A model generated the notes under the pieces. The model saw only the letters and a list, made by a program, of their open reading frames with translations. It had not been told where the DNA came from and did no database searches. The position numbers and the translations under genes were made by a program. 64,000 bases of DNA from NCBI GenBank assembly GCA_020055645.1, contig CM034546.1, forward strand, positions 136,545,875 to 136,609,874, read 5' to 3'. The DNA comes from Tomocerus qinae (lineage: Eukaryota; Arthropoda; Collembola; Entomobryomorpha; Tomoceridae). This document shows, in pieces, positions 1-64,000 of the stretch; position 1 is the first letter of the stretch, and the number at the start of each line of letters is the position of its first letter.

Positions 1-236
1 AAGGACCTTTTTTGCCTTTTACCTTTTTTTAAAAAAAAGTAGGAGTACGATTTTTAAAAAGCAGTCCTTTTTTGCCTTTTTACCTTTTTCGATGTAGCAA
101 CTTGCCCCATTTACTTCCACTTTACATGTAAATAAGGTAAAAAAGGTAAAAAGGACTGCTTTTTTAGAAAAAGTAGTACTTTTTACCTTTTTTGTAAAAA
201 AAAAGGTTTTTTGTTCCCTGAATAATATCAACTTGG
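1..236. repeat. Foldback AT-rich repeat, copy 1 (left edge)
   Basis: A palindromic stretch with blocks such as GCAGTCCTTTTTTGCC near the left and their inverted counterparts (AAAAAGGACTGC) near the right, ending in GTTCCCTG. A second, clearly related copy lies at about 45630-45870. It may start before the window. It looks like a small MITE; the long open frame across it on the minus strand is low-complexity and not a gene. Confidence 0.7.
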
Positions 237-379
237 ATTGTCAAAGCTTGGCAAACAACAAAATGGTATTTAATTTTTATTAAACATTTTAAATTATATA
301 GATTGGCAGATTAAACAGAGTCAACTACTGTTGGCATTTATTGATCCGTTGAAATTTGATTCAACAAATCTATACAGAA

Positions 380-2596
<2,217 letters not shown>

Positions 2597-3930
2597 TTTT
2601 ATGCTATTTGCTAGTAATAAAATAAAATCTATTAGTTGAAGCCAGCAATGTAGACTGTAGAGAGTGTAAAGTAATAATAATCTATCCCAAATGAAGTGTT
2701 GGAATTAGTCCTTAAAATCTAATTTATTTATAAAATTAAGTAATCAATCACTGTTGATGATAACATTGATAACACCAAAGTCAAGTAGATAAAGTCTTGC
2801 TGAAAATAAATTATGTGATAATCTACAACAGAGAAGTTAACAACAGCCACTACTAACTTTGTAGTGTGTAAATAAACATAATTCATACGAGCCTATCTTC
2901 CTTGTTAATATTCCCAATCGTTAACAAATGAAGTTGTTGCATACATAATTTCAGTTGTGGTTGTAATTGTACATAGTGGTTAATCTTAATTTAATTGTAT
3001 ACCGTTAACTACATACAGCTATGGTTCTATATAAAACAAGCCGTTATGTCCAAAACAGACCAGTAATACCAGTAAATGAGAAAACAATCCAAACAGAATT
3101 TGATTAGACTAGTTATAAATGTTAGATAATGGAAACTACTCATTCTATTTCCTCCTTTTCAGGGTGACAGTTCGTTTTTTCATTTCTGCTTAATTTTGAC
3201 ATTATTTTGAATACCCTGTATAAACCAAGAAAACATTTGTTGGAGAAGATGAGGGTCCTTGGAAACACTCGAACAGAATGATGGCCTTTGACGCGGATTT
3301 GCCACTGTTACTTTTTGAGTAACAATTTTCAAAACAATTAACACCTAATATTATTGCATGGTTTAGATGAATGCGTTCTGTGTTTAGATGTAATTAATTA
3401 TACTGAGTTTTTTCTGTTGTGCAGTCAATCTTCTAATCCCGTTTTAGCTTGGAGCTCACCTGCATGCTTATCTAGCCACAATATATTAATTAATAGGAAC
3501 TGTATGTACTAAATGAGCTGGAAAACAAATATATGAAAACCAAAAACCAACACATATTTATTGACATTTCCAGTTTCCTAACTAAAGCTATGAAGTCACA
3601 GAGTTAATGTAAATTATTTCGTTATCACCATAATTTAAGTGCACAGAGGACACAATTGACAGAAGCATATTAATATTGCGTCTCCAATTAGCATACAAGT
3701 AAGTTTGACATCATTACAGTTAGTTTTTAGAATTATTTGCTACTCACTGTTTTCTCAAATGAATTGTCATCTATTAGCTATATAAATTAGCACATTTAAA
3801 AAAATTTCAGATATAATTTAAGCTTTAAATTCACAAATTTTTTTTTAGAAATTGTATCTAATATTGTGATTTGTATGTATGTTTGTTGAGTATATAATTT
3901 TAGCAAGAAATCTCTCTCCGAGATATAAAA
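2597..3930. other. Intergenic spacer, no gene seen
   Basis: Upstream of the GH9 gene and downstream of the crystallin-like gene. AT-rich with no open frame of note, no repeat structure I could define and no RNA gene signature. Confidence 0.6.
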
Positions 3931-4317
3931 TTATCCAAGTAATGAGTTAGCGGTGCAGATCATTCCTTGGTAAACTTCTCCCACTTTGACGCTGAGAATA
4001 GGGCTTTGGCAGTTGATGGGGATGGAGAGGCTTCCTCCGAATCCGAATAATTGTTGCCCACATCTTTCGGACGTGTGGAGTTCGCACTCAGCGTTGCACC
4101 CTCCAAATCCAAAGAGACTCGGTTTGATCCTAGCGGAACGGACATTGTAAATCCAACGGAAACGCCAAGGCACTTGTTCACATTTGTAGGCGCTGAAATC
4201 TTTCGTCGCACAACTTCCTCCGAAATTCGGCTCTGAACAGAACTCCACGTCTACCTCCGAGGCCGCCTCCACCAATACACATACGCATGCAATAATAACA
4301 ATCCACACTTTTAACAT
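3931..4317 (-). CDS. Small secreted beta/gamma-crystallin-like protein
   Basis: An uninterrupted 128-residue frame. Residues 1-19 form a signal peptide (VWIVIIACVCVLVEAAS). The mature part has eight cysteines (27, 36, 46, 74, 78, 86, 103, 121), enough for four disulfides. The start VEFCSEPNFGGSC, followed after about 25 residues by NVRSARI, follows the Greek-key pattern of the beta/gamma-crystallin fold (aromatic, then F-x-G, then Ser near the end of the motif). A second half with GCNAECELHTSERCG and two FGFGG stretches may be a second Greek key. Arthropods have secreted single-domain crystallin-like proteins of this size. What it binds or does cannot be read from the sequence. The start is the first ATG before the signal peptide. 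It could instead be another small disulfide-rich fold; the crystallin assignment rests on pattern only. Confidence 0.6.
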   Translation of the reverse strand: MLKVWIVIIACVCVLVEAASEVDVEFCSEPNFGGSCATKDFSAYKCEQVPWRFRWIYNVRSARIKPSLFGFGGCNAECELHTSERCGQQLFGFGGSLSIPINCQSPILSVKVGEVYQGMICTANSLLG

Positions 4318-5520
4318 TTTGCTGTTCCTATTCTGCGTGGCGTCACTTCCTGTTAAATAATAAAAGGAATGACACGTATATTATGTCGATTCTTATACTT
4401 GCATTCACTTAAATTCTCATTTTCTCAGTTCAATTTAATCCACGACACGTCAGAATTTTCAACTTTTCCAATATCATATTTTCTATAGGTTGGAAACTCT
4501 GAAATATGGTACTTGGTACTTATTTGAGTATATGAAGAAGAGGATTGATTTTGGATTTATATAAATTGAGAAAATGAGCAAATGTGGATTTAAGTGAATG
4601 TGAGTGTCAGGTGTCCAGATATTTAAAGTTCATTGGAAAATAAAAGGACGAAATCCACATTTTTGTGTAATATTCGGCCCTATCTTAAAATAGGGACTGC
4701 AAAGGAATATGAAGTTGAAATTTTGCTGAGGTGTAGATTTAATTCCTTATTTTCAAAGCATGCAAGAACCAGAGTGCTGCACCCACCCAAACGAGAGATA
4801 TTAATTATTGTGTAGGCACAGTTTTTCCATGTAATTAATAGGGAAATAAAAATCTCTTACAGAATTTGATATAAAAACGGTATACTGCAAACTCCAAAAG
4901 AGATGAAATTCGGGGACATAATCGATCAAATATTTGAGCACAACATATGTAAAATCCAGCGTGCTGCACCTCCTACTTTTTACGTTTCGGCAACCGGAAG
5001 AACGTTTTTCGATTTTTATGCTACTTTTCTTGCTACCATAGAGTATGACGTCATATCTGATAAGGTTCTCTATGATGGTAACTATGGACATCTAATATGC
5101 AACAATCCTTTATCGGTTGTTTGTGTCAACATCTATACTATGTTATAATTTCCGGGGTATTTAGGTATGTGTGTGTGCCCACCCTCCCCCATTTTACCCA
5201 TGTTGACATTTCTATACTATATTATAATTTCCGGGGGTATTTATGTATGTGTGTGTGCCCACCCCCCATTTTACCCACGTTGACATTTCATTCGATTTTT
5301 TGGTAATGTAGCCGATTTGTGACGGCACACAGCGACATTTCCTATACATTTCCATGGGGCAGAAAAATATTTTAGACAAAATTATTTTAATTTTTTGACA
5401 TGCACTTTCACTATGGTGATGCCCCATGCAAATGTATATGAAAGTCACCGTGTGACGTCATAAATCAGTTTACATGCAAAAAAATTCAGAAGTGCCTGGG
5501 AATTCCAAAACATAGGAGGC
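4318..5520. other. Intergenic spacer with an 80-bp tandem duplication
   Basis: Mostly AT-rich unassigned DNA. Two imperfect copies of a unit of about 80 bp occur at roughly 5130-5210 and 5211-5290; each contains TATAATTTCCGGGG, a TATGTGTGTGTGCCCACCC stretch and CATTTTACCCA. Open frames here are short and lack any recognisable protein feature. Confidence 0.5.
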
Positions 5521-5524
5521 TTTT

Positions 5525-5830
5525 AGAAATCACTCCGCTGGCCAACAAAACATTTGTCCGACCTCAACATAACAAGTGGAAATAAATACGCTTCCACCAA
5601 ATATTATATCACCAATAATACCCGCTTATTCGGATAATAAACATTACATAATATCCGAGTTTTCGGATTAAATTGTGAAAATTCGAATTTTATGTAATAT
5701 TTATTACCCGCAAAAGCTGGTACTATTGATGAACTAATATTTGGTACGAGTGGATTCGTATACAGCGTATTTATTTTCACTTGCTGTGTTTAGGTCAGAT
5801 AAATGTTTTGTTATTGGCCAGTGATTTCTT
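5525..5830. mobile_element. Foldback MITE with long terminal inverted repeats
   Basis: The left end (AGAAATCACT, then TGGCCAA, ACAAAACATTT, AAATAAATACGCT) recurs inverted at the right end. Terminal inverted repeats run for more than 60 bp with scattered mismatches. The centre is a second inverted pair around TTCGGAT and TATGTAATATTTATTACCC. No coding capacity. The target duplication was not resolved. Confidence 0.75.
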
Positions 5831-6671
5831 AAAGGACAGTACAAGAGAATTCCTTCTATGTTCCAAACCTATTTTACTTCTACTAGCCTTGAGGTGAAGG
5901 CATAGAGTGATATTTCCCGATTTTGCACCCGATTGGAATTCTACCTATGATGTCACAGAGATGTAAGCACCTAAGACCAAGTAACAATGATTATTTGGTT
6001 GGGTGGGGTATCTATGTACTTCCCTGTGGTAGTAAGTGGAATATGAATTGGGTGCAAAAATCGGAAAACGCCTTCTATGTTTTCACCTTGTAATGGTGTT
6101 GATATAAAATGCGTTATTAGAATAACAAAATCGACGCATCTTGGCAATGTATGTTACGTAATGCCAAGAAGTATAAACTGTATAAGGAGGGTCCAATAGA
6201 TAACTTCCCGTAAGGGATTTTGAAAGTTTATTAGGGACATGTTTCACTAATTTTATCCCTAAATATCCAACTTTGTGTGGTTGCTATGTAGTTGGAAACG
6301 CAATAAATGCAGAACGATTACTTGAATGCTGGAGTGGGGGAGTGGGATAATCAGTGTTGAAGCATTGTAGCAAAGGTCAGATCAGATAAGGGACTTTTCT
6401 CAGAAAAAATCCCTTATAAATCTTCAGAAATCTAAATAGCAAAATTCGCTACTGGACACTCCTTTTACAGTTTATGCTTCTTGGGTAATGCCAATAACCA
6501 ATCTCAGCAACCTGTGGACATCACCTATGCAACTGAAAAGTGGGTGGAGTTTGTGGGAACATTACATGGGATTGATAGGCTTCGAGTGAGGTCACCGGAA
6601 GTCATACTTAGGGGGTTTACATGGAAATTACGGACTACTCTCCTCGGGGTTGACACCGGGTAACCCTTGGC

Positions 6672-6989
6672 CAGACATGGCACTTGAAATATTTCGCTTG
6701 AAATAAATAGGTGAAATTTTTGAAATATTTCGCGAAATATTTCACTTACGCTTTCCTTGAAAAATGAAATATTTGAAATAAATGAAATAAATAGGGTACA
6801 TGGCATTTATTTCAATTTATTTCAATTTATTTCAAGTGAAATAAATTAACTGCGCATGTCTATACACATGCGCGTTTAATTTATTTCATTTATTTCAAAA
6901 ATTTCATTTATTTCATTTTTCGCGAAATATTTCAAATATTTCACTTTTCAAGAAATATTTCCTGAAAAATGAAATAAATGCCATGTCTG
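6672..6989. mobile_element. hAT-type MITE, 8-bp target duplication
   Basis: A 318-bp element that begins CAGACATGGC and ends GCCATGTCTG, flanked on both sides by the same 8 bp, CCCTTGGC (6664-6671 and 6990-6997). The interior is made of repeated GAAATAAAT and GAAATATTTC motifs in inverted orientation and would fold into a long hairpin. CAG...CTG ends and an 8-bp target duplication are typical of the hAT superfamily. No open reading frame. Confidence 0.85.
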
Positions 6990-8786
6990 CCCTTGGCGAT
7001 AAAAATAACAGCTAGTGTCCGAACCTTCCCCTATACTATCCTTGCAATCTCAGCATCTTTCTGCAGCCAGTTTGAGGAGTGGGTGCATTCAGTTTGCTTT
7101 TAGCTGAGAAAAAGTCCGTGGTCATGGATACAGCCGCTGATCTTCCATGGGCATGCACACAGTTTTCCTGTTCAAACTGGCTGCAGAAAGAGCAAAACAT
7201 TCTATTGACATCACCTAAAGGGGGAGGGACTGTCATAGTTATGCTCGAAACACATTGGTATAGTATGTGTACACCAAGCAAGTTCGTCCCTTGTCGTTAC
7301 CCATTTCTATAGTCACATAAAATCAAAAATCGTGTTGCTATAGCTCAGAATTTTGAAAATATGACGTCACTATTGAAATATCTGGGGCCGAGTCCCCCTG
7401 ATCTAATTTATATTCAAATTTTATGGCTGTGGGGCCGGGGTCACCGCGGAAATCAGATTTGGTCCTTTACAACAGAAAATTAGCAAAAAAAATCTTTCTA
7501 TTGTTTTATTCGTTTGGTTCCCAAAAACAATAAATTCAACCTAAACTTACAAGAAACACGGCTCGATTAATTGACCTAATTTATTTATTTACTTTATAGT
7601 AACTAAATATTAGTTGTTGGTAATATATTGTTCGAAGCTGAAAGACAACGGAAAAGACGATAACAAATTGTGGTTGCTAACTCTGTATATGTATATTATA
7701 GTAACTCTGAAATGAGATCATCTCCAATCCCCAGAAAGAGATAATAAACTTGACTTATTTTGACTTTGAACTAGGACACATCGCAAAGAACAGGGTTTCT
7801 TGGGATTATGGGGCAATAATGTGGAAGCAATGTTCAATTTATTTATTTTTATAATGAAAACATTAAAATAATTTCTAACATTTTATCTTTACAGATTTTA
7901 TGAAAACTGGAAGGAAAATATTTATTTTAACATTCCTTTATATTTTTCCATCTGAGAAACACTTTCACTCTTTCTTATTTTTTCCTGTAAGCATAAATAT
8001 TAATTGCTTATACTTTTATAATTGCCCTATATTATTCCGTCCCTACTTCATTATTGTACATTTTTCAAATTGAAGGAAATTTTAAGGGACTTTTGAAACC
8101 CTATTTGCATATATAAGTATAGGGGAATATACTTTCGCCAAAACTCATCAGAATTCATTATGCGGTATGTATAAAACTGCATTGTATATTGGAAGGGCGT
8201 ATCCAGAACACAAAATTTAGGAACATTCGGATGTATCCGATCCGACCGACCCCGACCCACAGATTACTTATGCCTATTATATTGAGCTAAAGCCTCCCTC
8301 TCCCTATAATAAAATTCTACTATGGCTAAAGCTAAGGTATGTACATAGATATAGATCAATGTGTATTAATGGTAAAAAATGGGGTAAGTGTAGACTAAAG
8401 TGCAGCAGTCAACCGCGATACTGTATGAAAAACGCACGTGGCTGAGACGCCGGTGGATTTAGAAGAGAGATTGTTTTTCATCACTTCAAAATTCAAATCA
8501 GTTTTGCTTTGCTTTGGATGTGACAAAGGACAGCGAATCCGAATCCTGTCTCCAATCAACATCAAACTTCAATTCAGCACAACCAATCACATTTAACTCC
8601 AAGTTTTTCGTTATCCAGTGTTATTTGTTATTAGAAAACAAAACAGTTGTAGTTGATAGTACGCTGTTGGTGAGACATTATGTTTACTTACTTACAATTT
8701 ATTTATTTTTATTCTAATATAATATTGAATAATGTTTAACTAATATTCGTTTGCTGTTGCTATTCGTACATTCCTCAGATTTCAGG
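6990..8786. other. Spacer upstream of Sfmbt
   Basis: Holds a pair of inverted 18-19-bp blocks (TTCTGCAGCCAGTTTGA near 7058, TCAAACTGGCTGCAGAA near 7172) and otherwise AT-rich DNA. The sequence between 8400 and 8785 may contain an untranslated first exon of Sfmbt, because a good acceptor (TTTCAG) lies 1 nt before the proposed start codon. Confidence 0.45.
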
Positions 8787-16432
<7,646 letters not shown>

Positions 16433-17370
16433 TATGATTTGTGAAGACTTTCTTTAATGGGACTGATTTCAATTATGTACAAAAGGATACGTTGCTGAAT
16501 ACTTGATAGTTAAATGGTAAGCAAAGACACATCAAATTTCAATTTTGCAATATTTTGATATTTTTATTATTGAAGATAAATATTTGTAATTTTCGATTCG
16601 TTTGTTGTATGATAAATAAATGCATTGCTTTGTATTAATTGTTATATTATGACTTGTCACCAATTCATCAATGCCATTCTAAGTTTACGTAGCCTGACTA
16701 AACCAATACATTCCACTTTTTTCTATTAACTCCCTGGTCTATGTTAATGTTAGAAACATCGTATATTTTTCAAAATAAAAGTCTCTCTACTACTACTAAA
16801 CGCTATATACGTTAAAGACCTTTAAAGACTTCTAAGAAAATTCTGAATTCCATTTTTGACATGGCCAGTATCTAATGAAATACCAAAAAGCGAGTAAGTT
16901 AATATTATGATTTATAATAATTTCACTTGATTCTAAGCCAATATTCTAGTTAGTGCTATGTAAAATGGTTTTATTAAAAATTGTTTCATTTAACTCAGTT
17001 AGAGAACGAATGTGGAAGATCGAAATATGTATCAAAAAGGTGTGGTTGTCGATTTAGGTATGATACGTATGAAATAAAAGATTATAAAATTTCCCTCAAT
17101 AAAATGAAGTAGTTATAATAGGTACATGTACTGAGAACAGCGGAAAAGAGTCAGGAAAAGCTTGGTTTACTTTTTATATGTTAGTACTTTAGTACTCATT
17201 GCACCATACATAATTTTAGTTGAGTGTTTTTGTATGAATTCTTATGACGGAAGAAATAATGTATTATGGTATTATTAAAATATAAAATTATGAAAAATCC
17301 CATGAGTAGATGACTTGTCTTGCTAATAAACCATGTAGAAATGGGTGTAAGAAAGTGGTGTGAAATCGCA
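16433..17370. other. 3' flank of Sfmbt, no gene seen
   Basis: Contains the Sfmbt polyadenylation signal near 16613 and AT-rich DNA without an open frame or repeat that I can define. Confidence 0.5.
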
Positions 17371-17379
17371 TAGAATGTT

Positions 17380-17720
17380 TAGCTAATTTTTCTAATGACC
17401 TTTGACCTTTTGACCCGTGTGACTTGACATGACCTAACGAATAACCTTTTCGAACGAGCTATTTCATGATTTTGTACAATGTAGATAACTAAAGTTACGC
17501 CAATTTTTTTATTTTTGGACCACGCCCACAGGCCGTATGTCCGATTTTGTCCATTTTCGAACTCGTCCTCTCTTTTCATCCTTACATTACGTACAGAAAG
17601 TTTGACTTGATTATCTCTAGCCGTTTTTGAGTTATCGTGCTAACAGACCGACGGGCGGACAGACAGACAGATCAGCCATTCCTATAAAGCGGTGTTGCAC
17701 AGCACATAAGGAATGAATTC
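17380..17720 (-). repeat. Dispersed repeat with GACAGACAGACAGATC signature, copy 1
   Basis: Includes TGACCTTTGACCTTTTGACC, GGACCACGCCCACAGGC, AGAAAGTTTGACTTGATTAT, GAGTTATCGTGCTAACAGA and a GACGGGCGGACAGACAGACA run. An inverted copy is at about 35095-35400 and a shorter copy at about 30180-30335. Probably a family of small interspersed elements; the open frame across it is not a gene. Confidence 0.7.
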
Positions 17721-18320
17721 AATGAATGTGCTATTATGTCAAAAACAAGTTCTGAATATTATTTGTTGTAAACCACAAAATAATTATTGATGTCAGAGGC
17801 GATGGAGGTTAACCAATTCTTATAAAGTTAAGTATCAAAATAACGTCTATACCTATATCCAATATCTAACACAATTGAAAAAATATATTTAAGTCGCAGT
17901 TAAGCCTGTTGAATACTTAATTCTGATTTTATTGACTCATGGCTTAAATTAAAGAAATTATGTTTTATATGGATATTCCAGAAATTATTCCTATCCTCTA
18001 CATATTGTAATTTTGTTCATATTCTCAGCATTAGATGCCGTAGCATAAATAATTAAATATTTTTTATGCCAAAATGAAGTATTTGTTATACCGTCTTAGT
18101 TTCATATTTTATTTCAAAGTATATATTAGGTGCATTTTAAATAAGTACGTTTAGTTTAATACTTTAATTTGGTGGGTTAATTTTAATCATGGTAAATAGT
18201 GTTATTTTTTGAAAATTAAATCGCATTTCGAAATAGTTTATTAAAATCAATTACAATTCCACCATATGAATATAGTAAAGTTTATAGTAAAAGTGAATGC
18301 TAACAATTAATGAAGTGAAT
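17721..18320. other. Spacer, no gene seen
   Basis: AT-rich DNA downstream of the beta-helix gene. Nothing recognised. Confidence 0.5.
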
Positions 18321-19478
18321 TTAATTTTTTGGATAAAAGCTATTGCTTGCATCGACTTCATTGCATTCTCTGTTGATGTTTGCATTCGCAATGGCATTCT
18401 TTTTCAATTTATTTTTGCATCCCTGAATGGTGGTACCGCCACTGGCGGCGTTGGATGTGAATTCATAGCCTTCGCCATTAATGGTCACAGATCCCTGGAA
18501 AGCATTGGACGTGATTGACCCACCTGAAGTGCCTTTAGAGATAGAGAGAGATGGAGTTGAACCGGAAAAGGAAGACGACTCGATTTTGTTTCCATTTCCC
18601 GATCGAATATTAATACCCATGACATTAGTTTTGATTGCAGACTTTATGACTTTATTTCCATCCCCGGAAATGACGACCCCTTCTCCGACGTCCCTCATGG
18701 TGACACCCGACACTTCATTTTTACTCCCTTGAATTTTGATACCTAAGGACTCCCCTTGACCCACCAAGGCAGTCTGCACTCCATTCCCTTGTCTTTCAAG
18801 TGTGTCAAAGTTAAATTCTCTACCTGTTTGCATCGGGGCATTCTCGTCAAAGTTAAATACTCTTCCTCTAGGATCCGACGCTTTGTTGTTATTTCCATGG
18901 TGACGTATACCTGTTGATTGCACTTGTTGGTTTGCAGACCCGAATTCTCTGTCATTGTCAGAATAGGATTGAATATTTTGATTACTTCTAGTATTTCTAC
19001 GCCCATTCGAGTCTCCGGAGGGTGAGGTTCCTTTAATAGTCGTTCCCTTTACAGTATTCTCGTCCCCGACCAAGACGACCCCTTGTCCAACGTCATTCAT
19101 GGCGATACCTGAAATCCCATTTTTATTTCCTTGGACTTTAATACCTGTTGATGCCCCTTTAATTGCTAAACTCTGAATGGCCCAGCCATTTCCTTGGATG
19201 TCAAACGCCGTTCCTCGAGAGATTATCGTAGTGGATTTGCTGTTCGTGTTGGTTCCTTTGATTGTGACAGATTTAGAGTCGGGCAGCTGGAAATCTCCTT
19301 CATAGTCCTGAGGTAGTAACTCGATTACATTCCCGGATTTAGATTTAGTGATAGCCGCTTTCAGCTCCTCGGATGTCTTTGGATTGAAGTCTGCTTTTTT
19401 CGAAGGATAACAGGCAAATGCTAATTCAGCACTAATTAGCAGAGGAACGATGATGCCAGTTATGATGGTGAATGCCAT
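18321..19478 (-). CDS. Secreted right-handed parallel beta-helix protein
   Basis: One uninterrupted exon of 385 codons, unusual beside its intron-rich neighbours. Residues 1-22 form a signal peptide (ending AELAFA). From about residue 45 the chain reads as short beta strands separated by G-N or G-D turns (NVIELLPQDYEG, SVTIKGTNTNSK, GIKVQGNKNGISG, GVVLVGDENTVKG), the hallmark of pectate-lyase-like parallel beta-helices. The block of about 40 residues STGIKVQGNKNGISG...TTIKG is repeated in the second half as SLGIKIQGSKNEVSG...SAIKT, an internal duplication. The two halves are split by a low-complexity segment of about 60 residues rich in Ser, Asn, Arg and Gln. No Asp/His catalytic pattern of pectate lyases or polygalacturonases stands out, so it may be a structural or carbohydrate-binding protein rather than an enzyme. 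The lack of introns would fit a retrocopy or horizontal gain; codon use does not prove either. Confidence 0.75.
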   Translation of the reverse strand: MAFTIITGIIVPLLISAELAFACYPSKKADFNPKTSEELKAAITKSKSGNVIELLPQDYEGDFQLPDSKSVTIKGTNTNSKSTTIISRGTAFDIQGNGWAIQSLAIKGASTGIKVQGNKNGISGIAMNDVGQGVVLVGDENTVKGTTIKGTSPSGDSNGRRNTRSNQNIQSYSDNDREFGSANQQVQSTGIRHHGNNNKASDPRGRVFNFDENAPMQTGREFNFDTLERQGNGVQTALVGQGESLGIKIQGSKNEVSGVTMRDVGEGVVISGDGNKVIKSAIKTNVMGINIRSGNGNKIESSSFSGSTPSLSISKGTSGGSITSNAFQGSVTINGEGYEFTSNAASGGTTIQGCKNKLKKNAIANANINRECNEVDASNSFYPKN

Positions 19479-20019
19479 CTTACTTCAGAGTATCTGAAAT
19501 GTAATGCATTTATTGATATATTTTGTGTCCGATTTTATGATTACAAATTACACATAAAATCTGTCTATCGAAATATTTTCTGATGAATTTTCAGGTGTAC
19601 AATAATGATTGATGCGAAAAGAGACAAATCAGATTTATCCTTTTCAATATGATTTTTTACCTTTGCTTACTTAAACTTCAATCAGCTATTGTTGGAAGGT
19701 TAGTGAGCCACTGAATGAAGTGTACAAAATGATGTATAATATAAACTACTTAAGCCATATCCTTCCTTATATATGGGAAAGGAATAGAAACTTTTTGTTC
19801 GTTCTAATCAATCGAGTTCTGTCAAAAAGTTTCCTTCAAGATATGATATAACAGAGACGTAGCTAGAGTTAGAGATACAGGAGCTCTCACCCCGAAGACG
19901 AAGAAAATTGAGAACATATTGTCTAGATTGACAACAAGAACTCTGGCTATGGTATGGATATGCGTAGTATTATAACATTTCACAATAAAGAAGACTAAAT
20001 TAATAGTCTGGATGCTCAC
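19479..20019. other. Upstream spacer of the beta-helix gene
   Basis: No open frame of interest. Promoter elements for the minus-strand beta-helix gene should lie here, but none is distinctive. Confidence 0.45.
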
Positions 20020-20367
20020 CGTTTTTTGGCAAACGTCAGTTTGGCAAATTATTTTTGAACAGTATGGACAGATTTGCAAAATGTACTTTTCGTGCAACTA
20101 ATGTTTATTAGGCCAGCAATTACGTGTACATGTAATCAAAAGAAGTATCGAAGTTTGGTCAATCACATCATCGTCAAATTAAGTTATCATCACAAATTAA
20201 GTCAAATCAGGCATAATTACATAAATTATTGTGTAAACTACTCTCTTTCCAATTCCAACCTATAAGTCCACATTTAAATTCACCATCACTTTCAATTAAC
20301 GATAACGCAAGATTCTCAATTCTAATTTTTCGCATTTGCCAAAATGACTTTTGCCAAATCGACCTAC
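20020..20367. mobile_element. TGGCAAA-type MITE, degraded copy
   Basis: The right end reads TTTGCCAAAATGACTTTTGC followed by CAAATCGACCTAC, identical to the terminal repeat of the element at 56006-56604. The left end (TTTTTGGCAAACGTCAGTTTGGCAAA) is a decayed version of the same terminus. Non-coding. Confidence 0.7.
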
Positions 20368-21717
20368 ATCGCTACATCGTCTTTGGCTTGTAATTTCAAA
20401 ATGGAACTAATTGCATGATAATAATTAGTATTGTGTCTACTAAAATTCCTTAACGGCAGGGGGAGGGGGAAATATAATAGGAATGAAGCACATTTTTACG
20501 CCAATTTTCTACTTTAACTTATGGCATAACGTATAGCTTAGTTAAATATTTGCGTTTTACTCGATTTCTTGCTAAACTGAATTACTGGGTATGGTTAACC
20601 CACATTAATCAGCTTTTAGAAATAGTCAGTCATATTGAGTATAACATGTGAAAGTAAGCATCTGTATGTACTGTACATTATTATGTACAATATATTCTTA
20701 GTACATTTGTGCTTGGCCCAACTTTATTCACGATTTTATCATAAATGCTATACTAAAAACAGTTTTAAGTTGTACTAAATTGTTGAATGAATTGTTGAAT
20801 TTGAATGAAATGTATATTTAAAAGCAGTATCAAGTATCCCTAATTAAAGATTTAAAGGTTTTTTAAATGCATTTTTGTATGGTAGGGTATACTATGAGAA
20901 TAATCAAACCTCTCGAGAGTTTGATTATTCTCACAGAAGCGAGTGTGGGTATTATGACTATTTTCATAAAACCTGGAAATACTATACCAGTCCATGCTAC
21001 AATGTGATGAATCAAAGTTGGTAGCCAATGGTAGCGATTTGATTATTTTAACGCAACAGATGCATAGCCAAATTCTTCTCTTTGATGATATAATAAGTGC
21101 ATGATCAAATATTTATTTGTCGAAAGCCAAAAATAGATGAATTTATATAATCTTTCATTTACATACTAACTTAACTTTTCTGATTTGAATTCACTGAAGT
21201 TAATCAAGGTTTGAGCTAAAATAGAATTTTTCAAAAAAAGGCTAATAATAAGCGATACTGTTTTTCTTAATTATAGCGCTATGAAATTACATTTTTGACA
21301 ATAAGTAATATTTTTGCTGCGCTATTCGTTGATCCAATCCTGGGTAAATACGTTTGGAAATGTATCATAAAATGTTGTAAGTGAAACTGAAAATTGACAA
21401 GACAAAACCATTACGATGACTTATCGGTGCTTAATAGTTTTATTTATACATTATTGTAAATTATTCGTCATAAATATTCGAGAAGAAACAAGGAAACGTT
21501 TTTAATGCTTAAAAGCCTATACGGTTAAAACTATTACTACGGATGTAATAAACCTCATTAGCCTAATTATTGTTAAGTATAATCGGGTAAGATGACAATG
21601 ATTATATATTACTACATAAAGCGGTTGAGGTTTATTAATAATTCTTATTAATTCTAAACGCAAAGCTAATAATAGTATAGCGTTTATATTGATAAGGCAG
21701 ATAATTAGGACAATCCA
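20368..21717. other. Spacer with a perfect-stem palindrome
   Basis: Contains a hairpin at 20896-20932 (GAGAATAATCAAAC, then a CTCGAG centre, then the inverse) and otherwise AT-rich DNA. No gene seen. Confidence 0.5.
20896..20932. repeat. 37-bp near-perfect palindrome
   Basis: Left arm GAGAATAATCAAAC and right arm GTTTGATTATTCTC are exact inverses; the centre CTCTCGAGA continues the pairing with one bulged C. Confidence 0.85.
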
Positions 21718-21728
21718 AAGAGGAAAAA
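21718..21728 (+). promoter_or_regulatory. AAGAGGAAAA upstream motif of family member 1
   Basis: AAGAGGAAAAA lies 197 bp before the ATG. The same core occurs at 24100 (185 bp before member 2), 29378-29368 on the minus strand (191 bp before member 4) and 61195 (190 bp before member 9). Constant position and strand suggest a shared control element. Confidence 0.5.
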
Positions 21729-21827
21729 TAGAAAATATGGTTGAAACTAACAATAATTTCCGCCTGAATACATGTACTTTATTTTTTCATGCAAGTGAGG
21801 ATATCTTGTGCAAATAAGACATTTTTG

Positions 21828-21834
21828 TATAAAT
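21828..21834 (+). promoter_or_regulatory. TATA box of family member 1
   Basis: TATAAAT 87 bp before the start codon, at the same distance as in other members of the family. Confidence 0.55.
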
Positions 21835-21914
21835 TGCAGTGTTTACTAAGAGCTAAACTAGTTGCCCCTAGCCGTTTCAGCATTAAGGTTGTTTGATTCT
21901 CCTTGGTATACAAA

Positions 21915-22474
21915 ATGGCAAAAGTACTGTCGATAGTTATTATAACATTCTTAGCGTTAATATGCACAGTCTTGTCCTGCCGAAACTGCCACCAAACTGG
22001 CACTGGCAACAGCTGTCATCGCAAACGAAGTGTCAGGGCAGTAGCCAGTCAGGTTAGTTGTTTTTAATTAATTTAATTAATGTTCCAATTATTTTAATTG
22101 CTCAAGTTTATAATTTTAGATAATATTAAAATTCCCTAAATTAATAACATTATGCCCCTTTGTTTTAGGTTCAAGAACTTTTGCATTCTTTCGATGTGAA
22201 GCTGACTGAAGAACTGGCCAATGAAATTAGTGTAATGGGCACGTCAGACAGACAGGCTTTTCTACAAGATCTGCGTAAGATGAACCAAGCGGCTGAGGCT
22301 GAGTACAAGTCCCTGAGGGCCAAGGGCTCCTTGAGTAACCAAGAAATCATCCAGCAAGTATCTGACAAAGTCAGCCAAGATTTCAGCGACAAAAAATGGT
22401 TTCAACGACTCCAATCTTTAGCTGGCGACAAAATTTCCACCCTGGTTAACAACGATAATGGAAATGACATTTAA
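21915..22474 (+). CDS. Secreted Cys-peptide/helical-domain protein, family member 1
   Basis: A 147-residue precursor from exons 21915-22052 and 22169-22474 (phase-0 intron, CAG|GT...AG|GT). Exon 1 encodes a signal peptide (to about residue 20), the cysteine peptide CRNCHQTGTGNSC and the processing site KRSVR|A. Exon 2 encodes a Cys-free, charged, helix-forming domain: SFDVKLTEELANEI, FLQDLRKMNQAAEAEYKSL, QQVSDKVSQDFSDKKW and RLQSLAGDKI. I do not recognise the family. It should be secreted and cut by a furin-like protease into a short Cys peptide of about 17 residues and a C-terminal domain of about 105 residues. Exon 2 and both flanks are almost identical to member 4 at 28.6-29.2 kb, on the other strand. 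Its start is fixed by the signal peptide and an AAAATGGCAAAA context shared with other members. Confidence 0.8.
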
Positions 22475-24099
22475 GGCATCCATTTTTATTTCAACTGATG
22501 TACCATTTAAAAATATTATGTAATCAATAATAAAAAATCAAATAATTGAAAATATTGTGACCATCTCAAATGAAAAATAAAGAATCTAAAATAAAACAAT
22601 TTTACAATTTGTACGAAATGCTTTAGATTTGCAGTGGTAGATAATTAATCATAAATTTGTGCACCTGAAATGAACATAAAAATTATTCAGAGTTAAAATG
22701 TCTTATAGTAAAATGGTAATACCGAATAATTGATATGTAGTACACGCGTAATAACTAATATTTCGTTATTACTTCGTTTTTTGGCTGTAAATTGGTAAAA
22801 ATTCCGCGTACCTATACCTGTGTACGTTTGCTAAGTTAGATAAAAGGTATGTAAATGGAGGTAAGTGATAAGTAAATGTATAAGTAAAATGCATCAAAAT
22901 TTAGATAGATAAGTGCAATTTTACTAAAGGAGTAAGAATATTGATTTGAGAGACATGTTTTAGGTATCTAGCAAGAGGACAGTTTTGTTGCAGTCTCTGC
23001 AATCACGACCAATCATGGCAGAAACAGGAAGTAGGAGTATTTTTGATTCTAAAAAGACTAGTACCTACTTGTCAAAAAATGATTCAAGTCAGAGAAAAAA
23101 CGCGGAATCATAAGACACTTTTAGTTTTTTCAAGAGTATTTTAATGACTTTGAAACTATAATGCCCATTGGAATTAAATCGATTATTACGGTATTTATAT
23201 TGCTTTTTAAGGATGAAAAATACATCTTACAAGAAACAATTGACAATAGAAAAAAATGTATAAAAATAATAGTGCAAGGGATTACTACTATTATAGTAGT
23301 TATCCCTTGCACTAGCTAAAACTAGTAGTATACTATATAAGATAAAGTTAGTTTTAGCATTTTTAAAAGGGCTGGGTATCTCGGACTTGGCAGATATACT
23401 TTGCCACATTTACAAGGGTAGTCATATGATACGACATCATCACGAAGTCCTCTGTGCGATAGATATAAATCTGTTCTATCCTGATTTTATAATACTATAT
23501 ATATTTTATAACAAATGAATACCTACTTGTTTAAATGCCATTTATTAATTGCAACTGCACCAACGTTCTACATGGCTACATAATAACTACCTTTCAAAAG
23601 CGAAAAGTTAAGCAAAACTTACAGCTTTTTCGTAGGTTATTCGCTAACCAATTTATTAGTTTTCCAGGTACAAATATGTCTTCCTAAAATGTCCTTTTTG
23701 TTTAAAAATAGCTTAATTGTGAAAGGTAATCATTTCAAGTTTCCTTTACCATTGAATCGCCTAAAGCTGGAAATGATATCATATGAGACAAATCTCTTTT
23801 TTCCTTCCAAAAATAAAAATGACTTGGATTCTGAAAGTTCATGTTACAAGCTTATCGTTAGCTCTTCTCTATTAGCAAAGAGGAAAAAATAAACAAAAAT
23901 CGCAGGAAGAAAGTTTTTAAATTATAATGCTCAGTCTTTTATTAGTTATTGAAAATACAAAGTAGTATCGTTGCGGTTGCTTTGGTTTGGTCTAATTTTG
24001 GAGCATATATAGTCGGAAAAGATGATTATTGATTACTAAATAAATGGTTTGAGGTTTATTCCTAAATAACTAAAATTATTATTGTGTTGGGTACATCCG
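22475..24099. other. Spacer between family members 1 and 2
   Basis: Carries AATAAA signals just after member 1, a 43-bp hairpin at 23271-23313, and a TATAAATCTG stretch of no clear meaning. A 67-codon frame at 23689-23892 has no recognisable feature. No gene called. Confidence 0.5.
23271..23313. repeat. 43-bp hairpin with 20-bp arms
   Basis: AGTGCAAGGGATTACTACTA is followed by TTA and then the inverse of the arm with a single mismatch. It could be a tiny foldback remnant or the stem of a small structured RNA. Confidence 0.85.
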
Positions 24100-24199
24100 A
24101 AGAGGAAAACCGAATGAATTTCATAGAAAACGTGAATAATTTGCCCCTGATTACGTTTTGGTTTTCTGAGAGCATACTTAGCGTATGTTAGAAATTTGA

Positions 24200-24207
24200 T
24201 ATAAATA
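24200..24207 (+). promoter_or_regulatory. TATA box of family member 2
   Basis: TATAAATA 85 bp before the ATG; AAGAGGAAAA lies a further 100 bp upstream (24100-24109). Confidence 0.6.
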
Positions 24208-24284
24208 GTCGTTGTTTTACTTACACTTACTCAGTTCAAACCAATTGTTTCAACATCAGAGTTATTTAATTCTTTTTGAGAAAA

Positions 24285-24862
24285 ATGGCAAAAACTCTTA
24301 CAATAAGTGTCATTGCTTTCATGGCATTGATATGCACAGGTCTATCATGCTCAAACTGTAGCCAAAATGGCGATGGTAACACTTGTCACGGTGGCAAAAG
24401 AAGTGTCAGGGCTGCAGAAAACCAGGTTAAATACTTTTTAAAAATAATTTGGCTAAAGCTTATATACGCTTAAAATATTGAATAATTTATTTAAAATAAA
24501 TATTAAACCCTGAATCAAAATTGATTTTTGAAAATTTTGTGGTGATTTAGGTCCAAGAGATTTTACTTACTTTTGACGTGAAGCTGACCGAAGAACTGGC
24601 GAATGAAATCAGCCAAATGGGCGCATCCGATAAAGAGTCTTTCCTTCAAGATCTGCGTAAGATGAACGAAGCTGCCGAGGCTGAATACAAATCCCTCCGA
24701 GGTGCCAAGAGCTCTCTGAGTCAGCAGGAACTTGTGGAGACTGTAGCCAATAAAGTCAGTCAAGATTTCAGTAGCCGAAATTGGTACAAACGTCTCCAAT
24801 CTTTGGCTGGAGATAAAATCAATCACCTTATCAACAACCCAACTGAAAATTCAGACATTTAA
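24285..24862 (+). CDS. Secreted Cys-peptide/helical-domain protein, family member 2
   Basis: Exons 24285-24425 and 24551-24862 give 150 residues. Signal peptide MAKTLTISVIAFMALICTGLS, then CSNCSQNGDGNTC, then KRSVR|A, then the helical domain (TFDVKLTEELANEI, FLQDLRKMNEAAEAEYKSLR, VANKVSQDFSSRNW, RLQSLAGDKINHLINN) ending in ENSDI. The Ser-rich linker GAKSSLSQQELVETV is shared with members 6 and 9 and sets these three apart from members 1, 4 and 5, which have AKGSLSNQE or AKGSLSKQE. An in-frame TTG nine bases upstream is not needed; the ATG at 24285 starts the signal peptide. Same intron position and phase as all paralogues. A decayed 3' piece of a close relative follows at about 25.7 kb. Confidence 0.8.
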
Positions 24863-25335
24863 ACATAATTACCCAGAAAATTCATAATTTTCGTATGTTT
24901 AAGTAGAACAATATACAATGCGACTCTAACATTATTAAAAATGCAATTTATTTAATAATAAAGCTTGTAAAGAATAATATTATCATGGTCTGTTATTATA
25001 AATCGTACTACTTGATGACGAATAAATGCTGATATAATGAAAACAATTACAAACTTGCATATTCTATTTTATCGTTCAATCTGTTACTGCGTATGCATAA
25101 TACTACAGAGATGAACAAATATAACTAGGACACAGGGTTTATGCATAGCAGTGTCAGAAAATACATCCAAGGAGTTTTGGCATTGCCATGGTTCCTGATA
25201 CTTAACCTAAGTTACATTGCTTACCAACACTGCATAAGCTAATATTATGTCCTATGCGCATCTCTGTATGCAATCATCTATTACTATGGTGTTGCTATTA
25301 CTACTACAGTCTAGTGCTACGCAATTATTTGCATA
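24863..25335. other. 3' flank of member 2
   Basis: AATAAAGC near 24957 is the likely polyadenylation signal. No gene seen beyond it. Confidence 0.5.
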
Positions 25336-25343
25336 TACAGACT

Positions 25344-25620
25344 CAGTGTTCCATTTAAGCCGGCTAAAAATGATTTTGACCAGCCAGCCGGCTAAATTGG
25401 CTGAAATGGCTAGTGGCCAAAATGGCCAAAAATCATGGGTTTTCAAAATTCCCGCCAAATCAAGGATGATTTTCTCAGTTCACAGAGCCCCATTTGACTA
25501 TTTTTGGCCATTTTAGCCATTTTGGCCATTTTAGCCACTGGCTAAAAAGAATTTCAACCAGCCGGCGGGCCATTTTAGCCAGCCATTTTAACCAACCAGC
25601 CGGCTGGTCATCGAACACTG
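25344..25620. mobile_element. hAT-type MITE with exact 8-bp target duplication
   Basis: A 277-bp element starting CAGTGTTC and ending GAACACTG, flanked by TACAGACT on both sides (25336-25343 and 25621-25628). The interior is built from GCCGGCT, GGCCAAAATGGCC and TTTTAGCCATTTTGGCC units in inverted order, so it folds on itself. Non-coding. Confidence 0.9.
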
Positions 25621-25689
25621 TACAGACTGTCATTATCTTGTTAATTTTCGAAGGGGACCGAAAACAAGAATGTAAATAGATCAACATAA

Positions 25690-25960
25690 AACGTCAAGTG
25701 AAAATTCAGACATTAATAATAGGTATATATCCATAATTTTCACGAGTAATCCTGGTTGGCATTCACTACTTGTATAAAAAAATCAATTCATGGAAGGTGT
25801 CTATTTTGCCGGTATTTTTACTTTGGAAGTAAATTTTATTATTTCAACCGTTTCGCAAAAAGTTCTTTGTGTATCTACACTAAATTAATGAACCAATATT
25901 TCGAGCCGTGTAATACAATTAAGTAGAATAATATGCGATGCCATATAAAATCACCATCAT
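25690..25960 (+). pseudogene. 3' remnant of a Cys-peptide/helical family gene
   Basis: TGAAAATTCAGACATT (the ENSDI codons of member 2) is followed by CCATAATTTTC and, after an insertion, AAGTAGAATAATATGCGATGCC, which lines up with the 3' untranslated region of member 2 (CATAATTTTC, AAGTAGAACAATATACAATGCG). The rest of exon 2 and all of exon 1 are missing, and the MITE at 25344-25620 lies just upstream. This is the tail of a duplicated, now broken copy. Confidence 0.55.
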
Positions 25961-27095
25961 TAATGAAAGAGTGTATCAATGAAATTATCAATCAATCAGT
26001 ATGAATTATATTTATTATATTACCGCTTACTAATTGAGTTTTTGGGCCACTATCTATTGCATACAACAACATAGAAAACATGCCTAGGTAGGAAGGTTTA
26101 TATTTCTCAGTATTCAAAACTCGGAAATTTTCGTATTAATATTGTCTGATGATATTGTAAGGAAGTAAATGTGTGTGTGGTATGAACTTTGGTTCATAAG
26201 TTAGTTGCTGCTATTTAGAACCGAATAACCCACGTGGAGAGCACTAAAGCTCTATTTGAGTAATGTGCTGCGAACCAGAGTTCCAAGGCCACGAAACACA
26301 CATACACAGCCGCAGAACTAAAGGTAGAACGACGACATGCATAAGTAGTTGCGACAGACCGGCCAAGTAGGGTCTCGCATTAACTTTGCTATGTTGCGTT
26401 CTAGCCCGAGTTCTATTCTCTCAATATCTTATTATTGTTAATACAAAAAATTGTCCCATAAATAACACGCTTTTACAAAATATATTTTTATTGGAGACAC
26501 AATTATTAATTACTGGTAATTGATATTTCAACGTTGTCAAAATACAGCCTTATTTTCATATTCATATCATTAGCAACTATGTAGATAAGCAATTTGGAGT
26601 ACTATAGTTAACATGTCTATAGGTCTTCATTGTTTTCAGAATTACATGTTATTACTCCTTTCTAGTAATAGACTCACTTTCATATAAATTAGCTTCCTTT
26701 TGGTACTTATTGTTAAGCAAATCTCAAAGTAATAGTTGGGAAGGAAATCGAACAAAACCACTTCCAGGTGACTACAAAGTTCAAAGAATACATTCTGGTT
26801 AATTTTCTGCTGAACTCTAGTTTTGTGTGCCATCTGAAAAAGCATTGATGTCAGTGTAAAAGATATAATAGTGATGATATTATAACGTTTACCATTTTAT
26901 GCATATAGTAGTTTACGTGTCGTTTACATAGCCAAACCACATAGTCTGAATACTCTTTTCTACTAAAAAATGTTTTCGGTGCAGATAATTTTATTTTAAC
27001 ATATTATACTTATGATGTTTTTATTGCTGCTTCACAATAGATCTAGCCTTTACTTCTTCCACAGCTTAAAATAATTCACTACCAATACACAGAAA
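25961..27095. other. Spacer upstream of member 3
   Basis: AT-rich DNA with a more GC-balanced patch at 26180-26420 that I cannot assign. No gene or array seen. Confidence 0.45.
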
Positions 27096-27848
27096 ATGGC
27101 AAATATTTATTTTGCTGCAATGACTTTACTGACATTAATAATATGCTCAGTAAATGCATGCAAACATTGCACACAGTCTGGTAACGGTTTGCTTGATCTA
27201 AATTGCCAACAATGCACTCAGAATGGTAATGGAAATGTGTGCGGCAGTGGCGGAAGTAGTGGCGGTCGCTTACCGGGTAACACTGGCGGTGCTAATGGCA
27301 GACGACCTACAAGAGCGGCAACAAACATGGTACATTTATATTTAAGTACAATTATAATACATACATGCAATACTAACATACATACAATTACATACAATAC
27401 CTTGATTATTTTGGTTAATGAATTTGCATAATTTTGTACTAGCCACAAATAGGCAATCAATAATGTAATTTAAACAATTTAAAAAGCAATAATGTGTAAT
27501 AATAAATGATGATAATATCTCATAATAATCGTAAATAATATTATTTAGATCCAAGAGCTGTTATTGACATTTGACGTGAAGCTCACGGAAGAATTGGCCA
27601 ATGAAATGAATGAGATGAATGTATCCGAAAAGGAAGAGTTTCTTCAGGACCTGCTTAAAATGAATGAAGCTGCAGAGTTCGAATACAAGTCCCTGAGGAG
27701 TTCCAAGATCTCCATGAGTCAACAGGAAATCATAAAAACTGTAGCCGACAGAGTCAGTCGAGATTTCAGCAATAAACAATGGTTCAAACGACTCCAGTCA
27801 TTGGCTGGAGATAAAATTACTCACCTTGTAAATAATGCAAATAACTAA
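27096..27848 (+). CDS. Secreted Cys-peptide/helical-domain protein, family member 3 (duplicated Cys motif)
   Basis: Exons 27096-27329 and 27549-27848, 177 residues, the longest member. After the signal peptide (to about residue 21) the Cys motif is present twice: CKHCTQSGNGLLDLNC and CQQCTQNGNGNVC. A Gly/Ser/Asn-rich spacer of about 20 residues (GSGGSSGG, TGGANG) then leads to RRPTR|A, which keeps the R-x-x-R furin pattern although the usual KRSVRA is changed. The donor follows ATG (M|GT) and exon 2 starts IQELL. The helical domain is conserved (TFDVKLTEELANEM, KMNEAAEFEYKSLR, RLQSLAGDKITHLVNN). The gene shows that the Cys segment evolves by internal repeat gain while exon 2 stays fixed. Confidence 0.78.
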
Positions 27849-28640
27849 TATGTTTTATAGTATGAAATCTCTATATAATAAACACAGAATTAGAGTATAT
27901 AATTAAAGTCAGAAGTTGAAATCTATCCAATTTTAAAATTAAATTACCGTAATTAAATAAAATATCTTATTTATAATGTGATTTATGTACTATCTGCTGT
28001 ACTGATTTCAAACACGTACATAAAGGACGAAATTTTGAGGGGAAGGGTTTAAAAGGCATTTTTGCTATTTGGCATTTTTGGCATTTATTGATGTTAATGA
28101 GTCAAAAATGGCCTATAATAGCAAATAATCACAAACAATAAAGAATTTTCGTAATTAAAACCTCTCTCAACAAGGCCTTGAGTGCTTCATTAATTTCATG
28201 ATATTAATTTTTACCTACCTTTAACAAGCTGTAATCTATTATCTAAATATAATTCATGCTATGTAAATAATTAGTTTTCGTGCCTGGGACAATCAGGAAA
28301 TAAAAATGACCTTTTTTGCTTTCACTCAGAAGGACTTATTAATGACAGTTCTGACGAAAGTTAATTTTGAGTATTATGACTACTAATGGTTATCTACCAC
28401 TTTGATATAATACCAATACCATACCTGCCAACCTGCCATACCATTCATGTGACATTATGTAACATGTTTCAGAAAACTCAGTCATAAGCTTTAAAAAAGT
28501 TTATCCAAGGAATTTCGAACAAATTGTAATATTTCAGGTTCTTTATTTATTACAAATGAAATAGTCACAATATTCAATTTTGTATTTTTGACTGTATAAT
28601 ATTTTAAATGGTACATCAGTTGGAATAAAAAATGGATGCC
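27849..28640. other. Spacer between converging members 3 and 4
   Basis: Both neighbours end here. Contains TTTTTGCTATTTGGCATTTTTGGC-like simple sequence at about 28060-28100. No gene. Confidence 0.5.
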
Positions 28641-29187
28641 TTAAATGTCATTTCCACTATCGTTGTTAATCAGGGTGGAAATTTTGTCGCCAGCTAAAGA
28701 TTGGAGTCGTTGAAACCATTTTTTGTCGCTGAAATCTTGGCTGACTTTGTCAGATACTTGCTGGATGATTTCTTGGTTACTCAAGGAGCCCTTGGCCCTT
28801 AAGGACTTGTACTCAGCCTCGGCCGCTTGGTTCATCTTACGCAGATCTTGTAGAAAAGCCTGTCTGTCTGACGTGCCCATTACACTAATTTCATTGGCCA
28901 GTTCTTCAGTTAGCTTCACATCAAAAGAAAGCAAAAGTTCTTGAACCTAAAACAAATGAGCATAATGTTACTAACTTTGGGATATTTAATGCTGCCTAAC
29001 ATTATTAACTGGAACAATTTAAAAATTTAACTAAGTAGTAATAACTGACCTCACTGGCTACTGCCCTGACACTTCTTTTGCCACCACAGCTGTTGTTATT
29101 GCCATTTTGGCTACAGCTTGGGCATGATAAACCTGTGGATATCAACCCCAAAGATATTATGACAACTATTGATATTAATTTTGCCAT
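28641..29187 (-). CDS. Secreted Cys-peptide/helical-domain protein, family member 4
   Basis: Exons 29187-29050 and 28946-28641 on the minus strand, 147 residues. Signal peptide MAKLISIVVIISLGLISTGLS, then CPSCSQNGNNNSC, KRSVR|A, and a helical domain that differs from member 1 at very few positions (LLSF for LHSF, LINNDS for LVNNDN near the end). The similarity extends upstream through the TATA box and the AAGAGGAAAA motif and downstream into the 3' untranslated region, so members 1 and 4 are the products of one inverted segmental duplication. The Cys peptide itself has diverged much more than exon 2. Confidence 0.8.
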
Positions 29188-29270
29188 TTTGTATACTACA
29201 AATAAGTATCAAACAACCTTAATGCTAAAACGGCCCGGCCCAACTAGTTTAGGTCTTACTAAATCAATGT

Positions 29271-29278
29271 AATTTATA
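29271..29278 (-). promoter_or_regulatory. TATA box of family member 4
   Basis: TATAAATT on the minus strand, 91 bp before the ATG at 29187. Confidence 0.55.
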
Positions 29279-30179
29279 CAAAATGTTATATTTGTATACT
29301 CACTTGAAAAAATAAAGTAACAACCAGGCGGAAATTATTGTTGGTTTTATTTCAGCGAATTTTTACGTTTTTCCTCTTAGGGTTCCTCTTATCGGAAATA
29401 TCAAAGCTTTTTCATACATACACAAAGCTTTACGAATCAATAGGAGCTAAAATTGAGCCTCAAACGTTCATGTAGAAGTAATCTATAATCATAATCATCC
29501 TATTCAACTATACTCAAAAATTAAATAGGCTATACTAATGAGGTTGCCTACATCCGCAGCAATAATGGTAGCCGCATAGAACAACAATTAATGGAATCAA
29601 GAAATGTATGTGTAACTGACTCAGAATAATGTAATAATTATGATTTAAAATTATTGCATTTTTGTATTATTCTGCATTTTATGACATATTAGAATCTTAT
29701 CGATTCATAATACATGGAATTATAGATACATATATTATACATAGGATTATTTGCTTCCGACTTCCGACATGCGACAAAGATTTGATCATGCATATATCAT
29801 AGCAACAAACAAACGATGTAATTTGGTCATCTCCATCTGCTATATCCTACTATACAATAATTCGTAGACTAAAAAATATAAATCTGTAAATATGCTTGTG
29901 ATATAAATATAATTAATTCAGAATATTTAAAATGGCTCTAATATTTAGCCATCAATACAAAATCGAATAATCCATAACCTTATATTTTACATTTTTCAAT
30001 TCCTTATATCGTCCACCGGACTAAAAGTGACTAAAGTTGGAAGGATCAGTTACCCATTTGTGACAAAGCGGATGTCACATCCGCCTCTTTCGGTAGTTCA
30101 ATTTGTGAAATAAGAAGATGCTAGTTTATCAAATGTTAACAACTGTCCTTAGATTGTCTGGATTTACAAACTGACTATT

Positions 30180-30335
30180 GACACTGACTCATCACTTTTG
30201 GCCCCAAGTTTACACACAGGAAGTTTGAACTAATTATTTTCAACCATTCTTGAATTACTACCATGTTTACAGATAGACGGACAAACAGACTGACATACAG
30301 ACAGATTGATCATTCCCATAAAGCAGCTGCTTGAT
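30180..30335 (-). repeat. Dispersed repeat with GACAGAC signature, copy 2 (short)
   Basis: AGGAAGTTTGAACTAATTAT, a degenerate TTGAATTACTACC and AGACGGACAAACAGACTGAC followed by GATCATTCCCATAAAGCAG match copies at 17380-17720 and 35095-35400. Confidence 0.6.
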
Positions 30336-31529
30336 AACATCAAATTGAAATACACTAAAGCTAATCGTCGATTACAGATCAGACTAAAAGTCCCCATTTT
30401 AAGATTGAACTGTGTACATAGTTTGTGACAAAAGATAAGTATAAGGTTGAGTGCATTTTGTTTTTATAGAAAGATTTTTCACATAGCTCTGAGTTTGACG
30501 GCGTTAAAATGGATCCAACTTATATGTAAGCAATTAAGCATAACTGATATTCCATTCATTTAAAGTGCAGATATTTTTCTAAGACAGCCGTCAATTGTCA
30601 TCGAAAATTTTACTTATTTTCATTAAAATTGATTTCATAAACCAATTTTCTATTTCTCTCTGCGATAATTGGCATTTAAAGAAGACAAGCAAGTTATTTA
30701 ATTGTATTTGCAAGGGATAAGAATAGTAGTAAGAAAGAAGCTACATAAAAGGTCAGTGCCCTTGTGGTGTCTCTTTAGTTGGTTGACTTCCTTTATGATA
30801 AGAAGAGCACAACTTTACTTTAAATGCTAGAATGACAATAACATGGCCAGAATTTAGATAAAAATGGTTTATACCTTAATCAATACTTCTCTGCTATTAA
30901 TAATAATCTCATTTCCTTCATCCTTAGAATTTTCCCTTTCCTTTCTCACAAACAGTTCTTATCTCACCAGTAGTTGTACCAAAATGTACTAGTTAACTTG
31001 TAATTTAGACTAAAAGTAAATAAATCCTTAGGAAATTGGTTCATTAAGTACGTAAGGAGGAAATTTTCGGTTTTACAAAATCGGTCAACTTGGTGGATTT
31101 CGCAGAACGTTTTATCATTCAGAATTTAGGTATCAAAAATATATACGATTGTTAGTTCTACACACTATAAGAGTTCCTTTTAGGGTGTGATGTCAATAAT
31201 TATCTACTTACTACTTACTATTTGAACTAAATTTCAGAAACAAGAATAAAACCAAATTAATTTTTGCTTACATTTTCCGTCTTTTCCGAATCATTGCGCT
31301 TATGTAGGTATATAGGTACGGTATAAAATACCGAGTATGGATGGATTTATTACTGTCTACCGTCTACTAATTCGTTAAGGAATCTAAAGTATAGTTCTTT
31401 CGTTTCCTCTTATGGTGTAGAGAACGCTATTAATTACATACTTGCACTAAATTCGAGAATAGAAATACTTAATCAACCACATTAATTTTTTCTTGCTTTT
31501 TCCGTATTACTGGCTTAGTTGAGAAATGG

Positions 31530-31537
31530 TATAAAAT
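31530..31537 (+). promoter_or_regulatory. TATA box of family member 5
   Basis: TATAAAAT 84 bp before the ATG. Confidence 0.55.
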
Positions 31538-31613
31538 GCCAAGTCAGACCGGGCCACATTTAAAGAGTTCTCTACCTTCTACTAATTCATTTGATCGTTA
31601 GAAAGAAGATAAA

Positions 31614-32155
31614 ATGTCCCAATTCTGTTTGAGTATTTTTGTATTTCTAACATTAACAAGCTTAGTAAGCGCATGCAAAAATTGTGAGCAAAATGGCAAT
31701 CACAACAGCTGCCATGGCAAAAGAAGCGTCAGGGCGGCAAGCAACCAGGTACGACTTATCTGATAAATTCTATGAAAAACCTGTAATTATGTAAATTTAT
31801 TAATATTTTAATCCGTGAAACGTTTGTTTGAATTTTCTGTAAATTTTAGGTACAGGAACTTTTAGTTACTTTCGACGTAAAGCTCACTGAAGAAATGGCT
31901 AATGAAATTAGTGCAATGAGCGCTTCTGAGAAACAGTCCTTCCAACAAGATCTAATTAAAATGAATCAAGCGGCTGAGGCGGAGTACAAATCTCTGAGGG
32001 CCAAGGGCTCCTTGAGTAAGCAAGAAATTATTCAGCAAGTATCTGACAAAGTCAGCCAAGATTTCAGCGACAAAAAATGGTTTAAACGACTCCAATCTTT
32101 AGCTGGCGACAAAATTACTGCTCTTGTTAACAACGATAGTGGAAACGACATTTAA
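31614..32155 (+). CDS. Secreted Cys-peptide/helical-domain protein, family member 5
   Basis: Exons 31614-31748 and 31850-32155, 146 residues. Signal peptide MSQFCLSIFVFLTLTSLVSA, Cys peptide CKNCEQNGNHNSC, then KRSVR|A. Exon 2: TFDVKLTEEMANEISAMSAS, QQDLIKMNQAAEAEYKSLRA, QQVSDKVSQDFSDKKW, RLQSLAGDKITALVNN, ending NDI. The central and C-terminal parts are close to members 1 and 4 even in DNA, while exon 1 is different, so this gene belongs to the same subgroup. Same intron position and phase. Confidence 0.8.
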
Positions 32156-32631
32156 AATTGTGAATTATTTTTCATAGCTTAGCAATTAGTCATTTAATAT
32201 TGTATCATATTAAAATATAATTAACATGACTAACTTACTAAATTATGGTTTTAAATGATTAAATATGGAAAATATGTTATAGCCATTAAAGTTTCAACTG
32301 GAGTTTTTAGTAGATTCGGTTTTCATTTTTTTGCATAAAAAGATTTCTTCTATTTAACTATGATTACTTTATTAATAATATTAAAAGAAAAACGTGTATA
32401 ATTTTGGCGTAAATGGGTACTAAATTTTATAAATAGGCGTAAAAAAGTAGTTTACATCATATTTTTGTTTTACAGGAGATTGTTGTTCATAAAAAATAAG
32501 TTTATAAAGTCAAAAGTACTGTTAATAATAATAATAATAATAACTAATTTTTAAATACATTGTAAAAAAGTTATAGTAGATGTCATTTAAGCGTCAACAA
32601 TTAATACTTAATTAATTGGTACATAAACTTA
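32156..32631. other. Spacer, converging 3' ends
   Basis: Lies between member 5 and the minus-strand 800-residue gene. Contains a short AAT microsatellite near 32525-32545. Confidence 0.5.
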
Positions 32632-35600
32632 TTAAAAACTATACATTCCCTGGGTATTGGCAAGTTTACCACTGATGAAATAATTTCCTTCTGTGTGGCT
32701 ATTAACAAATAGTTTTCTTGGAGGTCGATAATTTGTATCATCGGATGTAATAAAACTGGCTTCCATGCAACGGTTAGCCCAAAATTTCCCTCCTCTTTTT
32801 TTATATTTCCCAAGGATTAAATTGAATATCCTGTTGTCTCTTGGGTCAATCCTACAAATGTTAAAATGCCATTGATCAATCTAATTATTAATTCAAATTA
32901 GAAAATAATTACCATTCAGCTTCTAGAGGAATGAAAAACAAGTCGGTGTATTTTGCAAAGAACGCTGGAGTTAGAAAGGAATTTCGGTTGACGTAGGTTT
33001 CTGAAGCCATGCAAATACCCATGACAGTTGCAAATATTTTGAAGTGCATGTCAATGGCAAAATTGAATGGAAATTGCAGATCAGCCTGTTCTTTGTGAAG
33101 GTGAATGTCCTTCAGGAACTTCCCTGTGGCATTCTTCATTATTAATTGGAATTTAGCTTTACCCTGCAAATGAATACAAAAAACAGAACTTGTGTGATTA
33201 ATTTATTAAAATCATTTTCTGGAAAGGGAACTACGAGACTCCATATTTAATTGGATCATTTATACTACTCTTTTTATTATAACTCCTATTACTAATGATA
33301 ATAGTAATAATTTACTTTCCCATGTATAATACAATGTACAGAATATCTAAAATATTTTAGACGCCGTTTCCTGGCATTAACATTCAAATTCAGACAATAT
33401 ATTAAAAATATCTCATTAAATACAATATTATAATTATCTAAAATGTAAAGAATGTAAAGAAAATCAAGTTAAAAATTTCTGCAATATTATCAACCAATTT
33501 TTTGTTTCCTTTTTTTCATTTTCCAGTTTAACAAAATTAGATGCGAAATTTAATGTTACTACCAGGGTTGTGGGTCGGGTTTTTTATGGGTTGGGGTTTT
33601 TTGGGTTTTTTGGCAAAAAACCCACCCCGCTTTACTTAAAAAACCCCGGGTTTATTGGGTTTTTTGGGTTTTTTACAAAACATACAAAAATGTGCACTGC
33701 AGCTCCATCTAGATACGCAATACATACTAATTTCTATTCAAAAATGTAAACAAATGCATAGTCAGGTGAAAACAAATATAGCTTCTACACTTCTATAATT
33801 AATGTATCGTAATGTGAGGACTATAATAATATTAGTTTTATGTATACTTTAGTCATTGCATTGTGAAGATTATGTTTATAATATTAGTGTACACATAATT
33901 TCAATATATATATATCACTTACATATTCATTACTGTAATGCTTTGCAATTAAAGCTTCAAATTAACAAAAGAATAATTTCATAAAGTCAATATAATCAGT
34001 AAAATATTATAATACTTAATATTTCACTAGTTGTTATCAAACAGTAAAAATAATATAGGTAGGTGTTCACAAAAATACTGCATTTGCTGCTTACAACATA
34101 ATTAAATTAAACCTTTATGCTTTAATTTTTCTTTTCATTGACGTAAGTAATAGTAGTTGACACGGTTGTTGTTGTTGTCAGCTGTGGTTTTCATATATGG
34201 TATAGTATAGGCTTGTATTTATACCTATAGTTATATAAAAAACCCTTAAACCCAAAAAACCCTAAAAAACCCAAAAAACCCAAAAAACCCTAAAAAACCC
34301 AAAAAACCCGGGGTCGAGGGTTTTTTCCTAAAAAACCCGGGTTTTTCGATACCTTGGTTACTACCCCTATAAACCATGATTTACTTAATTCTAGGGCTGA
34401 TAATTCATTCGTTTGCATTACAAAACGAATTTTTGCATTGATTCCTTCGTAATTTCGTAATTTAAAAAAAAATGTTTACTGTAGTAAAATTGGAGTCACT
34501 ACACCATCAATTAGTAAACACTAATTTACAAAATGAGTTAATTACGCTGTAATCTGGATCTCGCTTGAACCTGAGACGTTTTTTCTCGTTTTTGCAATTG
34601 ATAAGTGCCTGTTTGATCTGAGGCCACGCCCCTTTGAAAGCAATGTCTCTCCCAGGTTTCGGAGTACGTATGTCAAAGCCCGCTCCACCGTTTGCTATTG
34701 CTAAAATAATGTTTACTATTGAATTAAAAGTAATAATGATAATTAAAAGAAACACCGGAGATTATTTACGTTTCAGAAGATAGCACTTGAAGATTTGGTT
34801 GATTCTTTTTGGAAAGCCTCTATCAAGTCGTTGACAAGCATGGGCAAAAATGTCTTCAATGAGATCCATAACTTCTACGAAATCTGAGCCGATGAGGTCT
34901 TTCACGGGAACAAGTGTTGGTAACGGGGTTGCAGGATCATTTTTTTCATCATGCTGGCAAATTTCAGGGTCCTCGGACATGGCTTTTAGAAAGTGACACC
35001 CTCGTTGCAAATCTGGTTTTGCTGATTTGCAGGAGTCTAAAATAAATGAATAGGCTTTTTCGTCTTATGTCGTCAAATGGTTTATTAAGTAGCGGAGCTG
35101 CTTTACAGGAATGACCGATCTGTCTGTCTGTCCGTTAGCACGATAACTCAAGAACGATTTAAGATAATCAATTCAAACTTTCTGTACGTCATCTAAAGAT
35201 AAAAAGTGTGGTCGAGTTCGAATTTGGACAAAATCAGACAGACTGTGGCTGTGGGCGTGGTTCAAAAACTAAAAATTGGTTTAACTTTAGTTATCGACAT
35301 TGTAGAACGTCATAAAATACTTCGTTTGAAAGATTACTCTTTAGGTCAAGTCAAGGTCAAGTCATAAGGGTCAAAAGGTCAAAGTTCATTGGAAAAATGC
35401 ACTAAAACGTGGAAAAGCCTGTTTATCTACTTTTTTACAGCAGTTGTCATGGTTTATTTGTTATTACCTAGTACTGTGGGTAGTGGCATGCAACTGTCAG
35501 GTTCAGCAGTAGCGTTGTATTTATATTTCTGTTCTATAGGTAACGTATCCGAAAGTATTTTTTTCGGTGGGGGTTCCCACTTCAATTTTGGAGTTGCAGC

Positions 35601-37863
35601 CTTGGCTTTTTGCCACGCCATGACGGAAGTCTTGGCCATTACTACTTTTTCTATATGATTCTGCCATTTCTTCTTTAATTCTATTGAATCCTTTTCCAAT
35701 TTCGTTTGTTCAGCTTCATATGCGGTTTTCGCTGTTTCCAATGCCGTTTTTGCCGTTTCCCAATCCGTCTTTTTGGTGGCGTCACTTTTGTCGGCGTCGT
35801 AAAGTTTAAATTTGTCATCAACGTCTTTCTGTGCTGTTGCAATGGCTTCAAATTTAGTTTTCACATCCCCTGTATCACCGAACCTTGTGGCCACATCTGA
35901 AAACGTTGTATTGAGGTCTGCGTTCGTAATTTCACAAGTGTCCTTGACAAGGGAATGCTTTGAAAATGCATCATTCTCGAACTTGGCTAAATCCAGCTTT
36001 TCTTGTAATTCTTTCATCTCTTTTGTAGCATCATTTTTCTCCGCGTCGGTTTTACTAGCATCGTTTATTATATCATTTTTATCCTTAATTTGTTGTGGTA
36101 AACCCGTATCAGCAATATCAGTCGTTTTGTCTGTTGGTTCTTCTGTAGCTGGTACAGGGTTTTTGGGATCAGCATAGAGCACTTTTTTATACTTGTCGCA
36201 TTCTGCACGTATACGTAAGTAATAATCGTCCCAAGTCATATTCAGGCTTGAGTGCAAACGTTTTAAATCTGTCGGTATTAATGGTGCTTCACTCTCGCAC
36301 TCTCCTTTCCTGATACTTTCGTCATTTTTAAGTAATTGTTTGAAATTGTAAGGATTAGGATCAGGAACAGGATCTACTGGAGGATCCGGTGTAGTGTAGA
36401 TAACATCAATATTCTGGTATGGCATTTTGCAGTAAGAGTATTTCTCTACAGGTCTTGGCTGCACTCTAATCAGAGTATTATCATTCCCCCTAAGAATTGT
36501 ACACTCCCTATTATTAATGGTCATTATTGACGTCGTATTTTCGTATATTGCAGTAATACTATTGTATAGTGGAGCAGTAAATAAATGGATAGATGGCAGT
36601 CTGTAGTCTTCATCAACGCCAAGCAGATAAACTCCCATCAACTGAAAAACCATTTTAAAACAATTCAGTTAAGGGTAGTTAATAGCGGGGCAACTTGAGC
36701 TTAAACTTTGTGTGTATTAATTAGTACTAGAGTGTAGCCCGTATTTATTTACCAAAGTCTTCAAAATTTCCAAAACATGACCGAAGGTGAACGTCTCGGA
36801 CATGTGGCTCAGGAAAATTTTTATTAAGTTTTGAATTATAGCGTTGACAGGAAATCATGTTACGCTATATTTCAAAACGTATTAAAGTTTTTTAATATTT
36901 TGAAGCCCCGAGTTTCAAACATTCATTTTCCTTCACTTTTTTGAAGACTTTTTTAAATAAATACGGGCTAAACTCTATTCCTAACTATTACACACAAAGT
37001 GTACGCACAAGTTACCCGCTATTAACCAAATTTAAAGTCCAACACACTTCTGATGATACTCAAATTTTCCGACTGGAGCATCTAGCCGTCTACTCAAGCA
37101 AATTTTATGAAATATACAAAAGAACAGAAAATTAAACCTTTACTATGTCTTACTATGTCTTCAGTCTTCAGACCGTTTTAAAGTCCCCTAGCTGACTTAA
37201 CATTTGGAATATGATTAAAGCTACAAAGCTTCCCTGTTTTACATTTAATATTATATTCTATTTAATTATACTAGAGGGTTTCGTTGAAATTAAGTGTGCT
37301 CTCCTCAATTAATGTGTAATGCCTATACTCTTGAAGATCGTGAATACTTTTCAGTTCTTCCGAGGTTTCATCGGAAGAACTGAAAAGTGACTAATTAACT
37401 CTAACACCTGTCAATTAACATTTTTCAAATTACGTTGTAATGTGGTACTTACAATAACTGGATCAGTGTGGCTTCCAGGACCGGGCCTTCCATTGAAAGC
37501 CTGGCACTGATGTTCATAAACGTGGAATTCAGGCTCATGATACACATCTCCAATTGCTGAATGCCGGGCATAATATAGCCACGCCCTGCAAGAATTTTAA
37601 TCTGATGTCAACGTAATTAATTACATAGAAAACTTTATAATTAAAATGATAGGCTCTTACGGTCCGTTTATACAGGCATACATATTACTATATTGATCTG
37701 TCGGATAAAATTTAGGTCCACCAGAGACTAGTTCGTCTCCCTGTCTATATTTGTATATCGTTATATAGGGTTTGAAGAGTTCCTCCTCGCTGCACCATTT
37801 AGAGTAGGTGGATACAACTTCAGAAGAATTGATAATCAAACAAATAATTGTAATCAGCAGCAT
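32632..37863 (-). CDS. Large secreted protein of unknown family, 800 residues, seven exons
   Basis: Exons on the minus strand: 37863-37661, 37585-37453, 36641-35468, 35036-34770, 34700-34546, 33163-32913 and 32851-32632. All junctions are GT-AG and phases match, giving one open frame to TAA. A signal peptide (MLLITIICLIINSSEVVS) is followed by an N-terminal region with scattered Cys and aromatic residues (SKWCSEEELFKPYITIYKYR, YYARHSAIGDVYHEPEFHVY). Exon 3 then has a Pro-rich link (TTPDPPVDPVPDPNPY) and a long Lys/Glu/Asp/Ala/Thr-rich stretch (NDATKEMKELQEKLDLAKFE, TAKTALETAKTAYEAEQTKL) that should form coiled coil. The C-terminal region of about 250 residues has Cys again and ends NTQGMYSF. 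I do not recognise any domain. Two transposons lie in introns: one of 794 bp in intron 5 and a dispersed repeat in intron 3. The model could be two genes, but phase agreement at every junction argues for one. Confidence 0.65.
33563..34356. mobile_element. 794-bp hAT-type element with telomere-like GGGTTTTTT ends
   Basis: Flanked by an exact 8-bp target duplication GTTACTAC (33555-33562 and 34357-34364). It starts CAGGGTTGTGG and ends CGATACCTTG. Sub-terminal regions are runs of GGGTTTTTT on the left and AAAAAACCC on the right, so the ends can pair. No transposase. It sits in intron 5 of the 800-residue gene. Confidence 0.85.
35095..35400 (+). repeat. Dispersed repeat with GACAGAC signature, copy 3
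   Basis: Contains TGTCTGTCTGTCCGTTAGCA, CGATAACTCAAGAACGATTT, GGGCGTGGTTC and AAGGGTCAAAAGGTCAAAG; it is the inverse of the copy at 17380-17720. It lies in intron 3 of the 800-residue gene. Confidence 0.7.
37346..37388. repeat. Hairpin with perfect 18-bp arms
   Basis: ACTTTTCAGTTCTTCCGA, a 7-nt loop GGTTTCA, then the exact inverse. It is in intron 2 of the 800-residue gene, 107-65 bp from the end of exon 2 (exon 2 ends at 37453). Confidence 0.9.
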
Positions 37864-39680
37864 TTTCAAATATTTGGAATCCTCCGACAGATTAACAGAA
37901 TTACAAAAAAGAAGATTTGATAACAATCTTAAAATTTTCGGCCGTCGCTTAAAACAATACAAAGTGGATGATCACGGAAGATGTAATATTTAATAATATG
38001 AGCGTTATCTTTTGTTTCTAATAGATCAATGAACTTTATTGTTTGCTGCATTTAAATTGGGCGTTGCCATAATTAAATAATTAGGTCATTGGAGATAATA
38101 ACCACAATACTTGCATATAGTTCATTGTGGGGGTTTCTCGATACAACAAATATTTTTGACACATAATAATACTCTAATACCCACTTTCAGAGAAAAGCAA
38201 TTCGCATATTAATTATGGAAATAGTATCACGGCACAAAACTAAATTTTTATGTCTCCACTCAATTGTGAAAGTCAAGGGATAATTTTATAAAATCTTCTA
38301 ATTACAGTTATGCCCTAGTTGGTATAGCCAAGGGGTTTGGGTCGTTTAAAGCGTCCTTTGGAAAAGGTTCTTTCTTGCAAGAATCTCGACGTATGCCAGA
38401 ATAAAAATTTTTATTTGCTGAAAATGAACCAGGGATTATGTTCGGTGATAACGGCTGAAGACTATAATTGATTACATAATACAATTAATTACCTTTTTAA
38501 TGTTTCATGCAAATATTTTTATTTGACATCCAAGTTGGCATTTTTTCATAACCAAATATTCTTTTTAGGTATCTCTTTGCAATACTTTTACAATACTAAA
38601 AGGTGATTCCTATTTACGGAATATGTTCAATTAGTACAATCTACAGGGACCCAAGGCAGTGGGTGTACACGGTGGGGATCCATCTAATGCATTATCAGAT
38701 TATCACGGAATGTTTTCAATGCGCAAGTCTACTTTGTGTTTAATACTATAAGTCAGTATGATGATGATAGTAAAATAATTTCACAACTAGGAAAATATTC
38801 ATTAATGCATTTATTTGAAAGTAGAAATTTTCTGACGTTTTTTCTTCCTATGTTTTAAATTAAAAGAGGTCAGATTTATGGCCTTTCTCGAAAAAGATGC
38901 TGAGATACAATGTCAATGGACTTGAATTTCCAGTTTCATTAAAATCGGTTTATCAAATGTTGAATTTTTGAACCTATTTTCAATGAATATTTCCTTCTAG
39001 TTGTTTATTGTATTAAAACATGCTTAGAAATTACTATTCATATCTATACTTTTGTTGGATAAGGGTAGCCATTTAGTACACATCTGAGATGCCACCATAA
39101 TGTGTGTATGTACTACTACGTGGTATGGAAAACACTATGTTGGGTGTAAGTAATTGTGTATGTACATGCTTCTGTACTCCTTCAACACTGATACTACTTA
39201 GACATTTAATAATTAGATAGATCTGGAAAGTAAACATGGACAGCTTCAAAACAGGAAATTCGGGACACCTCAAATAATCAGTAATCACTCTTTTACTTGA
39301 GACCTTTCGCATTGCATTTGTCTCTCTGTAGACTGTGTTCATCAAAGAGAAATTAATATATAAACAGCGATCATATATTTAAACGAAAATGAACAATGTA
39401 TCGGGGTTAATATGGTCTATAGTTTGTAGTATATTCGGTATTACCGGGATGTATCGTCTTGAATGTCCTAAGACCTACTCATTTATCTATCTCTCATTCG
39501 CAGTACTAACTTGAGCGTTTTAGAACTGGATATTATAGGGCTAGGTTAATAATTAGGGTGTGAGTCAATTTGGACAATGCTTTCTACATTACAGTATAAT
39601 AATATAATATAACAACGAGGGGCAGGACTATAACTATCTTTTAGCGAAAATAGAAACAGCGCTTCTTTATTTAAACAAAA
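37864..39680. other. Spacer between divergent genes (800-residue gene and Hhat)
   Basis: Both flanking genes start here, so it should hold both promoters. The sequence AAACAGCG...ATTTAAACGAAAATGAA at about 39363-39395 is repeated just before the Hhat start (39655-39687), suggesting a small duplication of the Hhat 5' end. A 90-codon frame on the minus strand at 39073-39345 has no recognisable feature. Confidence 0.45.
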
Positions 39681-42600
39681 ATGAAACCTGAAAACACGAA
39701 AACGAGTACTGAAGATGTTGAAGATTCGTATTTGCCTAAAAGTAGAATTTTGGTGAATATAATCGTTTTAGTCAGAGTAATTTGCTTTTTTGGTTTTATT
39801 GGAGGAGCTTTATACTCTGCTCTTCAAATTTTTTGGGCTGCAGAAGGTAAGTACAATATATCTTATTTATTTACAATGTATTTTGTATAGCATCACTACA
39901 GAATTATTTAAAAATTGAACTAGTTTTGTCTAATCGGCTTTAAATGCTGGTATTAAATTTTAAATGACTTAAGTACTTTTGTATTGTTTCTTGAATACAT
40001 ATATACTAAGTTAAAGACAAATTTATTTTTATGGAAGGGTTTGATTCTTAACGTTTGGTTGACAGATCTTCTGAAATTACAAAAATATCCAAAGCTACAT
40101 CCTGGATATTTTACAGAATTTTTGAATCGTGGAAGAGATGATTCAGATACAGAATGGGAGGTTTTTTATCCGTTGATTTTAGGCAAATATATTTATTGGG
40201 CCGTCGCTTATCTCCTTCTATCAAAATATGTTCCGGCTACATACGTAAGAACAGCAAACTCTATTCTAAATGCGAATATATTCCTGTACATATCAAAAGA
40301 TCTTTAAGTATTTACATATTCTTTTACTTTTTTAGTTTCTGACATTTTTATCGCCTTTGACATCATTTCTGTTTTTGGGGTCCCTTGTCGGTTGGTTGCC
40401 GATGACTATTCTCGTTTTACAGCCTACGACTTATTGGTTTTTAATGAAAATACGTAGCAAATCACTAATCTGGATTTTTACGATTGGAATAATTATGTTT
40501 CTGAACACTCCTCATTTAATTGTAAAATACCATGCTAAAATTTTTAATTTATTGCTTATTTGCTACCTTGACCTGTTACTCTTACTATTGCAATTATGAA
40601 AACGAATTTTATACGAAAATATACATTTATTGCTTTATTTCATACAGACTTTAATATCTTTAATTGGCGTAGAAGAAGACGAAAGACCTCATTTTACGAC
40701 TGTTTTATCATGGAATTGTTGCAGATGTGTCAGTTTCGTTTTTGCAATTTGGAATCGGAATGAAGCCAACTCTCTCACAACCTTATGGACAGGCATTTCC
40801 TACTGTTTTTACTTTCCTCTTACTGTTACAGGTCCTTTAATCATGTTCGATCATTACGAAAAACATGTAAGATGCCTACAAAAAACTGTTAATGTGATCC
40901 TTAATTTATTTAACCCATTTTAGAACTTAATTCATATTCTCAATTTATTTCCCATCCATTTCATGATTTTAAGAAGGTTTAAGAAGAATATTAAGAAATA
41001 CGAAACTATTTGTTTTCTTTTGTAATATAGATTCAAAACCAGCTCCTGCCAAAAATCAGTACCAAAATGCCTGCTAAATCTAAATGGTTGATTATGCTAT
41101 TACTTATTCGCGTCATTTTTATTTCTCTTTTATTGGAGTTTATTTTCCACTACTTTTACGTTCGACCTCTAGCCTTCTCAGAGCGGGCAGTGAAAAAAGT
41201 CAATCTTTGGGTCGTCTGCGGAAGCATTTACTGGATCGGTAAGTATGACGAAATCCAGCTATTTAATGTCCGGGGCGAACTGTCACATGTTACAGATTTA
41301 ATTAAAAGTATAGGCATGCATTGCTATAATATATCTAGTTACATTGACAAGAGATTTTTGTTTTTCAAGCCCTCAGGGAATAGGAAACCCGCCTACAAGA
41401 AATTCGGATTTTTTTAATTATAAGATTAAAGCTTAGAAAAGTTAATGTTATTATTGCTGAATTAATTTTTTGGATGTATGTACCACAAGTTTTGCTTATA
41501 AAGCAGTTTTGAAAAATTCGTTGATTTAATTTTAAAAAATATTTTTCAATTTTGTGCCACCGAAATAACAATTTTCTTGGCCGAAAGGTAAACTTTTGAC
41601 AATTGAATCGGGTAGAACACCTATGATATTGATATAGTTGGGACAATAAAACTTTCGAATATCGACCAAGTGAACTGTTAAAAAAGACACTGAAAATTTG
41701 ACTATAGGTATAGCATCGATCCAAGGATACAATATATAAACATTCTATCCTTGACTACATGTTATAACCAAGCTTGTTTAAACTTCCAGCGAAAAACAAG
41801 TTACTCTTAGTTAAAAGTGTGTTTACTGCAGGAGCACGGCTAATGGCTATTATTCATTTGGATTGGGTCGTATATGTTGTGAAAACAAAGGTTGAAGTAA
41901 GGTAGTGGTTCCACAAATACCTATTAATGTTATTGTTTTAATTAGGTTAGGCTAGGTGCCTCGAAAGCGGGTGCCCTGTGCATTTCATGGCGCGATTTTT
42001 AAAATGTGCAACCATTGCCTTACTTCAACTAGAACAAATAATATATTTTTATTGAATGAGAGGTTGTGAGAATCGTTTCAATTTTATAACTAGCATATTT
42101 ATATGATATGATATTAATTTAGGCAAGATATTCACATTCAAGTATCAAGTTATGTACGGCTTTCCATCTTTTATTGCGGAAGTTGACGGAATTGTAATGC
42201 ATCCACTTCCTACTTGTACAAGCTATATTCACCGATACTCTGTGCTTTGGAAAGACTTTGATCGTGGACTTTATTACTTTCTTATTGGGTTATTGCTCAA
42301 ATCTAAATAAATACAAAGTAAATATATTAACTGATTTGTATAAATAATATTTTTTATTGCCCAGGAACATTTATATTCCGACTGTGAAATTCCTTGACTC
42401 AAAAAGAAGACTTAATAGAGAAGTAAACAAATTACTGGCATCGTTCTTAACATTTGCTTACATTTATATTTGGCATGGAACGTCCTACTTCATATTCCTG
42501 TGGACATTTTTTAATTTCTTGGGTGTCACTCTCGAAAGAATTGGAAGCTCCATTAAAGTCCAAGTGGACAAACGTTGGGTATTCAGACAACTCAATAGCT

Positions 42601-42991
42601 GATAATACTAAGATATCATAATAAATTACAATGCAACTCTATTCTAAACATTTTCAGGAAGTGAAACCAATTACATGGGATTTCGTAATTGAACCAATCT
42701 TAACAGCCCCTTTGGCGGGCATGTCGTTGCTAACATCGTCTATTTTTTGTGGAAGTCTCCAATCAGCCAAAATGTTCTCTATGCGACTTTGGAGTGAAAG
42801 TATGATCAACAAAGAATAATATCGAAACTATTTGATAGACAATTATAAATTTAATTGCGGTTATTATTTTATTTACAGTGGGTGACTGCTATGTTTTGAT
42901 ATTTCTTTATTTCATGGCGCAAATTGGAGTTACAAAAAGAACATGGAGTCAATTTACAGGTGGCCTAAAGAAACATTTAAAGACTCAATAA
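39681..42991 (+). CDS. Hhat: Hedgehog acyltransferase (HHAT / rasp), MBOAT family
   Basis: A 530-residue multi-pass ER membrane enzyme that joins palmitate to the N-terminal cysteine of Hedgehog (in flies also Spitz-type EGF ligands). Exons: 39681-39846, 40066-40244, 40336-40521, 40648-40866, 41031-41238, 42123-42288, 42365-42578, 42658-42799, 42879-42991, in frame throughout. Family marks: SWNCCRCVSFVFAIWNR and YFPLTVTGPLIMFDHY in exon 4; FKYQVMYGFPSFIAEVDGI and FDRGLYYFLIG in exon 6 (Asp366, matching the essential Asp339 of human HHAT); and YIWHG with His412 (matching His379), followed by FLGVTLE in exon 7. Both catalytic positions are kept, so the enzyme should work. It is about 35 residues longer than human HHAT. 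The exon 6 donor (GG|GTTATT) and the end of exon 7 are less certain. Intron 5 is 884 bp and holds nothing recognisable. Polyadenylation signal near 43209. Confidence 0.88.
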
Positions 42992-44538
42992 TCTACATTT
43001 AACTTCTTCAAGAATCAATTAATCGGAAATCTACTTAATACTAAAAATTGCGACATTACATGATCTTAATTTAAAAAATTTTGACTATTTGTAATACACA
43101 AATGTAACATTTTTTTTTTAAATATCCCAATTAATTCTCTATTCATAAATAAGAAACTAAACCTACGCAACACCCAATCACCTAAATAACATTTTATACG
43201 CTGTGTAATAAAATAACCCAGTTTTTAATATTCAGTTTATCATTTTATCTACAACTGTATCAAAAGATTATGATAAAATTATTTCAAGACATCTTTGCCT
43301 TACCAATACTTCAAACTTAATAAATGCTACAGTTATATGGAAAAACACTATAGAAAGGTTTCGTTAAGTTTCTTTGTAATTATTTCTGTGTTGTGTATCG
43401 TTAGCCGTCAGCCATAACATAAAATGTACTTTATTTAAATTATTTATGGTCCAGGGCTGTTAAGTTAAAGCTAATGTAGCAATATGATCGTCAAATGACT
43501 TTAAAAGTTGAAAAAATACTTTGTTATACATACTTAATAAAACATATATTTAAAATAACGATAACGTTTTGAAGTTTGAACAATAAAGACAAAATATGTC
43601 TGAAAGCAACTGGATGAAAATACTTATTAAATTAACCATATTTACATTAGCGGCAAGATTAGTGCTCTATCTAATTATTTTATAATCACATTTTTAAATA
43701 CAGAATTGATATAATATTTTTCATGCTTAGTGTAAGGAAAAATACTTAATGTTAATGACGAAGGACCAATAAAAGAATAACGTAATACTATAATGGATAT
43801 AATATGTACCTAATGCGATAATGGCTACTGTTCATTGAGGTTTACTTTTAAATTAGAATATCCGAAGTAATATTGACGTCCAAACCATGATTAATATGCC
43901 AAGAATCAAATATCTGATGGCCAACAAGGAAAACCAAAATACAATGTATAACGAGAATAAACTTCTTATGTAATTTCACGTTTGGGTTCAAGCCACTAAA
44001 AGATTAAATGAATTACGTATTAAATAAATATAAAGCAAATCAAAAGTTACGGAAGTATTCAACCGCATTGCTCGAACTTTTCAGTGTAAATCACCGTCAA
44101 GCTGGACGTGATTACTAAACAAATAAGAGACTGTGAGGCTTTTCATTCATTAGAAATCAGTCAATATAGCTACAGGTACTTATGCACTCAACTTAAACAT
44201 AAGGAAAATCGAACCTGCAAAACGAAGCATTTTTACTATTTTATAATAACCTATATACATGATTTGAGTACAGGATGTCCATTATCTGCTTTTAATCCCA
44301 CTGGAAATAAATAAGATGTACATTGAACCGTAACACTTACTATATTAACACTGAACGACATTCCTTTTAAATGTTTTTAAATAAACCTGGGAAATGTGTT
44401 CCTTCTTTTTGGACACCATGTAATACTCATAGTTTTGATGTGCATATGTAATGCTTGTTTTTATTCCAAAAATATTGCGATAAATAGTCTACCACATTAG
44501 TCAAGTCTATTAACATGCTTAGATAGGGAAATTTTTGA
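42992..44538. other. Spacer between Hhat and family member 6
   Basis: AT-rich. Contains a 29-codon hydrophobic frame at 43596-43685 and a GAGGTTTACTTTTAAATTAGAATATCCGAAG-like stretch near 43840 that resembles the far-upstream region of family members 1 and 2, possibly a relic promoter. Confidence 0.4.
43596..43685 (+). other. Possible 29-residue membrane microprotein frame
   Basis: Starts MSESNWMKILIKLTIFTLAA and continues with a hydrophobic segment to a TAA. It could be a small open frame of a non-coding transcript; nothing else supports it. Confidence 0.12.
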
Positions 44539-44546
44539 TATAAATA
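44539..44546 (+). promoter_or_regulatory. TATA box of family member 6
   Basis: TATAAATA 94 bp before the ATG. Confidence 0.6.
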
Positions 44547-44632
44547 TTGAGTTACAAAACGTTATTGTATTAAACTGTAAACGACGGTTTGTATCTTCGT
44601 AACACTTTTGATTGTAAGTATATTACAAAAAA

Positions 44633-45183
44633 ATGGCAAAGATTTTATCAGCAGGTGTTATTATCTTTTTAGCGTTAATATGCACAGGCTTAGCCTGCCA
44701 AAATTGCCATCAAAATGGCAACTACAACAGCTGTCATGGCAAAAGGAGTGTTAGGGCCGTGGCGAGTCAGGTGAATATTTTTTTCAATTATTTTATTTTT
44801 TTTCAAGTTGATAATTTTAGGTAACATTAAAAATAATAAAAAGTTAAAAGTAATATTCTGCTTTCATTTAGGTCCAAGAGCTTCTGCTTTCTTTCGACGT
44901 GAAGCTGACTGAAGAATTGGCCAATGAAATTAGCCAAATGGGTATGTCAGACAGACAGGCTTTCCTTCAAGATCTGCGTAAGATGAACCAAGCGGCTGAG
45001 GCTGAATACAAATCCCTCCAAGGTGCCAAGAACTCTCTGAGTCAACAGGAGCTTGTGGAGACTGTGGCCAACAAAGTCAGTCAAGATTTCAGTAGCAAAA
45101 GTTGGTACACACGCCTCCAATCTTTGGCTGGAGATAAAATCACTCACCTCATCAACAATCCAACTGAAAATTCAGACTTCTAA
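44633..45183 (+). CDS. Secreted Cys-peptide/helical-domain protein, family member 6
   Basis: Exons 44633-44770 and 44872-45183, 149 residues. Signal peptide MAKILSAGVIIFLALICTGLA, Cys peptide CQNCHQNGNYNSC, KRSVR|A, then SFDVKLTEELANEISQMGMS, FLQDLRKMNQAAEAEYKSLQ, VETVANKVSQDFSSKSW, RLQSLAGDKITHLINN and the tail ENSDF. It is closest to member 2 in exon 2 (shared GAKxSLSQQELVETV) although 20 kb apart, with unrelated genes between, so the family spread was not by simple tandem steps. Confidence 0.8.
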
Positions 45184-45629
45184 AAATATTGCTATTGAAA
45201 TTCATTTCTATTTAGCCATTTCTGTGTGAATGCTACAATGGAAATTTTATTTATTAGCGACAATTAAATTATTGTACTAAAAACGTATGATAAAAATGAA
45301 GATTGCTTGAGTTGCATTTACTAATGTTCATCATAGTTGATTGGTCGAATTCGTATTATCTGTAATATTATACTATTACTTACCTAGGTAAATATAAGTA
45401 TTGCTCCATTCATCTATAGTCACTGAAGTGCAGTGCAGTCCCCTTTTGGGTGCGCGACAAATTGCACATCTATAGTCATTTGATCAATAGCATGTTTGGC
45501 ATATAGAATGTAAAAAATGTTCGATCATGTACGTTAGTAGAATGATAATTTTTATTGGCCACTATCACCTGGGTAAAGGTATGTAAGTGTTTGCTAATAT
45601 TGCAGTTATTGAAACAGACACTTTTTCTG
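45184..45629. other. 3' flank of member 6
   Basis: No gene or defined repeat apart from short AT-rich runs. Confidence 0.5.
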
Positions 45630-45870
45630 AAAAAATGACCTTTTTTGCCTTTTACCTTTTTATACAAAAAGTAGGAGTAAGTTTAAAAAAACAGTCTTTT
45701 TTTTGCCTTTTTACCTTTTTTGAAGAACCAATTTGCCCCATTTACTCCCAGTTTAGATATGTAAATAAAGCAAAAATGGTTAAAAAGCAAAAAAGTACTG
45801 CTTTTTTAAAAAAATGAGTACTTTTCTACTTTTTTGTAAAAAGGAGTACCTTTTTTGTTCCCTACTACAT
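45630..45870. repeat. Foldback AT-rich repeat, copy 2
   Basis: Same element as at the left edge of the window: GACCTTTTTTGCCTTTTACC, AGTAGGAGTA, AATTTGCCCCATTTACT, AAAAGTACTGCTTTTTT and the end TTTTTTGTTCCCT. Inverted blocks make it a hairpin. Non-coding. Confidence 0.75.
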
Positions 45871-46247
45871 GCAAGAAAGGAGCATTTACATTCATACCTA
45901 ATCATAATATGGCCTCGACCATTTTCGGTCTAATAATTTGTATTCGTTATTCGACTATTTTTATTGTCTACCTGAAATATAGTCCGTTATGTTATTAACA
46001 CACACAACCTCCGTTTTGACTATTTACACGGCTTAGCTGCGATTTATACTTAGTACCTAATCAACCACAAAATGAGACAGTGACATAATCATCCGTAAAT
46101 AACTTAACCACAATTTCATTTTCTACAATATCGTAGGGTTTTAAAAACATTCAAGCATTGCATCCATAAGTTGGAGAGCACTACTGACAATTCAGCAATA
46201 ATTTCTTACTTTTCCCTTCTTAAGTAGGTATCTTATATTTAACAAAA
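45871..46247. other. Upstream region of member 7
   Basis: No canonical TATA at the usual distance; TTTTAAAAAC at about 46139 is the nearest candidate. Confidence 0.4.
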
Positions 46248-46853
46248 ATGTCCAATTTTTCTTACCTCGGAAGGTTTGTATTTTTTGCAGTAATAAGTTT
46301 AGTGGTGTCATGTAAAACACCCGATTTTTTGAAACCAACGTGTAACCAGAATGGAAATGGAAATAGTTGCCACGGAAATACTGCAGGACCGAAGCCGATT
46401 TGTAATTCTCAAGGGCTTGGGAATAATTGTGGGGGAAAGTTTGTTAGGGCAACCAATGAGGTAATTAACTTATTTATTTTATAAATCTTTGACTGGGACG
46501 ACATTAATGATATTTTATTGAATATTAGATAAATCAGAGAAATTTAATTTCAGGTTCAAGAACTTCTGATGTCATTCGATGCTAAGTTAACTGAAGAGGT
46601 TTCAGCTGAATTGAGCGAAATGAATTCGGCCGAAAAAGAGCAATTCCTACAAGATCTGCATAAAATGAATGATGCGGCCGAGGTTGAATATATATTAGTC
46701 AGAGACACCAAAAAGAGCCAACAGGAAATTATTCAAACCGTAGCAGACAAAGTCAGCCAAGATTTCAAAAACAAAAGCTGGTTCAAACGTCTTCGGTCTT
46801 TTGCAGGCGATAAAATTGCCCATCTCGTCAATAACGACAATTCTGATATTTAA
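46248..46853 (+). CDS. Secreted Cys-peptide/helical-domain protein, family member 7 (lost cleavage site)
   Basis: Exons 46248-46460 and 46554-46853, 170 residues. After the signal peptide (to about residue 21) the Cys region is enlarged and duplicated: TCNQNGNGNSC and, after a Pro-containing spacer, ICNSQGLGNNC. The usual KRSVRA is replaced by GKFVRA, so the R-x-x-R furin pattern is gone and the precursor may remain uncut. Exon 2 is divergent but clearly related: SFDAKLTEEVSAELSEMNSA, FLQDLHKMNDAAEVEY, QTVADKVSQDFKNKSW, RLRSFAGDKIAHLVNN. RLRSFAG is shared with member 8, so 7 and 8 form a subgroup and lie side by side. Confidence 0.75.
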
Positions 46854-47851
46854 ACATTTTTTATTCATATACTTTATTCATAAAAGAAATACATCTATAA
46901 AACATTTCGTAGTTGTATTATGTCATTTTTATTGTTCAACTTTTCTATTCTGTCCTCATATGGGCATTCCCTTCCACCTGATGAGTTTATACTTCTTCAT
47001 AGCAAAAACAAGCAATTCTCCTAAGTCCTAGTACCTGTGTTGAACTTTTGATTTTAACATTGGAAATGAATCTTTATTGTCTGAATGTATCTGATGATAT
47101 AATATTGTCATTATTGTACATGAAACTGTACAATATAAACACAACATAATAATATTCTCTTCATAAATCTGTTTTACCGCAAAATTAACTTTTATTACGG
47201 CAATCCTATCACATTTATTTAACCATTGCAATATAAGCATAAATAAATGGATCTTTGAGCAAAGTCATAATATTATCAATATACTTAATGACATTTTGAA
47301 CTTTAAAATATTTACCCTGGAAACGACTCTCGAAGGGCGTGTTTACTGCAGACGGGTAACGTATTCGTGATATTTAAAGCAGTGGAAGATTATTAGAAGA
47401 AGTACAGTACTCATGATAAACAGTACTGCAAGATTCCAGCGTCTTCTGCTAAGTGACAACTAATAAAATAATACACAAGTAAGCACAGATATAGGAACTC
47501 GGAACTATGCACTATATAAATAAAGGCTAAATGTACTTTAATAGTGTGTGATGTTATAAAAGACTATTCACTAAGTATAGCAACTATACAAGAGGCAAAA
47601 CCACTAAACAGAATAAGGAAGCAGAAAAACATTTAATCGAAATAAGTTGAAAATGACAGCATATTAATTGTATTGAATGTAATATGAACCGACGACACTT
47701 GACCACATTATTTAAGCTTTCCTTTTCCTTGATTAAGTAAATCAGTTAAGTTGAATATCGCACATTGACCCGCTTAGTATCACTATTATGAAGAATTAAT
47801 TCCATTTTTATTCTATACAGAATACAGTTGCTATTCTAGTCCATCACAAAG
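46854..47851. other. Spacer between members 7 and 8
   Basis: AT-rich, nothing recognised. Confidence 0.5.
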
Positions 47852-48412
47852 ATGTCCAAAGTGTTATTTTTATGTGGAGTCATTTTGCTGGTAAAATTAT
47901 ATTCAGCCAGCGGATGTAAGCACTGCGAACAAATTGGAAATCATCTTTATGACACGGGATGTCACAGCTGTTATCAACGTGGAAACCACAACAGATGCTA
48001 TGGCAAGAGAAGTGTGAGGGCGACAACTAAGCAGGTTATTAATTTATTGCAACATCCATAAAATCAATTCAAATTAATAATTTTACTTTATACTTCTTGT
48101 CGTTAGATTCACGAACTTTTGCTTTCCTTTGATGCTGAAATCACAGCAGAAATGATTGATGAAATTCAAGATTGGAACAATTCTGAAAGGAAAACTTTTC
48201 TTGAAGATTTGCAACAAATGAATAAAGCTGCCGAGTCTGAATATCAATCCCTGAAAGACTCTAAAAATTCTATGAATCAAAATGAAATCCTTCAAAATGT
48301 TGCCGAAAAAGTAAGCCAAGATTTCAAAGATAAATCCTGGTTTAAGCGCCTACGTTCCTTTGCTGGCGAGAAAATTGCGTTTTTAGTCAATAATGGAATT
48401 TCGGACTCATAA
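47852..48412 (+). CDS. Secreted Cys-peptide/helical-domain protein, family member 8 (duplicated Cys motif)
   Basis: Exons 47852-48034 and 48107-48412, 162 residues. The signal peptide ends at about SASG21. Two Cys units follow: CKHCEQIGNHLYDTGC and CHSCYQRGNHNRC, then KRSVR|A. Exon 2 begins IHELLLSFDAEITAEM and continues FLEDLQQMNKAAESEYQSLK, NVAEKVSQDFKDKSW, RLRSFAGEKIAFLVNN. It is one of the most diverged members, but intron position, phase and domain order are unchanged. The first Cys unit resembles that of member 3 (CKHC...GN-x-L), so the duplicated form may be old. Confidence 0.77.
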
Positions 48413-49146
48413 ATATTTTACATAGTATTATCACATAATATTATTATTTCATGTACCTTGGAAAAGTATAAAATTGGCAAAGTAAAATCCTACGTAATAG
48501 TTTGAGAAAACCATTTCTTCAAACAATCTTCTTAATTCCACCACATTTTGGGCTATTTAGTAACTTTAAAAAATGTCAAGTACTATGTAAAGGAATCACA
48601 ATAACAAAGGCAGGCGGGGATTAGAAAAATAATTATTTCAATTCGCATTTAAGCACTATTCTGTAACTATCTTACGGAAAGAACTGGATACCCTTATCCT
48701 TAATGGGCCGCATCTTCAGCACAACAGTTCAAAATGGTAAACTCAACGCCCTTATACTGACTTCCATTAGATTTTTCATATTGGGTGTGTATAAAAAGGT
48801 TTTTTGGATATTTTGGTTAGAATTGCATGATCAATTAGTATGTTCTCACTCACTTGCCTATAATTAAATATGATTTAGATGCCGACGTTTCCTGGATATT
48901 AATTGCACACACATCAACATGCACGATAGCTAATATCTACCTCAATGCTGCGTGTGTGGAATTGGCAAAGACCAAAAGGAGCCACAACGGCATAAAATGT
49001 GCATCTTGGTGCATTTAATTGCCAGACAATCTCTTTTTGTTCAAATAGTCCAAAAATGCATCTTGTATATTAATATATGCAGGAAAATCTCCCCACAGGT
49101 TTCCAATTTTTACATGTTTATCATTTTATCCATTCGGGAAGAGCCA
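48413..49146. other. Spacer upstream of the cuticle protein gene
   Basis: A 95-codon frame at 48952-49239 runs into the cuticle-gene promoter and shows no protein-like features. No other gene. Confidence 0.45.
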
Positions 49147-49154
49147 TATAAAAG
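49147..49154 (+). promoter_or_regulatory. TATA box of the Tweedle-like gene
   Basis: TATAAAAG, 89 bp before the ATG. Confidence 0.65.
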
Positions 49155-49235
49155 CACGAGACCCTCAACGGATGACCATCCACATCCAATCCTCCTTCAA
49201 CTCAATCAACTCGAATCAACCAAACAATTTTCAAA

Positions 49236-49858
49236 ATGAAAACACTTTTCGTAAGTCTTTTAATATATTTCCAATTCCTCTACAGTCTAAAAATAAATAA
49301 ATTGTACAGGTTTTCTGTTTGTGCATGATGTCTGCAATGGCGAATGTGGAAGATTGGACGCAGACTGCGGAAGACAATAATTTGGCTCTGTACCGGAAAT
49401 ATTGTTCGGGATCTTCCACGTCGGGCAATGACGGTGACCGGGAGTGGCACTGCAAGGGTCCAAAGGAACAGGGAGCAGTCATCCGGAAGGCACACACGCA
49501 CAAGTTGGATCTTCCGTCCACGAACAAGCAGCAGTTGGTGTTCATAGAGACTCCCTCGGACGAGTACCAACACGACATCCTGGTGACGGGAGACGTCAAG
49601 ACGAACCACAACACCAAGATCGTGGTCGTGCCCTCCGCAGACAAACACAGCTACCAGGTCAATCAAGACGTGCAGGTGGACAGTGTGGCTGCCAAACCCT
49701 CCATCTTCTTCCTCCGCAGCAAACCGAACGAGGCCCAACCCACAATTCCCCGAACATCCGAAACGATCATCTCGCCTGTGACCAATGCCCGTCCCTCCTA
49801 CGACTACACCCCTCCCCGTCCCTCCATCTACAATCTTCAACCTCAGAGAAGGAACTAA
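49236..49858 (+). CDS. Tweedle-like (DUF243) cuticle protein
   Basis: A 187-residue secreted protein from a 15-nt first coding exon (49236-49250, MKTLF) and a second exon (49310-49858). The intron splits the signal peptide, a layout very common in arthropod cuticle-protein genes. The mature part contains RKAHTHKLDLP, KQQLVFIETPSDEYQH, TKIVVVPSADKHSY and KPSIFFLRSKPNE. These line up in order with the four conserved blocks of Tweedle proteins (K-H-x-Y-V-H-V-P, I-F-I-K-A-P, T-L-V-Y-V-L-V-K, K-P-E-V-Y-F-I). The C-terminus is Pro/Tyr/Arg-rich. Third codon positions are strongly GC-biased compared with every neighbour, which suggests high expression or separate base composition. Tweedle proteins bind chitin-rich cuticle. 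The match is by pattern only; another cuticular family is possible. Confidence 0.6.
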
Positions 49859-50739
49859 TTGTCAATTTATACGGTTCAATAAATCATTTTGCATTTCAAA
49901 CTGCAATATTCTCGGGATTTGAGGTTTTGACCCCTACAAGCACGTATATACAGAGGTTCGGAGGGGGCTAACATTTTATATAGATGTTTTAATCATATAC
50001 ATTTGCTCGTATGACGAAAAATGTTACCATTTTTTGGCGAAAATGAGTCAAAAAATATGACAAAAATTGTTGCCTAATAATAATATAAGGCTGGCTGACT
50101 CCGACTTTTGGTACACTTACTTAGATCGTCATTTATTTCACTTCGAGATTTAGCATTTAGCACAATTGTTAAGCAATTTGTAATCATATCAGCATTAACA
50201 GACTTGGCGGAAAATAGATAGTAAATTATTTTTAGGTGCTACGGAATGTTTTGTGACGGCTTTATTGCTAATGACGAAAACCACCACTTAAAATAAATAT
50301 AATAAAAGTGTAATTTAGTCATACAACATTATCAGTATATTAACAGGCTTATTCTGCAACTTTCAAATGGGTTCGATAGGAAGTATACTAAAAGTACGAG
50401 AGAAGGATGTGGCATTACTCCTTGTGATTGTATGCTGCGTTGGTATTTTCGTCGTTTCACAAATACGTCAATGATCGAAAGATATGAAATTAACTCAGTG
50501 TCATGCTATATAATTTTTGGTTCCTCAATTTGATATTTAAGGGGAACATTATTTAGATATTGTGTCCATTGTTTGCTTTGAAAATCATTGGTACTGAATT
50601 ATACTAACTATTAACTTTCCTTCGTATTAATTAATTGGCATATAAAATAAGATTCAATATATTTAAGGTCAGTGTTTCCGACTCAAGAAAAAAAACGGGC
50701 TTAACCTGGTATATTGTCTTATTGTCATAATAAATTGAA
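49859..50739. other. Spacer between the cuticle gene and VMO-I copy A
   Basis: AATAAATC just after the cuticle gene is its polyadenylation signal. A 35-codon frame at 50367-50474 is listed separately. Otherwise AT-rich. Confidence 0.5.
50367..50474 (+). other. Possible 35-residue single-pass membrane microprotein
   Basis: MGSIGSILKVREKDVALLLV followed by VCCVGIFVVSQIRQ: a short basic N-terminus and one hydrophobic helix. The shape is that of known arthropod small-ORF membrane peptides, but length and context give little support. Confidence 0.2.
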
Positions 50740-52259
50740 ATGAAGAGGTAAGGGAACTCGTACTTAAGCTCATAGTTTAATTAATCCTAAAAGCATTTAT
50801 ACCTGGTATCTCCATAAATCAAAAATTAATATTAAATAAGAAGAAATCAATTATTTTCTTTAAAAAAATATAAATGCAGCAGATACAATCTCGGAATTCT
50901 CTTGCTGTTCTCCTTTCTTGGAAGTCTACAATGTCGTAATGACATCGTTAAGGCGATTAAATCTTCTGACATTTTTCCTTCTGAAGGAAAGTGGGGAAGT
51001 CCTGCATATTGTCCCACAGGAAGCTACGTAGTTGGGTACAACATTAAGCATCAAAAATTTCAAGGGGCCATTTCATCAACCATTTCGTCCGCCAAAAATA
51101 TTTGGGAGACTTCTAAAAGTTTATGGTCCAGCTACATAGGGAAATATTTTGGACCAAGTTCTTCCCGTCCAAAGTCTGCTTTTAAACTTAAGGATGACAA
51201 TGGATTGACTGGCTTGGCCCTAATCTGTGGATCCAATTGGACCAACAGAGCTAACACGAAGCGTATTCAAAGCCTTTCCGGCGATTTAGGGTCTTGGCAG
51301 CATGATCAGTTCTGCCCCAATGGGTTTGCTAATGGCTTTGAAGTAAAGGTTGAAAACCCTCAGGGATCATTTTCAGATGACGCTGGGATCACAAATTTCA
51401 AACTCAAATGCATTGGTTACCTTCTACCTGCTCATAGTTTAAGCTACGAACCGGGGGAATGGGAAGCTGAAATGGTTTGTCCCCGCAAATCATTTTTGTG
51501 TGGGTTAAAAACAAAAGTAGAAGAAATAGAAGAACAAGGTAAGTACGAATTTTTATTGTCAGTGTTTAAACTGGTTCTTGTAATTGTTTTAGCATTTCTT
51601 GATTTAGTCGCTATGAGTTTGTGTTGGGTTATAAGCACTGCATCAAGTTTACTTGCTGTAGAAAGTACAATATACCTAAGTAATATCCATTTCATATTTA
51701 CATTTTAAATAATAACTTTTCAGAGGACAATACGGGATTGAATTCTCTTGTCGGCTATTGCTGTAACGCCCCATTAGAAGTTAAGCAGAAAGACGAGGCA
51801 GAGACTTGCGAGCCAAACATTTCTTATCCGATGGTTTTTGAAGGGGATAACTCTGACGGTCACTTTGATAAGCAGTATTCCTACACTTTACGGATTGGTC
51901 TGGAAAGCCGGAAAGGAACGGGTTGGTCCAGTAGAAACACGGAAGGCACGTCCAAAGACAAAAGCTCTGCAGTGGACACTGAGGCTGGTGTTAATCTAAC
52001 AGTAGTTTCCGCCTTTCTTCGAAAACGAATCGAAGAACGACTCGGGAGTAGTTCGTCCACCGAGAAAGGCACATCAAAGGACTTCAGCAGTGCTTGGACT
52101 ACTCAGCAAGAACTTTCACAATCCGTGATTGTGCCTCAAGGATTTATAACACGAATCTATGAAGAGGTTGTCGACTGCGGATCATATCGGGTGTGGTCCG
52201 GCAGAATTAAATCAATCGATTCTGGCGGCGACGAATCATCAGGAAGCAATTATGCTTAA
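50740..52259 (+). CDS. VMO-I beta-prism joined to aerolysin-like domain, copy A
   Basis: Exons 50740-50747 (MKR), 50883-51538 and 51724-52259 give 399 residues. The first coding exon is only 8 nt; it is supported by the same arrangement in copy B. Signal peptide to about Gln19. Residues about 35-240 are three VMO-I repeats: WGSPAYCPTGSYVVGYNIK, SWQHDQFCPNGFANGFEVK and WEAEMVCPRKSFLCGLKTK, each followed by a GLTGLALIC-, GITNFKLKC- or GLNSLVGYCC-type strand, as in the egg vitelline membrane outer layer protein. The third repeat is completed by exon 3. The remaining 155 residues have the Ser/Thr-rich alternating pattern of an aerolysin-type core (YSYTLRIGLE, a charged S/T/K/E stretch around GTSKDFSSAWTTQQELSQ, then SVIVPQGFITRIYEEVVDCG). 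The aerolysin fold is shared by pore-forming toxins and harmless relatives; whether this one forms pores is unknown. VMO-I-like domains bind carbohydrate. Confidence 0.72.
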
Positions 52260-54607
52260 TAGTAGATATATATGTTACAGTGTGATTTGAATATTGTATT
52301 GCATTTTTAAGTTGCACAAGTAAGTAATATCAGCAAATTATTATTCGTTTGTCATTGTAATTGTAACACATACATACTTAAAAGTATGCAGAGATAAGAT
52401 TAAGAATGAAGAAATTAGTTATTGTTATATTTTTATGAATAACACAAGCAAAAGTAATACCACTAGCAGTAGTAGACTAAGATTGAAATATATTTCGTGT
52501 AAATATATAATTAACTATACCATATTGTTATAAAAACTCATCCATGTAACCTACATTTGTTCTTGGGTTCTTGCATGGACGAAAGCTTGAAAGATTTCTA
52601 AATATAACCACAGACTGAGATAAAGCAATAAATTTACTTCCTATCTATCTAATATGTCTACGTCTAGTAGGAGAGCCTAGGGAACCTGCATATATTACGT
52701 AAGGCAAAACCCCCTCCCCCATGTGTAACGCAAGTTTGTGCTGACTGTAACAGGCATCGCCTCCTTCCAACGACGGACACATAAGATCTGCACATCTAAA
52801 GCAAAATGCTCATGCCCACTCCCTCTAAGCCAACGAAATGGGTTGTTTCATATTATTACAACATCAAAACACTTTATATAAGATGATTATTGATGATTAA
52901 ATGGAAATGATTAGCTAAAGAAGACATTTCCTAATTATCGTAGGGCATATTAATTAGCATTTCAAAACTTCTAATCCAAATTAGTTCCGCTGTATCAGCA
53001 ATTTTTTTAACCATTTTTCAGTAGAGCTGGTGTTACTTTTTACTGCCCCTTGATTTGTTTGCGCCAGTTTAGACAATTTTTTTTTGAATTGTATTTATTC
53101 TATAAAATATTTATTCATAAGTTGTACTAATTGGATTAGTACGTTTTTCCAAAATCCTGGAATCATATTTTTATAGCCGCTGTAGAAAATAAAGTAGATT
53201 TAAGTTATTGTATTTACAAAGCTAGCATAATAACCTAAAGGAAATAACAATGATTTTTCGGAATTGTTTTTACTAATGTGATGGGTGGACCGCCGCTGAA
53301 CTTCTTTTGAGTGCTATGTTCGCCCCTTAACTGGGTTCAATATTCAATATTAAACAATAAAAGCTAAAATATAGTACAAAATCACCAAATGCAAATAAAT
53401 CCAAGCAAATGCTATTTATTGGATACCTACTTTGAATAGTATGAATAAATAACACAGAAATGCTTATAAACGTCGCAATTTATCGTCGCAATTTAAAAGT
53501 AAAATTAACCCGAATTGCACACTTAGACAATGTGTTGCTTGCCAATTTGGAACGATTATATCCACACTTTATGCAATACAATTTATGATGTTACCACGAC
53601 ATTTAGCTAGTTCCCTGCCTTTAATGATAAATCCAGGGCTGTAATTTCTTCGCGGGGTCGTGAAGGTCCTCTGCGTCTGCTGCCTGGTGCTCAAAATCCA
53701 CTAATTTGGGCGCCAACTTTTTTGGTCACGGATTACATCCGGCAAAAAGAAAGCTTTGGTCGCCCAAAGAAGAAATTACAATCCGAGATAAATCGTTCCT
53801 TGTCCGCAGAGTTGCGTTTTGTCCGGACGGTTAACATTAAGGATGAAATTAGTTTTGCTCATTGAACGAAAATAAAAAATTTCCTAATTTTGTCCTGGAA
53901 TAAACCAATTCATCCAACCCTTCTATTTAATCCTCCGCAATTCTGCATGTCCGACGTATTTCGAATTTTGCAAAGTATGATTAGTAAAAATGGCAAATTG
54001 TTAACACGACAAAATTACACAAGAAACCTCGGAGGAAAAGTTTCTTTGGCCCAAAATGCGAATTAACTATATCAAGTAACCTGTCATTACAATTATGTGC
54101 AGATATATGATTATTTTGATTAGTATTGAATACATCACCAAAATCACCATCAATACAACCTTTTCAAAGTTTTGACAGCCTTGTTTTCAATAAACAATTT
54201 GATTGTGCAAAATGCAGGACATAGAGACAACACGACATGAAAAACAAAAATGTATAATTTTTTTGTGTGGTGTGGCTAATTAAAGGTTGGAAAAACCTCC
54301 ACCGTAATAGGGGTTCTTAAAAGGTACTTATAGTAACCTTAAGAAAATATAACCTGAACTTACCAAACATTTTGAACACAAACAGCCGTGTCAGTCTTAC
54401 CTGAACTGCAATCCAGAGTCAATTTAAATCTTGATAATCATTGCCAGCTCTCAAAATAAATTTCAAGAAAATGGAACATTTATACCTGTTCGATCGTGGA
54501 GGTAGATTTCTGTGAAGCCCGCAGGATTTGTCTCTACAAAATAAAACGAATCAGACTATTGCCTAAATTTTTACTAGTTCGTATTTATTACGTATTACGG
54601 TATCAAA
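52260..54607. other. Long spacer, no gene seen
   Basis: AT-rich with a more GC-balanced patch at about 53640-53860. A short frame overlapping the chemoreceptor 5' end (54496-54714) is out of register with it and lacks features. Confidence 0.45.
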
Positions 54608-55922
54608 ATGCTGACCAATATCTCAAAAAAAGCAGTTTTATTGTACTTTCAAATATTCGAGTCCTGTGGAATGATTCCTTACAAAATGGATGTCAACAAC
54701 TTCCGCGTACATAAAGTTCGGAAAAGGTGGAAATTGGTATCATGGGCTATCGGGGCATTGATAAATGCCGGTTGTGGGATATTTCTTTTGTGTTGGCTAT
54801 TTTACAATACGTACAGTTTCCGCATTTCGGATAGAGATGTCATCCTCTTGTTTTGTACGATTTCTTTGGCCCTTCTCTCAGTTGGAGCCAATTTAACTTT
54901 TGTTTATGCTGGGCTTAATGAAGTCCCACGATGTATCAACCAATGCATTATCTTGGATGAGCAACTCACAAGTAATAAACTATGAATATTCAATCCATTT
55001 TTAATACGACATACTCTGCATGTATGTATACAGATTGTTCCTATTTCTAAATGAAATTGCATAATAATATTTCCAAAATAAATTTTGTTAAATTTTAATA
55101 CGATAAATATTCTTGAATAATTAATTTTCAATTTTTTTTTGCTTTTAGAACTTGAGAAACTCTTCCCGTTCTCAAAACAGAAAAGAATCGTTGACTACAT
55201 GGGAATTATTGTTTGGTCAATTCTTCCATTAGAAATATTGATTTCTCTGCTGCTCTGCATGTATTTATCGTTGGCGGAACATTCACTAAGTCTTGAGCCA
55301 CGGTTTCAATTCGGAAAAGCGATGACTGCCCGAGAGATATTCAACAGGAGCATAACTGGGCTAGTAGTTTTCTACTTGTCAATGATATTCGTGGCTCCTA
55401 CAACATTGTTCTTTCAACTCGGCTGTATCTACGTGCAATTTTCGTCCCACTGGATTAAATATATTGAGGATTTGTCAAAAAAACTCGATACAGAAATCAC
55501 TAAAAATATACAGCTCCTTGAAGGTAGTTAATAAATACATCAACCTGATTGCTGCCCATATCATAATTCCCCAACTGCTGATTGTTGACCAAGTACTTGG
55601 AGTCTCATGCATCTACGGAACGATAAAACTAAAGGAGAAGATGGGAATGCCAGGATATCTCTTCATGCCCTTAATGGTTATTATTTTAACCATTCTAAAT
55701 GTAGTTCTGTTGAAACAGGGTTCCAACATGCATTCACTTTCAGCCAAATTCATCGCCAAAAAGAAGGTCCACAAAAATCCACTGGTCCGCCGTGTTGCAA
55801 GAGGCTTGAGATCAATAGCGGCGGAAATAAGTGATTTTGGGTATATTGATGCCGGGTTTTTCCTAACTTTTATGGCATTTCTTGTAGACAATGTTGTCAG
55901 TGTGTTATTATATTCAGTATAA
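54608..55922 (+). CDS. Gustatory-receptor-like 7-TM protein, with a frame break
   Basis: Exon 1 54608-54971 and exon 2 from 55149 are joined by a GT-AG intron with matching phase. Hydrophobic helices: WAIGALINAGCGIFLLCWLF, DVILLFCTISLALLSVGANL, MGIIVWSILPLEILISLLLC, LVVFYLSMIFVAPTTLFFQL, then in the second frame INLIAAHIIIPQLLIVDQVL, GYLFMPLMVIILTILNVVLL and FFLTFMAFLVDNVVSVLLY. Seven helices, an N-terminus rich in basic residues and LKVVNKYINLI before helix 5 resemble arthropod chemoreceptors (Gr/Or type). Between about 55480 and 55525 the reading frame shifts by one. A 40-nt GT-AG intron (starting GTCAAAA at about 55479, ending ATACAG) would restore it, but that is very short; an indel or a broken gene is equally possible. 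The typical TY-x5-QF end of gustatory receptors is absent. If intact it would be about 395-400 residues. Confidence 0.5.
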
Positions 55923-56005
55923 TTATTTATTATGCAATAAAAAACAAACTGATGCTAAATTGCTTCTTAAAAAAGAATGCTAATGCAGGTTCTAAAGAAA
56001 CGGTG

Positions 56006-56604
56006 GTAGGTCGATTTGGCAAAAGTCATTTTGGCAAAAGTTGTTTTGCCACGAATTTGGCCCCTCGGGATAATTTGGCAAATCGCCTTTTTGCCATGTC
56101 GGAGAATTTGGCAAAATGTGCAAACGCACAATCTGGCAAAAACTATAACCGTAGTACAGGATGGGCATTGACGGTACTTTAAGGGACGCTGACCTTACAT
56201 TCTCTTTTTCAAATACGGAGAAGGTTATTGTACACAAAGATAAACCTTAAACTACGCAAAGTCACTATAAAATATGGGAAAAAAGTTTTCCCTTCCAAAA
56301 ATTGTTAAAAATTGTAGCAATGAATTTGAAATAACTTTTGTTACGACCCTTAATGTACTTGACTGCGTGCATAATGCATCTTTTTAACTTTAACTAACTT
56401 AATAAATCAAGAATTGACTATGTAATAAATAAAACATAATAAAAAAGTGCGACAATGATGAATAAAAATTCAACTCGCACATTATTAACACGTTTTGCCA
56501 AACTATCCTCATCGATTTGCCATTCTATCCACAGCCCTTTTGCCAAGTTATCCCCAAAGAAAAAAAACTATTTTGCCAAAATGACTTTTGCCAAATCGAC
56601 CTAC
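56006..56604. mobile_element. TGGCAAA-type MITE with 34-bp perfect terminal inverted repeats
   Basis: Starts GTAGGTCGATTTGGCAAAAG (continuing TCATTTTGGCAAAA) and ends with its exact inverse. Further inward, TTTTGCC and GGCAAAA boxes are repeated on both sides. AAAGAAAC occurs 4 bp outside each end (55994-56001, 56609-56616) and may be an 8-bp target duplication with slightly longer termini. No coding capacity. A relative is at 20020-20367. Confidence 0.85.
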
Positions 56605-56616
56605 AATCAAAGAAAC

Positions 56617-58152
56617 CGTACTAACAATTAAGTACCTCATTTTTGATATCTGTTAATGTATATTTATGTTAGTCTTTAAGAGAGATACTCTTGGCAACCA
56701 GACGGTAACCGAATCTTGATTGTAACTGTATGTATGTAGTTGTTATTTACTCTTTTTAGAGGTAAAGAAGGAAATTTTTTTTCAAAATTATAATCCCTAT
56801 AACTAGTCCAACAAATTGAATATTTAAAGAGCAACACATAGTGAGCTCATCTGTAGTAAATTGAATATTATGTTTGTCATATCTAAAGTGGTAATGTAAA
56901 TAGCATTAAAGTCTACAAATATATTCTATTTGTAGCAAAGTAAAAATGAGTTATTTTAAGTACAAAAATACTGGATTAGTGCATTTGCCAATTCCTTATT
57001 AATGCGTGCTATTCATTAGAACCGTACAACTGTACCTGCATACGGAGAAGGCAGGAAGGAGGCATTCCGTCGTACAGTCAGACAAGGAATTTTCCTAACT
57101 ATTTAGAATAAGGTTAGCCATTCTATGAATGATTTAATTTCTTAGATCAATCAGATGAATGATAAATCTTTGATGTTATTCATCAAAAATTAAATCATTT
57201 AATGTAACTTTGGAAGGTATTTTGAATTATTGTCAAATCCCGAACCAACTAGCAATTATTAGCAATAAACCTTTGCCTGACTACCAAATGTTGATTGTTT
57301 TTGAACTCCTTTAGGACACATTTAGGAGAACTCATTTTTGACAACTAAAGGGCAAAAGCGGTAAGCGTACAACAGAAGGATCTTAACAAGAGACTTACCG
57401 CCCTTGTCCTTGTAAAATGCAAAAGTAATGAGACAAAAGCTGTAGCTTTGAACACCTCAAACCGGGCCTCGTGGGTAGTGGGTACCCACAAGGCCCTGAA
57501 GCTCAGCTACTGATTTATGACACACAGTACTAAATATCGGCACTTCACTTCCGCTTTCAGTACAAATGCCATCTAGTGACATTTGCAATGATGTCAATCT
57601 TAACCAACTTCGAGGAAAAAAACTAAATCGTAATAAGTACTACAAATGTTACGGCTTCATTTCTTAAAATAAGAAAACCGCTAATATAAAGAAGTACAAA
57701 TAAAAGTTTAATTTATTCGTAGTAATAAACTAAAAACTAAGTACATGTTTTATTATTTTAGATAAAATTATATATATAGATGGATCCCATAGGCTCATAA
57801 CTCATACTACATACTAAACGTTTTATAGAAGGAAATGGAATAAGTATGATGATTGTATTAAGCACTATATATTATTATATTTTGTAGCAAATAATGTGAT
57901 TACTCGATTACGACGAAAAATAGTTAAAATGGTCATAATTTGTGGTTCTGTTGTTTGGTATATAAGAAGAGCAATTTTAGCAACTATCTCCATCCATTAT
58001 TGGCTTAAAAACCCTACTAAAACTTTTTTCTCCTAAATAATTAACATATATTTATAACCGTTAGTATTTATATATCTAATCTAAGACAGTTTTGATAATT
58101 GTACGCTAATCGAATCAAAGAAAACAAATTATTTATATAGTAATATTCTGAA
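56617..58152. other. Spacer upstream of VMO-I copy B
   Basis: AT-rich. A patch at about 57420-57610 is more GC-balanced (AACCGGGCCTCGTGGGTAG, GTACCCACAAGGCCC inverted pair). No gene seen. Confidence 0.45.
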
Positions 58153-59688
58153 ATGAAGAGGTAACTTATTTACTAAATTCACGTTGTTAACCAGAGTTTG
58201 ATTAGTCATTCCCAACTATACGCTTAATCCGAATATTTAGATAAATCAAAAGTTAATATTAAATAGGAAGAGAAATAAACCAATTTTTTTATTACATTGC
58301 AAATAATGAAAATGTAACAGGTACAATCTCGGAATCCTCTTGCTGTTCTCGTATTTTGGAAGTCTGCAGTGCCGAAATGACATCGTTAAGGCGATTAAAT
58401 CCTCCGACATTTTTCCTTCTGAAGGAAAATGGGGAAGCCCTGAGTATTGTCCCACAGGAAGCTACGTGGTTGGCTACAACGTTAAGCATCAAAAATTTCA
58501 AGGGGCAATTTCATCCTCAATTTCATCCGCCAAAAATATTTGGGAGACTTACATAAATTCATGGTCCAGCTACATAGGGAAATATCTTGTGCCAAGTCTT
58601 TCTCGTAAAAAATCTGCTTTTAAACAAAATGATGACAGTGGATTGACAGGCTTAGCGTTGATCTGTGGATCTAATTGGGCCTCCAAAGCCAACGAGAGAC
58701 GCATTCAAAGCTTATCCGGTAATTTGGGATCTTGGCAGCATGATCAGTTCTGCCCCAATGGTTTTGCTAATGGATTTGAGGTAAAAGTTGAAAAATCTCA
58801 GGGATCATTTTCGGATGACGCTGGGATCACCAATTTCAAACTCAGATGCAATGGTAACTTTCTTCCTGCTCATGCTTTAAGCTACGAACCTGGGGACTGG
58901 GAAACTGAAATGGTTTGTCCAAGTAAGACTTTCTTGTGCGGGTTGAAAACAAAAGTAGAAGAGTTAGAGGATCAAGGTGAGAATGTCGATGCATGGCATT
59001 TTTTAAATGTTATAAATATAGTTAATACTTTAATATTGGTTAACTTCCCTGTTCGGTATTTTGATATTATTGTACATTTTGTTTTAATGAATATAAAAGA
59101 ATACGTTAATGATTTAATATACATTTTAAAATTAGTAATTATAACTTTTCAGAGGACAATACGGGATTGAATTCCCTTGTCGGCTATTGCTGTAACGCCC
59201 CATTGGAAGTTAAGCAGAAAGACGAGGCAGAAACTTGCGAGCCAAACATTTCTTATCCGATGGTTTTTGAAGGGGATAACTCTGACGGTCACTTTGACAA
59301 GCAGTATTCCTACACTTTACGGATTGGTCTGGAAAGCCGGAAAGGAACGGGTTGGTCCAGTAGAAACACGGAAGGCACGTCCAAAGACAAAAGTTCTGCA
59401 GTGGACATTGAGGCTGGTGTTAATGTAAAAGTAGTGTCGGCCCTTCTTCGAAAACGAATCGAAGAACGACTCGGGAGTAGTTCGTCCACCGAGAAAGGCA
59501 CATCAAAGGACTTCAGCAGTGCCTGGACTACTCAGCAAGAACTTTCACAATCCGTGATTGTGCCTCAAGGATTTATAACACGAATCTATGAAGAGGTTGT
59601 CGACTGTGGATCATATCGGGTGTGGTCCGGCAGAATTAAATCAATTGATTCTGGCGGCGATGAATCATCAGGAAGCAATTATGCCTAA
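58153..59688 (+). CDS. VMO-I beta-prism joined to aerolysin-like domain, copy B
   Basis: Exons 58153-58160 (MKR), 58321-58976 and 59153-59688, exactly the same exon lengths as copy A (8, 656 and 536 nt) and also 399 residues. The VMO-I part (exon 2) differs from copy A at roughly 30-35 of 218 residues, for instance in the loop after SSYIGKY and in NWASKANERR versus NWTNRANTKR. The aerolysin-like part (exon 3) differs at only about four residues, and few silent changes are seen there either. All three VMO-I Cys motifs (EYCPTGSYVVGYN, QFCPNGFANGFE, MVCPSKTFLCGL) and the VPQGFITRIYEEVVDCG tail are kept. The two copies are direct, 7.4 kb apart, with the chemoreceptor-like gene and a MITE between them. 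Confidence 0.72.
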
Positions 59689-61294
59689 TAATGGATATAT
59701 ACAATATCCAATGCTGTGTAGAATAGATCATTGCATTACAACAGCATTATTACTCTGTAATTCGTGCATTTGGTAACTTAAAATGTAAACCTGTCAATTT
59801 TATGTTGCTTAATGTTCCAAAATTTAAATAAAAATGACTCATCAGTCTGTATCGGTATCATAAAAATAACGCTTGAGAGGAATTTAACATTACATAACTT
59901 ACTGGCCTTTGATATAAGCATATAAATAATTGTATAATTGGAAAGCGTTTTGCTTTGAGATTTCTGAATAAAAATACTCTTATAATTTCCTTTCTCTTTC
60001 AATATGTGGTAATCTCATCTTGCTGAAAGCCTCTGTTTAAGAGTTAGAGATCCTTGATCTGTTGCAGATCTAAATGTTCAACTGTATAATATACATTGTT
60101 TAAGTAACAACATAGGCCCATATTAATTTAAAATTAAAATGAATAAGAAGTTCAAGGAACATTGACCACCTCTTTTCACCGACCGACAGTCATAAAAATA
60201 TTATTTTAAACTTAAAAATACACAAGCAAAGCTCAAACAGTTCAATACTAGATATAAACGCCCAATAGTACTTAAATCATTTCTTTGAGTGGATTAAAAA
60301 CTAACTAAAGCCCATGTAACTTTCGTTCTATTCATTTTACAAAGTTCGGCAATATCTTGTCCGACGGCCAAAAGATTCTGATGCAATACTATATCTACAG
60401 TTATCTCATAACAAGGGATGTGTATCTACTCAAAAAACAGAAAAGATAAACTACTCTGCTACTACTGCTACATAATATTTCCCCTTTTGGAATTTGGTTT
60501 TTGTCGCTAAATTTAATTAATTCATACTTACTAGCTGAAACCTAGCACGTACAGTGTGCTAGGAAAATGTACAGGGAAACATTCAAAAGGTTCCCGATCG
60601 GACTGTACATTATTTTATAGACTACATAATTCATTCAAATTTATTGAAGCATAATAATATATGTGACCCATTAAAACTAGTTTTGACTCCACACCTTTAT
60701 GGTGCTATTGTACTCTCCATTTATTTCCACACCAGATTGTTATGGTAATGACGCCATAAATTAACATGTGAATCAAAATCCGGACTACAAGGTGGAATGT
60801 ATCCACATCCGAATAAATCAGATTAGGTCTTCGGTAGTGCAATAATAGTATGTCGGGTCTTAAACTTTACCGCCACCGGGTCCAACAGCTAGTTTCAATT
60901 GGCTTATAATAGGCTCAGCTTATTCTCAGCCGAGTCTTTGGCTCCGGTTCAGCAAAGTCATCTATAGCCAATAACTAAACACACCTAACGTCCTAATTAA
61001 CGGTCCAACCTGCTACTGCGTAGGCAGTAAAACCCATTAGCTTAATTATTTTTGGGCAGGGTTTTATAAGGTTATCATGACTGTACAGCGTAAATGGTTG
61101 AAGTTTCTCCCCTTAATTGGAAATATAAAAATACATATGAAAATGTTCAGATATTATATTATTGATATATAATTGAGAGTGCACTATAACTACAAAGAGG
61201 AAAAATGAATTACTTTACTGGCTAGAAGGGAAACAAATTTTCGCCGGTTCCTTGTTTTATTTTTGTTATTGAATTTTATAAAGGAGAAATCTGG
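59689..61294. other. Spacer upstream of family member 9
   Basis: AT-rich. A short hairpin CCTAGCAC...GTGCTAGG lies at 60541-60563. AAGAGGAAAAA at 61195-61205 is the shared upstream motif of the family. CCCATTAGCTTAATTATT near 61032 resembles CCTCATTAGCCTAATTATT upstream of member 1. Confidence 0.5.
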
Positions 61295-61302
61295 TATAAA
61301 TA
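61295..61302 (+). promoter_or_regulatory. TATA box of family member 9
   Basis: TATAAATA 90 bp before the ATG at 61385. Confidence 0.6.
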
Positions 61303-61384
61303 GGTCGACTCAGGCAACAGTATTGCATTCAGCTATTTGAGGGCTTATTAAATCCCAACATTTCGGTTGGAAGTATCAGAGAAA

Positions 61385-61878
61385 ATGGCAAAAGTTCTGT
61401 CGGTAAGTTCTTTTACATTTTTGGCATTGGTAAGCATAGGTCTGTCATGCCAAAACCCACTCACGTCGTTTTTAATGAAAAGGAGTACCAGAGCAGTAAC
61501 CAATCAGGTAAATATAATTTTTTTATATTTTCAATATTTTATAAAATCCATTGTTATAGGAATGATTACTTTTAGGTAGAAGAACTTATACTTTCGTTCG
61601 ACTATAAACTCACTGAAGAGTTGGCCGATGAAATTAATGGAATGAGCACATCAGAAAAGCAAGAGTTCATACAAGATCTGCGTAAGATGAACCAAGCGGC
61701 CGAGGCTGAGTATAAATCCCTTAAAGGTGCCAAGAAGTCTCTAAGTCAGCAACAACTTGTAGAGACTGTAGCCAACAAAATAGGTCAGGATTTCAAGACC
61801 AAAAGTTGGTTCAAACATCTTCAATCCTTTGCTGGCGATAAAATTACTCGCCTTATTAATGAATCAACTGGAAATTGA
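61385..61878 (+). CDS. Secreted Cys-peptide/helical-domain protein, family member 9 (degenerate Cys peptide)
   Basis: Exons 61385-61507 and 61576-61878, 141 residues, the shortest member. Signal peptide MAKVLSVSSFTFLALVSIGLS, then CQNPLTSFLMKRSTR|A: only one Cys of the usual three or more remains and the Q-x-G-x2-N core is gone, yet the R-x-x-R site is kept. Exon 2 is normal: SFDYKLTEELADEINGMSTS, FIQDLRKMNQAAEAEYKSLK, VETVANKIGQDFKTKSW, LQSFAGDKITRLIN. So here the helical domain is maintained without the Cys peptide, which suggests that the C-terminal domain has a function of its own. An upstream in-frame ATG at 61367 would add six residues; the ATG at 61385 fits the family. Confidence 0.75.
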
Positions 61879-63475
61879 GAAATTAGACATTATTTCTTTT
61901 TATAAACTCGTCACTACTGTACTTGTATAATTAAAAAAGTTCCGAGACAAAAATATTTTCACTGCATTATCTGCCTTATATGTTTTCAAATCAATAACTT
62001 TCACGTTATCAATTTAAAATCATTAAATTCTGTATTTATGTAGTGATAATAATAAATTGGAGACATTAAAATACCGAAAATGTTTCTAACCTTAAAATAC
62101 TAAATAGAACAACAATAGTAGTAATTTGCCAATGGGGATCGTGACTGGAAAACAATAGGCCACTCAACTGGCCTGGTGGGGGGTCTATTGATTTCCGGCC
62201 ACACTATTCATCATAGCTCATTCATACGCCAGACAAGACACGATTAAAAACCCAATTATATAATAGTGTTAAAAACTGAAAAGGAAAAGATCTCTGAGTA
62301 TCACATACTATTTTGACTAGATTAAAAATTTTGTAAGTTAGAACTTCAAAATTAGAAAAATCTTTTCCACAAATCACCATTCATCATAAATCAAAGTCTC
62401 AGTAAAGTTTTCCTGACTATTACATCATGGCTAAGTATAAACGTAAAGTGACAAATGCGAATTCTGTTTGTATCAATGTCGGTATGTATGTCAGGCCTCA
62501 AAAATTTTTGCAAACCTAGTTGGTGTGTGTGGAGTGTGGAGCCAAGGAAATCCTAGTACAAATATAATGTCTGATTTTGTCAAACCTATAGAACAGGCAT
62601 GTAGTACTAATTATCTTTTTTGCATTTCATTTCTATATACGTGCACATAGTTATAGGACAAGTGTTTAAAGTTTAATGTCCAATTTAAGATGAGAAAGTG
62701 CAAGGGTGTGAGAAGTACACTGAGGAGTGACGTGAGTCGTGTGGGCATCTCCAATGATGCTATTAAAAAGCGGAAGTCGTCGTCTCAGCAGTAAAGACAG
62801 TAGTGGCTGTTCCAACAGCAATCCTTGTTAGTTTTAGGCCGTCTTCGAGCTTCAGTTTCACATTTTATCTCTCTCTCATCGCCATTACTTTAATCTCTCT
62901 CTGTCATCAACAGTCATTTTTCTCACCGAAGAGCGGGATGCCAACTTCCGCTCCGGATCTTATGGCAATGGCTACACATGTTTGGCACAAATAGGCACGA
63001 AAAGTTACCGAAATTGTCACTTTCTCAGACAAAATCTCTTTTTCGAATTAAGGATTTTTATGTAAACTATCAGAAGTGAGTCTTTTGTCAATTAAGTTCC
63101 CATTTATTTACTTCCTATGGGCTTTGCTCATTAAGGAAAAATAAAAGAATGTAAGGTATTATTTATTTTAATTCATACGATCATATTAATTTAAATCCTT
63201 CATATGGGTTATGACAACATTAAATGTGAGCTATATACTGCCCCACCCTTGGGTTTGGCTAAATTAGTTTAGGTTTTTACTTTTTTAGGGTGGGATCTTT
63301 TATGCAAGTAGAAATCACATGTCTACTCGGTAAAGCTCCAGGAAGAAGTCAGTAGGTGTTAGCTTTAATTAAGTATGTAACCAATGAGCAGTCAAATCAG
63401 ATATGATATTTCGAAAACCATAATTTAATTATTTAAGCAATGGAAAATGTGGAGTAAATGAAGACTATGATTATA
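61879..63475. other. Spacer between member 9 and the C1GALT1-like gene
   Basis: Contains an imperfect hairpin at about 62138-62208 (GACTGGAAAACAATAGGCC and its inverse) and short frames at 62428-62650, 62690-62794 and 62803-62994. The first could be spliced (CAATGTCG|GTATG...CAG|GCCTCA), but none has a recognisable domain. Confidence 0.4.
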
Positions 63476-63858
63476 CTATGGCCTGCTTGACATCCTTTCC
63501 ATACGACTCCATTGTAGATCATTTTTGGTCTCTCTGAATACTTTTACGTGGTAAAGGAGGTATTCCAGGAGATACATGTCTTTCGGCTGCAAATAATGAA
63601 AGGAAATTGCAGCTTCGGAGCAGCAATTGTAACCCTAAAACAATTTAGTATTATAATATTCTTGGTGACGTCAAAAAAGGAATAATGGAATTAAATGTTA
63701 TGTTACTGATGGCTGAGGAGGATAGTAGAGCCACTTTGAATACCAACTGGGCGCCGTGCCAAATAGAAGTCTGCCTGGAGGCAGGTGATTAAAACGATGC
63801 CGATTTAGAGAGTCTCGTGTGTCCACAACAGTAATTCCCACATCCATCAGACAATAGG
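63476..63858 (-). CDS. C1GALT1-like core 1 beta-1,3-galactosyltransferase, 3' end (partial)
   Basis: Only the last two exons are visible, 63858-63707 and 63634-63476 on the minus strand; the rest lies beyond the right edge. The peptide reads CLMDVGITVVDTRDSLNRHR, then WYSKWLYYPP, then YNCCSEAAISFHYLQPKDMY and LLEYLLYHV. This follows C1GALT1 (T-synthase), whose C-terminus has GDSRD, FWYWNYNYYPP, CCSDxAISFHY and MYxLEYLxYH at the same spacing. The enzyme adds galactose to GalNAc-Ser/Thr in the Golgi (core 1 O-glycan). The donor and acceptor are in phase 0. The nucleotide-sugar-binding DxD motif is outside the window. About 17 residues follow the last conserved block. Confidence 0.8.
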
Positions 63859-64000
63859 CTAAAATTGATTCATTTTGAGACACTCATAAGTAAATCTTTA
63901 CAGTTATAGTCTTTCTTATACTAAAAAGTACAAACTAATAAAAATGCAATGAAAAGGGTGTAAGGAGCAAACTAATATGATTCGGGGAAGTCGGCTGAAT

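Follow-up and report, generated by a model that had tools for sequence, protein, structure and literature searches.

What do the nine small two-exon genes in this stretch of the Tomocerus qinae genome encode, and what might their products do? Springtails are abundant soil animals. Their defence peptides have so far been catalogued via homology to insect families, as described in PMC10051947. The genes analyzed here form an apparently unnamed family in which the domain is conserved and the peptides vary, with signs of one-exon exchange among paralogues and a testable processing scheme. We tentatively interpret them as a springtail multigene family of furin-cut, two-product secreted precursors with the layout of Drosocin/Buletin, probably serving in host defence, a reading to which we give a little less than an even chance.

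Within the window, i.e., the whole 64,000-nucleotide stretch that was analyzed, all nine gene models (g1 to g9) were rebuilt, and they lie where an earlier note had placed nine paralogues. On the forward strand are g1 (exon 1 at 21915..22052, exon 2 at 22169..22474), g2 (24285..24425 and 24551..24862), g3 (27096..27329 and 27549..27848), g5 (31614..31748 and 31850..32155), g6 (44633..44770 and 44872..45183), g7 (46248..46460 and 46554..46853), g8 (47852..48034 and 48107..48412) and g9 (61385..61507 and 61576..61878); g4 is on the reverse strand (29050..29187 and 28641..28946). With the DNA of g1 exon 2 as nhmmer query at E ≤ 1, the matches in the window were exactly these nine genes, the weakest at E = 1.6e-23, which excludes chance similarity among them. 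The introns (68–219 nt) are GT-AG and phase 0 in nine of nine genes and sit at the same codon, as the note had it. They lie 4–5 codons downstream of the predicted cut site, so the borders of exons and products, which had been taken to match, coincide nearly but not exactly.

In g1, exon 1 comprises a putative signal peptide, a three-Cys peptide and the basic motif KRSVR/A (the slash marks the predicted cut), an arrangement that the earlier note ascribed to the whole family. The signal-like start and a [KR]-x-x-R/A site hold for all nine window genes, and the site for 11 of 11 intact members in the genome, but the exact Cys motif C-x2-C-x-Q-x-G-x2-N-x-C occurs in seven of the nine and KRSVR/A in six. 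The Cys repeat is present twice in g3, which has a Gly-rich linker and RPTR/A, and twice in g8, which keeps KRSVR/A; g7 lacks the first CxxC and has five Cys, two C-x8-C loops and KFVR/A, while g9 is without the Cys loop, retains the first Cys only and has RSTR/A. RxxRA is found in 10 of the 11 intact members and KxxRA in the remaining one (g7), and across these members the basic cut site persists through changes of letter (KRSVR, RPTR, RSTR, RNRR). The predicted first residue of the mature product is Cys in all 11 intact precursors, even the loop-less g9, and small residues stand ahead of it in all 11 at the two positions considered in the −3,−1 rule for signal-peptide cleavage. Cut site included, the peptides of the window genes are 15–52 residues long with 1–5 Cys; their net charge of +1.8 to +4.9 counts the cut-site residues, and the core without these carries, by inspection, little charge, so a cationic antimicrobial reading is not well supported. 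The number of Cys is odd in all nine window genes and in 10 of the 11 intact members; as a rule, oddness was rejected, L003 having two.

Exon 2 encodes no Cys in any of the nine window genes, again as first described, and specifies an acidic domain of 103–108 residues (net charge −2.1 to −7.0) that is predicted to be all-helical. The two strings said to characterize it, SFDVKLTEELANEI and RLQSLAGDKI, are exact in three and six of the nine, respectively, neither being universal. No relatives of the family were found in Pfam, NCBIfam, the PDB or a set of 5.8 billion proteins, a set that does contain a springtail (Allacma) relative of the neighbouring HHAT-like gene. For exon 2 of the 11 members the best E-values were 0.0027 in Pfam (two members) and 0.0019 in NCBIfam (one member), the families matching the most members reached 4 of 11 at most (best E 0.018–0.042), and all Pfam and NCBIfam scores were below the curated cut-off where it was shown (four precursors; member 1). 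The PDB sequence search with exon 2 gave a best E of 0.25. The claim that no described family has this layout thus withstood these searches, and no profile placed exon 2 in a characterized family. An own-genome search with a 24-residue query returned no match, despite the presence of the family in that genome. Two structure models of the domain disagreed in their best hits, and we therefore assign it no fold; a viral structure library was compared with the first model only. Viral origin was rejected as a candidate: 105 stretches in viral contigs fit a pattern and none was confirmed.

The family extends beyond the nine genes described in the earlier note. Beyond those in the window, the genome holds two intact genes, three broken or partial copies and one distant homologue, giving 11 intact members and 14 copies of the two-exon type (three of them broken or partial). 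The main cluster spans 136.57–136.67 Mb; L003 and L012 are the only two-exon copies found outside it, L014, at 132.94 Mb, is a 3′ fragment, and the distant homologue L028, at 103.43 Mb, carries the domain but no Cys peptide. The domain therefore seems to be more than a carrier, L028 weakening the proposal that carriage is its only role.

Conservation is uneven along the precursor. Mean pairwise identity over the 55 pairs of the 11 intact members is 0.63 for the domain, 0.33 for the peptide and 0.35 for the signal, and exon 2 dN/dS is 0.07–0.22 in pairs with finite dS, many of them near saturation. The helical domain is under purifying selection, and the Cys peptide varies. Between g4 and g1, the thirds of exon 2 are 97–98% identical in DNA, vs. 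73–81% for signal, peptide and intron. The second exon of g6 is a mosaic that resembles g1 in its 5′ part and g2 in its 3′ part: in two-block tests, 4 of 20000 shuffles (against g1/g2) and 15 of 20000 (against g4/g2) reached the observed value. The test for g9 was intermediate (67 of 20000 shuffles), and three tests gave no support to exchange in g5 (9241, 20000 and 20000 of 20000 shuffles). These six tests in all were picked after the identities had been seen; the results are signs of exon-2 exchange among paralogues.

This unevenness bears on an unlikely alternative that nevertheless keeps some standing, namely that the helical domain is the sole product that matters and the Cys exon a removable pro-region, perhaps linking precursors via an unpaired Cys. 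Constraint is stronger on the domain than on the peptide, L028 has a domain with no Cys exon, the peptides vary in length and in Cys content, and an odd Cys number is found in 10 of 11 members, all of which would suit such a role. Against it, the exact Cys motif is kept in seven of the nine window genes and for the peptide 35 of 36 pairs (all but g1–g4) have pN below pS, which indicates that the peptide is constrained as well.

Under the two-product reading that we prefer, removal of the signal peptide would leave Cys as residue 1, and a furin-type protease would cut after R-x-x-R (K-x-x-R in g7) just before the invariant Ala. The cut would yield a short Cys peptide that varies fast and a helical domain that is conserved, acidic and free of Cys, both probably released, as with Drosocin and Buletin of Drosophila. 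The Cys peptide may then be a diversifying effector and the domain a conserved second product, with host defence in a soil animal as the likeliest setting. In its favour are the gene structure common to all nine window genes, the retained basic site followed by Ala, the low dN/dS of exon 2, the higher identity of the domain than of peptide and signal, the TATA boxes and the opposite charges of peptide and domain. An effector family would also suit the tandem arrangement, the decay of some copies (3 of 14 of the two-exon type) and the turnover of the peptides. Counting against this reading, L028 lacks the Cys peptide, the peptide core carries little charge, the Cys count differs from that of the six-Cys springtail defence peptides, Lys at P4 makes g7 a weak furin site, and Buletin is reported as inactive in vitro (PMC9233930). 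The earlier note had already proposed a two-product precursor. Its account is supported as regards a family of two-exon precursors that begin like a signal peptide and keep a basic site while the letters around it change; it omitted the uneven conservation, the signs of exchange, the other copies, L028 and a linked acyltransferase gene.

That gene, HHAT-like (MBOAT), lies within the cluster at 39681..42991 on the forward strand (nine-exon model, exon 3/4 junction uncertain), 7.5 kb past g5 and 1.6 kb ahead of g6. At E ≤ 10 it matches three PDB sequences, every one an HHAT (the best at 3.8e-21), the protein shares 41% identity with Allacma HHAT over 96%, and Asp and His are retained in the active-site region, IWHG aligning with WHG of human HHAT. 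It raises a reading that we consider rather improbable: this block-sharing paralogue would fatty-acylate the Cys exposed by signal peptidase, and the furin-type cut would free the domain from a lipid-bearing peptide. HHAT acts on an N-terminal Cys, for which the first ∼6–11 residues suffice (PMC8061759), and Cys is the predicted first residue in all 11 precursors. Furthermore, L003 and L012, the sole two-exon copies found outside the cluster, each have an HHAT-like copy close by, at C1:31.48 Mb (about 20 kb from L003) and at 31.93 Mb (about 17 kb from L012); these two HHAT-like copies form a 99/99 clade with the window gene that excludes the C4 copy and Allacma HHAT, and dN/dS between the window and 31 Mb paralogues is 0.18–0.19. 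However, this linkage may reflect a single old duplication of the block together with one recent copy, identity being 93.8–99.8% in most collinear pieces; the block also seems to include a third gene, and no HHAT-like match was found near L014 or L028. The Shh-derived substrate rules given in PMC8061759 (G/S/A/P/Q at position 2, where Lys is not tolerated, and K or R among the first seven) both apply to L007 alone among the 11 intact members; four have Lys at position 2, four have an allowed residue 2 without K/R in the first seven, and g1 and L003 have position-2 residues absent from that source's list. The two Cys of L003 could also pair. The fuller proposal, a three-part lipid-peptide system beyond Hedgehog/EGF ligands in which a dedicated HHAT paralogue acylates the N-terminal Cys of unrelated precursors and a furin-type cut separates peptide from domain, is a shade less probable again. 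If true, an HHAT enzyme would have been recruited to a lineage-specific effector family, and the known substrates of the enzyme class would extend past developmental ligands.

Upstream of the window genes, a TATAAA box starts 84–94 nt before the ATG in six of nine; it occurs at −115..−78 in 4.2% of 2387 background ATGs. No kappa-B-like site was found within 600 bp upstream of any of g1–g9, an absence that says little given a background mean of only 0.05–0.12 per stretch, and GATA, E-box, STAT and HSE motifs were not clearly above background. Neighbours of the family include two VOMI genes and a Tweedle-like match just under its cut-off.

These neighbours would suit a structural or glandular secretion (cuticle, egg coat, saliva or seminal fluid) instead of defence, as would the tandem arrangement, tandem lineage-specific families being common in such tissues; but they belong to other families and give this one no tissue link, and we think the idea distinctly improbable. 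Very unlikely are peptide-hormone-like precursors, with the post-signal peptide amidated at G-K-R or G-R-R and the domain as associated peptide, because G[KR]R, although present in the peptides of six of nine window genes (g2–g6 and g8), is missing from those of g1, g7, g9, L003 and L007 (whose match sits in the domain) while [KR]-x-x-R/A is in all, the peptides differ among paralogues, and none of the 39 known neuropeptide genes in a survey of non-pterygote hexapods including springtails was recognized as this family (PMC4770511).

Membership among inotocin-neurophysin precursors was rejected on the lack of Cys in exon 2 of all nine window genes. Vasopressin/inotocin-neurophysin precursors resemble the family in having a short Cys peptide right after the signal, GKR (here in some members) and a larger domain behind, but neurophysin is Cys-rich. 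Hedgehog and Spitz, substrates of HHAT/Rasp, have an N-terminal Cys exposed by signal peptidase, as is predicted for this family, and an HHAT-family gene is nearby here; they are unrelated by family scans, and most N-termini in this family violate the Shh-derived rules (PMC8061759). Diapausin, Alo and defensin are, like these peptides, springtail secreted Cys peptides with variable gene numbers, but as described in PMC10051947 they have six Cys in fixed patterns, whereas here there are 1–5 Cys, mostly in C-x8-C loops, and a second domain; none of the three therefore fits, and membership was rejected. For the Drosophila precursor, PMC9233930 describes Drosocin (+5.1), an RVRR furin site and Buletin (−1.9, predicted helical), both products contributing to defence in vivo. 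Its peptides are proline-rich and its C-terminal product has 22 residues vs. ∼100 here; the likeness is one of layout: a signal peptide, a short first peptide, an R-x-R-R type cut and an acidic helical C-terminal product, in a lineage-restricted gene (PMC9233930).

Rebuilding the gene models recovered all nine two-exon genes that the earlier note had placed in the window, numbered g1 to g9 here in positional order. Exon 1 encodes a signal peptide, a variable Cys peptide, a basic site and Ala, and exon 2 a helical domain; the phase-0 intron that had been proposed was found in all nine, with GT-AG boundaries and a length of 68–219 nt. With a single exon 2 as the DNA query, nine copies and no others were listed across the 64-kb window at E ≤ 1 (weakest 1.6e-23), and 29 of 103 columns are invariant among the nine products. 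The motifs first claimed were partly too strict. C-x2-C-x-Q-x-G-x2-N-x-C is exact in seven genes and inexact in two, and KRSVR|A is exact in six, with the other three differing but all nine carrying the looser [KR]-x-x-R|A. Two Cys repeats occur in both g3 and g8, the g7 peptide has two C-x8-C loops, and g9 retains the first Cys only. In six of the nine genes a TATAAA box starts 84–94 nt 5′ of the ATG (background: 4.2% of 2387 ATGs with one at −115 to −78).

The window (C1:136545875–136609874) belongs to a genome of 334,443,149 bases in 115 contigs, which was searched with exon 2 of g6, g8 and g7, giving at least 15, 15 and 16 matches, respectively. As lower bounds, these comprise g1–g9 and two additional genes with open exons (L007, C1:136.636 Mb; L003, C1:31.503 Mb). 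Three more copies are broken or incomplete: a stop interrupts exon 1 of L009, L012/L015 is frameshifted, and L014 amounts to a 3′ fragment. Also among the matches is one distant homologue, L028 (C1:103.434 Mb). Its 196-residue ORF occupies a single exon, begins with a signal-like stretch and contains the domain without the Cys peptide; it scored 42.2 bits against the family profile (best of 2000 shuffles, 13.7 bits), and as a query recovered the family at E 3.2e-5.

Over all pairs of the 11 intact members (g1–g9, L003 and L007), identity averages 0.63 in the domain, against 0.33 in the peptide and 0.35 in the signal peptide. Exon-2 dN/dS is 0.07–0.22 for pairs with finite dS, many of them close to saturation, and for the peptide, pS exceeds pN in every pair but g1–g4 (35 of 36). 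Exon 2 of g1 and g4 is 97–98% identical (dS = 0.08), and their signal, peptide and intron 73–81%. In mosaic tests picked after the data had been inspected, the 5′ third of g6 exon 2 was nearer g1 and the remainder nearer g2 (4 of 20000 shuffles equally good), g5 exon 2 gave no support, and g9 was intermediate. Exon-2 exchange among paralogues is the simplest reading of these sequences. The identity contrast and the signs of exchange in g1/g4 and g6 point to a conserved, partly homogenised domain coupled to a diverging peptide whose Cys pattern shifts among C-x2-C-x8-C, doubled forms, C-x9-C (L003) and C-x7-C-x4-C (L007).

Neighbouring genes include GH9, MBT and VOMI domains, with sub-cut-off matches of gustatory-receptor type and Tweedle-like, a set consistent with an arthropod. 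Two VOMI-domain paralogues lie at 50836–52259 (+; E 4.4e-28) and 58310–59688 (+; E 6.2e-30); the part after the domain had no convincing Pfam match and by eye is reminiscent of aerolysin-type pore formers. A 387-aa ORF (18321–19484, −) with a signal-like start had no Pfam match and a repetitive pattern suggestive, by eye, of a parallel beta-helix. An inverted repeat (11451–12481 and 13284–14314; arms of 1031 nt, 100% complementary, 802 nt apart) could stem from an inverted duplication of very recent date, from a mobile element or from misassembly.

The interval from g5 to g6 contains a gene, modelled with nine exons, that resembles Hedgehog acyltransferase (HHAT; 39681–42991, +; exon 3/4 junction uncertain). 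All three PDB sequences matching it at E ≤ 10 are HHAT. Of 7998 candidate proteins scored, five passed E 1e-10. The top match, with 41% identity over 96% (E 7.8e-122), came from the springtail Allacma fusca; a JGI protein that carries no name ranked second (46% over 58%), and a snail protein (24%) was the next match with a name. One exon searched in the genome gave four matches: besides the window copy, C1 carries two more (31.480 and 31.933 Mb), 71% identical in the exon searched, and C4 has a fourth (44%). The tree unites the three C1 copies with 99/99 support and leaves the C4 copy, Allacma HHAT and the JGI sequence outside this clade, without fixing their order. Between the window and 31 Mb copies dN is 0.16 and dS 0.88–0.90 (483 and 479 codons), so this paralogue is under constraint.

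Outside the 136.57–136.67 Mb cluster, the lower-bound genome search revealed two-exon family copies at L003 and L012 only, ∼20 and ∼17 kb, respectively, from the 31 Mb HHAT-like copies; the search with the HHAT-like exon gave no match near the fragment L014 or the homologue L028. The 31 Mb regions duplicate one another almost exactly (93.8–99.8% in most collinear pieces), and we count them as one event. A ∼370 bp tandem repeat gives shifted matches between C1:31476001–31486000 and C1:31928001–31938000. A third gene seems common to the window and 31 Mb blocks, judging from a window ORF at 32.9–33.2 kb (32909–33202, −) that matches both regions twice each (32–33% over 66 residues); its relatives there lie next to the HHAT-like copies (C1:31.48 and 31.93 Mb). 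The linkage is therefore explained by one old block duplication. Another ORF (35454–36668, −; no Pfam family, best E 0.074) resembles, by eye, ORFs in the 31 Mb regions.

Signal cleavage follows the −3, −1 small-residue rule, and because small residues hold these positions before the first peptide Cys in 11 of 11 intact members, cleavage is predicted directly before that Cys. An HHAT-like enzyme could be functionally tied to the family by acylating this N-terminal Cys 1. With linkage accounted for by duplication, the case consists of the retained gene pair and Cys 1 in all 11 members, g9 included. Against it, the substrate rules derived from Sonic hedgehog (section 4 of PMC8061759) are fully satisfied by L007 alone; position 2 is Lys in four members, a further four contain no K/R within the first seven residues, and the position-2 residues of g1 and L003 lie outside the set covered. 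Such acylation is the boldest of the readings considered, and we judge it improbable.

R-x-x-R|A is retained in 10 of 11 members although the basic-site letters vary (g7 has K-x-x-R|A). A furin-type cut would release, from the window genes, a peptide of 15–52 residues (cut site included; net charge +1.8 to +4.9, by inspection mostly from cut-site residues) and a domain of 103–108 residues (−2.1 to −7.0). We recognised no description of the family among the matches listed for springtail peptides, neuropeptides, HHAT and genome families, in a literature collection with few subscription journals and bioRxiv preprints. The precursor layout is that of Drosocin/Buletin (PMC9233930): there, an RVRR furin site stands between a cationic peptide and an anionic, helical one, and both products contribute to defence in vivo. 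Given this likeness, we favour a family of two-product secreted effectors, most likely defensive, as layout, turnover and ecology suggest.
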